Positions 1-64,000 of a stretch of 64,000 nucleotides of DNA are shown one piece after another. The DNA is taken from positions 248,001 to 312,000 of the forward strand of contig JAIXUG010000005.1 in the NCBI GenBank assembly GCA_027484105.1, given 5' to 3'. The DNA comes from Comamonadaceae bacterium (lineage in GTDB: Bacteria > Pseudomonadota > Gammaproteobacteria > Burkholderiales > Burkholderiaceae_C). The notes beneath the pieces were generated by a model. The model saw only the letters and a program-made list of their open reading frames with translations, made no database searches and had not been told where the DNA came from. The translations under genes and the position numbers were made by a program. Position 1 is the first letter of the stretch, and every line of letters begins with the position of its first letter.

Positions 1-378
1 TTCGATGTCGGCAATCGGGTCGACCTTGTTGGCCACATGGATCACATTGGGGTCTTCAAAGCAGCGCACCACATTCACGATGGCGTCGGTTTCGCGGATG
101 TGGGCCAAAAACTTGTTGCCCAGGCCTTCGCCTGTGCTCGCACCGGCCACCAGGCCTGCGATGTCCACAAATTCCACGATCGCCGGCACCACGCGCTCGG
201 GCTGCACGATCTCGGCGAGCTGCGCCAAGCGCGTGTCGGGCACTTCAACCACGCCGGTGTTGGGCTCGATCGTGCAGAAGGGGTAGTTTTCAGCGGCAAT
301 GCCAGCTTTGGTCAGGGCGTTGAAAAGGGTGGACTTGCCCACGTTGGGCAAGCCCACGATGCCGCATTGGAGGCTCAT
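1..378 (-). CDS. ychF: Ribosome-binding GTPase/ATPase YchF, N-terminal part (cut by window edge)
   Basis: The ATG at 378 opens 126 codons that run off the left edge, so only the N-terminal third is visible. The P-loop GLPNVGKST lies at residues 9-17, followed by the YchF-typical [10 protein letters not shown] segment and the G3 region DIAGLV. YchF/OLA1 proteins are Obg-family P-loop NTPases that bind ribosomes, hydrolyse ATP and are linked to oxidative-stress responses. The truncation is only the window boundary; nothing suggests a broken gene. The gene is divergent from the ubiH-like gene at 533, with about 150 bp between them. Confidence 0.95.
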
Positions 379-532
379 GGAGGGCTTTCGGTGATTCGGG
401 AAACAGCGCGCCATTTTACCGGTTCAGGTGCCGCCAAGCCCGCCTCACAGGTCATCACGACCCCGCACAAGTGCTGCGCGGCTCAAAGTCCCTGCACCCG
501 GGGCGATTTGTGGCGCCACCTACAATGCGCGA

Positions 533-1708
533 ATGGCTCAACACCCTGACATCTGCATTCGTGGCGCTGGCATTGTGGGCCGCACTTTGGCCCTGTTGCT
601 GGCCCGTGAACAGTTGAACGTGGCCTTGGTCGCCGCCCCTGACAAGCCCCACTTCCCGGATGTGCGGGCCTACTCGCTCAACGGCGCGGCCAAAACATTG
701 CTGCAAGATTTGCGCTGCTGGCCCGACGGCCCGGCTGTCACACCGGTCCACCAGATGCAGGTTTGGGGCGACCAAGGCGGTCAGTTGAACTTTGGGGCCC
801 ACGAGCAAGGCGTGACCGAACTCAATTGGATGGTGGATGTCCCGGTTCTCGAGGACAGACTGGCCGCGGCAGTGCAATTTCAACCCAAGATTGAAGTGGT
901 CAACACGCCAGTGGCCGCGCCCCTGACGGTGGTGTGCGAAGGCCGCGCCAGCCAGACCCGAAGCGAGCTGGGTGTGGGTTTTGACGTCACGCATTACGAA
1001 CAACACGCCGTGGCCACACGCCTGGTGTGCGCGCAAGCGCATCAGGGCATCGCCCGGCAATGGTTTGGCTGGCACCACACGCCTGGTCTGGCCCAGCCGC
1101 AAGCCGAAATTTTGGCCCTGCTGCCCATGGGCGGAGAAGGCGGACGCGAGGTGGCATTTGTGTGGTCGGTGCATCCACACAGGGCGCAAGCCTTGATGGC
1201 CTTGCCGCCCGAAGCGTTTGCCAGCGAACTCGCGCAAGCCTGCGCTCATGCCTTGGGCGCCATGACCCTGTCGGCCGAGCGCGGCGTGTGGCCGCTGCAA
1301 CTGGCCCGTGCCCAGCGCTGGATCGGCGCCATGCCGGGTGTGGCCAAGCAGTCCTTTGCCTTGGCGGGTGATGCCGCACACGCTTTGCACCCCCTGGCAG
1401 GCCAGGGCCTGAATCTGGGGCTGGCCGATGTCACCGAGCTGGTGCAAGTCATTCGGAACAAAGAGTTCTGGCGTCCATTGCACGATATGAAGCTGCTGCG
1501 TCGTTACGAGCGCGCGCGCCAAGCCGACGTGCAAGCCATGGGCTGGGTCACCGACGGGCTGCAGCGTTTGTTTGCACAGCCGGGCCCCGTGTGGCAAAAC
1601 CTGCGCAACTGGGGCATGCGGGGTTTTGACCGCAGCGGTCCCCTCAAGCACTGGATGACGCAACACGCCATGGGCCAGACACACAGCTCCCCAACGCGAG
1701 GCGGATAA
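533..1708 (+). CDS. UbiH/COQ6-family FAD-dependent ubiquinone-biosynthesis hydroxylase
   Basis: A 391-residue flavoprotein monooxygenase. The N-terminal dinucleotide-binding motif GAGIVG is at residues 11-16 and the second FAD contact GDAAHALHPLAGQG has its Asp at 280, the signature of UbiH/UbiF/VisC ring hydroxylases of ubiquinone synthesis. The ATG at 533 is chosen because the Rossmann strand follows at once; an in-frame extension back to 428 encodes unrelated low-quality sequence. The middle DG motif of the family reads E136-G137, so the usual Asp is Glu. The ring position hydroxylated cannot be told from sequence. dsbC follows after about 30 bp in the same direction. Confidence 0.85.
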   Translation: MAQHPDICIRGAGIVGRTLALLLAREQLNVALVAAPDKPHFPDVRAYSLNGAAKTLLQDLRCWPDGPAVTPVHQMQVWGDQGGQLNFGAHEQGVTELNWMVDVPVLEDRLAAAVQFQPKIEVVNTPVAAPLTVVCEGRASQTRSELGVGFDVTHYEQHAVATRLVCAQAHQGIARQWFGWHHTPGLAQPQAEILALLPMGGEGGREVAFVWSVHPHRAQALMALPPEAFASELAQACAHALGAMTLSAERGVWPLQLARAQRWIGAMPGVAKQSFALAGDAAHALHPLAGQGLNLGLADVTELVQVIRNKEFWRPLHDMKLLRRYERARQADVQAMGWVTDGLQRLFAQPGPVWQNLRNWGMRGFDRSGPLKHWMTQHAMGQTHSSPTRGG

Positions 1709-1740
1709 GCGTGAATGGTCTCGAATCAGAAAGCAGTTCA

Positions 1741-2457
1741 ATGAAGTTTCTCGTCTCCAAGCTGGCCCTGATGGTGGCCACGACCGCTCTCATGCTGGGC
1801 TCAGCCTCGGCCCAGGAAGCCAACATCCGCAAAAACCTGAGCGAGCGCCTGCCTAACTTGCCCAAGATCGACGAAGTCAGCAAAACACCGATGAATGGCC
1901 TGTTTGAAATTCGCATGGGCAACGAGGTCATGTACAGCGATGCCGAAGGCCATTTTTTGATCCAAGGCAGCTTGATCGACGTGCGACAAAGGCGCAACCT
2001 GACCGAAGAACGCGTGGACAAGCTCTCGGCCATCCCGTTTGACCAATTGCCTTTGAAAAACGCTTTCACACAAGTGCGCGGCAATGGCAAGCGCAAGTTG
2101 GTCGTGTTTGCCGACCCCAACTGCGGCTTTTGCAAACGGTTCGAAAAAGACCTGCAAAAATTGGACAACGTGACCATTTACCATTTTCTTTATCCCATCC
2201 TGGGCGAAGACTCACGCACCAAATCCAAAAACGTCTGGTGCGCCAAAGACAAGGCCAAGGTCTGGAACGACTGGATGATCGGTGGCACCACCCCGCCGAA
2301 CGCCTCATGCGATGCCTCGGCCATTGATGCCATCGTGGCCTTCGGTCAGAAGAATCGCATTTCGGGAACGCCTTTGCTCTTGTTTGCAGATGGCACGCGG
2401 GTGCCCGGTGCTGTGCCCATGGCCCAAGTCGAAAAAATCCTGGCAGACATCAAATGA
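1741..2457 (+). CDS. dsbC: Periplasmic thiol:disulfide isomerase DsbC
   Basis: A 238-residue protein with an N-terminal signal peptide ending near ALMLGSASAQ, a DsbC-type dimerisation domain (about residues 30-90) and a thioredoxin fold with active site CGFC at 128-131 and the cis-proline loop SGTP (Pro 211). DsbC shuffles wrong disulfides in periplasmic proteins. Two further cysteines (in NVWCAKDK and NASCDAS) match the structural pair of the family. The ATG at 1741 is preferred over an in-frame GTG-type start at 1711 because the signal peptide begins there. The last codons overlap the DUF3429 gene by 4 bp, implying translational coupling. Confidence 0.92.
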   Translation: MKFLVSKLALMVATTALMLGSASAQEANIRKNLSERLPNLPKIDEVSKTPMNGLFEIRMGNEVMYSDAEGHFLIQGSLIDVRQRRNLTEERVDKLSAIPFDQLPLKNAFTQVRGNGKRKLVVFADPNCGFCKRFEKDLQKLDNVTIYHFLYPILGEDSRTKSKNVWCAKDKAKVWNDWMIGGTTPPNASCDASAIDAIVAFGQKNRISGTPLLLFADGTRVPGAVPMAQVEKILADIK

Positions 2458-2909
2458 ACCCCTCGAACCTGGAAGACCCCACCTGGCGTTTGGCCCGAAG
2501 AATGGGCTATGCCGGACTCATCCCCTTTGTGTTTCTGGCCGCGTGTTTGTGGTTGGTCGGCCCCGATCTGCACCCTTATGTGGCCCTGTCCATGCAAGGT
2601 TATGGTGCTGTGATCGTGTCGTTTTTAGGCGGCATCCATTGGGGGGTGGGCTTTCGCAATGCCCTGATCATGCCGAACGCGCCACGCGTCCATTTCACTT
2701 GGGGCGTTGCGCCCTCGCTGCTGGCATGGGTGGCCGTGATGATGCCTGCCTTTGCGGGTTTACCGCTGCTCGGTTTTGTGCTGATCGCTTGCTACCTGAT
2801 CGACCGCCGCACCTGGCCTGCCGCAGGCCTTGCCCCTTGGCTGCCCATGCGTTTGCAGCTGACCCTCGTGGCTTCGCTCAGTTGCTTTTTGGCTGCGGGC
2901 GCGACTTGA
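2454..2909 (+). CDS. DUF3429 inner-membrane protein
   Basis: A 151-residue protein with about four to five predicted membrane segments (near residues 20-36, 46-60, 78-110 and 130-148). The conserved GGIHWG segment of DUF3429 proteins is present after the second helix. It starts at ATG inside the dsbC stop region (ATGA overlap), so it is probably co-expressed with dsbC. No biochemical role is established for this family; membrane location is the only firm statement. Confidence 0.8.
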   Translation: MNPSNLEDPTWRLARRMGYAGLIPFVFLAACLWLVGPDLHPYVALSMQGYGAVIVSFLGGIHWGVGFRNALIMPNAPRVHFTWGVAPSLLAWVAVMMPAFAGLPLLGFVLIACYLIDRRTWPAAGLAPWLPMRLQLTLVASLSCFLAAGAT

Positions 2910-2971
2910 AGCCCACCCCATGCCTGGGGCTCTGATGCCCTACAAGGTCTTTTTGCCTCAACCACTCCAAC

Positions 2972-4732
2972 ATGACCGCCATCCACTACACCGTTGAAGC
3001 CGCCAAGCTGCATGCGCATTTGTTTCAGGTCACGCTGACCATCCCCGCACCGGCAGCGGAGCAAACGGTGTCGCTGCCGGTGTGGATCCCGGGCAGTTAC
3101 CTGGTGCGCGAGTTCTCAAAGAACCTGCAAAACCTGTCAGCCCAACAAGGCCGCAAAAAAGTGGTGCTGGCGCAGCAGGACAAATGCACTTGGCGCATCG
3201 CATGCCATGCAGGCCAGCCGCTGGTGTTGCGCTACCAGGTCTATGCTTTTGACAACTCGGTCCGCACGGCCTGGCTCGACAGCCAGCGGGGCTTCTTCAA
3301 CGGCACCAGCCTGTGCCTGCGTGTGCACGGACAAGAACACCTGAAACACCAGCTGCATCTGCCTGCGGTCAAAGGCCAGCCCAACTGGCAAGCGGCCACC
3401 GGCCTGAGCCCGATCAAAACAGACAAGCGCGGCTTTGGTCTGTATGGGGCCGAGAGCTACGACGAGCTGGTGGACTGCCCTGTGGAATTGGGGGCTTTCT
3501 GGTCAGGCCGTTTCATGGCTTGCGGCATACCGCACCGCTTTGTGGTGGCCGGTGCACTGCCCTCGTTCGACGGTGAGCGCCTGTTGGCCGACACGCAAAA
3601 GATCTGCGAAACGGCCATCCGCTTTTGGCACGGCAAGGGCAAACCCGCCGGCGCGAAAGCGCCGCACAAAAACTACCTGTTCATGCTCAATGCCGTGCAC
3701 GAGGGATATGGCGGGCTGGAGCATGCCAACAGCACCGCCCTGATTTGCAACCGGTCCGACCTGCCGCGCCAGACCAGCCCGCGCACCCAAGAGGGTTACA
3801 CCACCTTGCTGGGTCTGATCAGCCACGAGTACTTTCACACCTGGAACGTCAAGCAACTGCGGCCCGACGCGTTTGCACGTTACGACTACGCGCAGGAAAA
3901 CTACACGCAGTTGCTGTGGTTCTTTGAGGGCTTCACCAGCTACTACGACGACATCCTGTTGCGCCGCGCCGGGCTGATTGACGACAGCACCTACATCAAG
4001 CTGCTGGGCAAAACCATCGCCCAGGTGCAGCAAACACCGGGACGTCATCTGCAATCCGTGGCGCAGGCCAGCTTTGATGCCTGGGTCAAGTACTACCGCC
4101 AAGACGAAAACACCGGCAACGCCACCGTGAGTTACTACACCAAAGGCTCGCTGGTGGCGCTGTGCCTGGATTTGGCCTTGCGCCAAGAAAACCAATCGCT
4201 GGACGCGGTCATGCGTGGCCTGTGGAAGCGATGCAAGGCCGGTCCCATGCGCGAGCAAGACCTGCTGGACGAACTGCAAGCCCTCACGGGGCGCAGCTGG
4301 CAAAGCGAAATTCAGGCCTGGGTCCACAGCACGCAGGACCTGCCCCTGCGCGAACTTCTGACAGCGCAACATGTCCGGGTGGAGGCCGACACGGTCACGA
4401 TGGCCCAACGCCTGGGTGTGCGTGTGAGCGAAGCGGGCGGCATGGTCCAGGTCAAGGCCGTGCTGCGTGACAGCGCAGCCGAAGCCGCCGGACTGGCTGC
4501 AGGGGATGAATGGCTCGGCCTGGAGGTGGGCGCCAAGGGCCAGGGCGGCAGCTGGCGATTGCACAAATTGGATGACTTGCCTGCCCTGCTGGGACGCGAA
4601 CGCCAATTGATCGCGCTGGTCTCTCGCGACAAACGTCTGCTGCGCCTGCCCCTCAAGGTGCCCGAACAAGCGAGCCTGTGGCAACTGAGTGTGCCTTCGG
4701 ATCGCCAAAACGCGGGCTGGCCTGCCGTTTGA
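2972..4732 (+). CDS. M61-family metallopeptidase with PDZ domain (glycyl aminopeptidase-like)
   Basis: A 586-residue protein with an N-terminal beta-rich M61 domain, a zinc-peptidase core and a C-terminal PDZ-like domain (about 450-560). The gluzincin motif HEYFH is at 285-289 and the third zinc ligand is E319 in WFFEGF, so the catalytic set is complete. M61 enzymes cleave N-terminal glycine/alanine dipeptides or longer substrates. No signal peptide is visible after the chosen ATG, so a cytoplasmic location is inferred. It lies 62 bp after the DUF3429 gene in the same direction and ends 17 bp from the convergent smr gene. Confidence 0.9.
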   Translation: MTAIHYTVEAAKLHAHLFQVTLTIPAPAAEQTVSLPVWIPGSYLVREFSKNLQNLSAQQGRKKVVLAQQDKCTWRIACHAGQPLVLRYQVYAFDNSVRTAWLDSQRGFFNGTSLCLRVHGQEHLKHQLHLPAVKGQPNWQAATGLSPIKTDKRGFGLYGAESYDELVDCPVELGAFWSGRFMACGIPHRFVVAGALPSFDGERLLADTQKICETAIRFWHGKGKPAGAKAPHKNYLFMLNAVHEGYGGLEHANSTALICNRSDLPRQTSPRTQEGYTTLLGLISHEYFHTWNVKQLRPDAFARYDYAQENYTQLLWFFEGFTSYYDDILLRRAGLIDDSTYIKLLGKTIAQVQQTPGRHLQSVAQASFDAWVKYYRQDENTGNATVSYYTKGSLVALCLDLALRQENQSLDAVMRGLWKRCKAGPMREQDLLDELQALTGRSWQSEIQAWVHSTQDLPLRELLTAQHVRVEADTVTMAQRLGVRVSEAGGMVQVKAVLRDSAAEAAGLAAGDEWLGLEVGAKGQGGSWRLHKLDDLPALLGRERQLIALVSRDKRLLRLPLKVPEQASLWQLSVPSDRQNAGWPAV

Positions 4733-4749
4733 GCGCTCAGGGGCGCTGC

Positions 4750-5388
4750 TCAAGCGCCTGACTTGAGCAACACCACCAAAGCACCGGCACCGCCTTCTGC
4801 GGGTTTGGCCTGCACAAAGGCCAAAACCTGGTTTTTTTGGACCAGCCAGCTGTGCACCTTGGACTTGAGCACCGGGGTTTTGCCCGGTGAACCCAGGCCT
4901 TTGCCATGCACCACACGCAAACAGCGCAAACCCTGGCGATGCGCCAAGCGAATGAACTCGGCCAACACCACGCGGGCTTCGTCGCTGCGCAGCCCATGCA
5001 GGTCAATCTCTCGCTGAATCGACCAGTCCCCCTTGCGCAGCTTGTGAATCACATCGCGGCCAATGCCGGGTCGGCGAAAACTCAAAGCATCGTCGGTATC
5101 GAGCAAGGTGCTGGCATCGAATTCATCGCTCAGACAATCGCGCAGCACCGCCTCATTGTCTTTTTGGCGCTGGTGAGCAATCGGCGCAGGCGCAGGCCGC
5201 ACCAAGCTGATCTGATCGGGGTCCGGCAGGCGTTGAACCTGGCCCACCGCACGGACGAACAAATTGCTTTCCAGCTCGCGCTGCCGCTCAGCCAAAGCCT
5301 GGGCAGCCGCCACGGCCTCAGCCTGGGCCTGGGCTTCGGCCAATTTTTGGCGAACCTTTTTCAAATCTTGCAGCGCATTGATTTTCAC
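4750..5388 (-). CDS. Smr-domain protein (putative DNA/RNA endonuclease)
   Basis: A 212-residue protein beginning with a charged coiled-coil (LKKVRQKLAEAQAQAEAV) and ending with a Smr domain carrying DLHGLR and the VVHGKGLGSPG glycine-rich loop. Smr domains bind or nick branched or single-stranded nucleic acid; stand-alone members act in ribosome rescue or mismatch-repair-like roles. I chose the GTG at 5388 because CGGAG lies 6 bases upstream and the coiled coil starts there; the in-frame extension to 5493 is not protein-like. It is convergent with the M61 gene. Confidence 0.85.
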   Translation of the reverse strand: MKINALQDLKKVRQKLAEAQAQAEAVAAAQALAERQRELESNLFVRAVGQVQRLPDPDQISLVRPAPAPIAHQRQKDNEAVLRDCLSDEFDASTLLDTDDALSFRRPGIGRDVIHKLRKGDWSIQREIDLHGLRSDEARVVLAEFIRLAHRQGLRCLRVVHGKGLGSPGKTPVLKSKVHSWLVQKNQVLAFVQAKPAEGGAGALVVLLKSGA

Positions 5389-5416
5389 AGTGAACTCCGG
5401 GGTGGGCGATCGAGTG

Positions 5417-5821
5417 TCAATCGCCCCGGTTGCGCATCCAGTCTGCGGTTTTGAAAAAACTGGCGTTGAGCCGCTTGCGCAACTCAGGGTCAATCTGCAG
5501 CTCGGTCATCGCTTGGTCCATGCAGGCCAACCATTGGTCACGCTCCAACACACCGATGGAAAAAGGCATGTGACGCATCCGCAAGCGTGGGTGGCCAAAG
5601 CGTTCGGTGTAGTGCTCAGGCCCTCCAAGCCAACCGCACAAAAACCAGAACAATTTGTCGCGCGCATCCTGCAGCGTGCTTCCATGCGCGTCCCTCAAGG
5701 CTTTGAAGCCGGGCTCCATGTCCATCAGGTCATAAAAACGGTCGGACAAAGCACGCACTGTCGCTTCACCACCGATCCAGGCAAAAGGCGTCTCGAAGGA
5801 GGACGGGTCTTCAATGTTCAT
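5417..5821 (-). CDS. Group II truncated haemoglobin
   Basis: A 134-residue globin of the short two-over-two type. It shows the N-terminal IGGEATVRALSDRFYDLM helix, the KLFWFLCGWLGG segment and the proximal-histidine region FGHPRLRMRHMPFSIG. Group II truncated globins bind oxygen or NO and often act in NO or oxidative-stress handling. It lies 28 bp upstream of the smr start in the same direction, so the two may share a transcript. No partner reductase is encoded nearby. Confidence 0.9.
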   Translation of the reverse strand: MNIEDPSSFETPFAWIGGEATVRALSDRFYDLMDMEPGFKALRDAHGSTLQDARDKLFWFLCGWLGGPEHYTERFGHPRLRMRHMPFSIGVLERDQWLACMDQAMTELQIDPELRKRLNASFFKTADWMRNRGD

Positions 5822-5866
5822 GGCCAGAGATTGTGCAATGTTGCAAAGGGCCGGGTGTGAGCGGGC

Positions 5867-8443
5867 TCACTGCCCCGCCTGGCGCAAAGTCTGCACCACC
5901 GGCTCGCGCAAAACACCGGCCAGGCTCAAGCTGCCTGCCACCCAAGCCATCCAAGCGCCCGCGAAACCCCCGACCAAAGGGGCCCACAAAGGCGGCTGCC
6001 AGGCAAACTCAAAAGCGTACCGCGCCAAGGCCCAACCCACCGCCAAGGCCATGGCACTCGACATGAAGCCTGCCAACCAGCCGATGCCCAGGAGCTCGGT
6101 GCGCTGCACCTGTGCCAGCAAACGGCTGCTGGCCCCCAGCGCGCGCATGATCGCGTATTCGCGCTCGCGCGCCTGGCGGCTGGCACTCACCGCGGCCAAC
6201 AAGACCAGCAACCCAGCCGCGAGGGTGAAGACAAACAAGAATTCAACCGCCCGAATGACCTGGTCCATGACGCGTTGCACCTGGGCCAGTGTGCTGCGCA
6301 TGTCCACACTGGTGATGTTGGGGAACTCATTGACCATCGCATTTTCGAAACCCGGCACCCCTTGAGGTGACTTGAAGGCCGCCATGTAGGTCATGGGCAG
6401 CTCCGGCATCTTTGAGACGGGAAACAGCATGAAAAAGTTGGCCCGCATGGAAGCCCAGTCCACCTTGCGCAAAGAGGTCACACGCGCCTCATGGGTCTGT
6501 CCGGCAATCTCAAAGCCCAGGCGGTCACCCAGCTTCAAGCCCAAGGCCTGGGCAATGCCCTCTTCCACGCTGACCCCATCGGCTTCTTCGGCTTGCCAAT
6601 GCCCAGCCACCAGGGGGTTGTGTGCGGGCAGAACCGCGCTGTGCGACAGGTTGATTTCTCGGTCCAGAAACCGTTTGCCGCGATCGGCTTGCAAATCATC
6701 CGGACCCAAAATGCGGCCGTTGATGGCCACCAGACGCCCCCGAATCATGGGAAACCAATCGGGCGATTGCACACCAGCTTTTTTCAGGTGCGCGAGAAAT
6801 GGGTCGGCCTGCTCGGGTTGCACATTGATGACAAATCGGTCAGGCGCATTCGCGGGTGTGGCCTGTCGCCAGCTGGCAATCAGGTCCGTGCGCAACAAAA
6901 TCAGCAAGGCCAGCGCCAGCAATCCCACCGACAGTGCACTGACCTGCACCACCGCGAACACCGGACGCGCTGCCACCTGCCGGGTTGCCAAGCGCAACCA
7001 GCGTGGGGCCGTCTCCTCAGGCAAGGCCCGGCGCAAGACCCACAGGGCTGCAGCGGCCAATGTCGCAAAAACCAGCAAGGCCAAGGCAAAGCCGCCCACG
7101 GTGATCAAGCCCAAGGTCAGGTTGCGGCTGACCATCAGCAAGGTGAGGGCAAAACCCAACAAACCCATCACCAAGACCAGCCCCGAACGCACCTGCAAGC
7201 TGCCCAAATCACGGCGAATCACGCGCAAAGGCGGCACCTGCGCCAATTGCAAAACCGGGGGCAAGCCAAAGGCCACCAGCAGGGTCAACCCCATGGCCAA
7301 GCCCATCAGCGCAGGCTTGAGCGTGGCGTTGGGCAAATGGGCATCCACCAAACCGGCCAACAACTGGACAAAACCCAGGTGAACACCATAGCCCGCTAGA
7401 ACCCCCAGCACACTGGCCACCAGGCCCGCGCCCAGAAATTCCAGGCCATAACTCAAGGTGAGTGTGCGTTGGCTTTGACCCAAAACCCTCAGCAATGCAC
7501 AGGCATCGAGTTGCCGCTCGGCAAAACTGCGGGCCGCCATGGCCACGGCCACCGCGCAGAGCAAAGCGGCCAACAAAGACACCAGGTTCAAGAACTGCGA
7601 AGCCCTGTCCAGGGTCTGCCGCATTTCGGGACGCCCGCTTTCGAGCGACTCGACTTTGACACCGCGCACATCGGGCTTGTCGGCCTCAGTCTGGGCCCAA
7701 GAGAGAAATCGCGCCACGGCGGCGGCATCACCGGCGACCGCCATGCGCCAGCTGACTCGACTGGCAGGCTGCACCAGCCCAGTGGCGACCAAGTCGGACA
7801 TGTTCATCATGACGCGGGGCGCGAATGCCATGAATCCGGCCCCACGGTCGGGTTCACGGGTGATGGTGGCACCAATGCGCAAGCTGCGCTCACCCAGACC
7901 GAGCATCTGACCGACCTGAAGATCCAGCGCTTCCAGCAAAGCCGCATCGACCCAGACCTCGCCCTCGGGGGGCACCACAGCCGCTGGCTGGCCCTGGCCT
8001 GCCGAGGTCGTGGATGAGGGTGCGGCGGCCTCGTTGGGCGACGCAATTTCCAAACGCCCACGCAAGGGGTAACCTGGCTGCACCGCCTTGAGTGCCACCA
8101 AACGGGTGGCCGGCGCTGCCCCTGGCGCCAAGGGCTTCATGGCACGCGCCATGGTCGGGAAAGAGACGTTGGTATTGATGGCCAAACCGGCCTCTTGGGC
8201 CTGCCGCACAAACCCTTCAGGCGTGCGCTGGTCACTCACCACCACCGCATCGCCACCCAGCAGCTGCCGGGCATCGCGCCAAAGACCCGACTGCATCCGG
8301 TCAGCCAGAAAACCGACGGCCGTCAAGGCCGCCACCGCCAAGGCCACCGACAACATCAGCAGGCGCAACTCTCCCGCACGCAGGTCCCGCCACAATTGGC
8401 GGCCGCCCAACTTCAAACCGTGCATCCAAGATTGCTTGTTCAT
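5867..8443 (-). CDS. FtsX-domain ABC permease, YbbP-like
   Basis: An 858-residue membrane protein with one N-terminal helix (residues about 25-45), a large extracytoplasmic domain, a central block of helices (about 295-510) and a second periplasmic domain before the last three helices (about 730-840). This double-FtsX layout matches YbbP-type permeases, which pair with the ATPase YbbA and are linked to lysophospholipase or lipoprotein handling. The ATG at 8443 (MNKQSW) is preferred to an upstream in-frame start at 8515 that would read through the tRNA terminator region. No ATP-binding partner is adjacent. Confidence 0.85.
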   Translation of the reverse strand: MNKQSWMHGLKLGGRQLWRDLRAGELRLLMLSVALAVAALTAVGFLADRMQSGLWRDARQLLGGDAVVVSDQRTPEGFVRQAQEAGLAINTNVSFPTMARAMKPLAPGAAPATRLVALKAVQPGYPLRGRLEIASPNEAAAPSSTTSAGQGQPAAVVPPEGEVWVDAALLEALDLQVGQMLGLGERSLRIGATITREPDRGAGFMAFAPRVMMNMSDLVATGLVQPASRVSWRMAVAGDAAAVARFLSWAQTEADKPDVRGVKVESLESGRPEMRQTLDRASQFLNLVSLLAALLCAVAVAMAARSFAERQLDACALLRVLGQSQRTLTLSYGLEFLGAGLVASVLGVLAGYGVHLGFVQLLAGLVDAHLPNATLKPALMGLAMGLTLLVAFGLPPVLQLAQVPPLRVIRRDLGSLQVRSGLVLVMGLLGFALTLLMVSRNLTLGLITVGGFALALLVFATLAAAALWVLRRALPEETAPRWLRLATRQVAARPVFAVVQVSALSVGLLALALLILLRTDLIASWRQATPANAPDRFVINVQPEQADPFLAHLKKAGVQSPDWFPMIRGRLVAINGRILGPDDLQADRGKRFLDREINLSHSAVLPAHNPLVAGHWQAEEADGVSVEEGIAQALGLKLGDRLGFEIAGQTHEARVTSLRKVDWASMRANFFMLFPVSKMPELPMTYMAAFKSPQGVPGFENAMVNEFPNITSVDMRSTLAQVQRVMDQVIRAVEFLFVFTLAAGLLVLLAAVSASRQAREREYAIMRALGASSRLLAQVQRTELLGIGWLAGFMSSAMALAVGWALARYAFEFAWQPPLWAPLVGGFAGAWMAWVAGSLSLAGVLREPVVQTLRQAGQ

Positions 8444-8513
8444 GACGGAACCATACCGCAGGGCCAGAGGTCTGGCAGCACCAAGGCCTTGAGGCCAGCT
8501 GAAACAACCGCCC

Positions 8514-8549
8514 AAAAACCAAAAAGCCCGCGGTGGTGAAACCGCGGGC
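8514..8549 (-). terminator. Intrinsic terminator of tRNA-Met
   Basis: A perfect 9-bp stem (GCCCGCGGT at 8526-8534, ACCGCGGGC at 8541-8549) with a 6-base loop is followed on the minus strand by TTTTTGGTTTTT. It sits about 10 bp after the tRNA 3' end and before the permease gene, so it ends the tRNA transcript. Confidence 0.85.
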
Positions 8550-8558
8550 CGATGTATT

Positions 8559-8635
8559 TGGTGGTGATAGGTGGATTTGAACCACCGACATCAGCATTAT
8601 GAATGCTGCGCTCTAACCAACTGAGCTATATCACC
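8559..8635 (-). tRNA. Elongator tRNA-Met (CAT)
   Basis: A 77-base cloverleaf with encoded CCA. The acceptor stem is GGTGATA paired with TATCACC, the D arm reads GCTCAGTTGGTTAGAGC, the anticodon stem is CAGCA/TGCTG with loop TTCATAA (anticodon CAT), and the T arm is GGTGG-TTCAAAT-CCACC. The G1-C72 pair and the lack of GGG/CCC anticodon-stem pairs separate it from initiator tRNA. The D arm and TCATAATG loop match elongator Met rather than the lysidine tRNA-Ile. Confidence 0.96.
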
Positions 8636-8719
8636 GAAACTTGTTGGCGCTAGCCATCAAGCCAAAAATTATACACAAGAATCTCCGGTATCCAGAGCAG
8701 TTGGGGTAACAATGGACAG

Positions 8720-9541
8720 ATGAATGCACACACACCATGGGACGCCGCAGCGGCCCACCAAGCTGCGCAGCTGATTTGGGACCACTGGCTATCGGGCCAG
8801 GTCGTGGCCAAGCTGCCCGCGCATTGTCGACCGCAAACGCCCGCCCAAGGCTACGCCGCCCAAGCCCAACTGCCCTTGGTGTCCGGCCGCCAAGTGGTCG
8901 GCTGGAAAATCGCCGCCACCAGCGCCAATGGCCAAGCACACATCAACGTGAGCGGCCCTTTGGCCGGTCGCTTGTTGTCGGGCCAGGTTTTTGAAAGCGG
9001 CGCCACCGTGCCCTCAGCCGGCAACCGCATGCGCGTGGCCGAGCCGGAATTTGCGTTTGCCATGGCGCAAGACCTGCCGCCGCAAGCTGCGCCCTATACC
9101 CAGCAACACGTCATGGCCGCCGTGGCCAGCTTGCACCCGGCCCTGGAAGTGCCCGACTCGCGGCTGGAACCCTTTACCGCCGCCGGTGAAGCACAACTGC
9201 TGGCCGACAACGCCTGTGCCCGCCACTTTGTCTTGGGCCCGGCCGCGCCCGATGTCTGGCGCGAGCTGGACTTGAGCAGCTACCCGGTGCACGCACGGGT
9301 CCAACACGGCCGCCCGCTGAAGTACACCCGTGAGGGCACGGGCGGCAATGTGCTGGGCGACCCGCGCATCGCCCTGACCTGGCTGGCCAACCAGCTGTCA
9401 AGCTTGGGCATCACCCTGAAAAAGGGCCAGGTGGTGACCACCGGCACTTGCATGGTGCCACTGGAACTGCAGCCCGGTGACAGCGCCAGCGCCGATTACG
9501 GTCCGCTGGGCCGTGTTGAGATGATTTTTTCGGAGACTTGA
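8720..9541 (+). CDS. 2-keto-4-pentenoate hydratase-family protein (fumarylacetoacetase fold)
   Basis: A 273-residue protein of the MhpD/FAA-hydrolase family. Family landmarks are VGWKIAATSANGQ (residues about 60-72), the metal-site region VAEPEFAFAMAQDL (about 104-117), HPALEVPDSR and the late VTTGTCMVPLELQPGD segment. These enzymes hydrate 2-keto-pentenoates in aromatic meta-cleavage or decarboxylate oxo-acids, using a divalent metal. No ring-cleavage genes are nearby, so the substrate is unknown. An asparaginase gene follows after 3 bp, so the two are almost certainly co-transcribed. It starts 84 bp from the divergent tRNA gene. Confidence 0.8.
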   Translation: MNAHTPWDAAAAHQAAQLIWDHWLSGQVVAKLPAHCRPQTPAQGYAAQAQLPLVSGRQVVGWKIAATSANGQAHINVSGPLAGRLLSGQVFESGATVPSAGNRMRVAEPEFAFAMAQDLPPQAAPYTQQHVMAAVASLHPALEVPDSRLEPFTAAGEAQLLADNACARHFVLGPAAPDVWRELDLSSYPVHARVQHGRPLKYTREGTGGNVLGDPRIALTWLANQLSSLGITLKKGQVVTTGTCMVPLELQPGDSASADYGPLGRVEMIFSET

Positions 9542-9544
9542 ACC

Positions 9545-10540
9545 ATGACCCAACCCACATTGGCCCTGATCGGCACCGGTGGCACCATCGCAGGCGCGGC
9601 CAGCGCGGCCTCGGTCAGCACCGATTACAAACCCGCCAGCCTGAGCCTGGCCGCCGTGGTCGACACCGTGCCGGAATTGCGCCAGCGCTACAACATCGGA
9701 GTCACCCAACCCATGCAGTTGGCCAGCTACGACGTGCGGCCCGAGCATTGGCTCGATCTGCATGCCGCCGTGATGCAAGCCGTGCACAACCCCGATGTGG
9801 TGGGCATCGTGGTCACACACGGCACCGACACGCTGGAAGAAACCGCCACCTTTTTGCACCTGAGCGTGGACAGCGACAAACCCATTGTGGTGGTGGGCGC
9901 CATGCGCCCGGCCACAGCCTATTCGGCCGATGGCCCGGCCAACTTGCTGGACGCCTGCAGTGTGGCCGCCTGCCCAGGCGCGCGGGGGCGCGGCACCTTG
10001 GTGGTGATGAACGGACGCATCCATTCAGGCCTGTGGGTGGGCAAACGCCATGTGAGCAGCGTCGAGGCCTTTGATAGCCCACTGGCTGGCGCCGTGGGCG
10101 AGGTGGCCGATCAGTCGGTGCAGTGGTTTCGCGCAGCCGCACGAGCCCCCACTGTGGCTTGGCAAACCCCCACAGCATGGCCCCGGGTGGACATTGCGGT
10201 GGCGTATGCCGGGGTGGACGACACCGCGATGCGCGCCTTTGTGGCCGCCGGAGCGCTGGGCATTGTGCATGCCGGTTTGGGCAATGCCAACACGCCCACG
10301 GCCTACCGCGCTTTCATCCAGTCATTGCCAGCGCAAGGGGTGCTAGTCGCGCGTTGCGCCCGCTTCATCACCGGCAGCGTGACGCGGGCCAGCGTGTACG
10401 CCGATGCCGAGCACGGGATCTTGACCGCAGGCCCGCTGCCGCCCCACAAGGTGCGCATCGTCATGCTGCTGGGCCTGGCGCACGGCATGGACGGCCCCGC
10501 GATTCAGGCCTGGATCGACCAGATTTTGTTGGCGGGCTAA
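9545..10540 (+). CDS. L-asparaginase / asparaginase-family amidohydrolase
   Basis: A 331-residue asparaginase-family enzyme. The first catalytic threonine lies in TGGTIAG (Thr 14) and the second motif is THGTDTLEET (Thr 94, Asp 95). It hydrolyses asparagine, or a related amide, to the acid and ammonia. No signal peptide is present, so it should be cytoplasmic. The immediate pairing with a 2-keto-4-pentenoate hydratase-like gene is unusual for simple asparagine use and suggests that both act on one substrate, but that is inference. Confidence 0.9.
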   Translation: MTQPTLALIGTGGTIAGAASAASVSTDYKPASLSLAAVVDTVPELRQRYNIGVTQPMQLASYDVRPEHWLDLHAAVMQAVHNPDVVGIVVTHGTDTLEETATFLHLSVDSDKPIVVVGAMRPATAYSADGPANLLDACSVAACPGARGRGTLVVMNGRIHSGLWVGKRHVSSVEAFDSPLAGAVGEVADQSVQWFRAAARAPTVAWQTPTAWPRVDIAVAYAGVDDTAMRAFVAAGALGIVHAGLGNANTPTAYRAFIQSLPAQGVLVARCARFITGSVTRASVYADAEHGILTAGPLPPHKVRIVMLLGLAHGMDGPAIQAWIDQILLAG

Positions 10541-10541
10541 A

Positions 10542-10583
10542 TGCCTCTGCTTCAGGTGCCTCTGCTTCAGGTGCCTCGGCTCA
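10542..10583. repeat. 15-bp tandem repeat between convergent genes
   Basis: The unit TGCCTCTGCTTCAGG occurs twice exactly (10542-10556, 10557-10571) and a third, partial, diverged copy runs to 10583. It fills the gap between the asparaginase stop and the MFS stop codon and just enters the latter. Confidence 0.8.
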
Positions 10584-11759
10584 ACGTGACCGCTGGCTGA
10601 AATACAGCACCGTGCCGCTGATGCTGGCCATGACCACAAGGCCCACAAAGCCTGCACGGTAAGTGCCAAACAAACCCGACAAAGCCCCGAACAGGGGCGG
10701 CCCCAAAACCACGCCCAAAAATGTGAAGGCCAGCGTGCCGCCTGTGGCCATGCTGGCCATGCCGGGTGGTGCTCGGCGCGCCACCTCGGCCAGATAAACG
10801 CCGTTCCAACCAATGGCCGAAGCGCCAAAGCCCACCAAAATGGCGATCACCACGCCATGCGGCGTGTCGGTGGTCAAAAAAGCCGAGGCCAAGGCACCCA
10901 AGGCCATCATGCTGGCCAACAGCAGCAACATGCGCCGAGCCCCCAGCCAACGGTCGGCCACATAGCCCCACACCACGCGCCCACTAATGCCGCCCAGCTG
11001 CGTGACCGACAAGGCCAAACCCGCAGCCACCAAACCGTAAGACAAATCGTCGTGCAAGAAAGTCACCAAATAGGTGGTGAGCGACAGCTGCACCATCGAG
11101 AACATGAACGAGCAGGCGGCCATGGTGAGCAAGGCTCGGTGCGCCAGCACCATGCGGATGGGCTCGATCAAACTGCCCCACCGAATGTGCAGGTCAGCTT
11201 GCCGGTCGCTGTCCAACTCGGCCCGCAAGCTCTGCGAGACCCCGGCGCACACCAAACACAGTGCGGCCACCACCCCCATGCTCCACTGCCAATCGATGAG
11301 CAAGGCCAAAGGCGGCACGATCGCACCCGCCAGCATGCTGCCCAAAGGCACACCAGTCTGTTTGATCGAGAACACCAAGGACATTTGCGCGGGGGGTGTG
11401 GTGCGGGCCAAGAGGTGTGAACTGGCCGGGGTGATCGGGCCGTAGCCCAGGCCAATGAACACGGCGCCCAGAACCATGGCCGGCAACCAAGGCACGGCGC
11501 ACAGCACCAAACCCACAGCGCACAACACCAGCCCCCATTGGCTGACCCGAATCGCCCCCATGCGGGCCACGGTGGCACCGCCCATCAAAGTGGCCACCAT
11601 GGCGCCAGCGTAGGTGACCGACACATACAAGCCCACGAGTGCAGGCGACACCTGCAGCGTCTGCGCCACCACCGGCGCGATCACCGGCAATGTGAGCAAG
11701 GCCATGGCCACGATGGCCTGGATGACCAGGGTCAGCAGCAGGGGCCACCAGCTTTGCAT
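10581..11759 (-). CDS. MFS transporter
   Basis: A 392-residue protein with about 12 hydrophobic helices. The cytoplasmic loop GGATVARMGAIRVSQWG after the second helix resembles the family's loop 2-3 motif, and the central hydrophilic loop DSDRQADLHIRWGSLIEP divides the two halves. The ATG at 11759 is chosen because GGGAG lies 8 bases upstream; an in-frame TTG at 11774 lies on the other side of that site. The substrate is not predictable. It lies 58 bp downstream of a Bug-family binding protein in the same direction. Its last codons meet the tandem repeat. Confidence 0.85.
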   Translation of the reverse strand: MQSWWPLLLTLVIQAIVAMALLTLPVIAPVVAQTLQVSPALVGLYVSVTYAGAMVATLMGGATVARMGAIRVSQWGLVLCAVGLVLCAVPWLPAMVLGAVFIGLGYGPITPASSHLLARTTPPAQMSLVFSIKQTGVPLGSMLAGAIVPPLALLIDWQWSMGVVAALCLVCAGVSQSLRAELDSDRQADLHIRWGSLIEPIRMVLAHRALLTMAACSFMFSMVQLSLTTYLVTFLHDDLSYGLVAAGLALSVTQLGGISGRVVWGYVADRWLGARRMLLLLASMMALGALASAFLTTDTPHGVVIAILVGFGASAIGWNGVYLAEVARRAPPGMASMATGGTLAFTFLGVVLGPPLFGALSGLFGTYRAGFVGLVVMASISGTVLYFSQRSR

Positions 11760-11817
11760 CAATAAATCTCCCAAACAGGCGAGACGCAGAACCTCCGGCC
11801 CTTGCGCAGCGGGTGTA

Positions 11818-12795
11818 TCAATTGGCTTTGACGCCCGCCTTGATCAACAGACCGCCCAGGGTATCGATCTCGTTTTTGAGGTGGTTGCGCAAAGCTTCAG
11901 GACGCGCTTGATCGACCGACACGGCCGAAATGCCCATGGCCTCCAGGCGCTGGCGCACTTCAGGATCGGTCACCGACTTTTGCAAAGCCGAAGTCAACTG
12001 GTCGAGCACCGGCTTGGGCGTGCCCTTGGGGGCATACAAACCAAATGAGATGTTGATGTCAAAACCCTCCACCCCGGCATCGGTGATGGCGGGCACCTCT
12101 GGCAACTGGGGCAGGCGTGCTTTGCCCGCAGAAGCATAAGCCTTGATCTTGCCACCCTTGACCGAGGGCACTGTGCCGGAAGTTTGGTCGCACAAAATGT
12201 CCACCTGGCCGCCCATCAGGTCGTTCAAGGCCGGGCCGGTGCCCTTGTAGGGGATTTCATTGAGCTTGACGTTCAAGGCGTTCATCATCATGAGACCGCA
12301 CAGATGCGAAGCCGAGCCCACCCCCGCGTGCGCCAAACTGACTTTGGGGCCGTTGGCTTTCACGTAGGCCACAAATTCATTCAAGTTGCGTGCCGGAAAA
12401 TCATTGCGGGCCACGATGACCATGGGGCCACTGGTGGCGCGGCCAATCGGCTCAAAGTCGTCCACCGGGTGGTAGGGCAAGCCTTTGTACATGACCACAT
12501 TGGTGGCATGGCTCACGTGGATCATCAGCAAGGTGTAGCCATCGGGCCTGGCGCGGGCCACTTTGGCTGTGCCAATCGAGCCTGAGGCTCCAGCGGTGTT
12601 GTCCACCACGATTTGCTGGCCCAAGTGCTTTTGCATGGCTCCGGCAAAGACACGGGTGATCGTGTCGCCTGGTCCACCTGCGGCATAGGGCATGACCATG
12701 GTAATGGCGCGGTTGGGGAAGTCTTGTGCCGACACATGCAAGGCCGTGGCGGCCAACATGAGGGCCAAAGCGCTGCGAACAAAACGGATTGACAT
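11818..12795 (-). CDS. Bug-family tripartite tricarboxylate transporter binding protein (first of four)
   Basis: A 325-residue periplasmic binding protein. A signal peptide (MSIRFVRSALALMLAATALHVSAQ) precedes the family landmarks ITMVMPYAAGGPGDTITR, VVDNTAGASGSIGTAKVA and AHAGVGSASHLCGLM. Bug proteins bind carboxylates or other small acids and amides, and many are orphans without TctA/TctB membrane partners, as here. The ATG has an AGGAG 8 bases upstream. It lies between a carboxymuconolactone-decarboxylase-like gene (upstream, 32 bp) and an MFS gene, so the MFS protein could be the actual permease. Confidence 0.9.
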   Translation of the reverse strand: MSIRFVRSALALMLAATALHVSAQDFPNRAITMVMPYAAGGPGDTITRVFAGAMQKHLGQQIVVDNTAGASGSIGTAKVARARPDGYTLLMIHVSHATNVVMYKGLPYHPVDDFEPIGRATSGPMVIVARNDFPARNLNEFVAYVKANGPKVSLAHAGVGSASHLCGLMMMNALNVKLNEIPYKGTGPALNDLMGGQVDILCDQTSGTVPSVKGGKIKAYASAGKARLPQLPEVPAITDAGVEGFDINISFGLYAPKGTPKPVLDQLTSALQKSVTDPEVRQRLEAMGISAVSVDQARPEALRNHLKNEIDTLGGLLIKAGVKAN

Positions 12796-12827
12796 GGCGG
12801 TCTCCTGGAGGATGGTGAAAAAACGAA

Positions 12828-13418
12828 TCAGGCCAACAAACGCTGGCGAATGACTTGCGGGTCCATCACCTGCAAAGGGGCCTCGCCCCCGTCAGGAATG
12901 CCCACTTGGGTGGCATTGAGCAGCATGGACACCATGACATACGTGCCGGACAAAACGGTGAGGTCGACCACGGCTTGCTCACCCATGGCTGCGACAGCCT
13001 CTTGCCACAATTCATCTGGCACGCGGTGGTTGAGCGACAACTGAACACAGTAGTCGTACACCAAGCGTTCGTCGGCTTGCATGGAGGTGGGGCGCTTGCA
13101 TTCTTGCAAGTCGCGCATGACCGCATCGGACAAACCCGCCTTGCGTGCGATGCGCTCATGCGCCCACCATTCGTATTGCGCATTCGAGATGCGCGCCTGG
13201 ATCAAGATGGCGAATTCGTTCAGGCGCTTGTTCACCGAGGTGCGAAAACGCAGATAGTCCAGAAAATCAAATGCGCGCCGGGCCATGTCGGGGCTGCGCA
13301 GCAAGGCGTTGTAGGGCCCACCCAGCGCGGCACTGGAGACCTTGAGGATGTCATCGGCCAAGGGCCGAACATCGGCCGCCAAGTCCTCGTAACGTATTTG
13401 CGAAAGTCTCTCGGTCAT
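12828..13418 (-). CDS. Carboxymuconolactone decarboxylase / AhpD-like protein
   Basis: A 196-residue all-helical protein of the CMD family. The core ILIQARISNAQYEWWAHERIARKAGLSDAV matches the alkylhydroperoxidase-like helix-turn-helix region, but the CxxC pair of AhpD is absent (ISNAQYEW), so peroxidase activity is unlikely. Such proteins occur next to Bug binding proteins in aromatic or amide catabolic clusters, with unknown reactions. The ATG at 13418 is the first sensible start; the longer frame to 13523 lacks conserved sequence. It heads the minus-strand group with the Bug and MFS genes. Confidence 0.8.
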   Translation of the reverse strand: MTERLSQIRYEDLAADVRPLADDILKVSSAALGGPYNALLRSPDMARRAFDFLDYLRFRTSVNKRLNEFAILIQARISNAQYEWWAHERIARKAGLSDAVMRDLQECKRPTSMQADERLVYDYCVQLSLNHRVPDELWQEAVAAMGEQAVVDLTVLSGTYVMVSMLLNATQVGIPDGGEAPLQVMDPQVIRQRLLA

Positions 13419-13562
13419 GGGATTGGGCTCAGACAAAAGCCTTACGTTACCAACAAGCCCCACCTGCCACAGTCGCCCAAATGACTGGCGCCCCTGTGTG
13501 CATTCCCATGGATTCGGCGACACTGGGCTGCAAGACTTTTTTCATTTTTGAACGGATTCAAT

Positions 13563-14261
13563 ATGTTGAAATTTTTCTTTAACGCGGCGCCCAACCCGAT
13601 GAAGATTGCCTTGTTGCTGGAGGAGTTGGGGCTGGCTTTTGAAGCCGTTCCGGTCGACACACGCAAAGGCGAGCAATTTGCGCCCGACTTCCTCGCGGTC
13701 AACCCCAATGCCAAAGTGCCCGCCATCACCGATGGCGAGACCACCGTGTTCGACAGCAACGCCATCTTGTTGTACTTGGCCGATCGCGAACAAAAGTTCA
13801 TACCCCATGTGACCCAGGCCAAAGAACGCGGCGCAGCCCTGTCTTGGTTGATGTTCATCGCCAGCGGCATTGGACCGTTTTCGGGTCAGTCGGTGCACTT
13901 TCGCCAGGTGGCGCCCGAGCCCAAAGCCTACGCGCTGAACCGCTACGACTTTGAGGCCCACCGCCATTGGACGGTGCTGGAAAAACACCTGAGCCAACAC
14001 ACCTACATGCTGGGCGAGCACTACAGCATTGTGGACATGGCCCTGTGGGGCTGGGCGCGCCTGTTGCCCTTTGTGTTGGGCACGGGGGATGCCACCTGGA
14101 CCCAGTACCCCCACACCAAACGACTGCTCGATTTGGTCAACGCCCGTTCAGCAGCCCAACGCGCCGAAGCCTTCAAGGCGAAATACACCTTCAAGACCGA
14201 GATGGATGCCGAGGCCAAAAAGTTCATGTTTCCGCAAAATGAGCGATTGAACCCTTCATAA
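13563..14261 (+). CDS. Glutathione S-transferase family protein
   Basis: A 232-residue GST with an N-terminal thioredoxin-like domain (residues 1-80: NAAPNPMKIALLLEEL, the cis-proline in KVPAIT, and the glutathione-binding DSNAILLYLAD) and a helical C-terminal domain. The sequence resembles YfcG/Ure2-like GSTs, which often use an Asn or Thr near the N-terminus. The ATG at 13563 is adopted; an in-frame start five codons earlier is possible. It is divergent from the CMD-like gene and followed after 9 bp by an unknown gene. Confidence 0.88.
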   Translation: MLKFFFNAAPNPMKIALLLEELGLAFEAVPVDTRKGEQFAPDFLAVNPNAKVPAITDGETTVFDSNAILLYLADREQKFIPHVTQAKERGAALSWLMFIASGIGPFSGQSVHFRQVAPEPKAYALNRYDFEAHRHWTVLEKHLSQHTYMLGEHYSIVDMALWGWARLLPFVLGTGDATWTQYPHTKRLLDLVNARSAAQRAEAFKAKYTFKTEMDAEAKKFMFPQNERLNPS

Positions 14262-14270
14262 AATGCCTGC

Positions 14271-14978
14271 ATGAATTTAACGGGCGGATGGCATTGGCAT
14301 GTGCGGGCTTGGCGGTCTCAGGAGCGCTGGGCCCCGGCATCTTCGCAGATCGCCGATTGGCTGATGGCGCAAACCATGCCCCGCCAACAACTGGTGTTGA
14401 TCGGCGCGAGTGCGGGCTGGATGTTGCCCACAGCTTGGTTGGCGCAATTTGAAGAGGTCCACGCCTGGGACATCGACCCTTGGGCCAAGCCGCTTTTTTA
14501 TGCGCGCCACGGTCGGCACCTGAAACGCCTAGGCAAAGAACTGCACCTGCACACGGGCGATGGATTGGCCCTGTTGCCCGAACTGGTGCGCCGCATGCCT
14601 GGCGCTTTTTTCTGGTTTGACAATGTGCTCGGGCAATTGCGCTTCACGGGCTGGCCTCTGCAAGAGACCGCGCGCCGATTGGGTCACATCCAACACCAGA
14701 TGAAGGGCGTGGCCTGGGGCAGTTTGCACGACCGCATGTCAGGCCACCGGTTGCCTGACCACCCCTGGCCAAAGCCCAAGGCAGCCCTTGCAGGATGGGC
14801 GATGGAATCCAGCCAAGGCCAAGATTGGCTGCGCAGCATGGGGGCAGTGAGCCCTTGGCTCGACCACCTGACGGAGCAGGTCCTGCCACAGGGCACACCC
14901 GTGCAGTACACCGCCTGGCCCTTCAAACCGGGCTATGCGCATTGGCTTGAAATGGGTTGGTGCCCCCAAACCCGTTGA
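14271..14978 (+). CDS. Uncharacterised protein with methyltransferase-like Rossmann core
   Basis: A 235-residue protein I do not recognise. Residues about 40-75 read like motif I of a Rossmann methyltransferase (QLVLIGASAGWMLP) followed by an acidic second-strand end (VHAWDIDPWAKPLF); later FFWFDNVLGQLRF could be the motif-IV strand. It is rich in Trp and His and has no signal peptide or membrane span. It starts 9 bp after the GST stop and is likely co-transcribed. It ends 18 bp from the convergent lyase gene. The methyltransferase reading is inference from pattern only. Confidence 0.55.
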   Translation: MNLTGGWHWHVRAWRSQERWAPASSQIADWLMAQTMPRQQLVLIGASAGWMLPTAWLAQFEEVHAWDIDPWAKPLFYARHGRHLKRLGKELHLHTGDGLALLPELVRRMPGAFFWFDNVLGQLRFTGWPLQETARRLGHIQHQMKGVAWGSLHDRMSGHRLPDHPWPKPKAALAGWAMESSQGQDWLRSMGAVSPWLDHLTEQVLPQGTPVQYTAWPFKPGYAHWLEMGWCPQTR

Positions 14979-14996
14979 TGCCTGGCTGCGCGCCGG

Positions 14997-15884
14997 TCAC
15001 TTCAAGCTGGGAGGGCCCTGTTCGAAACTTTGCCCCAGCGCCAGCAATTGCGGCGTTTCAATGACCGCGTTCAGGCCATCGAAGTCCAGCATTTTTTCTT
15101 GCCAGGGGCGAGTGGTCTGGTGCGTGTGCAAGCTGGCGTAATAGCCTTGCAGCGTGTGCAGCACGGCCCGCGCCGTGCCGCCCGGGAAGATCACGATCTT
15201 GAAACCGCGCTCACCCAACTCGGCCGCGCTTTGCACCGGCGTCTTGCCGCCTTCCACCATATTGGCCAGCAAGGGCACACGCTGGGCGAACTGCGCACAG
15301 GCACGGTTCATCTGCTCATCCGAGCGCAAGGCTTCGATGAACAAGGCATCCACACCGCATTCCAGATAGCGCTCGGCCCGCTCCAGTGCCGCGTCGAGGC
15401 CTTCCACGGCCACCGCATCGGTGCGGGCCAGGATCAAGGTGTTCTTGTCGTGTCGCGCGTCCAAGGCAGCCCGCAGCTTGCCCTGCATCTCGGCCACCGG
15501 CACCACGCCTTTGCCGTCCAAATGGCCGCAGCGTTTGGGGAAGGTCTGGTCCTCGATCTGGATCATGGCAGCGCCAGCGCGTTCAAAGTCACGCACGGTG
15601 CGTTGGGTGTTGAGCGCGTTGCCAAAGCCGGTGTCGGCGTCCACGATCACAGGAATGTTCACCCGGTCGGTGATGTGGGCCAGCGTCTGCGCCACTTCGG
15701 TGGCGGTGGTCAGGCCAATATCGGAGCGGCCGAGGCGGGTGTAGGCGATCGATGCCCCTGACAAATAAAGCGCCTCAAAACCCGCCTGCTGCGCCACCAG
15801 CGCGGTGAGCGCGTCGTACACGCCGGGGGCCAACAGGGCCTTCGGTTGTTGCAAGCGCTGTGCCAAATTGTGCGGCTGGTTCAT
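14997..15884 (-). CDS. Isocitrate lyase/PEP mutase-family C-C lyase (2,3-dimethylmalate or 2-methylisocitrate lyase-like)
   Basis: A 295-residue TIM-barrel enzyme. Metal-binding VDADTGFG is at 81-88 and the catalytic loop KRCGH at 117-121 (Cys 119). That cysteine motif is found in true C-C lyases (isocitrate, methylisocitrate and dimethylmalate lyase), which release pyruvate, glyoxylate or similar plus a carboxylate; PEP mutase and oxaloacetate decarboxylase lack it. The ATG at 15884 overlaps the upstream FAD-oxidoreductase stop by 4 bp. As the last gene of the 14-gene operon it probably performs the final cleavage. The malate-type substrate is inferred from the aconitase-family hydratase in the same operon. 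Confidence 0.85.
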   Translation of the reverse strand: MNQPHNLAQRLQQPKALLAPGVYDALTALVAQQAGFEALYLSGASIAYTRLGRSDIGLTTATEVAQTLAHITDRVNIPVIVDADTGFGNALNTQRTVRDFERAGAAMIQIEDQTFPKRCGHLDGKGVVPVAEMQGKLRAALDARHDKNTLILARTDAVAVEGLDAALERAERYLECGVDALFIEALRSDEQMNRACAQFAQRVPLLANMVEGGKTPVQSAAELGERGFKIVIFPGGTARAVLHTLQGYYASLHTHQTTRPWQEKMLDFDGLNAVIETPQLLALGQSFEQGPPSLK

Positions 15885-17296
15885 GGTGCCGAATCTTTCA
15901 AAAGTTGTTGCGCGGTGTGCGCGGCGATGTGCCCGCCCGCGATGGCGCTGAGCAAACCGTTGCCCGACAGATAACCCCAGACGGCTTGGCCCGAGACGCC
16001 CCGCGCTGCGCCGCCTGCGGCCAACAGGTTGGGCAAAGGCGTGCCATCCTGGCGCAACACACGGGTGTGCGCGTCGATGTCCAGACCACCTTGGGTGTGA
16101 AACAAGGCACCCGTGACCTTGATGGCATGGAATGGCGCTTGCAAGGCACGCTGGAACGTGCGGCGAGTGGCCGGGTCGGTGCCGGGCTGCACGGCACTCA
16201 AAGTGGTTTGCAATGCCTCTGGGGCGCAAGCGATCAGCTGCGCCAGTTCATTCGCATCACCCGCATGCTGCACCGCACCTGCGTTTTGCGCTGCCACAAA
16301 ATCGGGAAACCCTTGTGCAAACGCCAGCAGCGCATCGTCGAACACATTCCACGCCACCCCGCCCGGCTGCGCCAGCACATGCACCGCCGCCTCCGAGTAG
16401 CCTTGGGTCTCGTCATGAAAGCGCTGGCCTTGGGCGTTGATCTGCACACCGCCTTCCATCATCAGCGCCCACGAGATCAAAGCGCCTTGCGGAATGGCCC
16501 AGGAGCCATGGCCTTGGTAAGCACCCAGATCAGCCAGGCGTCCACCCAGTTGTTGGCCCCAAGTGATGGCGCTGCCGTCGTTGCCCACATGGCCGGCATA
16601 GGTGGCCTCGGCCATCTCGGGCAGCAGGTCTTTCACCATGGCCGTGGCACCGCCAAAGCCATTGCAAGCCAGCAGCACCGCATCGCAGCGGATGCGCTCG
16701 GTCTGGCCATCGGGCCGCACAAAACCCACGCCGTGGATGTGCTGCGTGTCATCGGCCCACAGCTCGGTCACTTGCGCTTGTGTGAGCACCACCACACCAG
16801 CAGCGTCGGCCGCAGCTTGCAGGCGGCTCATCAAACCCGCCCCGGTTTTTTCGGGCACGGCGTGCATGCGGTGGGCACTGTGGCCAGGGTACAAAAAGTT
16901 GTCCAACACTTGCCAGGGCAGGCCGTGGTGCAGGGCCAGCGCGTCCATGGCCGGACCGATGTTTTGGGCATACGCCTGCACCAGGTGCGGCGCGGCCTGA
17001 CCGTGTGCCTTGGCCTGGATGTCGGCGGCAAAGGTTTCCACGCTGTCGGTGATGCCTTGGGCCTGTTGCGCTTGCGTACAAGGCGCAGGCACAAAGCCCG
17101 AAGACAAAGCGGTGGAACCCGCTGCAAACGCATCGCGCTCCAGCACCACACAGTCCACACCCAGGCGGTGCAAGGCCAGCGCTGCCGTGAGACCGCAAGC
17201 GCCTGCGCCCACAATCACCACCGGGGTGTGGTCTTCGGCCTGTAATGCGGAAGCCGGAAGAATCTGTGCCCGTGTGTGTGCCAGCGAGGCGGTCAT
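15881..17296 (-). CDS. FAD-dependent oxidoreductase, fumarate reductase/succinate dehydrogenase flavoprotein-like
   Basis: A 471-residue flavoprotein. Dinucleotide-binding VVIVGAGACGLTAALAL lies at residues about 26-42, ending in VVLERD, and the C-terminal FAD contact is LLAAGGAARGVSG followed by GYLSGNGLLSAIAGG. The family includes fumarate reductases, ketosteroid dehydrogenases and tricarballylate dehydrogenase, which add or remove hydrogen across a C-C bond next to a carbonyl. No signal peptide or haem domain is present. In the operon it could desaturate a saturated imide or diacid before hydration; this is inference. It starts 4 bp after the amidase stop and overlaps the lyase start by 4 bp. 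Confidence 0.85.
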   Translation of the reverse strand: MTASLAHTRAQILPASALQAEDHTPVVIVGAGACGLTAALALHRLGVDCVVLERDAFAAGSTALSSGFVPAPCTQAQQAQGITDSVETFAADIQAKAHGQAAPHLVQAYAQNIGPAMDALALHHGLPWQVLDNFLYPGHSAHRMHAVPEKTGAGLMSRLQAAADAAGVVVLTQAQVTELWADDTQHIHGVGFVRPDGQTERIRCDAVLLACNGFGGATAMVKDLLPEMAEATYAGHVGNDGSAITWGQQLGGRLADLGAYQGHGSWAIPQGALISWALMMEGGVQINAQGQRFHDETQGYSEAAVHVLAQPGGVAWNVFDDALLAFAQGFPDFVAAQNAGAVQHAGDANELAQLIACAPEALQTTLSAVQPGTDPATRRTFQRALQAPFHAIKVTGALFHTQGGLDIDAHTRVLRQDGTPLPNLLAAGGAARGVSGQAVWGYLSGNGLLSAIAGGHIAAHTAQQLLKDSAP

Positions 17297-17300
17297 GGCT

Positions 17301-17903
17301 TCAGCCCAGTTGCTTCAAAAAAGTGGCGCTGTCCATCACCTCGCCCACCGAAGCCATGTCGGAGAGGGCCGCCTGGTGCGCGGCTTCGCTGAACGCGGCG
17401 CAACCATCGGACAAGACAATGACGTGGTAGTCGCGCACATGCGCATCGCGCACCGTGCTGGCCACGCCGCCGTTGGTCACGATGCCGCAGACCACCAGCG
17501 TGTCGATGCCCGATTTTTTCAGCACCCAGTCGAGTTGCGTGTTGAAGAAGGCCGAATACGCCACCTTGAACACCGACACATCGACCAACGGGGCGAGCAG
17601 GTCCACATTGGCTTGCCCACGGCTGCCCGGCGCGAAGTCGCCCTTGCGCAAAAACGGGCGGCGCTCTTTCAGGTGCGCCGAAATCATGGGCTCGCCCTGC
17701 GCATCGGGCCACAGGGTGAACAGGCTGGACGTGACCAAACCTCCGTGCGCCTTGATGGCACGTGCCACCGGGGCCATGCGCTCGGGCAGTTTCACGGCTT
17801 CGGCGCTCAGGGTATTGCCCCGGGCATAGGCACCGTCGGGGGCCAAAAAATCGTTTTGCAGATCGACGATGACCATGCCCAGTTTGGCGTTCTTCAAGTT
17901 CAT
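17301..17903 (-). CDS. Isochorismatase-family cysteine hydrolase (amidase)
   Basis: A 200-residue hydrolase with the full catalytic triad of the family: Asp 14 (VIVDLQNDF), Lys 113 (VFKVAYSAF) and Cys 139 (LVVCGIVTNGG). Family members include maleamate amidohydrolase, N-carbamoylsarcosine amidase, nicotinamidase and isochorismatase. Its start overlaps the HyuA stop by 4 bp, so it probably hydrolyses the linear amide or ureido product of HyuAB. In creatinine breakdown a relative removes the carbamoyl group of N-carbamoylsarcosine; in nicotinate breakdown NicF deamidates maleamate. Which applies here cannot be settled from sequence; the downstream hydratase and lyase favour a maleamate-like substrate. 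Confidence 0.88.
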   Translation of the reverse strand: MNLKNAKLGMVIVDLQNDFLAPDGAYARGNTLSAEAVKLPERMAPVARAIKAHGGLVTSSLFTLWPDAQGEPMISAHLKERRPFLRKGDFAPGSRGQANVDLLAPLVDVSVFKVAYSAFFNTQLDWVLKKSGIDTLVVCGIVTNGGVASTVRDAHVRDYHVIVLSDGCAAFSEAAHQAALSDMASVGEVMDSATFLKQLG

Positions 17904-19972
17904 GATGTGCGCTCCACCAAGAGGTTGCCCAATGTGTCGACCCGTCCCTCAAAGCCTGGCTCCAACCACACCGTGGTGTCAGGCTGTTCCAAAATCGCCG
18001 GGCCTTGCACCACGGTGCCCACGGGCAGGCTCAAGCGCTCGTAGCGCTGCGCTGTCCACCATTGGCCCTGGTGGTAAACCTGCTGCTGGCCCACCGGGGT
18101 GGTGCTGCCCTCGCCTTGCGGGGCCAACACCGCCAAATCGAACTTGGGGCGCCGCCCAATGCGCGCATAGCGCAGGTTCATCACGCGGATCACAGGTCCT
18201 TGCAGCACACGGCCAAAGGCGTGCTGGTACGCCGCTTCAAACGCGGCCAGCAAACCAGCAGCATTCAACGCTTCGCGCTTGAGGGGCACTTGCAGCGTGT
18301 GGGTCTGGCCCATGTAGAGCATGTCAAAGCTGATGACCTCGTCCACCCGCACAAAGTTCACACCGGCGGAATCCAAACGCACTTGGCAAGCGTCGGCCAG
18401 CATGTCCACACGTTGCAGCAACTCGGGCCAGGCCACATCGGCCAGGGCCACGTTCAGGGTTTGCACCGCGTCGTGGCGCATGTCGGCCATCACACAGCCC
18501 AAGGCCGAAGTCACGCCCGGGTAGCGCGGCACGATGCCGGTGGTCACACCCACCTCGCGCATCATGGCGCACACATGCAGACCGCCACCGCCGCCAAAGG
18601 GCATGTAGGCAAACTGGCGCGGATCGTGCCCGCGCTCGATGGACACCACGCGGATCGCACCCGCCATGCGGGCATTCGCCACCGTCAAAATCGCTTCGGC
18701 TGCGGCCAAGGCTGTCAAGCCCAAAGGCTCGGCCACATGCTGGATGATGGCTTGCTCGGACAAACCTGCGTTGAGTGCCTGCAACAAGCCACCACCCAAA
18801 GGCCGGTCAGCGGCAATGCGGCCCAAGAGCACGTTGGCATCGGTCACGGTGGGGCGGGTGTTGCCGCGCCCATAACAGGCCGGACCGGGAATGCTGCCGG
18901 CCGACTCGGGGCCTACCTGGAGCATGCCGCCCGCATCGACCGAAGCAATCGAGCCGCCCCCGGCACCGATGGTCTCGATCTGGATCATGGGCGAGCGCAC
19001 CACCAGGCCAAACTCAATCGAGGTTTGCGCGGCAAGCGCCGCCTCGCCACCGGCCACCAGCGACACGTCAAACGAAGTGCCACCGATGTCACCGGTGATG
19101 ACGTTGTCAAAGCCCGAAGCGCGGGCGATTTCTGCGCAAGCCATCACGCCAGCCGCCGGGCCTGACAGCGCGGTGCGCACCGGCACGTCGCAAGCGGTCT
19201 GGCGCGACATCACGCCGCCGTTGCTTTGCACGATCAACAATTCGCCGCCAAAACCTTGGGCGCGCAAGTCGCCGTCCAGCCGCTGCAAATAACTGCCCAC
19301 CACGGGCTGCAAAGCCGCGTTGAGGGTGGCCGTCGAGCAGCGCTCGAACTCGCGGATTTCAGGCAGCACTTCGCTGGCCGCCGTCACACAGCTGTTGGGC
19401 CAGATCTCGCGCACAGCGGCGACGGCGGCTTGTTCGTTGCCGGGGTTGGCATAGGCGTGCACAAAGAACACGCACACGGCTTCGCAGCCTTCGGCCAGCA
19501 GGGCACGGGCTTGTTCGCGCACCTGCTCCAGATTCACGGGGGTATGCAACTGACCGTCGGCCAGCACACGCTCGTCCACTTCCAGACGCCAGGCACGCGG
19601 CACCACGGGCGTGTAGCTGCCGCGCAGGCCCCAAGTTTGCGGGCGGTCGCGGCGGCGCATCTCCAGCACATCGCGAAAGCCGCGTGTGGTGATGATGCCG
19701 GTGCGGGCGATCTTGCGCTCCAGCAAAGCGTTGGTGCCCACGGTGGTGCCGTGCACGATGGTGGCGATGTCTTTGGCGCCTTCGGCACCGGTGGCCCCGG
19801 TGACCTTGGCGATGCCGTTCATGAAACCCCGGGCTTCTTCACCCCGGGTCGAAGGCACTTTCACGATGCGGGCCTGGCCGGTTTTTTCGTCCAGCACAAA
19901 CAGGTCGGTGAAGGTCCCGCCCACGTCCACGCCCACCACCCAATGGGCTTGGTTCACAGCTTGCTCGCTCAT
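17900..19972 (-). CDS. hyuA: Hydantoinase/oxoprolinase subunit A (HyuA-like)
   Basis: A 690-residue subunit with the N-terminal actin-like ATP-binding segment VVGVDVGGTFTDLFVLDE (residues about 12-29), the phosphate-binding region VHGTTVGTNALLER (about 68-81) and the hydantoinase A core GPAAGVM...DIGGTSFDVSLV. With HyuB it forms ATP-dependent enzymes that open cyclic amides (N-methylhydantoin, 5-oxoproline). The length fits N-methylhydantoinase A and the subunits are separate, unlike eukaryotic oxoprolinase. It overlaps HyuB upstream and the amidase downstream by 4 bp each, so stoichiometric translation is likely. Confidence 0.93.
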   Translation of the reverse strand: MSEQAVNQAHWVVGVDVGGTFTDLFVLDEKTGQARIVKVPSTRGEEARGFMNGIAKVTGATGAEGAKDIATIVHGTTVGTNALLERKIARTGIITTRGFRDVLEMRRRDRPQTWGLRGSYTPVVPRAWRLEVDERVLADGQLHTPVNLEQVREQARALLAEGCEAVCVFFVHAYANPGNEQAAVAAVREIWPNSCVTAASEVLPEIREFERCSTATLNAALQPVVGSYLQRLDGDLRAQGFGGELLIVQSNGGVMSRQTACDVPVRTALSGPAAGVMACAEIARASGFDNVITGDIGGTSFDVSLVAGGEAALAAQTSIEFGLVVRSPMIQIETIGAGGGSIASVDAGGMLQVGPESAGSIPGPACYGRGNTRPTVTDANVLLGRIAADRPLGGGLLQALNAGLSEQAIIQHVAEPLGLTALAAAEAILTVANARMAGAIRVVSIERGHDPRQFAYMPFGGGGGLHVCAMMREVGVTTGIVPRYPGVTSALGCVMADMRHDAVQTLNVALADVAWPELLQRVDMLADACQVRLDSAGVNFVRVDEVISFDMLYMGQTHTLQVPLKREALNAAGLLAAFEAAYQHAFGRVLQGPVIRVMNLRYARIGRRPKFDLAVLAPQGEGSTTPVGQQQVYHQGQWWTAQRYERLSLPVGTVVQGPAILEQPDTTVWLEPGFEGRVDTLGNLLVERTS

Positions 19973-21630
19973 GCTGGTTCCTTGGTGTAACCGAGTGCGC
20001 TGTCCTTGGCTCGGTCTTGCGCCGAGCGCTCAGCGGGCTCACCCCAGCCGCCACCGCCAGGCGTTTGCAGGCGCACACGGTCACCCTTTTTCAGATGGAT
20101 GCCGAGCATCTTGGAGACCATTGGCGGTGTCTTCCACTCGCCGTTCTGGCAGTACTCGAACACATTGGGCAAAGCCGCTTGGCCGCCGTGAATCCCTTTG
20201 GGGGCCGACTTGCCGCGCTCGCCAAAAATGAACGCCTCGGCGCTGTCTTCGAGCAGTTCCATCTCGTAAATCGCACCCAAACCGCCCCGGTGCTGGCCAT
20301 CGCCACCCGAGCCGGGGCGCAAGGCCCATTGGGTGAAGCGCACCGGGTAAGCCGCTTCCAGAATTTCCATGGGCGGGATGGTGGCGGTGGAGATGGGCGC
20401 GTTGCCGTGCGACAGGCCATCGCCATCCGAATGGCCGCCATGGCCGCCACCGAAAAAGCTGAACATCACCCAGCGCTGGCCTTTTCGTTTGTCGTCGGTG
20501 CGGTGCCCGGCGATGGACAAGGCGTTGATGGTGCCGTAGGCATGGGCCACCGCCCGCTGCGGATCGGCCAAGGCCGTGGCGCTGAAGATCACGTCGATCA
20601 TGCGCAAAATCGTTTCGGTGTAGCCCCCCACCGGACGGGGCCGCGATGCGCTGATGAGCAGGCCATCGGGGATCACAAAGTCCACCGCGTCCAGCACGCC
20701 CGCATTGGCCGGCACATCCGGGAACACATGCTTCAAAGCCACATAACACGCGGCCACCGCCGTGGCACGCGAGATGTTCACCGGGCCTGCACACTGCGCC
20801 GAGGTGCGCGAAAAGTCGAGCGTCAAACGGTCCCCGGCCACGGTCATGTCGAGCGCAATGGTCAGCAGCGCGTCTTTCACGCCGTCGTTGTCCAGCACGT
20901 CTTCAAAGCTGTAACGGCCATCGGGCAAGCTGCCGATGTGCGAGCGCATCAGGCGCACGGCGCGCGTGCGCAGCTCCACCAAGGCTTGCGCCACTTTGGC
21001 GTCGCCGTATTCATCCAGCAAGCCGTCCAGGCGGCGGGCACCCAATTCGAGTGCGGCCAACTGGCCGTTCAGGTCGCCCCACAGGCTGTCGGGCAGGCGG
21101 GTGTTGGCGCGCAAAATAGCCAGCACATCGTCGTCCAGCACACCACCGCGCAAGATGCGCACCGGTGGGATCTGCACCGCTTCTTGCCAGCACTCGGTCG
21201 CGGCCGGGTTGTAATTGCCGGGCACCGCACCGCCCACATCGTGCCAGTGCGCGGCCGAGGCCAAAAAGCAATACAGCTGCCCGTTGCGAAAGCAGGGCTT
21301 GACCAGCTTGAAGTCGTTGGCGTGCGTGCCGCCTTCGTAGGGGTCGTTGAACAACCACACATCACCCGGCTGCATGCCGCCGCGCTCAGCCGCCACGCGC
21401 ATGGCGGCCCGCACGGCAAAAGCCATGGCCCCCACAAACACCGGCAGGCCCGACTTGCCCTGGACCAGGGTGTCGCCGGTGCTGGCGTCGTACAGGCCGT
21501 GGCAGGCGTCATGCGCCTCGGCAATGATGGGGTTGAAGGCGCTGCGGTACAGCGTGGCGTCCATCTCGTCGGCGATTTGCTCCAGTCGGCCACGCAGCAC
21601 CGCCAGAGTCACAGGGTCCATGGTGTTCAT
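19969..21630 (-). CDS. hyuB: Hydantoinase/oxoprolinase subunit B (HyuB-like)
   Basis: A 553-residue subunit. The N-terminal MDPVTLAVLRGRLEQIADEM, the FNDPYEGGTHANDF motif (residues about 104-117) and the late glycine-rich tail ending in LQTPGGGGWGEP are typical of hydantoinase B. It provides the ring-opening half of the ATP-dependent complex with HyuA. The ATG at 21630 overlaps the hydratase small-subunit stop by 4 bp; the longer in-frame extension to 21720 is coding sequence of the neighbour read in another frame. The length is normal for the family. Confidence 0.93.
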   Translation of the reverse strand: MNTMDPVTLAVLRGRLEQIADEMDATLYRSAFNPIIAEAHDACHGLYDASTGDTLVQGKSGLPVFVGAMAFAVRAAMRVAAERGGMQPGDVWLFNDPYEGGTHANDFKLVKPCFRNGQLYCFLASAAHWHDVGGAVPGNYNPAATECWQEAVQIPPVRILRGGVLDDDVLAILRANTRLPDSLWGDLNGQLAALELGARRLDGLLDEYGDAKVAQALVELRTRAVRLMRSHIGSLPDGRYSFEDVLDNDGVKDALLTIALDMTVAGDRLTLDFSRTSAQCAGPVNISRATAVAACYVALKHVFPDVPANAGVLDAVDFVIPDGLLISASRPRPVGGYTETILRMIDVIFSATALADPQRAVAHAYGTINALSIAGHRTDDKRKGQRWVMFSFFGGGHGGHSDGDGLSHGNAPISTATIPPMEILEAAYPVRFTQWALRPGSGGDGQHRGGLGAIYEMELLEDSAEAFIFGERGKSAPKGIHGGQAALPNVFEYCQNGEWKTPPMVSKMLGIHLKKGDRVRLQTPGGGGWGEPAERSAQDRAKDSALGYTKEPA

Positions 21631-22130
21631 GAAGGCTTTCTTTGTTTGAGCAAGGGCAGCAAGCCGCCAGCATGGACCATGTCCATCAAAAATTCCGGAA
21701 TTGGCGCGCAGGCCAGGCACTGGCCATGGCTGCGGATCACCCGTGGTGTGTCACCCTCAAACAGCACACCCACCTGCTCGCCCTCTTCGATTTGGTCGGC
21801 TTCAGGACAGGTCAACAGCAACAAGCCCAGGTTGAAGGCATTGCGAAAATACAGGCCACTGTAAGACGGCGCAATCACCGCCGCCAGGCCCAGGTGCCGC
21901 AGCACGCCAGCGGCCTGCTCACGAGAGGAGCCAATGCCAAAGTTGGCACCCGCCACCAGCACATCGCCCGCACGAACGCCCTTGGCAAAGTCGGCGCGGA
22001 CCGCCTCCAGGCAATGCCAGCCGATCACCTCCAGGCCATGCTTCATGTAGGCCCCAGGTGCCAGGGCATCGGTGTCCACATCGGCTCCGACGCGCCAGGC
22101 TCGGGCGCCCTGGAATGAGCGCAGCGTCAT
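21627..22130 (-). CDS. Aconitase-superfamily hydratase, small subunit (LeuD/DmdB-like)
   Basis: A 167-residue swivel-domain subunit with DVDTDAL near the start and the substrate-phosphate/carboxylate loop GIGSSREQA at residues 65-73. It is short like archaeal-type 3-isopropylmalate dehydratase, homoaconitase and dimethylmaleate hydratase small subunits, not the long LeuD of leucine synthesis. Both ends overlap neighbours by 4 bp. Its partner is the large subunit just upstream. The leu operon enzymes leuB and leuA are absent here, so leucine synthesis is unlikely to be the role. Confidence 0.88.
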   Translation of the reverse strand: MTLRSFQGARAWRVGADVDTDALAPGAYMKHGLEVIGWHCLEAVRADFAKGVRAGDVLVAGANFGIGSSREQAAGVLRHLGLAAVIAPSYSGLYFRNAFNLGLLLLTCPEADQIEEGEQVGVLFEGDTPRVIRSHGQCLACAPIPEFLMDMVHAGGLLPLLKQRKPS

Positions 22131-23407
22131 GCCAGCACCTCGCGTGGATCGCTGATGCGCCCGCGCAAGGCCGAGGCGGCCACGGTATAAGGCGAAGCCA
22201 AAAACACGTTGACACTGGCCGGGCCCATGCGCCCCTTGAAATTGCGGGCAGTGGTGGAGATCACCGTGGACCCCTCCGGGAAAGTGGCCCCGTAACCGGC
22301 GCATGCGCCACAGCTGTTGGGCAGCAAGGTGGCTCCGGCGTCCAGCAAGGTTTGCATCACGCCTTCTTGTGTGGCCTGCGCTTGCTCGCGGGCGCTCGCA
22401 GGTGCCACCATGAGTTGCACCCCTTCGGCCACCCGCTGGCCCTTGAGCACGGCAGCGGCCGCACGCAAGTCTTCCAGCTTGGCGCCGGTGCAGGCACCGA
22501 TGTAGGCAATGTTGGGCTGGATGTCGGCAAACTCACCCACATCCCGCGTGTTGGCCGGGCTGTGCGGTGCCGCCACCTGGGGACTCAAGCGCGAAGCGTC
22601 AAAGTCTTGCTGTTCAAATTCAGCCTCTTCATCGGTGCACCACTGCTCTGCACCCGCCAACAGCTCAGGTGCAACACCGATGCCGCGAAGATGCTGCAAA
22701 GTGGTCTCGTCAGCAGCAATCAGACCAGCCTGCGCGCCCATCTCGGCGCTCATGTTGGACAAGGTCATCCGCTCGGCCATGGACAAGGCCTGCACCGCAG
22801 ACCCAGCAAATTCCACCGCCTGGTATTGGCCGCCATTCATGCCAAAACGACCCACCATGTGCAGCATCATGTCCTTGGCCGACACACCGGCTTGCAATCG
22901 GCCCGACCAATGCATGCGCAAAGTGCGCGGCACCTGGACCCAGATCTGTCCCGTCACGCACACGCCCAGCATTTCGGTCGCACCAATGCCGAACATGTAG
23001 CAACCAAAGGCACCGCCGGTGGGCGAATGCGAGTCACCCCCCACACAAAACATACCGGGCTTCAAATGGCCCCGCTCAGGCAGTACCACATGGCAGATGC
23101 CTTCGCTGTCGATCACATGAGGCAGCTTCCATTGTTTGGCGGTGTCACGCGCGATCCGCACGATCTGCTTTGCATCCGCATCGTGGGCGGGCACATAGTG
23201 GTCCAGCACCAGCACCACTTTGTCGGTGTCCCAGATTTCAGCCCCCAACTCGTCCAGCATGGGTTTGAGCCGCCTTGGACCTGACGAGTCATGGAACATG
23301 GCCAGGTCCACGTGGCAGGTGACCACCTCACCCACGGCCACATGGGGGCGTCCCGCAGCACGGGCAATGAGTTTTTGCGCCAGGGTTTGGGCCAGGTCCT
23401 TGCTCAT
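22127..23407 (-). CDS. Aconitase-superfamily hydratase, large subunit (LeuC/DmdA-like)
   Basis: A 426-residue subunit carrying the 4Fe-4S cysteine ligands C306 (IGACTG), C366 and C369 (SCGACAG), and GGDSHSPTGG around residues 123-131. It belongs to the short LeuC-2/homoaconitase/dimethylmaleate-hydratase group (about 420 residues; E. coli LeuC is about 466). Such enzymes add water to a cis-unsaturated diacid or isomerise a malate derivative. Next to HyuAB, an amidase and a KRCGH lyase it most plausibly hydrates an alkylmaleate to an alkylmalate, as DmdAB does in anaerobic nicotinate breakdown. The specific substrate is inference. Confidence 0.88.
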   Translation of the reverse strand: MSKDLAQTLAQKLIARAAGRPHVAVGEVVTCHVDLAMFHDSSGPRRLKPMLDELGAEIWDTDKVVLVLDHYVPAHDADAKQIVRIARDTAKQWKLPHVIDSEGICHVVLPERGHLKPGMFCVGGDSHSPTGGAFGCYMFGIGATEMLGVCVTGQIWVQVPRTLRMHWSGRLQAGVSAKDMMLHMVGRFGMNGGQYQAVEFAGSAVQALSMAERMTLSNMSAEMGAQAGLIAADETTLQHLRGIGVAPELLAGAEQWCTDEEAEFEQQDFDASRLSPQVAAPHSPANTRDVGEFADIQPNIAYIGACTGAKLEDLRAAAAVLKGQRVAEGVQLMVAPASAREQAQATQEGVMQTLLDAGATLLPNSCGACAGYGATFPEGSTVISTTARNFKGRMGPASVNVFLASPYTVAASALRGRISDPREVLA

Positions 23408-24372
23408 TCTGGTTTGGCCCCTGCGTATTGCACCACCTTGCGCCAACGCACGATTTCAGTCTCCACGAACCGCGCAAACTCTTGGGGGCTGTTGCCCACA
23501 GGGGTGGCCCCTTCGTTTTCAATGCGGCGCTTCACCTCGGGTGACAACACGGCCGCGCGGGCCGCATCAGACAGGCGCTTGGCCAGCTCAGGGTTCATCC
23601 GACCCGGTCCGAAAAGACCAAACCAGGCACTCGATTCATACCCGGGCAGGCTCTCGCCAATGGCGGGCACATCCGGAAAAGCCGGCAAACGCGTCGCGCT
23701 GGTCACACCCAAAGCCTTGAGCTTGCCCGCCTTGATGTGCGTCTGCACATTGCCCACCGCCGCGAACATCAGATCCACCTGACCAGCCAGCACGTCTTGC
23801 ACGGCTGGGGCCGTGCCACGGTAAGGAATGTTGACGATGAACAGCCCTGCTTGCATCTTGAAAGCATCGCCCGCCATGTGCAAGGACGAACCCAAAGCGC
23901 CAATGGCAAAGTTCAGCTGCCCGGGTTTGGATTTGGCCAGCTTGATCAACTCCGCCGTGTTGTTGGCGGGCACCTTGGGATGGGCCACCAGAATCGAGGG
24001 TGATGTGGACACCATGGTCAGCGGGGTGAAATCCTTGACGGGATCGAAAGGCAAGCTGGGGTAGAGCGAAGCATTGATGGCGTGACTGGTGAAGCTCATG
24101 AGCAGCGTGTTGCCATCGGGCGCCGCCTTGGCCACCGCATCAGCTGCCAAATTACCCCCTGCACCAGGGCGGTTTTCAACCACGACCGTGCGACCCATTT
24201 GGGTGCCCAAGACCTGAGCCAGCGTGCGCGCCATCGTGTCGGTGGTGCCGCCAGCCGGCGCGCCCACCAAAATTCGGATGGGCGGTTGCGACTGGGCTTG
24301 CGCCCAACCCGCAAAGGCCAAGACCGCACACAAGGTCAATGAGCGGCGAGAAATCATCGGGCTGGTTGGCAT
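23404..24372 (-). CDS. Bug-family tripartite tricarboxylate transporter binding protein (second of four)
   Basis: A 322-residue periplasmic binding protein with signal peptide LTLCAVLAFAGWAQAQ and the family segments IRILVGAPAGGTTDTMAR, VVENRPGAGGNLAADAVA and LGSSLHMAGDAFKMQAG. The ATG at 24372 has AGGAG 6 bases upstream. Its stop overlaps the hydratase large subunit by 4 bp, tying it to the catabolic genes; 78 bp separate it from livF. An operon with both an ABC uptake system and a Bug protein implies either two forms of the substrate or a sensory role for one of them. Confidence 0.9.
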   Translation of the reverse strand: MPTSPMISRRSLTLCAVLAFAGWAQAQSQPPIRILVGAPAGGTTDTMARTLAQVLGTQMGRTVVVENRPGAGGNLAADAVAKAAPDGNTLLMSFTSHAINASLYPSLPFDPVKDFTPLTMVSTSPSILVAHPKVPANNTAELIKLAKSKPGQLNFAIGALGSSLHMAGDAFKMQAGLFIVNIPYRGTAPAVQDVLAGQVDLMFAAVGNVQTHIKAGKLKALGVTSATRLPAFPDVPAIGESLPGYESSAWFGLFGPGRMNPELAKRLSDAARAAVLSPEVKRRIENEGATPVGNSPQEFARFVETEIVRWRKVVQYAGAKPE

Positions 24373-24450
24373 GAAAACTCCTTTGAAGAGGTGCAGATGA
24401 ATGAGATGGACAGTGAGCAGCGCGAGCATTCACATGGTTTTGACCATGGG

Positions 24451-25161
24451 TCACATGCCCAAATAAGCCTGCCGGAGGGTGTCGCTGGCCAACAATTCGC
24501 CAGGGGTTCCACTGAAGCGAATTTGACCGTTCTCCATCACATAAGCACGATCCGCAATGTCCAGGGATTGACCCACGTTTTGTTCCACCAACAAGATTGA
24601 AAGCCCGGTGCTGCGCAGTTGAGAAATAAGACCAAACAACTCTTCGACCAACAAAGGCGACAAACCCAGAGATGGCTCATCCAAAATCAGCAAACGCGGC
24701 TCGGCCATCAATCCTCGGCCAATGGCCAGCATTTGCTGTTCGCCCCCACTCAAGGTACCGGCCAACTGGCTGACGCGTTCTTTGAGGCGCGGAAAGGTTT
24801 CGTACACCATGTCCAAGTTTTGGAGGCGACGCGCTCGCCCCCGCGTGAAGGCACCCAGCTCCAGGTTTTCGTGCACGCTCAAATTGGGAAACACCTTGCG
24901 ACCTTCGGGCACTTGAATCAGGCCACGAACCACCACTTGGCGGGAATGCAAGCTGGTGATGTCTTGTCCGTCAAACTGCACTTGCCCCGCACGCGTGGCC
25001 ACCAAACCACTGAGAGTCAGGTTGAGTGTGGTTTTGCCCGCACCGTTGCTGCCCAGCAGCGCCACCAACTCACCCGGCATCACATGCAGGTCGACACCGC
25101 GCAAGACTTCCACCACGCCGTAGCCGGATTTGAGGCCCTGCACATTCAACAAAGCGGTCAT
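24451..25161 (-). CDS. livF: Branched-chain amino acid-type ABC transporter ATPase LivF
   Basis: A 236-residue ABC ATPase. Walker A GSNGAGKTT (residues about 37-45), the signature LSGGEQQM and Walker B LLILDEPSLGL are intact; the family-specific GRKVFPNLSVHENLELGAF follows the Q-loop region. It energises a high-affinity inner-membrane importer with LivG, LivH, LivM and LivK. Its start overlaps the livG stop by 4 bp. In this operon the importer probably takes up the pathway substrate or a related amide, not necessarily leucine. A small CATGGT-TTTG-ACCATG hairpin at 24433-24448 follows its stop. Confidence 0.93.
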   Translation of the reverse strand: MTALLNVQGLKSGYGVVEVLRGVDLHVMPGELVALLGSNGAGKTTLNLTLSGLVATRAGQVQFDGQDITSLHSRQVVVRGLIQVPEGRKVFPNLSVHENLELGAFTRGRARRLQNLDMVYETFPRLKERVSQLAGTLSGGEQQMLAIGRGLMAEPRLLILDEPSLGLSPLLVEELFGLISQLRSTGLSILLVEQNVGQSLDIADRAYVMENGQIRFSGTPGELLASDTLRQAYLGM

Positions 25162-25943
25162 GCCTGAACCTCCTGAGCAACTGGGGCCGTCTTGGCTTGA
25201 GCCGCGCTCTTTTGCAAACGCTCCGCCGTGCCATGGCCCAAATAGGCCTCCACAACGGCTTGGTTATGGGTCACCTCTGCCGGCGTGCCTTGGGCAATGA
25301 GTTGGCCTTGCGCCAACACCCAAACCTCTTGCGCCAGACTCATCACCGCTTGCATGACGTGTTCAATCATCAGCACCGTCACGCCGCTTTGGGCAATGCC
25401 TTGCACCACCGGGATCATCTCGGCAATTTCTTGCGGGTTCAGGCCCGCCAACACCTCGTCGAGCAACAGCAAGCGTGGTCGCGTGGCCAGCGCGCGGGCC
25501 AGCTCCAGGCGCTTGCGCCCAGCCACGGTCAAATCACTGGCCAGCTTGTCGAGCTGGGGGCTCAGACCCACTTGGCTTGCAACCGACTCTGCAAATTCAA
25601 GCGCCTGGGCGCGATGCGGCAAATGCAGGTGCGCCCCCACCGCGATGTTTTCTCTGACGGTTTGCGCCGCAAAGGGTTGCACGATCTGGAAGGTGCGCGT
25701 CAGGCCCATGCGGGCATTCAGGTGCGGTGGCTGGCCTGTGATGTCTTGGCCCGCAAACACCACACGGCCCGCGTCGGGCGTCAGAAAGCCCGACATGAGC
25801 GCAAACAAAGTGGTCTTGCCCGCGCCGTTGGGGCCAATCAGGGCGCTCAGACGGCCTTCGGTCACCGACAGGCTGACGTTTTGCACGGCCTTCAGACCAC
25901 CAAAAGATTTGCCAACGCCCTCGATCTGCAGCAGCGTGCTCAT
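25158..25943 (-). CDS. livG: Branched-chain amino acid-type ABC transporter ATPase LivG
   Basis: A 261-residue ABC ATPase with Walker A GPNGAGKTT, the LivG-typical RTFQIVQPF segment and Walker B LLLLDEVLAGLNPQE. The signature region is degenerate (LTVAGRKRLELARAL), as is normal in LivG. The ATG at 25943 overlaps the livM stop by 4 bp. The C-terminus extends about 20 residues past the usual end with an Ala/Gln-rich tail. It is the second ATPase of the importer. Confidence 0.93.
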   Translation of the reverse strand: MSTLLQIEGVGKSFGGLKAVQNVSLSVTEGRLSALIGPNGAGKTTLFALMSGFLTPDAGRVVFAGQDITGQPPHLNARMGLTRTFQIVQPFAAQTVRENIAVGAHLHLPHRAQALEFAESVASQVGLSPQLDKLASDLTVAGRKRLELARALATRPRLLLLDEVLAGLNPQEIAEMIPVVQGIAQSGVTVLMIEHVMQAVMSLAQEVWVLAQGQLIAQGTPAEVTHNQAVVEAYLGHGTAERLQKSAAQAKTAPVAQEVQA

Positions 25944-26917
25944 GGTTTGTCTCCGTCGGCCTTGCTGCCGCGCCACCACTGCAGCGGTGTGATGGTGCCC
26001 AGCCCCGCAATGCCACGCGGCAGGAACATCACGATCACGATCAACACCACGCCATAAATGACCATGTTGATGCCGGGCAGCTGACCAAACAGGTTGCGTG
26101 TGAGGTCGGCCAGGATGTGCAGGCCCACAGCCCCCAAGAGCGGGCCCCACAGTGTGCCCATGCCACCCACGATCGCGCCCACCAGGGCCTCCACCGAGGT
26201 GTGTGCCCCAAAAGCGATGGCCGGGTCGATGTACTGGAACACCTGCACATAAAACGCCCCGGCCGCCCCCATCAGACCGCCCGACAAGACGGTGGCGATC
26301 AGCTTGACGCTGAAGGGGTTCACGCCAATGGCGCGGGCGGCGTCTTCGTTGTCACGCACGGCCTGCAAATAAGCCCCAAAGCGCGAGTGGCGCAGCCAGG
26401 CGGTGACACACAGCGCCAGCGTGACCAGGCCCAGCATGAGCCAGATGAACCCGGCGCGGCTGCCAAACTGCATGTTGGCGGCCGACTCCTTGAGTGGCAG
26501 CATCAGGCCGACACCGGCCCCGGTGAAAGGCACCGAGGTGGCCAAAATGCGGAACACTTCGGCAAAGGCCAGTGTGACCAGCGCAAAGTAAGAGCCCTTG
26601 AGGCCATAACGGAACGAAGCCGCGCCCACAAAAGCGCCCACTCCCGCCGCAAAGAGCATGGCCAAGGGCAAAGCCACCCAGGGACTCAGACCCCACTGCA
26701 TCTGGGCGATGGCCTGCACATACGCGCCCGTGCCAAAAAACAGCGCATGGCCAAAAGAAAACTGCCCACCAAAACCGCCCAGCACGTTCCACGCCTGCGA
26801 CAGCAGACACGCGTACAAAGACGTCATGACGAAGTTGAGCATCACGCCCGAATCGGTGAACAAGGGCACCGCCCCCACCAGCAGCACAAACAGTGCGATG
26901 TTGCGAAAGTCTTTCAT
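25940..26917 (-). CDS. livM: Branched-chain amino acid-type ABC transporter permease LivM
   Basis: A 325-residue permease with about eight to ten membrane helices. The conserved EAA-like cytoplasmic region AVRDNEDAARAIGVNPFSVKLIA (residues about 190-212) and VGGMGTLWGPLLGA match LivM/BPD-transp-2. It overlaps livH and livG by 4 bp on each side. It forms the membrane channel with LivH. Confidence 0.93.
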   Translation of the reverse strand: MKDFRNIALFVLLVGAVPLFTDSGVMLNFVMTSLYACLLSQAWNVLGGFGGQFSFGHALFFGTGAYVQAIAQMQWGLSPWVALPLAMLFAAGVGAFVGAASFRYGLKGSYFALVTLAFAEVFRILATSVPFTGAGVGLMLPLKESAANMQFGSRAGFIWLMLGLVTLALCVTAWLRHSRFGAYLQAVRDNEDAARAIGVNPFSVKLIATVLSGGLMGAAGAFYVQVFQYIDPAIAFGAHTSVEALVGAIVGGMGTLWGPLLGAVGLHILADLTRNLFGQLPGINMVIYGVVLIVIVMFLPRGIAGLGTITPLQWWRGSKADGDKP

Positions 26918-27786
26918 GCCTTCGCTCCAAAAAATCCTTGCGGCCTGAGCAACAGCACGGCAATGAAGATCACAAAAATACCCACCTGACCCAGCGACTC
27001 ACCCAAGAGCAAGCCGCCCAGCGACTCGACCACACCAATGAGCAAACCACCGAGCAAAGCCCCGGCAAAACTGCCCATGCCCCCCAGCACCACGATGGTG
27101 AAGGCCACCAGCACAAAGCCGTTGCCCACCTGCGGGTTCACGTAATAAGCCGGCATCAAAAAGCAGGCCGCCGCCCCCAAACTGGCCAGGCCCAGGCCAA
27201 AGCACATGGCGTACACATGGTCCACATCGATGCCCATCAAGCGTGCGCCTTGCTTCTCTTTGGAGACGGCGCGGATGGCACGGCCCAAGTCGGTTTTTTG
27301 CACGATCAACAGCAACACCGCCGACACCACCAATGCCCCGGCAAAGGACACCAGCTTGGGCAAGGCGATGAAGGCCGGGCCGATTTCGACGGTGGTCAAG
27401 GTGTAGGCCGTCTCAATGGTGCGCGTGTCAGATTTGAAAAACAACAGCGCCAGGTTCTCCAGCACGATGGACACGCCCAGCGTCACCAGCAAGATGTTTT
27501 CGTCCTTGCCGTGGCTGGCGCGGTTGATCACACCGCGCTGCAAGGCATAGCCCAGCACGAACATGGCGGGCACCATGATGGGCAGGGCCATGTAGGGATC
27601 GACCCCGAACTTTTGCTTCAACATGTACACGCCATACAGTGCCACCATCAAGGACGCGCCGTGCGCGAAATTGATGATGTGCAATACGCCATAAATCAGC
27701 GTGAGTCCCAGCGCGATCAGCGCATAGACGGCACCGGTGGTGATGCCGTTGAGCACCGAAGGAAACAGGATGTTGAAGTCCAGCAT
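26914..27786 (-). CDS. livH: Branched-chain amino acid-type ABC transporter permease LivH
   Basis: A 290-residue permease with about eight helices. Conserved landmarks are the N-terminal NGITTGAVYALIALGLTLIYGVLHIINFAHG, the cytoplasmic AIRAVSKEKQGARLMGIDVDHV loop and VVLGGMGSFAGALLGG. It lies 24 bp after livK and overlaps livM by 4 bp. It forms the second half of the channel. Confidence 0.94.
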   Translation of the reverse strand: MLDFNILFPSVLNGITTGAVYALIALGLTLIYGVLHIINFAHGASLMVALYGVYMLKQKFGVDPYMALPIMVPAMFVLGYALQRGVINRASHGKDENILLVTLGVSIVLENLALLFFKSDTRTIETAYTLTTVEIGPAFIALPKLVSFAGALVVSAVLLLIVQKTDLGRAIRAVSKEKQGARLMGIDVDHVYAMCFGLGLASLGAAACFLMPAYYVNPQVGNGFVLVAFTIVVLGGMGSFAGALLGGLLIGVVESLGGLLLGESLGQVGIFVIFIAVLLLRPQGFFGAKA

Positions 27787-27810
27787 CGAGGTCTTTCAGG
27801 TCTGCGCAGT

Positions 27811-29013
27811 TCAGGCCTTGAGCGGGAAAATGGGCTCAATCTCACGGTAGTCGCGCGGCACGATCACCTTGATGTCGCCTTTGTGGACCTGGGTCATCAA
27901 GGGCTGTGCGCCCATGTTCTGGCCATTCACAAACTGCGTGGGGCCATAAGGCATGATGTGGTTGGAGAACTTGCTCGAAGCCAGCGCGTCGATGATGGCG
28001 GCGCGGTCCGTGGACTTGGCACGCTCGATCGCATCGGCCAACAAACTCATGGCGGTGTAGGTCATGAACACTTCGTAGCTGAAGAACTGACCTTGCGCCT
28101 CCACGCGCTTGCGCAACTCGGCCGAGCGTTTGTCACGTGGATTGAACCAGTGGTTGCAGTCGATGATGCCATTGGCCGCATCCGGAAACTCCTTGACGAA
28201 CTTGTAGCTCGAAGCGGCGCCGCCCAGCACCGAATAAATGGCTTTGGGTGTGATTTTTTGCTGCTGCAAAGTGCGCACCAACAAGGCGTATTCGTTGTAG
28301 TAGTTGGCGGGGATCAAGATGTCGGGGTTGACTTGCTTGATGCGCAGCGCGATGTTGTTGAAGTCACGCGTGGGGTTGGCGTGTTTGATGATTTCTTTGA
28401 CTTCATAACCATAGCCGGGCAACTCTTTGGCCAGCAAGTTGGCTGTGCCCGTGCCAAACAGTGACTCTTCGTGCACGATCATCACGGTGCGGGCGGGCTT
28501 GCCAGCGGCCGTGTTCAGAACGTGCAGGCTGGAGACGGCCACTTCGGCGCATTTTCTGTAGCCGGGACCAAATCGGAAGGTGTTTTTCAGGCCACGCTCG
28601 ACGATCTGGTCGGCCACACCCACGTCCACCACATGCGGCAGGTTGTATTTGGCCGCAGCTTGCGTGGTGGCCAGGCAAATGGCCGAGGCAAAGGCGCCGA
28701 CCACGGCGCTCACACCGGCTTCGTTCATCTTCTCGATTTCGGCCGTGCCCGCCTGCGGGCTGGACTGCGCATCGCCCAGCATGGCTTCGATCTTGGCGCC
28801 CCCCAGCGACTTGATGCCGCCGGCTTTGTTGATGTCTTCAATCGCCATCATCGCGCCCAGACGGCACTGTTGACCCGAATAAGCCAATGCACCTGTCACC
28901 GGGTGCAGCACACCCACTTTGATGGCTTTGGGCTGTGCGCCTCCAACCAACGGAAAAGCAAGCGCCGAGGCCGCAGCAGCGGACTGGCCCATGAAAGTGC
29001 GACGTGAGGTCAT
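27811..29013 (-). CDS. ABC transporter substrate-binding protein, LivK/amide-urea type
   Basis: A 400-residue type-I periplasmic binding protein. The N-terminus MTSRRTFMGQSAAAASALAF has a twin-arginine-like SRRTFMG motif, so folded export via Tat is possible. The mature domain begins AIKVGVLHPVTGALAYSGQQ and has the bilobal Leu/Ile/Val-binding fold. The ATG at 29013 has AAGGA upstream; the extension to 29151 is not protein-like. Liv-type receptors bind branched-chain amino acids, amides, urea or aromatic acids; here the catabolic neighbours suggest the pathway substrate. It is followed by livHMGF and preceded by gntR at 20 bp. Confidence 0.9.
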   Translation of the reverse strand: MTSRRTFMGQSAAAASALAFPLVGGAQPKAIKVGVLHPVTGALAYSGQQCRLGAMMAIEDINKAGGIKSLGGAKIEAMLGDAQSSPQAGTAEIEKMNEAGVSAVVGAFASAICLATTQAAAKYNLPHVVDVGVADQIVERGLKNTFRFGPGYRKCAEVAVSSLHVLNTAAGKPARTVMIVHEESLFGTGTANLLAKELPGYGYEVKEIIKHANPTRDFNNIALRIKQVNPDILIPANYYNEYALLVRTLQQQKITPKAIYSVLGGAASSYKFVKEFPDAANGIIDCNHWFNPRDKRSAELRKRVEAQGQFFSYEVFMTYTAMSLLADAIERAKSTDRAAIIDALASSKFSNHIMPYGPTQFVNGQNMGAQPLMTQVHKGDIKVIVPRDYREIEPIFPLKA

Positions 29014-29033
29014 GAGAACATCCTTTTTGAAGG

Positions 29034-29837
29034 TCAATGAAAGTTGGCGGACAACTCTTGGCTTACCCACACCTTGGCATCGATGCTGCCAACGCGGGAT
29101 AACTGCATCTGGTATTCGTATCGGTCCGGTCGGTACAAGCCATGCAGCCATTGGACGGGACGGTCGTCCTCGTCATAAATCAATCGCCGCACCGCCAACA
29201 AGGCCGATCCGACGGACACATCCAAATGTTGGGCCATGCCCACATCGGCCAAACGGGCCGAGATGGTTTGTTCGGCCCGGCCCACCTTGACGCCCGATTC
29301 TTCGAGCAAAACCAAAATGGGTTTTTGCGCCAATTCGCGCTTGCCAAAACCGGCCGAAATCGCATCGGGCACCCAGGTGGTGATGTGCGACAGTGGTCCT
29401 TCGGGTGTGCTGCGCACGCGCTCGGCTTTTTGGACCAGCGCCGTGGCGGGCAATTTCAAGGCGGCCGCCACATCCACGGGGGCGCGCAGGCGCTCGACGC
29501 TGAGCACCTTGACCTTGGTGCGCATGCCCATGGTCACCAGGTTTTCCAACAAGCCTGTCAGTCGCGCTTGCTGACCCGTGGCCATGGTGGCCGCTTGCAT
29601 CTGTACCTCTTGCGCGCGCGCCGAGGTGGGGCGTGTACCCCGCCCGGGCTCACGCTGAATCAGGCCCTCTTCGGCCAACTGCGACAAGGCCCGCCGCACC
29701 GTGACGCGGGCCACGCCAAACTGTCCCATCAAGGCCAGCTCGCCGGGCAAACCCTGGTCAAAACGGCCTTCGCGCAATTGCTCACGCAGCACCAGATAGA
29801 TCTGGTGGTATTTGGGCAAAGGCAAATGGGCATCCAT
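29034..29837 (-). CDS. GntR/HutC-family transcriptional regulator
   Basis: A 267-residue regulator with an N-terminal winged helix-turn-helix (residues about 10-75; FGVARVTVRRALSQLAEEGLIQREPGRGTRP) and a C-terminal UTRA ligand-binding domain (about 95-255) like HutC or PhnF. It is the first gene of the operon, 20 bp ahead of livK, so it is likely a substrate-responsive repressor of its own operon. I chose the ATG at 29837; an in-frame TTG at 29852 is the alternative. No Shine-Dalgarno is visible, and the predicted transcription start is at or next to the ATG. Confidence 0.9.
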   Translation of the reverse strand: MDAHLPLPKYHQIYLVLREQLREGRFDQGLPGELALMGQFGVARVTVRRALSQLAEEGLIQREPGRGTRPTSARAQEVQMQAATMATGQQARLTGLLENLVTMGMRTKVKVLSVERLRAPVDVAAALKLPATALVQKAERVRSTPEGPLSHITTWVPDAISAGFGKRELAQKPILVLLEESGVKVGRAEQTISARLADVGMAQHLDVSVGSALLAVRRLIYDEDDRPVQWLHGLYRPDRYEYQMQLSRVGSIDAKVWVSQELSANFH

Positions 29838-29844
29838 GACTGCG

Positions 29845-29880
29845 ATGGTCAAACAGTCCTATTGTTCTGTCAATAGAACA
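29845..29880 (-). promoter_or_regulatory. Promoter and likely GntR operator of the imide-type operon
   Basis: On the minus strand TGTTCTATTGACAGAACA (29880-29863) is an inverted repeat with 6-bp arms TGTTCT/AGAACA. A perfect -35 hexamer TTGACA (29873-29868) lies across its middle, followed after 17 bp by a weak -10 GACCAT (29850-29845). A repressor bound here would block RNA polymerase. The promoter call is moderate because the -10 is poor. Confidence 0.55.
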
Positions 29881-30014
29881 TTCAGGTCTCAGGCATGGGA
29901 CATTTGATCGGGAGTTTCCCTAGGTCCACACGCACCTGCGCAACAGCCACGCTGCTCGATGCAAACGAAAGACGCCTCAGCCGCTGGATTTTTCAGGGCT
30001 GCCCTGCGCGGGCC

Positions 30015-31574
30015 TCACGCATACCGCACGCGCAAATCCCGCTTGAGCAGTTTGCCGCTCGGGTTCTTGGGCAGGGCGTCGGTGAAGAGCACGCGTTTAG
30101 GGGTCTTGAAACCGGCCATGTGCTGAGCGCAGTGTGCGATGACCGCCGCTTCATCCAAGGTCTGCCCGGCCTTGACCACGATCACGGCGGTCACGGCTTC
30201 GACCCATTTGGGGTCGGGCAAGCCGATCACCGCGACTTCACTCACCTGCGGCAGGCGGTAGATCATTTCTTCCACCTCGCGGCTGGCCACGTTTTCGCCG
30301 CCGGACTTGATCATGTCCTTCTTGCGGTCCACCACGGTGATGTAGCCCTCCTCGTCGATCACCCCCAAATCGCCGCTGTGGAACCAGTCGCCCTCAAAAG
30401 AGGCCTGGGTGCGCTCGTCGTCATGAAAGTAGCCCAGCATCAGGTGCGGTGAGCGGTGCACGATCTCGCCCACCTCGCCCACGGCCACGTCCTGCATGGC
30501 GTCGTTGACCACACGGGTCTCGACATTGCGCACCGCTTTGCCGCATGAACCCAGTTTGCGCAGCTGGTCCTCCGGGCCAAGCATCGTGGCCAGCGGCGCG
30601 ATCTCGGTCTGGCCATACAGGTTCCACAAGCGCACCTGGGGCAGGCGCGAAGCCAGTTCTTTGAGCACCTCCACCGGCATGATGGATGCGCCGTAGTAGC
30701 CCTTGGCCAATTTTGAAAGTTTGTCGGCGTCCATGAGGGGCGAGCGCAGCAGCGCAATCCACACCGTGGGCGGCGCAAAGAAGCTGGTGATGCCAAACTT
30801 TTCGAGCATCGGCAGCAGGTTGTCTGGCGTGGGCTTGGACGTGATGACGTTGGTGCTGCCCATGTAAATGGCGGGGCCAAAAAACACATCGAGCTGGGCG
30901 CAGTGGTACAGCGGCAGCGCGTGCAGGGCCACGTCGGACTCGGCGATTTCGGCGTCGATCACGCAGCTGACGTACTGCCACATGACCGCGTCGTGCGTGA
31001 GCTGCGCGCCTTTGGGCGATGACTCGGTGCCACTGGTGTAGACGATCTGCGCCACGTCGCAGCTGCCCAGATGCACATCGGGCAGCGCATCGGTGCAAGC
31101 GGCCAGCGTGTCAAAGCTGTGCATGCCCGACACGGGCGCACTGGGGTCTTCAGACGGCAGCCAAATGAACTGCTGCACCCGCGTGTCGAGTTGGCTGGCG
31201 GCCTGCGCCAGCTCGGCCAGGCCGCTGTCGGTGGCCAGGGTTTGGGCACCGGCGTGGCGCAAGATGTAAGCGACTTCTTCGGCCTTGAGCATGAAGTTGA
31301 TCGGCACCATGACCGCACCCCGGCGGGCCAGCGCAAAGCGCAGCGCGGCAAAGCCGTGCGAATTGCGGGCCAGCACAGCCACCTTGTCGCCCTCGGCCAC
31401 GCCGATGCGGGCCAGTCCTGCGGCCAGGCGCGTGACCAGTGCATCGAATTGGGCATAAGTCCAAGTCGTGGCCCCGCACACGATGCCGGTTTTGGCAGGC
31501 AGGCGGATCGCGGTGCGGCGCAAGGCATCGGCAATGGTCTGGCGACGAACGGCGGGATGGATGGCGTGGGACAT
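30015..31574 (-). CDS. AMP-dependent acyl-CoA synthetase/ligase
   Basis: A 519-residue adenylate-forming enzyme. The AMP/ATP loop is VYTSGTESSPKGAQLTHDAV (residues about 180-199), followed by the A5 motif LYGQTE, the A7 region WFHSGDLGVIDEEGYITVVDRKKDMI and the late lysine in PKNPSGKLLKRDLR. It activates a carboxylic acid to its CoA ester; chain length cannot be predicted. The ATG at 31574 has GGAG 8 bases upstream; a TTG two codons earlier is disfavoured. It ends 177 bp before gntR on the same strand, so it may prepare an acid released by that pathway, but has its own start region divergent from the DUF2889 gene. Confidence 0.88.
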   Translation of the reverse strand: MSHAIHPAVRRQTIADALRRTAIRLPAKTGIVCGATTWTYAQFDALVTRLAAGLARIGVAEGDKVAVLARNSHGFAALRFALARRGAVMVPINFMLKAEEVAYILRHAGAQTLATDSGLAELAQAASQLDTRVQQFIWLPSEDPSAPVSGMHSFDTLAACTDALPDVHLGSCDVAQIVYTSGTESSPKGAQLTHDAVMWQYVSCVIDAEIAESDVALHALPLYHCAQLDVFFGPAIYMGSTNVITSKPTPDNLLPMLEKFGITSFFAPPTVWIALLRSPLMDADKLSKLAKGYYGASIMPVEVLKELASRLPQVRLWNLYGQTEIAPLATMLGPEDQLRKLGSCGKAVRNVETRVVNDAMQDVAVGEVGEIVHRSPHLMLGYFHDDERTQASFEGDWFHSGDLGVIDEEGYITVVDRKKDMIKSGGENVASREVEEMIYRLPQVSEVAVIGLPDPKWVEAVTAVIVVKAGQTLDEAAVIAHCAQHMAGFKTPKRVLFTDALPKNPSGKLLKRDLRVRYA

Positions 31575-31595
31575 GTTCAAGGCTCCTGCATCGAT

Positions 31596-32219
31596 ATGAT
31601 CGGTGCATTGAACACCAGACCCACGAGAATTCCATTGGCACTTCCCCCTCCCTCCCCCCGAAAACTGTCACATACGCGAACCGTGGTGTACCAAGGCTAT
31701 GACCGCGAAGACGGCCTGTGGGACATCGAAGCCGAACTGACCGACGTGAAAACCTTTGGTTTCAAGGTGCCCAACGAGCGCCCCTTCCCGGCCAACGAGC
31801 CCATCCACGGCCTGAAGATCCGCGTGACGCTCAACGACCAGATGGTCATCCAGGACGTTGCGACCTCGATGGACGACATTCCCCACCCCGAATGCGCCGG
31901 CGCACCGCATGGCATGCACAAGCTGATTGGCTGCACCATGGGCCCAGGGTGGCGCAAGGTCATCGCCCAGCACGTGGGCGGCACCGAGGGCTGCACCCAC
32001 CTGCGCGAAATGCTGTTCAACATGGCCACCGCCGCTTACCAGACCTTGCCCTCGGGCCAATGGCGCCGACGCGAACTGGCGGGCCAGCCCCACCCCGAAG
32101 TGACCCAAGCGCCCTATTACTTGGGTCAATGCCACAGCTGGGCGTATGACAGCCCGACGGTGCAAAGGGCGTATCCGATGTTTTTCAAGCCCAAGGCGTC
32201 TGACAGCAAGGACAACTGA
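31596..32219 (+). CDS. DUF2889 protein
   Basis: A 207-residue protein of the DUF2889 family: RTVVYQGYDREDGLWDIEAELTDVK near the N-terminus, then DDIPHPECAGAPHGMHKLIGCTMGPGW and GCTHLREML with conserved His and Cys residues that could hold a metal. The function of the family is unknown. The start is uncertain: ATG 31596 gives a proline-rich leader, and TTG a few codons on would also suit. It is divergent from the acyl-CoA synthetase with only 21 bp between starts. Confidence 0.75.
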   Translation: MIGALNTRPTRIPLALPPPSPRKLSHTRTVVYQGYDREDGLWDIEAELTDVKTFGFKVPNERPFPANEPIHGLKIRVTLNDQMVIQDVATSMDDIPHPECAGAPHGMHKLIGCTMGPGWRKVIAQHVGGTEGCTHLREMLFNMATAAYQTLPSGQWRRRELAGQPHPEVTQAPYYLGQCHSWAYDSPTVQRAYPMFFKPKASDSKDN

Positions 32220-32254
32220 GCAAACGCCTGCCTGCGATAATCCGGATGCTTCTG

Positions 32255-32276
32255 AGCGCCTCGGCGCTTTTCTTTT
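32255..32276 (+). terminator. Intrinsic terminator after the DUF2889 gene
   Basis: Stem AGCGCC/GGCGCT (32255-32260, 32263-32268), probably with the closing pairs open to form the loop, is followed by TTTTCTTTTT. It lies 36 bp after the stop codon and separates this gene from miaB. Confidence 0.7.
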
Positions 32277-32298
32277 TCACAGCCTCTGGATCTACACC

Positions 32299-32376
32299 AT
32301 GAACCGCTGCATTCTGGCCCTTCGCGGGCGTGCCTTGCTTTGCCTTGAACTCGTCACCTCTTTGGAGGCCGCATGA
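32299..32376 (+). CDS. Possible 25-residue upstream ORF coupled to miaB
   Basis: An ATG at 32299 opens 25 codons whose stop TGA overlaps the miaB start (ATGA at 32373). The miaB ribosome-binding site (TTTGGAGG) lies inside it. The peptide starts [19 protein letters not shown]. There is no strong Shine-Dalgarno for it. It may be chance, or a short coupling ORF. Only position and overlap support it. Confidence 0.3.
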
Positions 32377-33710
32377 GCAAGAAGGTCTTCATCAAAACCT
32401 TTGGCTGCCAGATGAACGAGTACGACTCGGACAAGATGGCCGATGTGCTGGGCGCGGCCCAGGGCTATGAGCCCACGCAGGACGTGGACGAGGCCGACCT
32501 GATTTTGTTCAACACCTGCTCGGTGCGCGAGAAGGCGCAAGAAAAAGTCTTCAGCGATCTGGGCCGGGTGCAGCACCTCAAAGCCAAGGGCGTGCTGATC
32601 GGCGTGGGCGGCTGCGTGGCCAGCCAGGAAGGTGCCGAGATCATCAAACGTGCGCCTTATGTGGACGTGGTGTTTGGCCCACAGACCCTGCACCGCCTGC
32701 CCGATTTGTTGGCCGAGCGCGAGCGCAAACAGCGCCCGCAGGTGGACATCAGCTTTCCCGAGATTGAAAAGTTCGACCACCTGCCCCCCGCCAAGGTGGA
32801 AGGCGCGACGGCCTTTGTGTCGATCATGGAAGGGTGCAGCAAATACTGCAGCTACTGCGTGGTGCCCTACACCCGGGGCGAAGAGGTGTCGCGGCCCTTT
32901 GACGATGTGCTGGTCGAAGTCGCCGGTCTGGCCGCGCAAGGCGTCAAAGAGATCACCTTGCTGGGTCAGAACGTGAACGCTTACCGGGGCAAGATGGGCG
33001 CCACTGCAGAGATGGCCGACTTTGCCATGTTGCTGGAGTACGTGGCCGACATGCCGGGCATCGAGCGCATCCGCTACGTGACCAGCCACCCCAATGAATT
33101 CACGCAGCGCCTGATCGATGCTTATGAAAAGATCCCCAAGCTGGTGAGCCACTTGCACTTGCCGGTGCAGCACGGTTCGGACCGCATCCTGATGGCCATG
33201 AAGCGCGGCTACACCGCCATGGAATACAAGAGCACAATCCGCAAGCTGCGGGCGATCCGCCCGGACATGTCGCTCAGCAGCGATTTCATTGTGGGCTTCC
33301 CCGGTGAGACCGAGGACGACTTCAACAAGATGATGAAGCTGATCACCGATGTGGGTTTTGACACGAGTTTCAGCTTCATCTTCAGCCCCCGCCCCGGCAC
33401 GCCTGCGGCCAACCTGCACGACGACACGCCACACGCCGAAAAATTGCGCCGTCTGCACCACCTGCAAGCGACCATCGAAGCCAACGTGCAACGCATCGGC
33501 GAGAGCCGTGTGGGCACGGTGCAGCGCATCCTGGTGGAGCGCCCTTCACGCAAGGACGCCACCGAGCTGGCAGGCCGCACCGAGTGCAACCGGGTGGTCA
33601 ACTTCCCCGGCGGCCCCCACATGGACCGCCTGATAGGTCAGATGGCCGATGTGCGCATCACCCAAGGCCTGTCGCACTCGCTGCGCGGGGAGTTGGTGAT
33701 CAAGGACTGA
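32373..33710 (+). CDS. miaB: tRNA-2-methylthio-N6-dimethylallyladenosine synthase MiaB
   Basis: A 445-residue radical-SAM methylthiotransferase. The N-terminal UPF0004 domain ([17 protein letters not shown] with its Cys, then NTCSVREKA and GGCVASQ) holds one cluster; [15 protein letters not shown] is the radical-SAM CxxxCxxC motif; a TRAM domain closes the protein ([11 protein letters not shown] onward). It adds the methylthio group to i6A37 of tRNAs reading U-starting codons. The length is normal. TTTGGAGG lies 6 bases before the ATG. Confidence 0.97.
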
Positions 33711-33717
33711 GCCCGGC

Positions 33718-34110
33718 TCAGGATTCGCGTCCGACTTCCCGGATGTAGCGGCGGTAGTCGCCGTGCGGGATAGGCGTGCAGCCATCGACCGGGCGGTTGT
33801 AGACATAGGTCTGCACCCGCTGGCCTTGCAATGCGCCGCTGAGTACGGTCACTTCTTCGCGCCAGTATTGCGAGGCGGCGCGATCTCCGCGCACCATGGC
33901 CTCGACCCCATCGAGTCGGGCCAGGTGCGCGTCATCGACTTCGTAGACTTCGCCGGTGACAAGACCCTCGCCGCTCTGGTACCCGGGGTAGCGCCCAAGG
34001 TCGACCAAGCGGCCGGGCACTTGGGCTGCGCCCACAAAACGGGCGCCTTGCATTTCGGCCTCAAGGCGCAGACCGGGCATCAGCGTGCCGTAGATGAAAA
34101 GTCGGTTCAT
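33718..34110 (-). CDS. Gamma-glutamylcyclotransferase-family protein (AIG2/YtfP-like)
   Basis: A 130-residue protein of the GGCT fold: FIYGTLMPGLRLEAEM at the start carries the YGTL substrate loop, and VTGEVYEVDDAHLARLDGVEA follows. Members cyclise gamma-glutamyl amines or have unknown roles. It ends 7 bp from the miaB stop (convergent) and starts 20 bp downstream of the ffh stop, so it is probably co-transcribed with ffh. Confidence 0.85.
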   Translation of the reverse strand: MNRLFIYGTLMPGLRLEAEMQGARFVGAAQVPGRLVDLGRYPGYQSGEGLVTGEVYEVDDAHLARLDGVEAMVRGDRAASQYWREEVTVLSGALQGQRVQTYVYNRPVDGCTPIPHGDYRRYIREVGRES

Positions 34111-34130
34111 CGATAGACCGTCAATGAAGA

Positions 34131-35513
34131 TCAGCGTGGCATGCCAGGGAAACCGCCGCCGCCCATCATGCCTTTCATGGCCCCCATGCGCTTCATCATT
34201 TTCATCATGCCGCCGCCAGACATTTTTTTCATCATGTCCTGCATCTGCTCAAACTCCTTGAGCATGCGGTTGACGTCCTGCACCTGAACGCCAGCACCTG
34301 CGGCAATGCGGCGCTTGCGGGTGGCTTTGATGAGTTCGGGCTTTTTGCGCTCTTGCGGCGTCATGCTGTGGATGATGCCTTGCTTGCGGCCAATGTCTTT
34401 TTCGACTTTGTCCATGTCCATGGACCCGGCTTTGGCGGTCAACTGGCTGGGCAGCTTGTCCATCAGGCTGGACAGCCCCCCCATTTGCTTCATTTGCTGG
34501 ATCTGTGCCAAAAAGTCGTTCAGATCGAAACTGCCGCCGCTCTTGACCTTGGTGGCCAGTTTTTGCGCGGCCTCCATGTCCACACCTGCGGTGACTTGCT
34601 CGACCAGGGCCACGATGTCGCCCATGCCCAGCACGCGGCCCGCGTGGCGCTCGGCGTCGAACACTTCCAGGCCATCGATCTTTTCGCTGGTGCCCGCAAA
34701 CTTGATCGGCACACCGGTGATTTGGCGCACCGACAGGGCCGCACCACCGCGTGAATCACCGTCGAGCTTGGTCAATACGATACCGGTCAAAGGCAGGGCA
34801 TCGCTGAAAGCCTTGGCCGTGTTGGCCGCGTCCTGGCCCTGCATGGCGTCCACCACAAACAAGGTTTCCACAGGTTTGAGTTCGGCGTGCAAGCCCTTGA
34901 TCTCGGTCATCAGGGCTTCGTCAATCGCCAAACGACCGGCGGTGTCGACCAGCAGCACGTCAAAGAAGTGCTTGCGGGCATAGTCGATCGCGGCTCGGGC
35001 GATGTCGATCGGTTTTTGGTCGGGCGAGCTGGGGAACCACTCGGCCCCGGCCTGCGCGGTCACGGTTTTGAGCTGTTCAATCGCCGCAGGGCGGTACACG
35101 TCACCCGAGACCGTGAGCACTTTTTTCTTGCGCTTTTCAATCAGGTGCTTGGCCAGTTTGGCGGTGGTGGTGGTTTTACCGGCACCTTGCAGGCCTGCCA
35201 TCAAAATCACGGCGGGCGGTTGCGCGGCCAGGTTGATGTCCGACACGCCCTCGCCCATGGTGGCCACCAGTTCGCGGTGCACCACGCCCACCAGCGCTTG
35301 TCCAGGCTTCAAAGAGCCCATGACTTCCTGACCCAAGGCATTTTCTTTGACCCGGGCAATGAAATCACGCACAACCGGAAGCGCGACATCGGCCTCCAGC
35401 AGGGCCATACGGACTTCACGCAGCATGTCCGCCACGTTGGATTCGGTGATGCGCGCCTGGCCGCTGATGGTCTTGACGAGGCGCGTGAGTTTGTCGGTCA
35501 GAGCGGAGGCCAT
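34131..35513 (-). CDS. ffh: Signal recognition particle protein Ffh
   Basis: A 460-residue SRP GTPase. It has an N-terminal helical bundle, P-loop GLQGAGKTTTTAKLAKHL (residues about 107-124), VDTAGR and TKLDGD G-motifs, and a Met-rich M domain from about residue 330 with a Gly/Met-rich tail (MMKKMSGGGMMKMM...). It binds signal sequences and 4.5S RNA and docks with FtsY. The ATG at 35513 is followed at once by the N domain. It is divergent from the cytochrome-c assembly-like gene. Confidence 0.97.
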   Translation of the reverse strand: MASALTDKLTRLVKTISGQARITESNVADMLREVRMALLEADVALPVVRDFIARVKENALGQEVMGSLKPGQALVGVVHRELVATMGEGVSDINLAAQPPAVILMAGLQGAGKTTTTAKLAKHLIEKRKKKVLTVSGDVYRPAAIEQLKTVTAQAGAEWFPSSPDQKPIDIARAAIDYARKHFFDVLLVDTAGRLAIDEALMTEIKGLHAELKPVETLFVVDAMQGQDAANTAKAFSDALPLTGIVLTKLDGDSRGGAALSVRQITGVPIKFAGTSEKIDGLEVFDAERHAGRVLGMGDIVALVEQVTAGVDMEAAQKLATKVKSGGSFDLNDFLAQIQQMKQMGGLSSLMDKLPSQLTAKAGSMDMDKVEKDIGRKQGIIHSMTPQERKKPELIKATRKRRIAAGAGVQVQDVNRMLKEFEQMQDMMKKMSGGGMMKMMKRMGAMKGMMGGGGFPGMPR

Positions 35514-35549
35514 GGGGGAGTGTCCAGAAAAAAACCGTTCGAGCGGCTT

Positions 35550-35572
35550 GGCGAAGCCCCATTGGCTGCGCC
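35550..35572 (-). other. Hairpin in the ffh 5' region
   Basis: GGCG-A-AGCC / GGCT-G-CGCC forms an 8-bp stem with one mismatch and a 5-base loop, between the divergent ffh and ccsA-like genes. On the minus strand it is followed by a small CCG/CGG stem and seven T residues (35528-35534). It could be a weak early terminator in the ffh leader or just structured spacer. Confidence 0.35.
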
Positions 35573-35593
35573 TGAAAGGCTAAACTCGGTGCC

Positions 35594-36397
35594 ATGATTT
35601 TAGCGAGTGCGCCTTTGTGGACCCTGCCTGTCTCGGCTCTGGCAGCCTTGATGTATGCCTTGCCTGCTTTGCTGCCTCAGCGCATGGGCGATGTGCGCGC
35701 GCGCCGTTTGCTTTGGCTGGCCTGGGTTTTGCACGCGATGAGCCTGTTGGTTTTGCTCATGGGTCCCGTTCGTTTTGGCTTTGCTCCGGCCTTGTCGGTC
35801 ACCGCCTGGCTGGTGGTCACGGCTTACATGATCGAGACCCAGTTTTTCCCCAAATTCAAAGCCCGCTGGGCTGTGGGCAGCCTTGGGGCCATCACGGTGT
35901 TGTTGGCTTGGGTCTTTCCGGGGACCTTGCTCACCACCCAGGCTTCGGCTTGGTTGCCCCTGCACTTTGCCCTGGGCCTGTCGGCTTACGGCATGTTTGC
36001 TGCTGCCGTGGTTCACGCCTGGATGATGAACCGGACGGAGCAAGACATCCGCCAAGCCCATGAAGGATCGAGTGGTTTACCTCTTTTGACCCTGGAGCGC
36101 CTGACTTTTCGCTTTGTGACCGCCGGCTTTTTGCTGTTGACGGCCACCTTGGTGGCGGGAGCCTTGTTTGGTGAAGCCCTTTACGGTCAGACCCACACCG
36201 AATGGCGCTGGGACCACAAGCGGGTGTTTGCCGTCTTGTCTTGGATCACCTTTGCCACCTTGTTGGTCGGCCGCAGCCAATGGGGCTGGCGCGGCCGCAG
36301 GGCTGTGCGGGTGCTCTACATCGGTGCGGCCCTGCTCCTGCTGTCTTACGCAGGTTCGCGGTTTGTCTTGGAAATCTTGATTGGGCGAACTGGATGA
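35594..36397 (+). CDS. Cytochrome c assembly-family membrane protein (CcsA/YpjD-like)
   Basis: A 267-residue protein with about seven to eight membrane helices and the haem-handling-like segment EWRWDHKRVFAVLSWITF (residues about 200-217), the WxWD-type signature of the cytochrome c assembly/CcsA superfamily. YpjD-type members sit next to ffh in many proteobacteria, as here (divergent, 80 bp), and their role is not established. The stop overlaps the next gene by 4 bp. Confidence 0.85.
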   Translation: MILASAPLWTLPVSALAALMYALPALLPQRMGDVRARRLLWLAWVLHAMSLLVLLMGPVRFGFAPALSVTAWLVVTAYMIETQFFPKFKARWAVGSLGAITVLLAWVFPGTLLTTQASAWLPLHFALGLSAYGMFAAAVVHAWMMNRTEQDIRQAHEGSSGLPLLTLERLTFRFVTAGFLLLTATLVAGALFGEALYGQTHTEWRWDHKRVFAVLSWITFATLLVGRSQWGWRGRRAVRVLYIGAALLLLSYAGSRFVLEILIGRTG

Positions 36398-36630
36398 AAT
36401 ACCTGATCTGGCTGCTGGTCATTTTGGTGGCCATTTGGGTTTACAAGCGCAGCCGCAAGCCCAAAGATGTCACCCCCAATCCTGGACCAGCCGCCACGGG
36501 GCCCTCCAACATGGTCAGTTGCGTCCATTGTGGATTGCACTTGCCCCAGGATGAAGCCGTGCTGGGGGAAAAGGGCATCTACTGCAGTACGGAACACCGC
36601 GCTGCCGCGCAAGACCGCAACCCGGCTTGA
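36394..36630 (+). CDS. Small PP0621-type zinc-ribbon-like membrane protein
   Basis: A 78-residue protein: one N-terminal membrane helix (MKYLIWLLVILVAIWVY), a Pro-rich linker, then a CVHCGLHLP...YCSTEH cluster of Cys/His residues that could bind zinc. The layout matches the PP0621 family, of unknown function, commonly found between a CcsA-like gene and a sensor kinase; no kinase is present here. The ATG at 36394 overlaps the upstream stop (ATGA). Confidence 0.75.
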   Translation: MKYLIWLLVILVAIWVYKRSRKPKDVTPNPGPAATGPSNMVSCVHCGLHLPQDEAVLGEKGIYCSTEHRAAAQDRNPA

Positions 36631-36703
36631 CCCCTGCCTTGCCATGATTGGCCTGATGCGTTTTGCCCCACCCATCGTCCAACCGTGCTCCATCCAATGA
36701 CCC

Positions 36704-37285
36704 ATGTCACACCCAGCCGCTGATTGCGCTGACCTCTGGCAGGCAGGGTGGTACTTGCCCGCCCAAAGATGGGACTCCCCCAATTTTGGGCCGCGACCGC
36801 AAGGCGCCTGCATCGATTTGCTGGTGCTTCACTCGATCAGCCTGCCGCCTGGCGAATATGGCGGGCCCGAGGTTCAGGCGTTCTTCACCAACCAACTGGA
36901 TTGGGAGGCTCACCCCTATTTCCAGCAAATCAAGGGGATGGAGGTGTCGGCGCACTTTTTCATCCGACGCGATGGCGCACTTTTACAGTTTGTCAGTGCC
37001 GACGACAGGGCTTGGCACGCGGGGCAGTCGATGTACCGAGGTCGCTCTCAATGCAACGACGACTCTGTCGGCGTCGAGCTGGAAGGGCTGGAGGGGGATG
37101 TGTTCGAACATGCCCAATATGTTCAATTGGCCCGTCTGTGCCATGACCTGCACCAACGTTACCCGATTGCCCATGTGGCCGGGCACGAACACATTGCCCC
37201 GGGTCGCAAGCAAGACCCGGGACCGGGTTTTGCTTGGGATCACTTGAAACAACTGCTGAATTGGCCTGACTCGTACTTTCCCTAG
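36704..37285 (+). CDS. ampD: 1,6-anhydro-N-acetylmuramyl-L-alanine amidase AmpD
   Basis: A 193-residue zinc amidase of the cytoplasmic AmpD type, without a signal peptide. Zinc ligands by family alignment are His 43 (LLVLHSIS), His 161 (AGHEHIAPGRK) and Asp 171 (KQDPG). It cleaves the stem peptide from anhydro-muropeptides in cell-wall recycling; its loss induces AmpC in bacteria with ampR-ampC. It follows the PP0621-type gene by 73 bp, apparently with its own start region. Confidence 0.95.
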   Translation: MSHPAADCADLWQAGWYLPAQRWDSPNFGPRPQGACIDLLVLHSISLPPGEYGGPEVQAFFTNQLDWEAHPYFQQIKGMEVSAHFFIRRDGALLQFVSADDRAWHAGQSMYRGRSQCNDDSVGVELEGLEGDVFEHAQYVQLARLCHDLHQRYPIAHVAGHEHIAPGRKQDPGPGFAWDHLKQLLNWPDSYFP

Positions 37286-37556
37286 GAATGCAAAACGACA
37301 ATCAGGAAAAATATTTTCCATTTATTTTTATATTTTTTTGGTGATTTCATCAATTTAAATCACCAAGCCAAGAATCCCGACCACAGTCCCTCTGTGGTCT
37401 TGCAGGGCAAAACCTCTCAGACATCGCGTGGCTCTTGAATTCGGCTTTAAAAAGGCTGTTTTCAATACGCTTGCAAAGGCCCTTTTCAGCTTTTGAAAAT
37501 GGGGATTCTGTGGCCTCATGGCGGGACATGGAGCGTCAAGGCAAAAAAGCACCGGT

Positions 37557-37572
37557 ACACTACCTGTAGTGG
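37557..37572 (+). promoter_or_regulatory. NrdR box 1 (upstream, weaker)
   Basis: ACACTACCTGTAGTGG agrees with the NrdR consensus acaCwAtATaTwGtgt at 12 of 16 positions by eye. It ends one base before the -35 hexamer. The paired box starts 32 bp (about three helical turns) downstream, the usual tandem spacing. Confidence 0.7.
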
Positions 37573-37573
37573 C

Positions 37574-37602
37574 TTGCAAGGGTCACAGACACCAGATATA
37601 GT
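37574..37602 (+). promoter_or_regulatory. nrdA promoter, sigma-70 type
   Basis: TTGCAA (37574-37579) and TATAGT (37597-37602) are spaced by 17 bp. The -10 lies inside NrdR box 2, so repressor binding would exclude polymerase. The transcription start is expected near 37609. Confidence 0.7.
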
Positions 37603-37604
37603 GT
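37589..37604 (+). promoter_or_regulatory. NrdR box 2 (stronger, overlaps -10)
   Basis: ACACCAGATATAGTGT matches the NrdR consensus at 14 of 16 positions. NrdR is the ATP/dATP-sensing repressor of ribonucleotide reductase genes and normally binds two such boxes. Confidence 0.8.
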
Positions 37605-37688
37605 CCGTTACAAATTTGCACATTTGAAAAATCCAAGTTGCAGGCGCCCATTACCCCACCACAACACACCACAAATTAGAAGAAAACC

Positions 37689-40616
37689 ATGCTCACAGAC
37701 CTCAACGCCCCATCAGCCACCGCCGGCATGATTCCTCCCCTCCCTTCTGACCGTGCTGGACAAGCCTCCGCTCAAAGCCTCAACCAATACCAAATCATTC
37801 GCCGCAACGGCGCTGTGGTGCCTTTTGAGCCCAACAAAATTGCCGTGGCCTTGATGAAAGCATTTTTGGCTGTCCATGGCACACAAGGCGCTGCATCGGC
37901 CAGCGTTCGGGAAGTCGTGGAGGAGCTGACACAAAACGTGGTGCGGGCGCTGATGCGTTCACGCCCCGGCGGCGGCACGTTCCACATTGAAGACGTGCAG
38001 GACCAGGTCGAACTGGGCTTGATGCGCAGCAGCAACCACGAAGTCGCACGCGCTTATGTGCTGTACCGCGAGCGCCGTACCCAAGAGCGCGCGCAGCAAA
38101 CCCAGCAATCCGCCAGTGTCGCCTCAGAGCCAGCCTTGCACGTGATGGACCAAGGCCAACGTGTTGCGCTGGACCTGAATCACCTCAAGTCCTTGATGGA
38201 AAAAGCTTGTGCGGGTCTCGGTCAAGACGTGAGCCCAGAACCCATCGTCAGCGAGACCATGCGCAACCTTTACGACGGTGTGCCAATGGAAGAGGTGTAC
38301 AAAGCCTCCATCCTGGCTTCGCGCACCTTGATCGAAAAAGATCCGGACTACACCTATGTCACTGCGCGCTTGTTGATGCACACCATCGCCAAGGAAATCT
38401 TGGGCAAAGAGGTGTCACAAGAGCAAATGGGCGAGGCTTACATCAATTACTTCCCCCAGTTCATCAAAAAAGGCGTCGACAACGATCTGCTCGATGAAAA
38501 ACTTCTTCAGTTTGACCTGAAAAAACTGGCCGCCGCCCTCAAGCCTGAGCGCGATTTGCAATTTGATTACCTCGGCCTGCAAACCTTGTACGACCGCTAC
38601 TTTTTGCACGTCCGCAAAACCCGCATCGAGATGCCCCAGGCCTTCTTCATGCGCGTGGCCATGGGTCTGTCCCTCAATGAAATCGACCGCGAAGCCCGGG
38701 CCATCGAGTTTTACGAGATCCTGTCCTCGTTTGACTTCATGTCCTCCACGCCCACGCTGTTCAACAGCGGCACTTTGCGCTCGCAACTCTCCAGCTGCTA
38801 CCTGACCACCGTGCCCGATGACCTGGATGGCATTTACGAGTCCATCAAGGAAAATGCCTTGTTGTCCAAATTTGCCGGCGGTCTGGGCAATGACTGGACC
38901 CGCGTGCGGGCCATGGGCTCACACATCAAAGGCACCAACGGCGAATCACAAGGCGTCGTGCCCTTCCTCAAAGTGGTCAACGACACGGCTGTTGCAGTCA
39001 ACCAAGGCGGCAAGCGCAAAGGCGCGGTCTGCACCTACTTGGAGACCTGGCACCTGGACATCGAAGAATTTCTGGAACTGCGCAAGAACACCGGCGATGA
39101 CCGCCGCCGCACCCACGACATGAACACGGCCAACTGGATTCCAGACCTGTTCATGCGACGCGTGATGGAAAAGGGCAACTGGACCTTGTTCTCCCCATCC
39201 GATGTGCCAGACCTGCACGACCTCTTTGGTCTGGCCTTCGAAAAAGCCTATGTGGCTTATGAACAAAAAGCAGCACGGGGCGAAATCAAGCCCAGCAAGA
39301 CCGTGCCAGCCACCGACCTGTGGCGCAAGATGCTCTCCATGTTGTTTGAAACCGGCCACCCCTGGATCACGTTCAAGGATCCTTGCAACGTGCGTTCGCC
39401 CCAACAACACATCGGTGTGGTGCACTCCTCCAACCTGTGCACCGAGATCACGCTCAACACCAGCGACAGCGAAACCGCCGTCTGCAACCTGGGCTCGGTC
39501 AATCTGGCTCGCCACCTCAAAGACAGCCCCACCGGCAAAGTCATTGACCACGACAAGTTGAAGAAAACCATCACGATCGCCATGCGCATGCTGGACAACG
39601 TGATCGACATCAACTACTACGCCGTCAAGAAGGCGCGCGACTCCAACATGCGCCACCGCCCTGTTGGTCTGGGCCTGATGGGCTTCCAGGATTCGCTGTA
39701 CGAAATGCGCACGCCTTACGCTTCACAAGCTGCTGTGGAGTTTGCTGACCAATCCATGGAAGCCATTTGCTACTACGCTTATTGGGCATCCACTGAACTG
39801 GCCAAAGAGCGCGGCCAATACGCCACTTACAAAGGCTCGCTGTGGGACCAGGGCATCCTGCCTCTGGACACCTTGAAGCTGCTGGAGCGCGAGCGGGGAG
39901 GCTATGTCGAAGTGGACCGTTCAACCACCCTCGACTGGGATGCCCTGCGCCAAAAAATCAAAGCAGACGGCATGCGCAACTCCAACTGCGTCGCCATTGC
40001 CCCCACCGCCACCATTTCCAACATCATTGGCGTGGATGCATCCATTGAGCCCTGCTTTGGCAACTTGTCGGTGAAGTCCAATTTGTCGGGCGAGTTCACC
40101 GTGATCAATGGCTATCTGGTGCGTGACCTGAAACGCCTGGGGCTTTGGGATGACGTGATGGTCATGGATCTGAAGCACTTTGATGGTTCACTGCGTCCCA
40201 TCGACCGCGTGCCGCAAGACATCAAGGCGCTTTATGCCACCGCCTTTGAAGTCGAGACAACATGGCTGGTGGAGGCTGCAGCGCGACGCCAGAAATGGAT
40301 TGACCAAGCCCAGTCGCTCAACATCTACATGGCAGGTGCATCGGGCAAGAAGCTGGACGACACCTACAAGCTCGCTTGGCTGCGTGGCCTCAAGACCACC
40401 TACTACCTGCGCACCTCCAGCGCTACGCAAGTTGAAAAATCGACTGTGAATGCTGGCTCACACAATGCTGTGTCTGCATCCGGTGCGCCCAGTGCTTCAA
40501 GTGTCAGCGCCCTGGAAGCTGCAGCCGCAGCAGCACAAGCGCAAATGAATGCGGTGCCGGCCACGGATATCAAGTTTTGCGCCATTGATGACCCTGGTTG
40601 CGAAGCATGTCAATGA
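37689..40616 (+). CDS. nrdA: Class Ia ribonucleoside-diphosphate reductase alpha subunit
   Basis: A 975-residue large subunit. An ATP-cone (about residues 35-125) for dATP feedback is followed by the barrel with the active-site cysteines in LRSQLSSCYL and NLCTEITLNTSDSETAVCNLGSVNLARH, the PTATISNIIG substrate loop, and a C-terminal CEACQ that shuttles electrons from thioredoxin or glutaredoxin. It is longer than E. coli NrdA (about 760) mainly through N-terminal extension and an Ala/Ser-rich linker before the C-terminal cysteines. It reduces NDPs to dNDPs with NrdB. Regulation by NrdR is indicated by the boxes upstream. Confidence 0.97.
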   Translation: MLTDLNAPSATAGMIPPLPSDRAGQASAQSLNQYQIIRRNGAVVPFEPNKIAVALMKAFLAVHGTQGAASASVREVVEELTQNVVRALMRSRPGGGTFHIEDVQDQVELGLMRSSNHEVARAYVLYRERRTQERAQQTQQSASVASEPALHVMDQGQRVALDLNHLKSLMEKACAGLGQDVSPEPIVSETMRNLYDGVPMEEVYKASILASRTLIEKDPDYTYVTARLLMHTIAKEILGKEVSQEQMGEAYINYFPQFIKKGVDNDLLDEKLLQFDLKKLAAALKPERDLQFDYLGLQTLYDRYFLHVRKTRIEMPQAFFMRVAMGLSLNEIDREARAIEFYEILSSFDFMSSTPTLFNSGTLRSQLSSCYLTTVPDDLDGIYESIKENALLSKFAGGLGNDWTRVRAMGSHIKGTNGESQGVVPFLKVVNDTAVAVNQGGKRKGAVCTYLETWHLDIEEFLELRKNTGDDRRRTHDMNTANWIPDLFMRRVMEKGNWTLFSPSDVPDLHDLFGLAFEKAYVAYEQKAARGEIKPSKTVPATDLWRKMLSMLFETGHPWITFKDPCNVRSPQQHIGVVHSSNLCTEITLNTSDSETAVCNLGSVNLARHLKDSPTGKVIDHDKLKKTITIAMRMLDNVIDINYYAVKKARDSNMRHRPVGLGLMGFQDSLYEMRTPYASQAAVEFADQSMEAICYYAYWASTELAKERGQYATYKGSLWDQGILPLDTLKLLERERGGYVEVDRSTTLDWDALRQKIKADGMRNSNCVAIAPTATISNIIGVDASIEPCFGNLSVKSNLSGEFTVINGYLVRDLKRLGLWDDVMVMDLKHFDGSLRPIDRVPQDIKALYATAFEVETTWLVEAAARRQKWIDQAQSLNIYMAGASGKKLDDTYKLAWLRGLKTTYYLRTSSATQVEKSTVNAGSHNAVSASGAPSASSVSALEAAAAAAQAQMNAVPATDIKFCAIDDPGCEACQ

Positions 40617-40623
40617 AGCACCA

Positions 40624-40661
40624 TGCATCGCACATCACGGTTTCGTGGCTTGTGCGATGCA
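40624..40661 (+). other. Perfect 11-bp inverted repeat between nrdA and nrdB
   Basis: TGCATCGCACA (40624-40634) pairs exactly with TGTGCGATGCA (40651-40661); CACG/CGTG inside the loop can extend the hairpin. It starts 7 bp after the nrdA stop and lacks a T-run, so it is more likely an mRNA-stabilising or processing element than a full terminator. Confidence 0.65.
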
Positions 40662-40710
40662 ATTGAACAACACTTCAGGCGAGATGCCCGTCATAAAGTG
40701 ATTCACTGCT

Positions 40711-40738
40711 TTGCAATTTGTTCGCATGCTTTCATAAT
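40711..40738 (+). promoter_or_regulatory. Candidate nrdB promoter
   Basis: TTGCAA (40711-40716), a 16-bp spacer and CATAAT (40733-40738) lie 18 bp before the nrdB ATG. I see no NrdR box here, so if active it would give NrdR-independent nrdB transcription. The short leader leaves little room for a ribosome-binding site. Confidence 0.4.
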
Positions 40739-40756
40739 TTAAGAATTGGAATTTTT

Positions 40757-41902
40757 ATGCTGTCCTGGGACGATCAAGTCAAACCCGCCTTGCAACCTGC
40801 AATGCCTCCATTCACTGGCGCACAAGCTTCTGCCGCCATGGCATCAGCGTCTTCAGCATCTGGCAGTGCTGCAGCTCCTGCGCCTCACCGCATGAATGCC
40901 GCAGACAAGCGCATCATCAACGGTCAAACCGACGTCAACCAGCTGGTGCCTTTCAAATACAAATGGGCTTGGGAAAAATACCTCGCCACTTGCGCCAACC
41001 ATTGGATGCCGCAAGAAGTGAACATGAACCGTGACATTGCCTTGTGGAAAGACCCCAACGGGCTGACCGAAGACGAGCGTCGCATGGTCAAACGCAATCT
41101 CGGTTTCTTTGTCACGGCCGACTCACTGGCGGCCAACAACATCACCTTGGGCACCTACCGCCACATCACCGCACCGGAGTGCCGTCAGTTCTTGCTGCGC
41201 CAGGCTTTTGAAGAAGCCATTCACACCCATGCCTACCAGTACATTGTGGAATCATTGGGCTTGGACGAAAGTGAAATCTTCAACGCTTACAACGAAATCA
41301 AATCGATTCGCGACAAGGATGAGTTCCTGATCCCGTTCATCAACGTGATCATGGACCCCAACTTCAAGACGGGAACACAGCAAACAGACCAAACTCTGCT
41401 CAAGTCGTTGATTGTTTTTGCCTGCTTGATGGAAGGTCTGTTCTTTTACGTCGGCTTCACGCAAATCTTGGCCTTGGGTCGCCAAAACAAAATGACGGGT
41501 GCTGCCGAGCAATACCAGTACATCTTGCGTGATGAGTCCATGCATTGCAATTTCGGGATTGATCTGATCAACACCATCAAGCACGAAAACCCCCAGCTGT
41601 GGACCCCTGAGTTCAGGGCAGAAATCAAGGAATTGTTCTTGCACGCCGTTGAACTGGAGTACCGTTATGCCGAAGACACCATGCCACGCGGCGTGCTGGG
41701 CATGAATGCGTCCATGTTCAAGGGCTATTTGCGCTACATTGCGAACCGTCGAGCCACTCAGATCGGATTAGAAGCCCTCTTCCCCAACGAAGAGAACCCT
41801 TTCCCCTGGATGAGTGAGATGATTGACCTGAAAAAAGAACGAAACTTCTTTGAAACACGGGTCATTGAGTATCAAACTGGCGGGGCTCTGTCCTGGGATT
41901 GA
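40757..41902 (+). CDS. nrdB: Class Ia ribonucleoside-diphosphate reductase beta subunit
   Basis: A 381-residue R2 protein. Iron ligands and radical site lie in [13 protein letters not shown] (Glu 152/153, His 156) with Tyr 160 at the position of the E. coli radical Tyr 122, so a tyrosyl-radical class Ia enzyme is expected. The C-terminal tail GGALSWD docks to NrdA. The first 45 residues are an Ala/Ser/Pro-rich low-complexity extension. The ATG at 40757 is used; a TTG 13 codons earlier encodes non-conserved sequence. It lies 140 bp after nrdA. Confidence 0.97.
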
Positions 41903-41945
41903 TCTTCTGAACACCTCGACAATGTCACCTCTCTTCAAGCCACAC

Positions 41946-41982
41946 GCCACATTGCCTTCGGGTCATGGGGCATGTGGCTTTT
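41946..41982 (+). terminator. Probable terminator after nrdB
   Basis: GCCACATTGCC (41946-41956) pairs with GGCATGTGGC (41969-41978) with one bulged base and is followed by TTTTCTG. It lies 43 bp after the nrdB stop. Confidence 0.55.
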
Positions 41983-42094
41983 CTGTGTTCATGGCGTTGG
42001 GTACTGACTCAGCGCCATGGATCGTTTTGTGCGTTCCAACAAGCACCAAGCGTTCCCTTTCCGTTGAGTTCTCAACTTGATCAAGGAGAAAATC

Positions 42095-42586
42095 ATGGCA
42101 ACTGCAAAAAAAGCAGCAGCAAAAAAAGCTGCTCCAGCAAAGAAGGCCGTTGCGGCCAAAAAACCTGCCGCTAAGAAAGTAGCTGCAGCCAAGAAACCTG
42201 CCGCTAAAAAAGCCGCTCCAGCAAAGAAAGCCGCTCCTGCCAAAAAAGCAGTCGCAGCCAAAAAGCCAGCAGCTAAAAAGCCAGCAGCTAAAAAGCCAGC
42301 AGCTAAAAAGCCAGCAGCTAAAAAAGTAGCAGCGGCCAAAAAGCCAGCAGCCAAAAAAGCAGCACCCGCTAAAAAAGCAGCACCCGCTAAAAAAGCAGCA
42401 CCCGCTAAGAAAGCAGCAGCCAAGAAAACTGCCGCCAAAAAGCCTGCCGCCAAAAAAGCGGTCGTGAAAAAAGCCGCGAAAAAACCAGCAGCAAAGAAGG
42501 CATCCAAAGCACCCGCTGCCCCTGCTGCACAAACGACTCTGAATCCTCAAGCTGCATGGCCGTTTCCTTCGGCCGCCAAGCCCTGA
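42095..42586 (+). CDS. Histone H1-like Lys/Ala/Pro-repeat DNA-binding protein
   Basis: A 163-residue, highly basic protein made almost entirely of AAKK, PAAKK and APAKK repeats, like the H1-type C-terminal domains of BpH1/Hc2-like proteins. Such domains bind DNA without sequence preference and neutralise phosphate charge; a nucleoid role is inferred. There is no folded domain, signal or membrane span. AAGGAG lies 6 bases before the ATG at 42095; GTTGAG/CTCAAC (42063-42076) could fold next to it. The codons form exact DNA repeats, so length should vary between strains. It has its own terminator and stands alone between nrdB and the DUF3426 gene. Confidence 0.9.
   Translation: MATAKKAAAKKAAPAKKAVAAKKPAAKKVAAAKKPAAKKAAPAKKAAPAKKAVAAKKPAAKKPAAKKPAAKKPAAKKVAAAKKPAAKKAAPAKKAAPAKKAAPAKKAAAKKTAAKKPAAKKAVVKKAAKKPAAKKASKAPAAPAAQTTLNPQAAWPFPSAAKP
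42260..42406 (+). repeat. Exact tandem repeats inside the histone-like gene
   Basis: The 15-mer AAAAAGCCAGCAGCT repeats four times exactly at 42260-42319, and the 18-mer AAAAAAGCAGCACCCGCT three times exactly at 42353-42406. Both unit lengths are multiples of three, so unit gain or loss keeps the frame and only changes the number of lysine clusters. Confidence 0.9.
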
Positions 42587-42615
42587 TTCATCTGTCTGGT
42601 GTTAGCACCGCAAAG

Positions 42616-42646
42616 CCCGTCACTGGCAACAGTGGCGGGTTTTTTT
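42616..42646 (+). terminator. Intrinsic terminator of the histone-like gene
   Basis: CCCGTCACTG (42616-42625), loop GCAA, CAGTGGCGGG (42630-42639) with one T-G pair, then seven T residues. A GNRA-type loop and long T-run make this a strong terminator 30 bp after the stop codon. Confidence 0.9.
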
Positions 42647-42666
42647 ATGCCCGGGTTGCGGGACTT

Positions 42667-43512
42667 TCAGGGGTAAAAGCTCAAGAGGCGATACTGGCTG
42701 AAGATCAGCGTTGGCTCTACCTCCAGAGCCAAAGAACCGGACCAAACTTGTCCTGGCGCCAAGACTGCAGGGGCCTGCATGTCGGAGGACAAAAACACAC
42801 GGCGTAGGATGGGGTTGTTGAACTGATCCAGTAAAGAAAGCTCCAATGAGGTCGTACTCACGGCCATGGACCCGGTATTGCGAAGCGACCAGCGCAATAT
42901 GAATGCATCGCCACTTTGTTCAAAACTGGCACCCTCAATGACAACCGCTTTCGGATCCAACAGGGGCTTCAACTCGCAACCGAACGGCACACACAAATTT
43001 TGCAAAACAGCCAAGCTTTGGGGCCACAAGGCCGCCATGGCGTGTCGCTGGATAAACAGCAATTGGCCTATCAGCAAAAGACCCGCGAACAACATCGCGA
43101 CATAAAGAAAGAAACGCGACCGTGTCTTGGACTCATCCACAGGGGGGGAAGCCGACGAATCAAGTGGGGGCGCATCCGGCTTGAAAGTCGCCAGTGCTTC
43201 CGAAAAAGCCATCAGTTCCGCACTGACCCCCTTCTCCGCGCCTGGAGGCTGGCTGGAGAGGTCCTCTCGCACCAGCAAGTCGTCCAAATCAACACGTGGC
43301 GTCGATTTTTCAGAGACTGGTCCGTCGGTTGGCCAAGCCACATCCGCTACGACGTGCAAAACCGGCAAGGCCGGAGAAGGAACATCCAGACCTGTCCCGT
43401 TGAATGCCTCCAGGCATTTCCCACAGCGCAGCCATCCGTGAGCAGCCTGAAGTTGATGGGTCTCAACCGCGAAGACAGCAGCACATGAGGGACAACGGAT
43501 GATCCTGTTCAT
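42667..43512 (-). CDS. MJ0042 zinc-finger and DUF3426 membrane protein
   Basis: A 281-residue protein. Residues 1-40 hold two CxxC pairs (IRCPSCAAVFAVE and LRCGKCLEAFNG), the MJ0042-type zinc ribbon; a disordered acidic/Pro stretch leads to one membrane helix (about residues 135-155), then a DUF3426 extracytoplasmic domain. The role is unknown; the gene is regularly next to prmA in Burkholderiales. It lies 30 bp downstream of prmA on the same strand. Confidence 0.85.
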   Translation of the reverse strand: MNRIIRCPSCAAVFAVETHQLQAAHGWLRCGKCLEAFNGTGLDVPSPALPVLHVVADVAWPTDGPVSEKSTPRVDLDDLLVREDLSSQPPGAEKGVSAELMAFSEALATFKPDAPPLDSSASPPVDESKTRSRFFLYVAMLFAGLLLIGQLLFIQRHAMAALWPQSLAVLQNLCVPFGCELKPLLDPKAVVIEGASFEQSGDAFILRWSLRNTGSMAVSTTSLELSLLDQFNNPILRRVFLSSDMQAPAVLAPGQVWSGSLALEVEPTLIFSQYRLLSFYP

Positions 43513-43542
43513 GGCCAGATTGTAGTCAGCGCCATGTCCACC

Positions 43543-44433
43543 TCATGGGGTGGACTTGACGCCAGTCATCAAGATCCAGCCCTCTTGGCCATCACTCACT
43601 TCAAGGCGGATCCAAGGCGCGTAAGCAGTCACCAATTCATCGGCTTGTCGCTCGAGGATGCCCGCCAACACCAGAGAACCCCTCGGCGCCACATGGGCGC
43701 ACAACAATGGCGCCAATACCCGCAGAGGCGTCGCCAAAATGTTCGCAAAAACCGTCTGGTAATGCCCTTGTGCCTGATCGGGAAGACCCGCTTGCACAAC
43801 CACATCGTTGGCCAAGGCATTCAATTGGGTGGCCTTCACAGCGGCCTCATCTATGTCGACTGCATCGATGCCCAGCGCCCCATACTTGGCAGCGCCAATG
43901 GCCAAGATGCCCGAACCACAACCATAGTCCAAGACGCGCTGACCATGAACACCGTGACGAGCAATCCAGCGCAAACACATGCGCGTGGTCGGATGGGTCC
44001 CCGTACCAAAGGCCAGCCCGGGATCCAGACGAATGATTTGCCGGGCTTGCGCCGGCGGCTCATGCCATGTCGGCACAATCCAGAAATCGGAGGAAACCTC
44101 GACTGGCGCAAACTGAGACTGGGTCAAACGGACCCAATCGTGGTCTTCCAGTGCTTGAATTCCTTGAATTTCGCACTGCTCAAAAAAATCCTGCGCGCCA
44201 AGCAAAACCGCGGCCTCTTGGGCCACAGACTCTTGGGCAAACAAAGCCACCACACGTGAGCATTGCCAACCTTCTTTCGGTGGTGGCATGTCAGGCTCGC
44301 CAAACAAGGCCTGCTCGGCGGGTGTTTGTGCATCGGCATCTTCCACAGAGACACTCAAAGCATCGAGGGCCTCCAAGGCTTCGCTGACGATATCCACCCT
44401 GTCTTCGGGGCACAGCAAGCTCAGTTCAAACAT
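43543..44433 (-). CDS. prmA: Ribosomal protein L11 methyltransferase PrmA
   Basis: A 296-residue SAM-dependent methyltransferase with an N-terminal substrate domain and a catalytic domain: RLDPGLAFGTGTHPTTRMCL (about residues 131-150) and motif I VLDYGCGSGILAIGAAKYGA (about 165-184). It trimethylates ribosomal protein L11. It lies 6 bp after accC, in the common accB-accC-prmA order. Confidence 0.96.
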   Translation of the reverse strand: MFELSLLCPEDRVDIVSEALEALDALSVSVEDADAQTPAEQALFGEPDMPPPKEGWQCSRVVALFAQESVAQEAAVLLGAQDFFEQCEIQGIQALEDHDWVRLTQSQFAPVEVSSDFWIVPTWHEPPAQARQIIRLDPGLAFGTGTHPTTRMCLRWIARHGVHGQRVLDYGCGSGILAIGAAKYGALGIDAVDIDEAAVKATQLNALANDVVVQAGLPDQAQGHYQTVFANILATPLRVLAPLLCAHVAPRGSLVLAGILERQADELVTAYAPWIRLEVSDGQEGWILMTGVKSTP

Positions 44434-44439
44434 AGGCTC

Positions 44440-45789
44440 TCAGCGTTTGTGTTGGCTCAGCCAATGTTCGAGGTAATGGATGTTGGTGCCGCCTTGCATG
44501 AACTTGGCATCCACCATCAGTTCGCGATGCAGCGGAACATTGGTACTGATGCCTTCGATCACCGTCTCATTCAGCGCCGTCTGCATGCGTGCCAAAGCTT
44601 GCTCTCGGGTATCGCCGTGGACAATCAGCTTGCCAATCATCGAGTCGTAATTGGGCGGCACGAAATAGTTGTTGTACACATGCGAATCGACGCGAACGCC
44701 AGGACCTCCGGGCATGTGCCAAGACGTCACGCGTCCAGGAGAGGGGGTGAATTTGAAGGGGTCTTCCGCATTGATTCGGCATTCGATGGCATGGCCACGA
44801 ATCTCAATTTGACGTTGCGTGAAGGGCAGTTTTTCACCCGCAGCCACCATGATCTGGGTCTTCACGATGTCCACGCCTGTCACCCACTCGGTCACCGGAT
44901 GCTCGACCTGGACACGGGTGTTCATTTCAATGAAATAAAACTCGCCGTTTTCGTAAAGAAACTCAAACGTCCCGGCACCACGGTAGTTGATTTTTTTGCA
45001 CGCGGCAACGCAGCGGTCACCGATCTTGTCAATCAATTTTCGGGCAATGCCGGGGGCCGGTGCTTCTTCAATCACCTTTTGGTGGCGACGCTGCATCGAG
45101 CAATCACGCTCGCCCAGGTAAACCGCATTGCGGTGCTTGTCGGCAATGATCTGGATCTCAACGTGACGCGGGTTTTGCAGGAATTTTTCCATGTACACCG
45201 CAGGATTGCCAAAGGCTGCGCCAGCTTCTGCTTTGGTCATCTGCACCGCATTGATCAGTGCCGCCTCGGTGTGCACGACCCGCATGCCACGTCCACCGCC
45301 ACCCCCTGCGGCTTTGATGATGACGGGGTAACCCACCGATTTGGCGATGCGACGCACCTGCACGGGATCATCTGGCAATTCACCATCGGAGCCCGGCACG
45401 CAAGGCACGCCAGCGCGAATCATGGCTTGTTTCGCAGAAACCTTGTCCCCCATGATGCGGATGGATTCTGGGGTCGGCCCAATGAACTGGAAACCGCTTT
45501 TTTCAACGCGCTCCGCAAAATCGGCGTTTTCACTCAAGAAGCCATAGCCAGGGTGGATCGCCTCTGCATCCGTGACTTCGGCTGCCGAAATGATGGCTGG
45601 CATGTTGAGATAGCTCAGTGGCGAAGCAGCGGGCCCAATACAGACCGCCTCCTCAGCCAGCTTGACGTATTTGGCCTCTTTGTCGGCTTCGGAATAGACC
45701 ATCACCGCCTTGACACCCAACTCGCGACAAGCACGCTGGATACGCAAGGCGATCTCGCCACGGTTGGCGACCAGGATTTTCTTGAACAT
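44440..45789 (-). CDS. accC: Biotin carboxylase subunit of acetyl-CoA carboxylase
   Basis: A 449-residue ATP-grasp enzyme: N-terminal [22 protein letters not shown], the glycine loop [14 protein letters not shown] (about residues 159-172), and the catalytic [14 protein letters not shown]. It carboxylates biotin on AccB with ATP and bicarbonate, the first half of malonyl-CoA synthesis. It starts 15 bp after the accB stop. Confidence 0.98.
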
Positions 45790-45804
45790 GAAATCCTCGT
45801 GGGT

Positions 45805-46260
45805 TTATTCGACGATGAACAAGGGCTGACCGTATTCAACCGCTTGGCCGTTCTCGCACAAAATTTGCGTGACCGTGCCGGACTTGTCGGACTCGATCTC
45901 GTTGAGGATCTTCATGGCTTCAATGATGCACAAGGTGTCCCCTTCTTTGACCACCGAGCCAATTTGGATGAACGGGGCAGAACCTGGGCTGGAAGAACGG
46001 TAAAAAGTTCCCACCATGGGCGATTTGACGGCATGGCCCGTTGCGGCCTCTGTGACTGGAGCCGCTTCAACCACTGGCGCAGGAGGCGCCGCCACCGGTG
46101 CGGGTGCCACCACGGGGACCGCTGGCTGCATGACCACGGGCGAAGTCACGCCCATGCTTTTGACAATGCGCACCTTGCCTTCGGCTTCGGTGATCTCCAG
46201 CTCCGAAACGTTCGAGTCGGACACCAGGTCAATCAGTGTTTTGAGTTTGCGCAAATCCAT
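45805..46260 (-). CDS. accB: Biotin carboxyl carrier protein of acetyl-CoA carboxylase
   Basis: A 151-residue carrier with an N-terminal [21 protein letters not shown] domain, a Pro/Ala-rich flexible linker (about residues 40-70) and a biotinyl domain whose EAMKILNE holds the biotinylated Lys 117. It carries CO2 between AccC and the transcarboxylase. It is the first gene of accB-accC-prmA; 160 bp separate it from the upstream TlpA-like gene and should hold the promoter. Confidence 0.97.
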
Positions 46261-46420
46261 AGATCCTCCATCGCTTTGAGCACATGTAAGAGGTCGAATT
46301 TACACTAATTTTCGCCAACATCCTCGATTTTGGCTTTTCTTGTTCCCATCGAGCATGAAGGCAAGACCGAGATTTCAAAACCGGCACCGCCGAAGGACCG
46401 GCCAACCTGAAAAAATCAAT

Positions 46421-46981
46421 TCAGCCGGCGGATTGACGCCACTGGGTCAAATCATCAGCAGTGAGTTGCCCCATCTTTTGTCGCCAAATGCTCCCATCTG
46501 CTTTGAAAAATACGGTAAATGGCAATCCACCGACAGCATTGCCCAAAGATTTGGCCAAGCTGGTACCCTCCAAACCCGCCAAACCCACAGGAAAAGACAA
46601 GGGTTGTCTCTCAAGGAAGCGCCGCACGGCGCTGGGCTGATCTATGGCCAAAGCAAGCACTTGATGGCCGATAGGGTTATTTTCGCGCCAAAAGGCGTCA
46701 ATCATGGGCAGTTCTTCAACGCAGGGGGGGCACCAGGTGGCCCAAAAATTGAGCAACAACGGCTTGCCTTTGAACTGCATCATGCTCAGATTCCCGCCCG
46801 CCGTCGTTTCAAACTGTTGCCCCCAGAAAGGGTGGCTGACGTCATTGGGAACTTCTTCAGGATCAAAACGCCACAGGGCCAGGCCCACGCCAGCCACGGC
46901 CGCAGCCGCACCAGCCCCCAGTAACAGATTGCGGCGTTCAGCGCCTTGGCTTGGAATAGTCATCACCGGATTGTCTTTCAT
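46421..46981 (-). CDS. TlpA/ResA-like membrane-anchored thioredoxin
   Basis: A 186-residue thiol-disulfide oxidoreductase with an N-terminal hydrophobic segment (NLLLGAGAAAAVAGVGLALW, residues about 18-37) as membrane anchor or signal, and a thioredoxin domain with NFWATWCPPCVEELP (active site WCPPC) and cis-proline in GGLPFTVFF. It probably reduces periplasmic disulfides, for example in cytochrome c maturation. The ATG at 46981 overlaps the upstream stop by 4 bp; a second ATG at 46963 is possible. Confidence 0.88.
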   Translation of the reverse strand: MKDNPVMTIPSQGAERRNLLLGAGAAAAVAGVGLALWRFDPEEVPNDVSHPFWGQQFETTAGGNLSMMQFKGKPLLLNFWATWCPPCVEELPMIDAFWRENNPIGHQVLALAIDQPSAVRRFLERQPLSFPVGLAGLEGTSLAKSLGNAVGGLPFTVFFKADGSIWRQKMGQLTADDLTQWRQSAG

Positions 46982-47562
46982 GCGCCCAGCAACCGTTCAA
47001 GGGCGGCCAAATCCCCCCGAGGGGAGCGGCCTTGTGCATCGGGCAACAAGGCACCGCGCAAATCGTCCAGATCGTAAATGCGAAGGTGCACGCCCACATC
47101 TTCGTTCAACGGCTTGCAAAAGCTGTGCAAACTGAGCACATCCACATCATCGCCGTGCAGGCCTCGAACGGTTTGGACCTCGTAGCGTTGATTCTGGTTG
47201 ATCAGGGCCAACTCGGCCGACTTGGGGTCGTCACAAAACAAAGCCAGATCGATGTCGCACAAACGGGTGGCCCAACCCTGCCAAACTGCGCCACCCAAGT
47301 GCGGACGAAACTCGACCAACCGTTGCATCCAGATCTTTGCCAATTCACGCAGCGCCAGCAACTCCCCAGGTTGGGTGTCAGCACAAAACAGGGCAATGTA
47401 ATCACGCACCTCGGCCTCAACCACTTCATTGGGCGGCAAGGCCGTGCGACCGGGCAGGCCCAACTCTTTCAAGGCCCGTTGTTTGGCTGGGCCAAAAGCC
47501 AAACCTTCTTCCACCACCAAGCGGGCAGCGGTGGCGGCAATTTCGAGCGCAATATCGTTCAT
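46978..47562 (-). CDS. Conserved protein of unknown function, nucleotidyltransferase-like pattern
   Basis: A 194-residue protein I cannot assign. Residues about 89-115 read GGAVWQGWATRLCDIDLALFCDD, which resembles the GG/GS-x(n)-SDIDL pattern of nucleotidyltransferase-fold proteins, with GD...D-type acidic residues later (HGDDVDVLSL). The N-terminal half is helical. It is divergent from mpl (68 bp) and overlaps the TlpA-like gene by 4 bp. The fold assignment is a guess from one motif. Confidence 0.65.
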   Translation of the reverse strand: MNDIALEIAATAARLVVEEGLAFGPAKQRALKELGLPGRTALPPNEVVEAEVRDYIALFCADTQPGELLALRELAKIWMQRLVEFRPHLGGAVWQGWATRLCDIDLALFCDDPKSAELALINQNQRYEVQTVRGLHGDDVDVLSLHSFCKPLNEDVGVHLRIYDLDDLRGALLPDAQGRSPRGDLAALERLLGA

Positions 47563-47630
47563 GGGGGCAGATTGTGCCTGCCTGCAGCGCCCTGAAAGAG
47601 TGGCGACTTGCTGACGCCTAAAATCAGGCC

Positions 47631-49010
47631 ATGCATATTCATATTCTGGGCATTTGTGGCACCTTCATGGGGGGGCTGGCCGCGCTGGCGCGCGAAGCCG
47701 GGCATCGGGTCACCGGCTGTGACGCTGGCGTTTACCCGCCCATGAGCGACCAACTGCGGGCTTTGGGCATCGACCTGATCGAAGGCTTTGACGCCAGCCA
47801 AATGGCCTTGAAACCCGACATGTACGTGATTGGCAATGTGGTCAGCCGCGCCCGAGGGCCTGACGGCAACCCCAAATTTCCACTGATGGAAGCCATTTTG
47901 GAAGCCGGTGCACCCTACACCAGCGGCCCCCAGTGGCTGTCCGAGCATGTGCTGCAAGGCAAGCATGTGTTGGCCATTGCAGGCACCCACGGCAAAACCA
48001 CCACCACCTCCATGCTGGCTTGGGTGTTGGAACAGGCCGGCTTGCAACCGGGATTTCTGGTCGGTGGGGTGCCGCTCAACTTTGGCGTCTCGGCGCGACT
48101 GGGGGGTGGAAAGTTCTTTGTCATCGAAGCCGACGAATACGACACCGCCTTTTTCGACAAGCGCAGCAAGTTTGTGCACTACCGCCCGCGCACAGCTGTC
48201 CTCAACAACCTGGAATTCGACCACGCCGACATCTTTGACGACCTGGCCGCCATCGAGCGGCAGTTTCACCACCTGGTGCGCACCGTGCCCGGCTCGGGCC
48301 GCGTGGTGGTCAATGGCCTGGAAGAAAGCCTGACCCGCGTGCTGGCGCAAGGCTGCTGGAGCGAAGTGCGCACATTTGGCTCGGCCGTGAGCGACTTTGT
48401 GGCGGAAGGTGAGCCCTCGCATTTTAAGGTCGTGCAGTCAGGAAAACCCGTGGCCGATGTGCAATGGGCCATCGGCGGGGTGCACAACCAGCTCAACGCG
48501 CTGGCGACCATCGCCGCCGCGGAACATGTGGGCGTGGCACCGGCGGTGGCAGCGCAGGCGCTGGCCAGCTTTGAAAACGTCAAACGCCGCATGGAAGTGC
48601 GCGGCACGGTCCAACGTGAAGGGGGGGGCATCACCGTCTACGACGATTTCGCCCACCACCCCACCGCCATCCGCACCACCATCAACGGCCTGCGCCGTCA
48701 GGTGGGTGATGCCCGCATCCTGGCGATCTTTGAGCCGCGCAGCAACACCATGAAGCTGGGCACCATGAAAGCCCAACTGCCCTGGAGCCTGGAAGAAGCC
48801 GACTTGGCGTTTTGCCATTCAGGCGGCTTGGGCTGGGACGCCGCGGCCGCGCTCACGCCCATGGGCCCCAAAGCGCAAGTGGGCGCCAACATTGAGGAAG
48901 TCATCTCTCAAGTACTGGCCCAAGTGCAGCCTGGTGACCACCTGCTGTGCATGAGCAACGGCGGATTTGGCGGCATTCACGCCAAGCTGCTGGAAGCCTT
49001 GTCCAACTGA
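47631..49010 (+). CDS. mpl: UDP-N-acetylmuramate:L-Ala-gamma-D-Glu-meso-DAP ligase Mpl
   Basis: A 459-residue Mur ligase. The N-terminal HIHILGICGTFMGGLAALAREAGHRVTGCD, ATP loop GTHGKTTTTSML (about residues 118-129), ADEYDTAFFDKRSKF and the C-terminal DDFAHHPTAI are those of Mpl, distinct from MurC. It re-attaches the recovered tripeptide to UDP-MurNAc in wall recycling, complementing AmpD encoded 10 kb upstream. It is convergent with aroG. Confidence 0.96.
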   Translation: MHIHILGICGTFMGGLAALAREAGHRVTGCDAGVYPPMSDQLRALGIDLIEGFDASQMALKPDMYVIGNVVSRARGPDGNPKFPLMEAILEAGAPYTSGPQWLSEHVLQGKHVLAIAGTHGKTTTTSMLAWVLEQAGLQPGFLVGGVPLNFGVSARLGGGKFFVIEADEYDTAFFDKRSKFVHYRPRTAVLNNLEFDHADIFDDLAAIERQFHHLVRTVPGSGRVVVNGLEESLTRVLAQGCWSEVRTFGSAVSDFVAEGEPSHFKVVQSGKPVADVQWAIGGVHNQLNALATIAAAEHVGVAPAVAAQALASFENVKRRMEVRGTVQREGGGITVYDDFAHHPTAIRTTINGLRRQVGDARILAIFEPRSNTMKLGTMKAQLPWSLEEADLAFCHSGGLGWDAAAALTPMGPKAQVGANIEEVISQVLAQVQPGDHLLCMSNGGFGGIHAKLLEALSN

Positions 49011-49026
49011 TTTCTATCTTGTCGTT

Positions 49027-49096
49027 GTAGGTCGGCGGTTTTAGCCCCGACTTGGGCCTTCGGCGAAGCCCGTATCGTCGGAGCTGAAGCTCCGAC
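49027..49096. repeat. REP-like palindromic element with GTAG head
   Basis: GTAG (49027-49030) is followed by an imperfect GTCGG...CCGAC hairpin (49031-49051), a GGG(c)CTTC-GGC-GAAGCCC hairpin (49054-49071) and a perfect GTCGGAGCT-GA-AGCTCCGAC hairpin (49077-49096). This resembles GTAG-type extragenic palindromes mobilised by RAYT transposases. It sits between the convergent mpl and aroG genes and may also help stop transcription: on the minus strand TTTTTTT precedes, not follows, the stems. Confidence 0.65.
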
Positions 49097-49113
49097 CCAG
49101 AAAAAAACAGACA

Positions 49114-50235
49114 TCATCTCGCGCGGCGCGACTTCACCGCGTCCGACAGCACCTGCAGCACGCCTTCGCTGTCGTCCCAGCCGATGCAGGCGTCGGTGAT
49201 GCTCTGACCGTAGGTCAGCTTCGCCACATCGTGCTGTCCAGGCGTGAACTTCTGGGCGCCGTCTTTGAGGTGGCTCTCGACCATCACGCCGAACACTTGG
49301 CGTGAGCCACCACTGATTTGAGCGGCGATGTCTTTGGCCACGTCGATCTGGCGTTCGTGCTTTTTGCTGCTGTTGGCATGGCTGCAGTCCACCATCAAGC
49401 TGGCGGGCAGCTTGGCGGCTTCGAGTTCTTTGCAGGCTGCGGCCACGCTTTCAGCGTCGTAGTTGGGGGCCTTGCCGCCACGCAGAATCACGTGGCAGTC
49501 CTGGTTGCCCTGGGTCTGCACGATGGCCACCTGACCGTTTTTGTGCACCGACAAAAAGTGGTGACCACGGGCAGCCGCCTGGATCGCGTCGGTCGCGATC
49601 TTGATGTTGCCATCGGTGCCGTTCTTGAAACCGATGGGCGCCGACAAGCCAGAGGCCAGTTCGCGATGGACTTGGCTCTCTGTCGTGCGGGCACCAATGG
49701 CGCCCCAGCTGATCAGGTCGCCAATGTACTGGGGCGAGATCACATCGAGAAACTCGCTGCCGGCAGGCAAGCCCTGCCGATTGATCTCGATCAGCAGCTG
49801 GCGTGCGATGCGCAGGCCCTCGTCGATGCGGTAGCTTTCGTCCAGATAGGGGTCATTGATCAGGCCCTTCCAGCCCACGGTGGTGCGGGGCTTTTCGAAG
49901 TACACGCGCATCACGATCTCCAGCGTGTCGGCGTACTTCTCGCGCAGGGGCTTCAAGCGGCGGGCGTAGTCGAGTGCTGCGGCCGGGTCGTGGATGGAGC
50001 AGGGGCCGATGATGACCAGCAAGCGGTCGTCATGACCGTGCACGATCTTCTGGATGGCTTTGCGGGTGTTGGCGATCAGGGTCTCCGTGGCCGTCCCTGC
50101 AATCGGGAAAAAGCGGATCAAATGTTCTGGAGGCGGTAGCACGGTGATGTCCTTGATGCGTTCGTCGTCGGTCTGGCCTGTTCGGTCGGCGGCATTCGGA
50201 TACCAGCTCTCAGGGGCTGCGGTTTTGGCGTTCAT
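49114..50235 (-). CDS. aroG: 3-deoxy-7-phosphoheptulonate (DAHP) synthase, class I AroG type
   Basis: A 373-residue class I DAHP synthase: VIIGPCSIHDP (residues about 72-82), MRVYFEKPRTTVGWKGL, GFKNGTDG, HVILRGG and MVDCSHANSSKKHERQ supply the metal and PEP/E4P sites. The N-terminal extension carries the feedback-inhibitor region, so allosteric control by one aromatic amino acid is expected; which one is not readable. It makes the first shikimate-pathway intermediate. GAGGAG lies 6 bases before the ATG. Expression is probably controlled by the leader peptide and terminator upstream. Confidence 0.96.
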   Translation of the reverse strand: MNAKTAAPESWYPNAADRTGQTDDERIKDITVLPPPEHLIRFFPIAGTATETLIANTRKAIQKIVHGHDDRLLVIIGPCSIHDPAAALDYARRLKPLREKYADTLEIVMRVYFEKPRTTVGWKGLINDPYLDESYRIDEGLRIARQLLIEINRQGLPAGSEFLDVISPQYIGDLISWGAIGARTTESQVHRELASGLSAPIGFKNGTDGNIKIATDAIQAAARGHHFLSVHKNGQVAIVQTQGNQDCHVILRGGKAPNYDAESVAAACKELEAAKLPASLMVDCSHANSSKKHERQIDVAKDIAAQISGGSRQVFGVMVESHLKDGAQKFTPGQHDVAKLTYGQSITDACIGWDDSEGVLQVLSDAVKSRRAR

Positions 50236-50264
50236 CGTGGACTCCTCGGATAAAAAAACAGGTG

Positions 50265-50298
50265 AAAAAAAACCGCCGGGCTTTGGGGCTCCGGCGGT
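50265..50298 (-). terminator. Attenuator terminator in the aroG leader
   Basis: On the minus strand ACCGCCGG (50298-50291) pairs with CCGGCGGT (50279-50272) across an 11-base loop, followed by eight T residues. It ends 29 bp before the aroG ATG, after the leader peptide stop. An upstream segment CCGGCGG (50346-50340) is exactly complementary to CCGCCGG of the first arm and could form the antiterminator. Confidence 0.85.
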
Positions 50299-50320
50299 GT
50301 GTGTCGAGATGTTCGGGTGC

Positions 50321-50395
50321 TTATGCGCTCGCCTCTCGTCCGCCGGGGACTGAGAACCAAAAGTAAAAAAAGTAAAAAGCGATGCGCAAAGACAT
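50321..50395 (-). CDS. aroG leader peptide, aromatic-rich (24 residues)
   Basis: An ATG at 50395 opens 24 codons ending in TAA at 50321. Residues 7-14 are FYFFYFWF: five Phe, two Tyr and one Trp codon in an unbroken run (50377-50354). Downstream codons overlap the antiterminator segment. This is the layout of trpL/pheL-type leaders, where ribosome stalling at uncharged tRNA prevents terminator formation. No clear Shine-Dalgarno is seen; an in-frame TTG three codons upstream is an alternative start. The gene is far too short for usual annotation but the composition and position make it convincing. Confidence 0.85.
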   Translation of the reverse strand: MSLRIAFYFFYFWFSVPGGREASA

Positions 50396-50464
50396 GGGGT
50401 TCAATGTATCACAGCTTTCTGACGCTTCTTGCCGGGCTCACCCAAGGACAAACCCGGACAGGCC

Positions 50465-51925
50465 TCAGGCCGTGCCTCCAACGGTCAGGCCGTCAATGCG
50501 CAAGGTCGGCTGACCCACGCCCACCGGCACGCTCTGGCCTTCTTTGCCGCAGGTGCCCACGCCCGAGTCGAGTTTCATGTCGTTGCCGATCATGCTGATC
50601 TTCTTGAGCGACTCGGGGCCGCTGCCGATCAGGGTGGCCCCCTTGACGGGGTACTGGATCTTGCCGTTTTCCACCCAATAGGCTTGGCTGGCCGAGAACA
50701 CGAACTTGCCGCTGGTGATGTCCACCTGACCACCCGCAAAGTTGGTGGCGTACAAGCCCTTCTTGATGCTGGCCACGATTTCTTCGGCGCTCTTGTCGCC
50801 GCCCAGCATGTAGGTGTTGGTCATGCGTGGCATGGGCACATGGGCATAGCTTTCACGGCGGCCATTGCCCGTGGGCTTGACGCCCATCAAACGGGCATTC
50901 ATCGAATCCTGGATGTAGCCGCGCAAAATGCCGTCTTCGATCAGCACATTCTTCTGGCTGGCATGGCCTTCGTCGTCCACGTTCAGCGAGCCACGGCGGT
51001 CGGCAATCGTCCCGTCGTCGAGCACCGTGACGCCCTTGGCCGCCACGCGTTGGCCAATGCGGCCACTGAAAGCACTGGAGCCCTTGCGGTTGAAGTCGCC
51101 TTCCAAACCGTGACCCACGGCTTCGTGCAAGAGCACGCCGGGCCAGCCATTACCCAGCACCACCGTCATCTCGCCAGCAGGTGCAGGGCGCGCTTCGAGG
51201 TTGATGAGGGCGGCCGAGACCGCTTCTTGCACATAACCCTCGACCATGCCGTCATCAAAATAAGCCAAGCCAAAGCGGCCACCGCCACCACTGCTGCCGA
51301 CTTCGCGGCGGCCATTTTGCTCGGCGATCACCGTGACCGACAGGCGAATCAAGGGGCGCACATCCGCGGCCAGCGTGCCGTCGGCACGCGCGACCATCAC
51401 CACATCGTATTCAGTGGCCAGACCCGCCATGACCTGAACGATGCGCGGGTCTTTGGCACGAGCGATTTTCTCCACGCGGCCCAACAAGTTCACCTTGGCG
51501 GTACTGTCTAGCGTGGACATCGGATCCAGTGAAGGGTAGAGCGAACGGCTGGCCGAAATCTTGCGCGCAGGCACCTTGATGCGCTTGTTTTGCGCAGCAG
51601 CCCCAATCGAGCGCACCGTCATGGCCGCATCCATCAAAGACGCTTCTGAAATATCGTCCGAATAGGCAAAGGCGGTTTTTTCCCCCGACACCGCCCGCAC
51701 GCCCACACCCTGGTCAATGCTGAAGCTGCCGGTCTTGACAATGCCTTCTTCCAGGCTCCAGCCCTCAGAACGGGTGTACTGGAAATACAGATCGGCGTCA
51801 TCGACCGCATGGGCCTGAATGGCAGAAAGCGCCTGGCTCAGGTGGGACTCGTTCAATCCGAACGGATCAAGCAGCAGAGACTTGGCTGTGGCCAAGCGTT
51901 CAATGGTGGGTTCGCGTGAAATCAT
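50465..51925 (-). CDS. tldD: Metalloprotease subunit TldD
   Basis: A 486-residue TldD. The zinc motif HEAVGHGLEGD (HExxxH) follows MTVVLGNGWPGVLL, and the C-terminal GTCGKEGQSVPVGVGQPTLRI is diagnostic. With TldE/PmbA it degrades unfolded peptides and matures microcin-like peptides; TldE is not in the window. The ATG at 51925 is preferred to the extension to 51982. It ends 69 bp upstream of the aroG leader peptide on the same strand. Confidence 0.95.
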   Translation of the reverse strand: MISREPTIERLATAKSLLLDPFGLNESHLSQALSAIQAHAVDDADLYFQYTRSEGWSLEEGIVKTGSFSIDQGVGVRAVSGEKTAFAYSDDISEASLMDAAMTVRSIGAAAQNKRIKVPARKISASRSLYPSLDPMSTLDSTAKVNLLGRVEKIARAKDPRIVQVMAGLATEYDVVMVARADGTLAADVRPLIRLSVTVIAEQNGRREVGSSGGGGRFGLAYFDDGMVEGYVQEAVSAALINLEARPAPAGEMTVVLGNGWPGVLLHEAVGHGLEGDFNRKGSSAFSGRIGQRVAAKGVTVLDDGTIADRRGSLNVDDEGHASQKNVLIEDGILRGYIQDSMNARLMGVKPTGNGRRESYAHVPMPRMTNTYMLGGDKSAEEIVASIKKGLYATNFAGGQVDITSGKFVFSASQAYWVENGKIQYPVKGATLIGSGPESLKKISMIGNDMKLDSGVGTCGKEGQSVPVGVGQPTLRIDGLTVGGTA

Positions 51926-52025
51926 GGGTGGATTGTAGGGACTGATCAAGACCCTTGCCTGAACCTGTGAGCACCCGACCAATCGGACACATCAGGTCTG
52001 AAGGCATCGTGAGCAGTGGTTCCAT

Positions 52026-52913
52026 TCAACGCTGACGCATCAGCTGGAGCAGGGCTGCGTCATCGAGTTGATCCCACCCCCGGGACATCGCCTGCGCAAA
52101 CATTTCTCGCGCCAAAAGTCCCAAAGGAGCGTCATACCCCACATCATCTGCCGCAGCCACTGCCAGCCCGGTGTCCTTGGCCAGCAAACTGACATGCGCA
52201 CGGGGCTCGAAATCTTCGGCCAATGCACGACGCATGCGGTCAGAACCGATCCAGCTTTGGCCACTGGAGGCCTCTATCACCGACAAGGTCGCCCCGGGGT
52301 CCAAGCCCAAACGCTCTGCAAAAGCCAAGGCCTCGGCTGCCGCCACCAGATTCACCGCGGCCAGCAAATTGTTCACCAACTTGGTGCGGGAACCATCGCC
52401 CACACGGACGCCAACACGGAAGACCTGTTGGCTCAGTGCGCGCAGCAAGGTCTGAGTGCGTTGCCACACCGGTTCAGAACAGGCCACCATCAAACTCATT
52501 TGCCCCAAGCTCGCACGCAAAGGCCCGCCTGACATGGGCGCATCCATGCAGTCAACGCCACGCTGCAGCAGACGTTCGGCTTGCGCTTCAACGGTTTTTG
52601 GCCCCAAGGTCGGGCACAACATCACGGTTTGTCCAGCCTGGAGTTCCGGCCCTGCACCTTCGCGGCCCCACAGCACGGTTTCGGTTTGGGCAGCATCCAC
52701 CACCGCAATCAACAACACGCCATCGCTGGACAACATGCTGGCTGCATGGCGAGGAGACACGCATGGCACCGCTCCGCGGTCAACCGCCTTCGACTGCGCC
52801 AGGGCATCGATGTCGCAGACACCGACCGACCAGCCCAATGCCAGCAAGCGGGCGGCCATGGCGCCACCCATGTTGCCAGCCCCCACGATCACCACTGGCA
52901 ATGAAGCCTTCAT
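52026..52913 (-). CDS. 3-hydroxyisobutyrate dehydrogenase-family NAD(P)-dependent oxidoreductase
   Basis: A 295-residue beta-hydroxyacid dehydrogenase. It has VVIVGAGNMGGAMAARLL at the N-terminus, the substrate loop DAPMSGGPLRASLGQMS (about residues 124-140) and the catalytic lysine in RTKLVNNLLAAVNL (about 178-191). It oxidises a 3-hydroxyacid or reduces a semialdehyde; the true substrate is unknown. The start overlaps the rodA stop by 4 bp, an unusual partner for such an enzyme. Confidence 0.88.
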   Translation of the reverse strand: MKASLPVVIVGAGNMGGAMAARLLALGWSVGVCDIDALAQSKAVDRGAVPCVSPRHAASMLSSDGVLLIAVVDAAQTETVLWGREGAGPELQAGQTVMLCPTLGPKTVEAQAERLLQRGVDCMDAPMSGGPLRASLGQMSLMVACSEPVWQRTQTLLRALSQQVFRVGVRVGDGSRTKLVNNLLAAVNLVAAAEALAFAERLGLDPGATLSVIEASSGQSWIGSDRMRRALAEDFEPRAHVSLLAKDTGLAVAAADDVGYDAPLGLLAREMFAQAMSRGWDQLDDAALLQLMRQR

Positions 52914-54091
52914 GTTTGCACCAGTTGTTTGGACTTGGCAATCGACATCAAAATACCCAAAGCCAAGCCCAAAGTGACCATGGCCGTCCCCCCATAACTG
53001 ATGAAGGGCAAAGGCACGCCGACCACCGGCAAAATACCGCTGACCATGCCCATGTTGACAAAGGCATAAGTGAAAAAGATGGTGGCCATGCTGCCTGCCA
53101 ACAAACGGCTGAACAAGGTGGGGGCCTGCATGGCAATGACCAAAGCCCGGTAAATCAGAAAGAAGAAACCGGCCAACAACACCAAGCCCCCCAACAGTCC
53201 GAACTCTTCTCCCAAAGCCGCAAAAATGAAATCTGTGGTGCGCTCGGGAATGAACTCAAGGTGCGTTTGTGTGCCCTGCATGAAGCCCTTGCCCCACAGG
53301 CCACCAGAACCAATGGCAATCATGCCTTGAATGATGTGGAAACCCTTGCCAAGCGGGTCACGGCCGGGATCGAGCAAAGTGCAAACCCTTTGCCTTTGGT
53401 ATTCGTGCAAAACATGCCAATCCACACCCGGCTGGCACAAGCTCGGCTCCATGATCACCAAAACCACGATGCCCACCAAACCCAACACCAAAGGAGGCAA
53501 AATCCAGCGCCATTTCAAGCCTGCAAAAAAGATCACGGCCAAACCAGAAGCCAGCACCAGCAAAGAGGTGCCCAGATCGGGCTGTTTCATAATCAAGCCA
53601 ACAGGGATGAGCAAAATCAAGATCGACACGGCAAAATCTGATGCGCGCAACTGCCCCTCGCGCTTTTGAAACCAGGCCGCCAGCATCAAGGGCAGGGCAA
53701 TCTTCAAGATCTCACTGGGCTGAATCACCACGCCCACATTGACCCAGCGGGTAGCGCCCTTTTTGGTGATGCCAAAAAGGGCCACGGCCACCAGCAACAA
53801 CACACCCACGGCATAAATCGGCAATGCCCACGCCATCATTTTGGAGGGTGGAACTTGGGCCACCACCACCATGATCACAGCAGCGATCAGCATGTTGCGG
53901 CCATGGTCCACAAACCGTGTGCCATGGTCAAACCCTGCGGAATACATGACCAGCAGACCCATTCCAACCAACAGGGCCACCGCCAGAGCCAATGGGCCAT
54001 CGAAGCCCTCGAACCAACGCCACAGCTGCTGGGCCAAGGTGGGCTTCTGGAAAACGGAGCCCTTGGACAGGGGGGGTTGACGAACAGTCAT
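52910..54091 (-). CDS. rodA: Rod-shape SEDS glycosyltransferase RodA
   Basis: A 393-residue SEDS-family membrane protein with about ten helices. RodA-type landmarks are KKGATRWVNVGVVIQPSEILKIALPL, KQPDLGTSLLV, the long periplasmic loop with YQRQRVCTLLDPGRDPLGKG and HLEFIPERTTDFIFAALGEEFG, and the C-terminal PLPFISYGGTAM. It polymerises peptidoglycan for elongation with PBP2. The ATG at 54091 is used; a GTG at 54130 would add 13 residues. mreBCD and mrdA are not adjacent; its neighbours are gpsA and a dehydrogenase. Confidence 0.93.
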   Translation of the reverse strand: MTVRQPPLSKGSVFQKPTLAQQLWRWFEGFDGPLALAVALLVGMGLLVMYSAGFDHGTRFVDHGRNMLIAAVIMVVVAQVPPSKMMAWALPIYAVGVLLLVAVALFGITKKGATRWVNVGVVIQPSEILKIALPLMLAAWFQKREGQLRASDFAVSILILLIPVGLIMKQPDLGTSLLVLASGLAVIFFAGLKWRWILPPLVLGLVGIVVLVIMEPSLCQPGVDWHVLHEYQRQRVCTLLDPGRDPLGKGFHIIQGMIAIGSGGLWGKGFMQGTQTHLEFIPERTTDFIFAALGEEFGLLGGLVLLAGFFFLIYRALVIAMQAPTLFSRLLAGSMATIFFTYAFVNMGMVSGILPVVGVPLPFISYGGTAMVTLGLALGILMSIAKSKQLVQT

Positions 54092-54104
54092 AGGGGGCTG
54101 AAGT

Positions 54105-55106
54105 TCAGGCGAATTCACCTTTGGGGCCACGCCCCATCAAGGCCTGCACCGCTTGCAAAGCGGTGCACTCCCCATCGAGCAAGGCCACCACAGCGGCCGT
54201 GATCGGCATGTCCACACCCAACTGATTGGCCCTTTGCATGACGGTACGGGCACTGTAGACACCTTCGGCCACATGCCCCAAAGAAGCAAGCGCTTGCGCC
54301 AGGGTCTGCCCCTGGGCCAACAGCAAGCCGACTTTGCGGTTACGACTCAGGTCGCCTGTGGCGGTCAGAACCAGATCACCCAGCCCCGACAGACCCATGA
54401 AGGTATCGCTTTGTGCGCCCAAAGCAGCGCCCAGACGGGTCATCTCGGCCAGGCCTCGCGTGATCAAGGCAGCCCGGGCATTGAGGCCGAGATTCAAGCC
54501 ATCACACAAACCAGTGGCAATGGCCAAGACGTTTTTGACCGCTCCCCCCACCTCGACGCCGACCATGTCATGGTTGGCGTACACGCGCAACGAAGGACCA
54601 TGGAATGCCCGCACCATGGCATCGCGCACCGAGGCATGAGGGCTGGCGGCCACCAATGCGGTGGGTTGCTCGCGGGCAACCTCCAAGGCGAAACTGGGGC
54701 CGCTGAGGGCACCCGCATGGAGACCGGGCGCCACCTGATTCTGAACTTCATGCGGCATCCAACCCGTGCCCGACTCAAAGCCCTTGCACAGCCAGACCAC
54801 CGGCGCATCCACCCCTGCCAGAGAGCTCAATACAGAGCGCAGGCCCGCCATGGGCGTAGCCACCACAAACAAAGCGTCCTGCCCTTGGGAGGTCTTCCAT
54901 TCGGACAAGGGCCCGGATGAAATGCGCAGGGCTGGGGGCAGCTCGATACCGGGCAAATACCGGGCGTTCATGCCCGTCGCTTGCATGAGGGCGGCCTGTG
55001 AAGGGTCCCGCACATGCAACGCCACCTGGTGCCCCGCCGGATGACGACAGGCGGCCATCGCCATGGCCGTTCCCCAAGCTCCGGCGCCGATCAAGGTGAT
55101 CTGCAT
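54105..55106 (-). CDS. gpsA: Glycerol-3-phosphate dehydrogenase [NAD(P)+]
   Basis: A 333-residue enzyme with Rossmann motif [16 protein letters not shown] at residues 3-18, [32 protein letters not shown] and the catalytic lysine in [14 protein letters not shown]. It makes sn-glycerol-3-phosphate for phospholipids. It lies 27 bp after secB, in the secB-gpsA order common in proteobacteria, and 13 bp before rodA. Confidence 0.96.
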
Positions 55107-55133
55107 CAGGGGTTCCTGTCCATGGCGCTGGAC

Positions 55134-55613
55134 TTACTGAGGCAAGGAGGAGGCTTGCTGTGCTTGTTGCAATTGCTGCTGCTCGAACATGGCCTGGAAA
55201 TTGATTTCGGTCAGGTGCACGGGTGGGAAGCCTGCACGGGTGATCAAATCCGCCACGTTGCCACGCAAATAGGGGTAAACGATTTGCGGGCAGGCAATGC
55301 CCATCACGGGCCCCATCTGGTCATCGGGCAGATGGCGGATTTCGAAAATGCCGCCTTGCTTGCACTCCACCAAGAAAACTGTTTTGTCTTCAATTTTGGT
55401 GTGCACAGTGGCCGTGACACACACTTCAAAAACACCGTCAGCCACTGGCGTGGCTTCAACACCCAATTGAATATCCACACTGGGCTGCTGCTGATCCAGC
55501 AGGATGGCGGGTGAATTGGGCTGCTCCAAAGAGGCCTCTTTGAGGTAAACACGCTGGATCTGGAAAACGGGTGTTGGGGCTTCGGTGCTTGGCGCTGCTG
55601 CGGTATCGGTCAT
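55134..55613 (-). CDS. secB: Protein-export chaperone SecB
   Basis: A 159-residue Sec[38 protein letters not shown] and the conserved [36 protein letters not shown] regions (shown in parts) are full length, with a Gln-rich tail. It keeps preproteins unfolded and delivers them to SecA. It is downstream of grxC by 123 bp. Confidence 0.97.
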
Positions 55614-55736
55614 GGTGAGTCTTTACTAAGGGCGCTTCGGCCAAATGCCAAAGCAAATGAAACAAGGATTATGAGGGCAATTTGAACCCAATAGGCGTAC
55701 AAGGCAAGGCGCTCAGGCGGGCAGACCGGGCTGTTT

Positions 55737-55997
55737 TCAGACGGCCTGCAGCAGGTTCAGCAAACCGCCTTGTGCATCCAGCGCCATCAGATCATCACAG
55801 CCGCCCACATGGGTGGATCCAATGAAAATCTGGGGCACCGTGCGGCGGCCCGTGATTTGCATCATGTGATCGCGCTGTACAGGATCGGTGTCAATGCGGA
55901 TTTCTTCGATGCGCTCAACCCCTTTGGCCTTGAGAATTTGTTTGGCGCGGGTGCAATAAGGGCAAACGGCTGTGGTGTACATCTTGACGGCTTGCAT
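55737..55997 (-). CDS. grxC: Glutaredoxin 3
   Basis: An 86-residue glutaredoxin with active site CPYC at residues 12-15, the cis-proline TVPQIFIG and the glutathione-site GGCDDL. It is a glutathione-dependent dithiol reductant and could serve the class Ia ribonucleotide reductase encoded at 37689-41902. It sits in the order rhodanese, grxC, secB, gpsA, 26 bp after the rhodanese gene. Confidence 0.96.
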   Translation of the reverse strand: MQAVKMYTTAVCPYCTRAKQILKAKGVERIEEIRIDTDPVQRDHMMQITGRRTVPQIFIGSTHVGGCDDLMALDAQGGLLNLLQAV

Positions 55998-56023
55998 GTC
56001 GGAACCTTTGGTGATGGAAAGAA

Positions 56024-56425
56024 TCAGGCTTTTTCTGTGGGCATGCTGGCAGCCACCCAGGCACGAAGGCCTCCGGACAAGGAGTGGGCGTTTTCATAAC
56101 CCAGTTTGCGCGCAGCAGCCGCCGCCCGCGAAGAACGAGCCCCCACTTGACACACCATGATCACTGGCGTGGACTTGTTTTTCACCCATTGCGGCAACTT
56201 CTCATCGATTTGGGCCAAAGGCAAATTTTTAGCGCCGATGACGTGTCCACGGGCGAATTCATCGGGCTCACACACATCGATCACCACCGCCTTTTCACGG
56301 TTCATCAGCTGCACCATGGCCTGAGGATCCAGGCCACCGCCCTTCTTCAACACAGGCAAAAGCAATCCAAAACCCGAGGCCAAAGCCATGGTCAGCAACA
56401 TCCAGTTTTCAAGGAGAAAGTTCAC
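56024..56425 (-). CDS. Membrane-anchored rhodanese-domain protein
   Basis: A 133-residue protein starting at GTG (56425), with an N-terminal hydrophobic helix (LLTMALASGFGLLLPVL, residues about 10-26) and a rhodanese domain: AVVIDVCEPDEFARGHVIGAKNLPL and the active-site loop VCQVGARSS with catalytic cysteine. It probably transfers sulfane sulfur at the membrane, in the YibN style; YibN is also found with grxC-secB. It is the first gene of the minus-strand rhodanese-grxC-secB-gpsA run. Confidence 0.9.
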   Translation of the reverse strand: MNFLLENWMLLTMALASGFGLLLPVLKKGGGLDPQAMVQLMNREKAVVIDVCEPDEFARGHVIGAKNLPLAQIDEKLPQWVKNKSTPVIMVCQVGARSSRAAAAARKLGYENAHSLSGGLRAWVAASMPTEKA

Positions 56426-56444
56426 GAATCAGACCTTTTGAGGC

Positions 56445-56472
56445 AAAAAAACAAAGGCCCGATCAAAGGCCT
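56445..56472 (-). terminator. Terminator-like hairpin in the rhodanese gene leader
   Basis: On the minus strand AGGCC (56472-56468) pairs with GGCCT (56459-56455) and a T-rich tract TTTGTTTTTTT follows at 56455-56445. It ends 20 bp before the rhodanese GTG start. No minus-strand gene lies upstream that would need ending, so it may attenuate the operon. Confidence 0.5.
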
Positions 56473-56540
56473 GCCAGCATGGATTCTAAAATGACGGATC
56501 AAACCCTTGTTTCAATCCCCCTACAGTGCCCCCTTTCCCC

Positions 56541-57278
56541 ATGTACAAAATCGTTCTCATCCGCCACGGTGAATCCACCTGGAACCTGGAAAACCGCTTC
56601 ACCGGCTGGACCGATGTGGACCTGACGCCCACTGGCGTGAGCCAAGCCATGTCGGCGGGCAAGCTGCTCAAGGCGGAAGGTTGGGACTTTGACCTGTGCT
56701 ACACCTCGGTGCTCAAACGCGCCATCCACACCCTCTGGTACACCCTGGACGAAATGGACCGCACCTGGCTGCCCGTGGTCAAGGATTACCGCCTCAACGA
56801 ACGCCACTACGGCGCGCTGCAAGGCCTGAACAAAGCCGACATGGCCAAGCAATTTGGCGATGAGCAGGTGCTGATCTGGCGCAGAAGCTACGACACCCCT
56901 CCCCCGGCTCTGGAAGCCACTGACCCACGCTGCGAGCGCGGTGATCGCCGCTACCCCGCCCCTTCGGTGGTGCCTTTGACGGAATGCCTCAAAGACACCG
57001 TGGCACGGGTGCTGCCTGCCTGGAACGACAGCATTGCCCCCAGCATCCGGTCCGGCAAGCGGGTGCTGATTGCCGCCCACGGGAACTCGATCCGGGCCCT
57101 GATCAAATACCTGGACAACATTTCGGACCAGGACATCGTCAACCTGAACATTCCCAACGGCATCCCCTTGGTGTACGAGCTGGACCAGAACCTCCAACCG
57201 ATCCGTCACTACTATCTGGGTGATGCCCAAGCTGCTGCGCAGGCCGCCGCCGCAGTGGCAGGACAAGGCAAGGCCTGA
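56541..57278 (+). CDS. gpmA: 2,3-bisphosphoglycerate-dependent phosphoglycerate mutase
   Basis: A 245-residue dPGM: the catalytic histidine is in [10 protein letters not shown] (residues 6-15), followed by [27 protein letters not shown] and the second histidine in [11 protein letters not shown]. It interconverts 3- and 2-phosphoglycerate. The ATG at 56541 is used; a GTG five codons earlier is possible. It is divergent from the rhodanese gene and lies 97 bp before ctpA. Confidence 0.97.
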
Positions 57279-57375
57279 TCCCACCGGGGCTTTACAGGAA
57301 ATTTCACGCCAAGCCCCTCGCCACGGCGCTTGCGGGTGTATATTGAATCGATATTCACCGAGACGCACACGCAAA

Positions 57376-58824
57376 ATGGGAAACAAACTCAAGATCATTG
57401 GTTGGCTCAGCATTGGCGCCCTGGCCGGCGCCATGACCACGGTCTCCCTGCAAACCGTGGCTCGGGGCAATATGGCACCCCTCCCCCTGGAGGAGCTGCA
57501 GCAGCTGGCAGCGGTTTTCGGCATGGTCAAAACCGATTACGTCGAGCCAGTGGACGAGAGAAAGCTCATCACAGAAGCCATTTCGGGCATGGTGGCCAGC
57601 CTCGATCCGCACTCTCAGTATTTCGACAAAAAGAGCTTCAAAGAGTTTTCTGAAGGCACATCCGGCAAATTCGTGGGGGTGGGCATCGAAATCAGCCAGG
57701 AAGACGGCGTTGTCAAAATCGTCTCCCCCATCGAGGGCTCTCCGGCAGACCGCGCAGGCCTCAAAACCAACGACCTGATCACCAAAGTGGATGACACCCC
57801 CTTGAAGGGCCTGCCTCTCAGCGAGGCTGTCAAACGCATGCGCGGCGAACCCAAAACCAAGGTGGTCCTGACGGTCTTCAGAAAATCCGAAAACCGCACC
57901 TTCCCGGTCACCATCATCCGAGAAGAAATTCGAACCCAATCGGTCAAATCCCGATTGATCGAGCCCGGTTACGGCTGGATTCGGGTGTCCCAGTTCCAGG
58001 AGCGCACCGTCGAAGACTTCGCCCGCAAGGTCGAAGAAATGTACAAACAAGATCCATCGATCAAAGGCATGGTGCTCGACTTGCGCAACGACCCGGGTGG
58101 CCTGCTCGATGCCGCCGTGGCGCTTTCGGCCGCCTTCTTGCCCGAGAACGTCACCGTGGTCACCACCAACGGTCAATTGCAGGAAAGCAAGTTCACCTAC
58201 AAGGCATCACCCCAATTTTGGCGGCGCAACAGCAGCAACGATCCGATCACCCGGATGACGCAAGCGACCAATGGCGCACTGAAGAAAGTGCCCTTGGTGG
58301 TGCTGGTCAACGAAGGATCGGCCTCGGCCAGCGAAATCGTGGCCGGTGCCTTGCAAGACTACAAGAGAGCCACCCTGATGGGCAGCCAGACCTTTGGCAA
58401 AGGCTCGGTGCAAACCGTGCGCCAACTCGGTCCCGATACCGCCCTCAAAATCACGACTGCGCGCTACTACACCCCGAGTGGGCGTGCCATCCAGGCCAAG
58501 GGCATCGTGCCTGATGTGATGCTGGATGAAACCGAAAATGGCAATGTCTTTGCTGCCTTGCGCACCCGCGAAGCCGACCTGCAAAAGCATCTGTCCAACG
58601 GCCGGGATGCGGAAGAAAAGAAAGACCCTGCTCGCGAGCAAGCCCGAGAAGAGGCCATCAAAAAGCTTGAAGAAGAGTCGCGCAAACCCGTGGCCGAAAG
58701 GCGCTTGCCCGAATTTGGCTCTGACAAAGACTTCCAATTGGCGCAAGCCATCCTGCAACTCAAAGGCTTGCCAGTCAAAGCCAGCACCACTTTGGCCGAG
58801 CGCAAAGTCGATAAAAAAGACTGA
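57376..58824 (+). CDS. ctpA: Carboxy-terminal processing protease CtpA (S41)
   Basis: A 482-residue S41 protease with an N-terminal signal/anchor (IIGWLSIGALAGAMTTVSL), a PDZ domain (about residues 95-180; GVGIEISQEDGVVKIVSPIEG) and the catalytic serine in NEGSASASEIVAGAL with lysine in GSQTFGKGSVQ. It trims C-termini of periplasmic and envelope proteins. The charged C-terminal tail (REQAREEAIKKLEEESRK) is probably a coiled coil. The ThiF-family gene follows by 27 bp. Confidence 0.94.
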   Translation: MGNKLKIIGWLSIGALAGAMTTVSLQTVARGNMAPLPLEELQQLAAVFGMVKTDYVEPVDERKLITEAISGMVASLDPHSQYFDKKSFKEFSEGTSGKFVGVGIEISQEDGVVKIVSPIEGSPADRAGLKTNDLITKVDDTPLKGLPLSEAVKRMRGEPKTKVVLTVFRKSENRTFPVTIIREEIRTQSVKSRLIEPGYGWIRVSQFQERTVEDFARKVEEMYKQDPSIKGMVLDLRNDPGGLLDAAVALSAAFLPENVTVVTTNGQLQESKFTYKASPQFWRRNSSNDPITRMTQATNGALKKVPLVVLVNEGSASASEIVAGALQDYKRATLMGSQTFGKGSVQTVRQLGPDTALKITTARYYTPSGRAIQAKGIVPDVMLDETENGNVFAALRTREADLQKHLSNGRDAEEKKDPAREQAREEAIKKLEEESRKPVAERRLPEFGSDKDFQLAQAILQLKGLPVKASTTLAERKVDKKD

Positions 58825-58851
58825 CCTGAACTGCGCAGATGGATTTCCTGA

Positions 58852-59607
58852 ATGGATGACACCCAACTGCTGCGCTACTCGCGGCACATTTTGCTGAACG
58901 AGTTGGGCATCGATGGCCAGGAAAAACTCCTGGCTTCCCACGCCTTGGTCATTGGTGCGGGTGGCTTGGGGTCTCCCGTTGCGCTTTATCTGGGCAGTGC
59001 AGGCGTAGGCCGCATCACGGTGGTGGACCACGACACGGTCGACGCCACCAACTTGCAGCGCCAAATTGCCCACACGCTGGACCGAGTGGGCCAGTTCAAG
59101 GCCGAATCCGTGCGCACGGCCATTGCGCAAATCAACCCCGATGTGACGGTGAACCCGATCACGCAAAAAGCCGACCAGGCCCTGTTGAACGCCCTGGTGC
59201 CACAAGCCGATGTCATCATCGACTGCTGCGACAACTTTGAAACGCGTCAGGCTGTGAACCTGGCCTGCGTGCTGCACCGCAAGCCCTTGGTCTCTGGGGC
59301 TGCCATCCGGATGGACGGGCAAGTTTCGGTGTTTGACAGTACGCAGAGCGATGCGCCCTGTTATGCCTGCATTTTTCCGCCAGACACATCGCCCGAAGAA
59401 ACCCGCTGCGCCACCATGGGCGTGTTTGCGCCTTTGGTGGGCATCATTGGCACCGTTCAAGCGGCTGAGGCCCTCAAGATCTTGAGCGGCATGGGCAGCC
59501 ACATGGCCGGGCGTTTGCTGATGCTCGATGGGAGAGCGCTGTCATGGACCGACATCCGCATGCAGCGCAACTTGGCCTGTCCGGTTTGCGCCGAAGTCCG
59601 AAACTGA
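58852..59607 (+). CDS. ThiF/MoeB/HesA-family adenylyltransferase
   Basis: A 251-residue E1-like enzyme: RYSRHILLNELGIDGQEKLL at the N-terminus, ATP-binding VIGAGGLGSPVALYL (residues about 33-47), the acidic/Arg DATNLQRQIAH, the zinc cysteines CYAC and CPVC near residues 164-167 and 245-248, and the catalytic-cysteine region EETRCATMGVFAP. It adenylates the C-terminal glycine of ThiS- or MoaD-like sulfur carriers; which one cannot be told as no carrier gene is adjacent. It is convergent with the nuclease gene. Confidence 0.92.
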   Translation: MDDTQLLRYSRHILLNELGIDGQEKLLASHALVIGAGGLGSPVALYLGSAGVGRITVVDHDTVDATNLQRQIAHTLDRVGQFKAESVRTAIAQINPDVTVNPITQKADQALLNALVPQADVIIDCCDNFETRQAVNLACVLHRKPLVSGAAIRMDGQVSVFDSTQSDAPCYACIFPPDTSPEETRCATMGVFAPLVGIIGTVQAAEALKILSGMGSHMAGRLLMLDGRALSWTDIRMQRNLACPVCAEVRN

Positions 59608-59635
59608 CCACCCCCGCAACCACCCACAGGCCCGA

Positions 59636-60130
59636 TCAGGCCTGACAAGCGCCGTGAAACCGCCTGAACACCGATGGAGACATCGCCGTCTCAGGGGCTG
59701 AAAACAAGCCTTTTTTCTCTTTTTGTGCTTCGCGTTGCAAAGCCGCATAAGGTCCCCGACCCGTGCGAAAACGGTAAGCCCAGGCCATGCCGGAGCGCAC
59801 CAACTCAGCCCCCACATCCACACCCTCCACCGACAAGCGTCCAATCTTTCGGCCGTAGCTGTCCGGCCCCGAATCGGTCACCTGAACCTGTTTTCTGAGG
59901 ACCAGCCGTATCAATTCATCGCGTGACGCCATACCGCCAGGCTGACAACTCTCCGGTGCGTCCACGCCATCAAGCCGTAACTTGATCGGCTCAGAGTGCC
60001 CGGGGCGCACCAGCATCACCGTGTCGCCATCCATCACCCAGCTCACCCAACCCGACCAGGTTTCGCCAGCCTGGGCCGGGCTACTGCCCCACAGCCCACA
60101 GATCAGCCAGCATGTGCACAGCCTGTTCAT
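59636..60130 (-). CDS. Thermonuclease-family (SNase-like) secreted nuclease
   Basis: A 164-residue protein with a signal peptide (about residues 1-22) and a staphylococcal-nuclease fold: WVMDGDTVMLV, LRLDGVDAPES, DSYGRKIGRL and ELVRSGMAWAYRF. Key acidic and Arg residues (D in DGDT, R in LRLDGVDAPE) are present, so it may be an active Ca-dependent nuclease. The ATG at 60130 overlaps the marR stop (TGATG), implying coupling; a GTG one codon upstream is also possible. Confidence 0.88.
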   Translation of the reverse strand: MNRLCTCWLICGLWGSSPAQAGETWSGWVSWVMDGDTVMLVRPGHSEPIKLRLDGVDAPESCQPGGMASRDELIRLVLRKQVQVTDSGPDSYGRKIGRLSVEGVDVGAELVRSGMAWAYRFRTGRGPYAALQREAQKEKKGLFSAPETAMSPSVFRRFHGACQA

Positions 60131-60693
60131 CACAGCGCCTGTGCATGCCGACCCTGGCGCCGATTGGCTTTGGGCAGCTCCGGACTCAACTCGGCCAACA
60201 AGGATTGGGCCTTGTCCTGCAAAGCCGCCAACGCGTGGTCAAAGTTGGCAGCCTCTGCGGGTTGCAAGGCACTCAAAATCTGACCGTTGATCGCCTGGAT
60301 CTGAGGCATGAGCGCCTCGTACAACCGCTGACCGGCAGGCGTCAAAGTCACCAAGGCACTGCGCCGATCGTGCGCAGGAACCGTCCGCGAAACCAATTGC
60401 TTGCCAATCAGCGCTGTCAACAGCCTGGAGGTGCGGGCCCGATCCCGGTGCATGCGTTCGGCCAAGACCGATGGTGGCAAACTGCCGTTTTCATAGAGTT
60501 GCGCCACCACAGCCCATTCACGCCGCGTGATGCCATAACCGCCTTCGCACAAGCGCACCACCATGGCACCCGCCGTGCTGGACAAACGCCCCATGCGGTA
60601 AAGCAACAGATCATCGATCGAGGCCAGTCGTTGAGAAGGCGTCAGCGGCATCAGGGTTTTCCGGGGTCTTGGTTGATTAGAACAACTGTCCAT
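60130..60693 (-). CDS. MarR-family transcriptional regulator
   Basis: A 187-residue regulator with a winged helix-turn-helix (about residues 58-125; YGITRREWAVVAQLYENGSLPPSVLAERMHRDRARTSRL in parts) flanked by dimerisation helices. It is divergent from two Bug genes and a sulfatase, and an inverted repeat lies right at its start, so it probably represses itself and those genes in response to a small aromatic or acidic ligand. The C-terminal tail is basic. It shares its stop with the nuclease start. Confidence 0.9.
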   Translation of the reverse strand: MDSCSNQPRPRKTLMPLTPSQRLASIDDLLLYRMGRLSSTAGAMVVRLCEGGYGITRREWAVVAQLYENGSLPPSVLAERMHRDRARTSRLLTALIGKQLVSRTVPAHDRRSALVTLTPAGQRLYEALMPQIQAINGQILSALQPAEAANFDHALAALQDKAQSLLAELSPELPKANRRQGRHAQAL

Positions 60694-60694
60694 G

Positions 60695-60716
60695 GCAAGA
60701 CTACATTTTGTCTTGC
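60695..60716. promoter_or_regulatory. Likely MarR operator
   Basis: A perfect 7-bp inverted repeat, GCAAGAC-N8-GTCTTGC, lies between the divergent marR and Bug genes, one base from the marR ATG. Length and symmetry fit a dimeric MarR site; its position would block marR transcription and could affect the Bug promoter. Confidence 0.6.
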
Positions 60717-60764
60717 TTCACCCATTGAACAAGGGGGTTTCGCCCCTGCCTATTGGAGACTTCG

Positions 60765-61742
60765 ATGAAACCTGTGTCCAGCCGCCTTTCCCGTCGGGCC
60801 TTGGCCTTGTCTGTCCTGGCTTTGTCGGTGCTCACACCGTCGGCCTTTGCACAAGACAAACCGCCCCTGAAAATTTTGGTCGGTTTTCCTCCGGGCGGGT
60901 CAGCCGATGTGTTGGCGCGCATGGTCGCCGATGCGCTGAAAGACGACTTTGGCCCCATCATCGTGGACAACAAACCCGGTGCAGGCGGGCGCATCGCCCT
61001 GAACCTGGTCAAAGCCGCCAAGCCCGATGGCCAGACCGTGATCATCTTGCCCAGCGGCCCCATGGTGCTGTTCCCACACGTTTACAAAAAGCTCGACTAC
61101 GACGCGGTGAAAGACTTCACACCGATTTCCCAAATCGCCCGGTTCCAGTTTGGTGTGGTCTCTGGCCCCGCCAGCAATGTGAAAACCGTGGCCGAAATGG
61201 TGGCCAAAGCCAAGACCGACCCCAACTCCGCCAGCTACGGCACCCCCGGCGCTGGCACCTTGCCCCACTTCATGGGCGTGCTGATGGAGCAGTCAGCGGG
61301 CATCACCCTCAACCACATCCCCTTCCAGGGCGGCGCCCCTGCCAACACCGCGCTGCTGGGCGGCCACATCGGTTACAAATTTGACGTGGTGTCTGAAACC
61401 GCCGAACTCCACCGCACGGGCAAAGTCCGCATCATTGCCGTCACGGGCAACCAGCGCGACCCGCAAGTGCCCGAGGTGCCCACCCTCAGGGAGTCGGGCG
61501 TCAACATGGATGCCACCGCCTGGTTTGCGATGTACGGCCCCGCGGGCCTCAGGGGAGAAACCCTGGCCCGATTGGAAAAAGCCATGATGAAAATCGCGCG
61601 CGATCCCGCCACCAAAGACAAGATGGTCAAACTCGGCTACGAGGTGATTGGCTCCAACGCCAACGATTTGGCGGCCGCCCAGCGCGCGGACTTGACCCGC
61701 TGGGAAAAGCCCATCAAGGCCACGGGCGTTCAATTGGACTGA
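60765..61742 (+). CDS. Bug-family tripartite tricarboxylate transporter binding protein (third of four)
   Basis: A 325-residue periplasmic binding protein with signal peptide (LALSVLALSVLTPSAFA) and the segments LKILVGFPPGGSADVLARM, IIVDNKPGAGGRIALNLV and YGTPGAGTLPHFMGVLM. The ATG at 60765 has GGAGA just upstream; a TTG four codons earlier would destroy that site. It is divergent from marR (71 bp) and followed after 21 bp by another Bug gene and then a sulfatase. Confidence 0.9.
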   Translation: MKPVSSRLSRRALALSVLALSVLTPSAFAQDKPPLKILVGFPPGGSADVLARMVADALKDDFGPIIVDNKPGAGGRIALNLVKAAKPDGQTVIILPSGPMVLFPHVYKKLDYDAVKDFTPISQIARFQFGVVSGPASNVKTVAEMVAKAKTDPNSASYGTPGAGTLPHFMGVLMEQSAGITLNHIPFQGGAPANTALLGGHIGYKFDVVSETAELHRTGKVRIIAVTGNQRDPQVPEVPTLRESGVNMDATAWFAMYGPAGLRGETLARLEKAMMKIARDPATKDKMVKLGYEVIGSNANDLAAAQRADLTRWEKPIKATGVQLD

Positions 61743-61763
61743 CACCACAACTTGGAGACAAGC

Positions 61764-62735
61764 ATGCTCAACCATTTTCGTCGCAACTGCCTGCTGGGCA
61801 GTCTGGCCTTGCTGATGGGCGCGGGCACCATGGCCCAAACGCCCCCTTGGCCCAGCAAGCCCGTCAAATTCATCAACAGTTTCCCGCCAGGGGGCCCTTC
61901 TGACATCCTGGCACGCGCCGTGGGCGAGGTGCTCCAAAAACAGTTCAACCACCCGTTTGTGGTCGAGAACAGAGCCGGCGCTGCTGGCAACGTCGGTGCC
62001 GATGTGGTGGCCAAATCTTCAGGCGATGGCCACACCCTGCTGTGGGGCATCGACACCACCCACACCATCAACCCGCACATTTACAAGACCATGCCTTTCA
62101 AAGAGGCTGATCTCAAGCCCCTGGTGGTCATCTCCAGCTCGGGCCTCTTGCTCGGCGTTCACCCCAGCACAGGCCTCAAGACAGCCAAGGACTTTTTGCA
62201 AGCGGCCCGCGATCGCAGCCTCAACTTCAGCTCAGGTGGCAATGGCTCACCCGGCCACCTGTGGGTCAACATGAGCAACATTTCTGCCGCCACGCGACTG
62301 GTGCATGTGCCCTACCGGGGCAATTCACCTGCCGTCATGGCGGTGGTCTCGGGTGAAGTCGACGGCGGCACACTGGCCACCCCCGGCATGCTGCCCCAGG
62401 TCAAGGCTGGCAGAATCACACCCCTGGCCGTGACCAGCCGCAAACGCTCCCGCCTGGCCCCTGACGTGCCCACGGTGGCCGAAGCAGGCTTCAAGGATCT
62501 GGAAAGCGAAGTGCTGTACGTGGTCATGGCGCCGGGCAGCACCCCTGAGGCGTTGATGCAGGCCATGAGCAAAACCATCACCGAAGCCCTGGCCCGACCC
62601 GAGCTGCAAACCCGCCTGAACGATCTGGACATGGCCTACGAAGGCTTGACCGGCAGCGCCGCCGTCCAACGCCTGAACAAACTCTCTGACCATTACGGCC
62701 GCGTGATCCGCGCGACCGGCATGAAGGTCGATTGA
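61764..62735 (+). CDS. Bug-family tripartite tricarboxylate transporter binding protein (fourth of four)
   Basis: A 323-residue periplasmic binding protein with signal peptide ending near LLMGAGTMAQ and the segments KFINSFPPGGPSDILARAV, VVENRAGAAGNVGADVVA and SGGNGSPGHLWVNM. The sequence is clearly diverged from the Bug protein just upstream, so this is not a recent duplication; the two probably bind different ligands. GGAGA precedes the ATG at 61764. The sulfatase follows after 9 bp. Confidence 0.9.
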   Translation: MLNHFRRNCLLGSLALLMGAGTMAQTPPWPSKPVKFINSFPPGGPSDILARAVGEVLQKQFNHPFVVENRAGAAGNVGADVVAKSSGDGHTLLWGIDTTHTINPHIYKTMPFKEADLKPLVVISSSGLLLGVHPSTGLKTAKDFLQAARDRSLNFSSGGNGSPGHLWVNMSNISAATRLVHVPYRGNSPAVMAVVSGEVDGGTLATPGMLPQVKAGRITPLAVTSRKRSRLAPDVPTVAEAGFKDLESEVLYVVMAPGSTPEALMQAMSKTITEALARPELQTRLNDLDMAYEGLTGSAAVQRLNKLSDHYGRVIRATGMKVD

Positions 62736-62744
62736 CCCCTGCCC

Positions 62745-64000
62745 ATGACAAGCCCACGCCCCAACATCATCTTCATCGTGGCCGACGACCTCGGCTTTGC
62801 CGATCTCGGTTGCTACGGCGGCCGCGACGCGCAATTCGGCAAGGTCTCGCCCGTGCTCGACCAACTGGCCGCTGCGGGTCTCAAGTTCACCCAGGGTTAT
62901 GCCAACTCGCCCGTGTGCTCGCCCACCCGCTTTGCACTCATGACGGCGCGCTACCAGTACCGCCTGCGCGGCGGTGCCGACGAGCCGATCAACAGCAAAA
63001 GCAAGGGCAGCAAAGTGCTGGGCCTGCCGCCCGAGCACCCCACGCTGCCGTCCTTGCTCAAGGCCAGCGGCTACCGCACGGCTTTGATCGGCAAATGGCA
63101 TTTGGGTTACCCGCCGCACTTCAGCCCCATCCAATCAGGCTACGAAGAATTCTTTGGCCCCATGTCGGGCGGGGTGGACTACTTCACCCACGCCAGCAAC
63201 AACGGCACCCACGACCTCTACGCCAACGAAGAAGAAAAACACGAAGACGGCTACTTGACCGACCTGATCTCGCACAAGGCGGTCGACTTTGTCGAACGCA
63301 TGGCGCCGGGCGCGGCGCAAGGCACGCCCTTCTTTTTGAGCCTGCACTACACCGCGCCGCACTGGCCCTGGGAAACCCGCGAAGACCATGCGCTGGCGCA
63401 AGAGGTCAAAGACAACCTGTTCCACCTGCACGGCGGCAACATCCACACCTACCACCGCATGATCCACCACATGGACGAAGGCATTGGGTGGTTGGTCGAT
63501 GCGCTCCAAAAAACCGGGCAACTTGACAACACCCTCATCGTTTTCACCAGCGACAACGGCGGCGAGCGGTTCAGCGACAACTGGCCCCTGGTGGGCGGCA
63601 AGATGGACCTGACCGAAGGCGGCATCCGCGTGCCTTGGATCGCGCACTGGCCCGCTGTGATCGCGCCGGGTGGCACATCCACCCAGCACTGCATGACCAT
63701 GGACTGGTCGGCCACCATGGTCGAGCTGGCCGGGGCCCAAGCCGATGCCGCGCACCCGTTTGACGGCGTGTCCATGGCCCCCGTGCTGCGCGATGCCCAA
63801 CACCAGTTTGAGCGCCCACTGTACTGGCGCATGAACCACCGGGGCCAGCGCGCCCTGCGCCATGGCGACTACAAATACCTGCGGGTGGACGGCCACGACT
63901 ACCTGTTCAACATTCCCGCCGACGAACGCGAACGCGCCAACCTGGCCCAGCGGGAGCCCGAGCGCCTGCAAGCCATGCGTGCTGCATGGGAAGCCTGGAA
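62745..64000 (+). CDS. Sulfatase (arylsulfatase-type), C-terminus beyond window
   Basis: The ATG at 62745 opens 418 codons to the right edge. It reads PNIIFIVADDLGFADLGCYG (metal Asp 14 and 15), the formylglycine signature CSPTR with Cys 58, GKWHLGY (Lys 117, His 119) and FTSDNGGE. The Cys at position 58 needs oxidation to formylglycine by a maturase; none is encoded here. No signal peptide is present, so it should act in the cytoplasm on an imported sulfate ester or related phosphonate/phosphate ester. It lies 9 bp after two Bug binding-protein genes. Confidence 0.92.
   Translation, partial: MTSPRPNIIFIVADDLGFADLGCYGGRDAQFGKVSPVLDQLAAAGLKFTQGYANSPVCSPTRFALMTARYQYRLRGGADEPINSKSKGSKVLGLPPEHPTLPSLLKASGYRTALIGKWHLGYPPHFSPIQSGYEEFFGPMSGGVDYFTHASNNGTHDLYANEEEKHEDGYLTDLISHKAVDFVERMAPGAAQGTPFFLSLHYTAPHWPWETREDHALAQEVKDNLFHLHGGNIHTYHRMIHHMDEGIGWLVDALQKTGQLDNTLIVFTSDNGGERFSDNWPLVGGKMDLTEGGIRVPWIAHWPAVIAPGGTSTQHCMTMDWSATMVELAGAQADAAHPFDGVSMAPVLRDAQHQFERPLYWRMNHRGQRALRHGDYKYLRVDGHDYLFNIPADERERANLAQREPERLQAMRAAWEAW

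Follow-up and report, generated by a model that had tools for sequence, protein, structure and literature searches.

Which compound is degraded by an operon that joins a Liv-type importer to a HyuAB pair, an isochorismatase-fold protein, a flavoprotein, a LeuCD-like pair and an ICL-family lyase? The operon lies in a 64,000-nt stretch of DNA of a Comamonadaceae bacterium, which was analysed as a whole and is termed the window. As read from the sequence, its most likely function is to take up a small ring compound containing nitrogen, open the ring, remove ammonia and cut the remaining acid to fuel. The narrower reading, catabolism of a methyl-bearing five-membered cyclic imide (a maleimide or succinimide substituted with methyl, or with methyl and alkyl), is given about an even chance.

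Operon layout and recurrence of the gene set

The open reading frames of the window place 14 genes on the minus strand between positions 14997 and 29837 (Table 1), and their coordinates recover the gene number, single strand, span and nine 4-bp overlaps described in the first-pass annotation. Nine of the 13 junctions are overlaps of exactly 4 bp and the other four are gaps of 20, 24, 78 and 4 bp, the gene ends being those of the start chosen for each open frame. Pfam supported the expected family for each of the 10 proteins scanned, which were all but livH, livM, livG and livF; homologs of these four carry the annotation branched-chain amino acid ABC permease or ABC ATPase. A scan for sigma-70-like promoters found none (2.0 expected), a result taken as uninformative, and clustering of the flanking frames in search of an extra conserved gene returned mainly shadow frames.

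Table 1. Genes of the operon, with positions in the window
Gene	Product	Position	Strand	Basis
gntR	GntR/UTRA-type regulator, 267 aa	29034..29837	-	Pfam UTRA and GntR
livK	Liv-type ABC importer, periplasmic binding protein, 400 aa	27811..29013	-	Pfam Peripla_BP_6
livH	ABC permease	26914..27786	-	Open frame; homolog annotation
livM	ABC permease	25940..26917	-	Open frame and homologs; 4-bp overlap with livH
livG	ABC ATPase	25158..25943	-	Open frame and homologs; 4-bp overlap with livM
livF	ABC ATPase	24451..25161	-	Open frame and homologs; 4-bp overlap with livG
bug	Bug/TctC-type solute-binding protein, 322 aa	23404..24372	-	Pfam TctC, 241 bits
leuC-like	Large subunit of aconitase-superfamily hydratase (short HacA/DmdA-type LeuC), 426 aa	22127..23407	-	NF001614
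leuD-like	LeuD/DmdB-family small subunit of that hydratase, 167 aa	21627..22130	-	TIGR02087
hyuB	Hydantoinase_B subunit, 553 aa	19969..21630	-	Pfam PF02538, 554.4 bits
hyuA	Hydantoinase_A subunit, 690 aa	17900..19972	-	Pfam PF05378/PF01968/PF19278
iso	Isochorismatase-fold hydrolase with Gly in place of the catalytic Cys, 200 aa	17301..17903	-	Pfam PF00857
fad	FAD_binding_2 oxidoreductase, flavocytochrome-c/KstD superfamily, 471 aa	15881..17296	-	Pfam, subfamily models, structure alignment
icl	ICL/PEP-mutase-family lyase (PrpB/dimethylmalate-lyase-like), 295 aa	14997..15884	-	TIGR02317, KRCGH motif

The operon is one of freshwater bacteria. Close homologs are recorded as Limnohabitans, and the module is seen again, its genes rearranged, in beta- and alphaproteobacteria. 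Co-occurrence was scored for the isochorismatase clade in the 66 loci whose sequence extended 6 kb or more upstream and 3.5 kb or more downstream, counting matches above 60 bits for hyuA and hyuB, above 150 bits for icl and fad, and above 100 bits for leuC of either type. hyuA and hyuB were each present in 61 loci, icl in 63, fad in 58 and leuC in 61, counts that include much kinship, as many of the loci are Limnohabitans or Comamonadaceae bins and not independent. The association of these genes is not due to chance. A search for such co-occurrence had been suggested, and the earlier view of the gene set as one functional unit is supported. Among the 83 loci that extend far enough upstream, 72 have the end of hyuA no more than 200 bp from the clade gene, and a further five have hyuA at 239-1346 bp.

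Departures from this pattern were also recorded. No HyuAB accompanies the clade gene in the stretches fetched for L084, L074, L083, L086, L079 and L085; the Halomonas-group relatives are variants with no HyuAB within the stretches read, and some of them, like L084, keep the clade enzyme together with hydratase and lyase. A search at 1e-60 in seven variant genomes did not find the FAD enzyme in five (three of the Halomonas group, Pigmentiphaga and Polaromonas OV174), although HyuAB is present in Polaromonas OV174. The 20 kb fetched for L094 (G180) hold a FAD homolog and a clade protein but neither HyuAB nor a PuuE-like gene. Homologs of gntR (38-54% identity) adjoin the module in several other loci, and no Bug counterpart was found in some related operons, e.g. 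L101 and L106. Among open-licence papers, none was found whose title or abstract opening describes such an operon.

Enzyme families and changed active sites

HyuA and HyuB carry PF05378/PF01968 and PF02538, respectively, which places them in the hydantoinase/oxoprolinase superfamily. Their best named-model match is caprolactamase CapAB (NF050156/NF050157), with 514.2 bits for HyuA and 274.8 for HyuB, far under the equivalog cut-off of 1000 in both cases; HyuA scores 288.6 bits against the ApcC model (cut-off 1500), and its nearest solved chain is N-methylhydantoinase (418.7 bits). The pair differs from 5-oxoprolinase of the fused OPLAH type in that hyuB and hyuA are separate genes, and it is distinct, as had been expected, from the genome's other oxoprolinase-type protein, a single 1229-aa open frame that is 30% identical over HyuB. 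HyuAB is proposed to be an ATP-dependent ring-opening enzyme.

The isochorismatase-fold protein had been taken for a normal Cys amidase, a view that its sequence does not bear out. The motif NGGVAS is found in 101 of 101 clade sequences at ≥45% identity (duplicates included), and in an alignment of 40 rows Asp14 and Lys113 are invariant, while the Cys position is Gly146 in all 40. The nearest outsiders (≤35% identity) have Cys at the nucleophile position. The clade has lost the catalytic Cys and kept Asp and Lys, and it lacks the complete Asp-Lys-Cys triad of the Cys amidohydrolases (maleamate amidase, CSHase, RutB, BiuH). EntB and PhzD are also devoid of this Cys. Both are weak matches to the operon protein, which is nearer to the Cys-type hydrolase 3irv (58.6 bits) than to PhzD (44.7 bits). 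The missing Cys counts against amide hydrolysis by this protein, whose proposed role is nevertheless to free ammonia from the product of ring opening.

The operon LeuC scores 508.9 bits against NF001614 (cut-off 385) and 244.9 bits against the isopropylmalate-isomerase model TIGR00170 (cut-off 560.25), as compared to 779.8 bits for the genome's other LeuC; LeuD scores 139.7 bits against TIGR02087 (cut-off 108.95). On these subfamily models the pair belongs to the LeuD/DmdB-type hydratases of the aconitase superfamily, apart from the housekeeping isomerase as had been claimed, and a role in leucine biosynthesis is rejected because the genome has a separate true LeuC. The nearest solved chain of the operon LeuC is an isopropylmalate/citramalate isomerase. 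Among its 60 orthologs above 55% identity, all carry the ACTG/SCTN-type motif and 47 the strict SC[GS]AC string. A Lys of LeuD takes the place of the Arg that homoaconitase has in its YLRT loop in the alignment; bacterial isopropylmalate isomerases also carry a Lys near this position, and the residue was therefore counted as weak proof of a third carboxylate. The pair is a proposed alkylmaleate hydratase.

In the structure-chain alignment, the FAD enzyme has Tyr at both positions aligned with fumarate-reductase Arg, which we take to be the catalytic and a second substrate-binding Arg, and both Tyr are kept in the homologs of Haloferax, Acidiphilium and Billgrantia. It scores 224.5 bits against TIGR01813 (cut-off 285.45), below the level of a flavocytochrome c fumarate reductase, and a ring dehydrogenase with a KstD-like active site is proposed. 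The lyase scores 294.4 bits against the PrpB model TIGR02317 (cut-off 354.4); its nearest solved chains are CPPM, PrpB and petal death protein, followed by dimethylmalate lyase, and all 67 orthologs above 55% identity carry the KRCGH form of the ICL/PEP-mutase-superfamily motif (KRCGH/KKCGH). As the genome holds two other PEP_mutase-family matches and the separate true LeuC, the operon copies of LeuC and lyase are additional ones.

Exchanged parts in related operons

Parts exchanged between related operons are the strongest new evidence. The ring-opening slot holds HyuB-HyuA, two PuuE/cyclic-imide-hydrolase-like proteins or, in two haloarchaea, a D-hydantoinase-family protein, and this replacement by two unrelated cyclic-amidohydrolase families backs the earlier suggestion that HyuAB opens a cyclic amide or imide. 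The lyase slot holds either an ICL-family enzyme or a CoA-transferase with an HMG-CoA-lyase-like protein (HMGL). The hydratase slot is filled by short or long LeuCD (the long LeuC of the Azospirillum operon passes TIGR00170 with 670.3 bits), and PrpD is perhaps another candidate; as a plain LeuCD substitute PrpD is rejected, as both occur together in L072 and L093.

In Billgrantia, transporter-leuD-leuC-gntR is divergent from SnoaL-like/icl/Cys-type amidase/two PuuE-like/fad, the Cys-type enzyme resembling N-carbamoylsarcosine amidohydrolase; the Sulfitobacter counterpart has TRAP-leuD-leuC-gntR divergent from tautomerase-SnoaL/hyuB/hyuA/iso/icl/fad. The Acidiphilium operon reads HMGL/Cys-type amidase/two PuuE-like/leuC/leuD/fad, and that of Haloferax leuD/leuC/HMGL/CoA-transferase/D-hydantoinase-family protein/Cys-type isochorismatase/NTF2-like, plus fad and Liv genes; Halorubrum has the same set, with proteins 70-81% identical where compared. 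The Acidiphilium PuuE-like pair scores 119.3 and 94.7 bits against the allantoinase PuuE model TIGR03212 (cut-off 424.6), which marks both as relatives of PuuE but not PuuE itself, with putative imide activity. A PuuE-like protein of Jezberella matches the solved chains 3cl6 and 3qbu, and the available excerpt on Aspergillus HxnM connects a cyclic imide hydrolase, 3qbu and PuuE (PMC9304392). The PuuE loci of Comamonas and Salipiger have neither LeuCD nor a homolog of the FAD enzyme nearby, Salipiger's own FAD-binding oxidoreductase being unrelated to it.

Proposed route, alternatives and meaning

From the linkage, families, changed residues and part exchanges observed above, we infer the reactions, their order and the substrate. 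The Liv-type importer would bring the compound into the cell, the FAD enzyme would desaturate a succinimide-type ring when needed, and HyuAB would open the ring at the cost of ATP, yielding an amic acid. The amide would then be cleaved and ammonia freed by the Cys-less isochorismatase-fold enzyme, possibly with the substrate's own neighbouring carboxylate as nucleophile, after which the LeuCD-like hydratase would add water to the cis-diacid and the ICL-family lyase would split the alkylmalate into pyruvate and a second carboxylate. The step order of the first-pass annotation is plausible; its pathway stands as to the functional unit, the non-housekeeping LeuCD and ring opening, and falls as to the Cys-type amidase.

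When two C-N bonds are cut in the rings opened by these families, an imide yields a dicarboxylic acid; if the imide is five-membered, the diacid is cis-vicinal, the substrate type of aconitase-family hydratases. A cyclic imide is the best fit because two C-N cleavages are followed by malate-type chemistry. The substrates of HMGL-type lyases are 3-hydroxy-3-methyl acyl-CoAs, and those of PrpB/dimethylmalate lyase are 2-methyl-2-hydroxy acids; both lyase alternatives therefore indicate a methyl-bearing tertiary alcohol. Methyl-substituted maleimides or succinimides are our best guess, with ureides and pyridine-derived rings as alternatives.

A pyridine-derived substrate is possible but unlikely; here a six-membered imide (citrazinate/hydroxyglutarimide type) or a maleamate-type acid from hydroxypyridine cleavage would enter the same amidase-hydratase-lyase tail. 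It agrees with an HspB/PnpA-like flavin monooxygenase (HspB is a nicotine enzyme) near the clade enzyme, 68% identical between L084 and L077, accompanied by an arylmalonate-decarboxylase/maleate-isomerase-family protein and best matched, among plasmids, on two of Roseomonas and Allorhizobium that also bear the operon. Xanthine-dehydrogenase-type and '6-hydroxynicotinate reductase' genes lie nearby in Sulfitobacter S190, and Aspergillus nicotinate catabolism, according to the same excerpt, goes via a six-membered imide (PMC9304392). However, tblastn with the monooxygenase matched only L084 and L077 among the loci searched, the S190 neighbour genes are absent from two other Sulfitobacter loci (20 kb each), and a ring hydroxylase is not recognisable within the operon. 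A ureide (hydantoin or dihydropyrimidine), opened to an N-carbamoyl acid from which the isochorismatase-fold enzyme removes the carbamoyl group, is improbable: it would yield an amino acid, and no ammonia-lyase, transaminase or amino-acid oxidase was recognised among the 14 genes. It agrees with the N-methylhydantoinase kinship of HyuA, the archaeal D-hydantoinase-family protein, the Billgrantia Cys-type enzyme and the allantoinase function of PuuE, as PuuE-, D-hydantoinase- and CSHase-like proteins also act as ureide enzymes, yet it leaves unexplained a LeuCD pair and malate-type lyase whose linkage to HyuAB is kept in the majority of the 66 loci.

It is quite improbable that the operon is an ordinary one of the citramalate/citraconate or methylcitrate type, with HyuAB and the isochorismatase-fold gene serving an unrelated side substrate. 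LeuCD with a PrpB-like lyase alone would degrade citraconate, and L084 and some Halomonas-group loci retain such a set without HyuAB nearby, but the short distance from hyuA to the clade gene and the recurrence of ring openers of three families beside the same tail argue otherwise. The superfamily that HyuA and HyuB share with acetophenone/acetone carboxylases, and the lack of Cys in EntB and PhzD, would allow HyuAB to be an ATP-dependent carboxylase and the Cys-less enzyme to hydrolyse a vinyl ether in the manner of EntB and PhzD; this is very improbable, given the closer match of HyuA to caprolactamase and N-methylhydantoinase than to ApcC, the clade's nearness to Cys-type hydrolases, and the ring hydrolases that hold the HyuAB slot elsewhere.

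Known systems share parts of the proposed route. The lower end of Eubacterium barkeri nicotinate fermentation uses dimethylmaleate hydratase DmdAB and dimethylmalate lyase on a diacid from methylitaconate; like the operon, it has a LeuCD-family hydratase and then an ICL-family lyase giving pyruvate, but no HyuAB, isochorismatase-fold or FAD enzyme. Microbial cyclic imide metabolism (e.g. Blastobacter, on maleimide and succinimide) employs an imidase and a half-amidase, and likewise takes the ring to a half-amide and, by amide hydrolysis, to a diacid, with enzyme families that differ from those of the operon; it needs no LeuCD or ICL-family lyase because fumarate is the entry point of unsubstituted diacids. 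The degradation of creatinine via N-methylhydantoin, by N-methylhydantoinase, N-carbamoylsarcosine amidase and sarcosine oxidase, resembles the operon in its succession of a HyuAB-type ATP enzyme, an isochorismatase-fold enzyme and a flavoprotein, and differs in its Cys-dependent amidase, its flavoprotein family and the absence of hydratase and lyase; it is rejected as the identity of the pathway on these same points. Aspergillus nidulans HxnM and HxnN, a 3qbu/PuuE-related cyclic imide hydrolase and an amidase, act in the order of the Billgrantia and Acidiphilium variants, on a six-membered hydroxyglutarimide and ending in hydroxyglutarate, HyuAB not being mentioned in the excerpt (PMC9304392). 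Caprolactam degradation by CapAB (PMC6061476) gives an amino acid, unlike the proposed route.

Chlorophyll breakdown products are a possible natural source. Dialkylmaleamic acids are a classic case of self-cleavage. The operon may represent a widespread, undescribed pathway consuming methyl-substituted maleimides from heme, bilin or chlorophyll breakdown, in which Cys was discarded because the substrate's cis-carboxylate acts instead; we hold this tentatively and consider it unlikely. The pigment maleimides concerned are hematinic acid, methyl ethyl maleimide and methyl vinyl maleimide. If true, the self-cleavage of dialkylmaleamic acids would have been turned into an enzyme mechanism, and hematinic acid would yield pyruvate and glutarate. 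A search of the bacterium's own genome for glutarate CoA-transferase gave 8 matches, none above cut-off; the three neighbourhoods that were read showed nothing clear. Senescent leaves and lake sediments are reported to contain maleimides and hematinic acid in the excerpt of a leaf study that itself found hematinic acid, maleimides not being detectable (PMC7318184); chlorophyll is made and degraded yearly, by the same excerpt, on a 10^12 kg scale (PMC7318184).

The proposed route, if true, would provide a genetic handle on the bacterial fate of cyclic imides and possibly a missing final step in tetrapyrrole pigment recycling. To our knowledge, few catabolic genes are described for cyclic imides. 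It would also predict a new mechanism within the isochorismatase fold, and would give a function to many genes that are at present annotated as hydantoinase, cysteine hydrolase, polysaccharide deacetylase or 3-isopropylmalate dehydratase.

Organization of the operon and family membership of its enzymes

The window (C2:248001-312000 of a 3.10-Mb genome) has its closest relatives recorded as Limnohabitans, a freshwater genus. The first-pass annotation had described a one-strand operon of 14 genes (gntR, livKHMGF, bug, leuC-like, leuD-like, hyuB, hyuA, iso, fad and icl) with nine 4-bp overlaps; it is present as described, with a 4-bp overlap at 9 of the 13 junctions, and Pfam agrees with the families then named for the 10 of 14 proteins scanned. 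No match to the acyl-CoA synthetase-like gene upstream was reported among the 80 relatives' loci, few of which extend that far.

Positions in the window of the operon and of the individual genes discussed
Feature	Position	Strand	Description
Operon	29837 to 14997	minus	14 genes
Acyl-CoA synthetase-like gene	30015-31574	same as operon	upstream of operon
iso	17301-17903	minus	isochorismatase-fold protein, 200 aa
fad	15881-17296	minus	FAD_binding_2 oxidoreductase
icl	14997-15884	minus	ICL/PEP-mutase-family lyase

The LeuC-like protein scores 508.9 bits on the general short-LeuC family model and falls below the cut-off of the true isopropylmalate dehydratase model (244.9 vs 560.25), on which the other LeuC of the same genome, 33% identical to it, scores 779.8. 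The LeuD-like protein is above the cut-off of the LeuD/DmdB family model. For HyuA and HyuB the best named model is caprolactamase, yet both are far under its cut-off, and among solved structures HyuA comes closest to an N-methylhydantoinase; the second Hydantoinase_B match in the genome is a 1229-aa frame with 30% identity over HyuB. For the icl lyase the closest matches, at 195 to 162 bits, are CPPM, PrpB, petal death protein and dimethylmalate lyase; isocitrate lyase, with at most 52 bits, is far more distant. Of two further PEP_mutase-family matches in the genome, the one compared with icl shows 39% identity and is itself under the PrpB cut-off.

Conservation and exchange of parts among related operons

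Ninety loci carrying the iso clade gene (80 from relatives and 10 from plasmids, not independent of one another) were collected, 66 of them with enough flank for counting. A genome search for co-occurrence, as proposed earlier, finds HyuAB, LeuC and icl linked to the clade gene in most of these 66 loci (hyuA 61, hyuB 61, icl 63, fad 58, leuC 61). The end of hyuA lies less than 200 bp from the clade gene in 72 of the 83 loci having 2.2 kb upstream, and at 239 to 1346 bp in 5 more; it is absent from the stretch examined in 6. The clade gene occurs in Limnohabitans, Variovorax, Polaromonas, Acidovorax, Hydrogenophaga, Jezberella, Pigmentiphaga, Halomonas, Billgrantia and Franzmannia, and is plasmid-borne in Paraburkholderia, Neorhizobium, Tistrella, Roseomonas, Allorhizobium, Azospirillum and Sulfitobacter; in the stretches read at these loci, HyuAB was found only in beta- and alphaproteobacteria. 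The operon is patchy in the genus of the window: of its 36 genomes, not all of them complete, 19 have HyuA (1e-200), while 24 genomes from other parts of the order have none. Contig L011, deposited as an Akkermansia muciniphila MAG, holds a Limnohabitans-type operon with a 97% identical isochorismatase-fold protein and is a probable case of mis-binning or mislabelling, and L065 (Thiobacillus denitrificans strain RG) is 99.0% identical over 7494 bases to L064 (Hylemonella MAG), so that one of the two is probably misassigned or contaminated.

Gene order is gntR-livKHMGF-icl-hyuB-hyuA-iso-fad-leuC-leuD in Azospirillum oryzae, and in Sulfitobacter TRAP-leuD-leuC-gntR is divergent from tautomerase-hyuB-hyuA-iso-icl-fad. 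In Allorhizobium, leuCD and fad lie a little beyond the stretch first fetched. A tautomerase-like domain is fused to a SnoaL/DUF4440-like one in 4 of 8 alphaproteobacterial plasmid loci (L107:5681-6247, L108, L109, L102:10604-11095). In Jezberella hyuBA-iso-fad is retained, and a single small frame separates livK from a PuuE-like gene upstream of it. In Polaromonas OV174 and Tistrella pTM2, hyuBA-iso occurs near CaiB and long LeuCD genes, along with HMGL (an HMG-CoA-lyase-like protein) or an acyl-CoA dehydrogenase; another Tistrella plasmid, pTM1, groups ICL (64%), PrpD, Liv, GntR and FAD (50%) genes. PrpD stands together with LeuCD in L072 and L093, about 6.5 kb from a LeuCD pair in Neorhizobium, and without LeuCD beside it in the Roseomonas operon, where the pair lies elsewhere on the plasmid; this co-occurrence suggests that PrpD may do a second step.

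In Billgrantia ethanolica (L132:7099-15596 and L079), a sister operon adjoins the cluster carrying the Cys-less iso enzyme, which has tripartite-tricarboxylate-type transporter genes (recognised by eye). The sister operon is Sulfitobacter-like, but a Cys-type isochorismatase-family protein, similar to 4l07, N-carbamoylsarcosine amidohydrolase and 3ot4/3uao, and two PuuE-like proteins stand in for hyuB-hyuA-iso; it retains icl (54%), fad (50%), gntR (42%), a SnoaL-like gene and a long leuC, 67% identical to the Azospirillum one. At Halomonas-group Cys-less loci, a TauD-like gene (by eye) follows a Cys-type isochorismatase (L074:17360-18448, homologs in L079 and L083). Of 72,556 plasmid records, 52 hold homologs (1e-60) of the Billgrantia FAD protein and 32 hold homologs (1e-40) of its PuuE-like protein; seven of the regions found in this way were examined. 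In Acidiphilium a single run comprises HMGL, a Cys-type amidase, two PuuE-like proteins, leuC, leuD and fad, and a CaiB gene is divergent from it. The Haloferax gibbonsii plasmid (L136) carries leuD, short-type leuC, HMGL, CoA-transferase, a D-hydantoinase-family protein, Cys-type isochorismatase, NTF2-like, fad, Liv genes and two PrpD; the annotated set of the Halorubrum ezzemoulense plasmid (L137) is the same, with 70-81% identity in ring opener, Cys-type isochorismatase, LeuC and FAD protein. The Comamonas and Salipiger regions hold the amidase and PuuE pair without LeuCD or a FAD homolog nearby, the Salipiger FAD-binding oxidoreductase having no similarity to fad.

As judged from the sequences, the variants have in common an isochorismatase-fold partner and a single FAD enzyme family, while their putative ring openers come from three unrelated families, their lyases are of two kinds and their hydratases of at least two. 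The route first outlined, with an alkylmaleimide as candidate substrate, holds up and is strengthened in its ring-opening, hydratase and lyase parts.

The isochorismatase-fold and FAD enzymes

The iso protein had been taken for an isochorismatase-family amidase, a reading now corrected: aligned with RutB and other Cys hydrolases, it retains Asp and Lys and has Gly in place of Cys at the nucleophile position. NGGVAS is present in 101 of 101 iso sequences of at least 45% identity from the loci examined (window and repeat fetches of the same gene included), and TNGGVA in 100, L033 being the exception. Across all 40 aligned rows there is no variation at either Gly, at Asp14 or at Lys113, and such strong conservation argues against decay of the gene. 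All 7 distinct outsiders (35% identity or less to iso) have Cys at this position; its loss is thus a sequence mark of the iso clade. A protein search at an E limit of 1e-20 matched 8 of 399 genomes, the three weakest being Cys-type outsiders, and at 1e-35 1 of 369, the source genome included in both.

Calculations on N-alkylmaleamic acids explain the acid-catalysed breaking of the amide by the adjacent carboxyl group acting as a nucleophile (PMC3913492). By analogy, an enzyme binding such an amic acid could hypothetically dispense with a nucleophile, Asp and Lys sufficing for proton transfer. The Cys-type partner beside PuuE- and hydantoinase-type openers speaks against so simple a nucleophile-free mechanism, and since it accompanies these openers, the variants may not all have the same substrate or sequence of steps. 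An alternative for the Cys-less enzyme is hydrolysis of the vinyl-ether type, as in EntB.

The fad protein can be aligned with flavocytochrome c fumarate reductases, where an Arg pair binds or protonates dicarboxylates; both positions are Tyr in fad, in every covering row among the matches listed (one row gapped) and in 9 of 9 rows of a further alignment, Haloferax included. Tyr residues serve in ketosteroid dehydrogenases. We infer from these replacements and residue roles that the substrate of fad would be a carbonyl compound, for instance the ring, rather than the diacid left after opening.

Nature of the substrate

Two C-N hydrolyses that end in a substrate for an aconitase-family hydratase would, on established chemistry, imply a cyclic imide as the original compound, since the product from a lactam or ureide would be an amino acid; from a five-membered imide the cis-vicinal diacid results directly. 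A tertiary carbinol bearing a methyl group would fit cleavage of both the HMG-CoA-lyase type and the PrpB/dimethylmalate-lyase type, and hence the ring would be methyl-substituted. A pyridine-derived ring is a less probable candidate, suggested by an HspB-like flavin monooxygenase in some variants and by nicotinate-type genes adjoining the Sulfitobacter S190 operon. The loci with HspB/PnpA-like monooxygenase (L084:954-2159, L077:13711-14925, L126, L127, L128), most of which also carry an arylmalonate-decarboxylase/maleate-isomerase-family protein and isochorismatases, are probably a separate pyridine-like catabolic cluster with parts common to the operon module. The Sulfitobacter sp. S190 plasmid (L111) has a xanthine-dehydrogenase/6-hydroxynicotinate-reductase cluster near the operon, and also encodes bacteriochlorophyll synthesis genes.

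A published scheme of oxidative chlorophyll and heme degradation (PMC7318184) includes methyl maleimide, methyl ethyl maleimide, methyl vinyl maleimide and hematinic acid. Its authors refer to reports of maleimides and hematinic acid in senescent leaves and lake sediments; the leaves that they sampled themselves contained hematinic acid, whereas maleimides could not be detected. Maleimides or hematinic acid as candidate substrates would fit a bacterial life alongside algae or plants.
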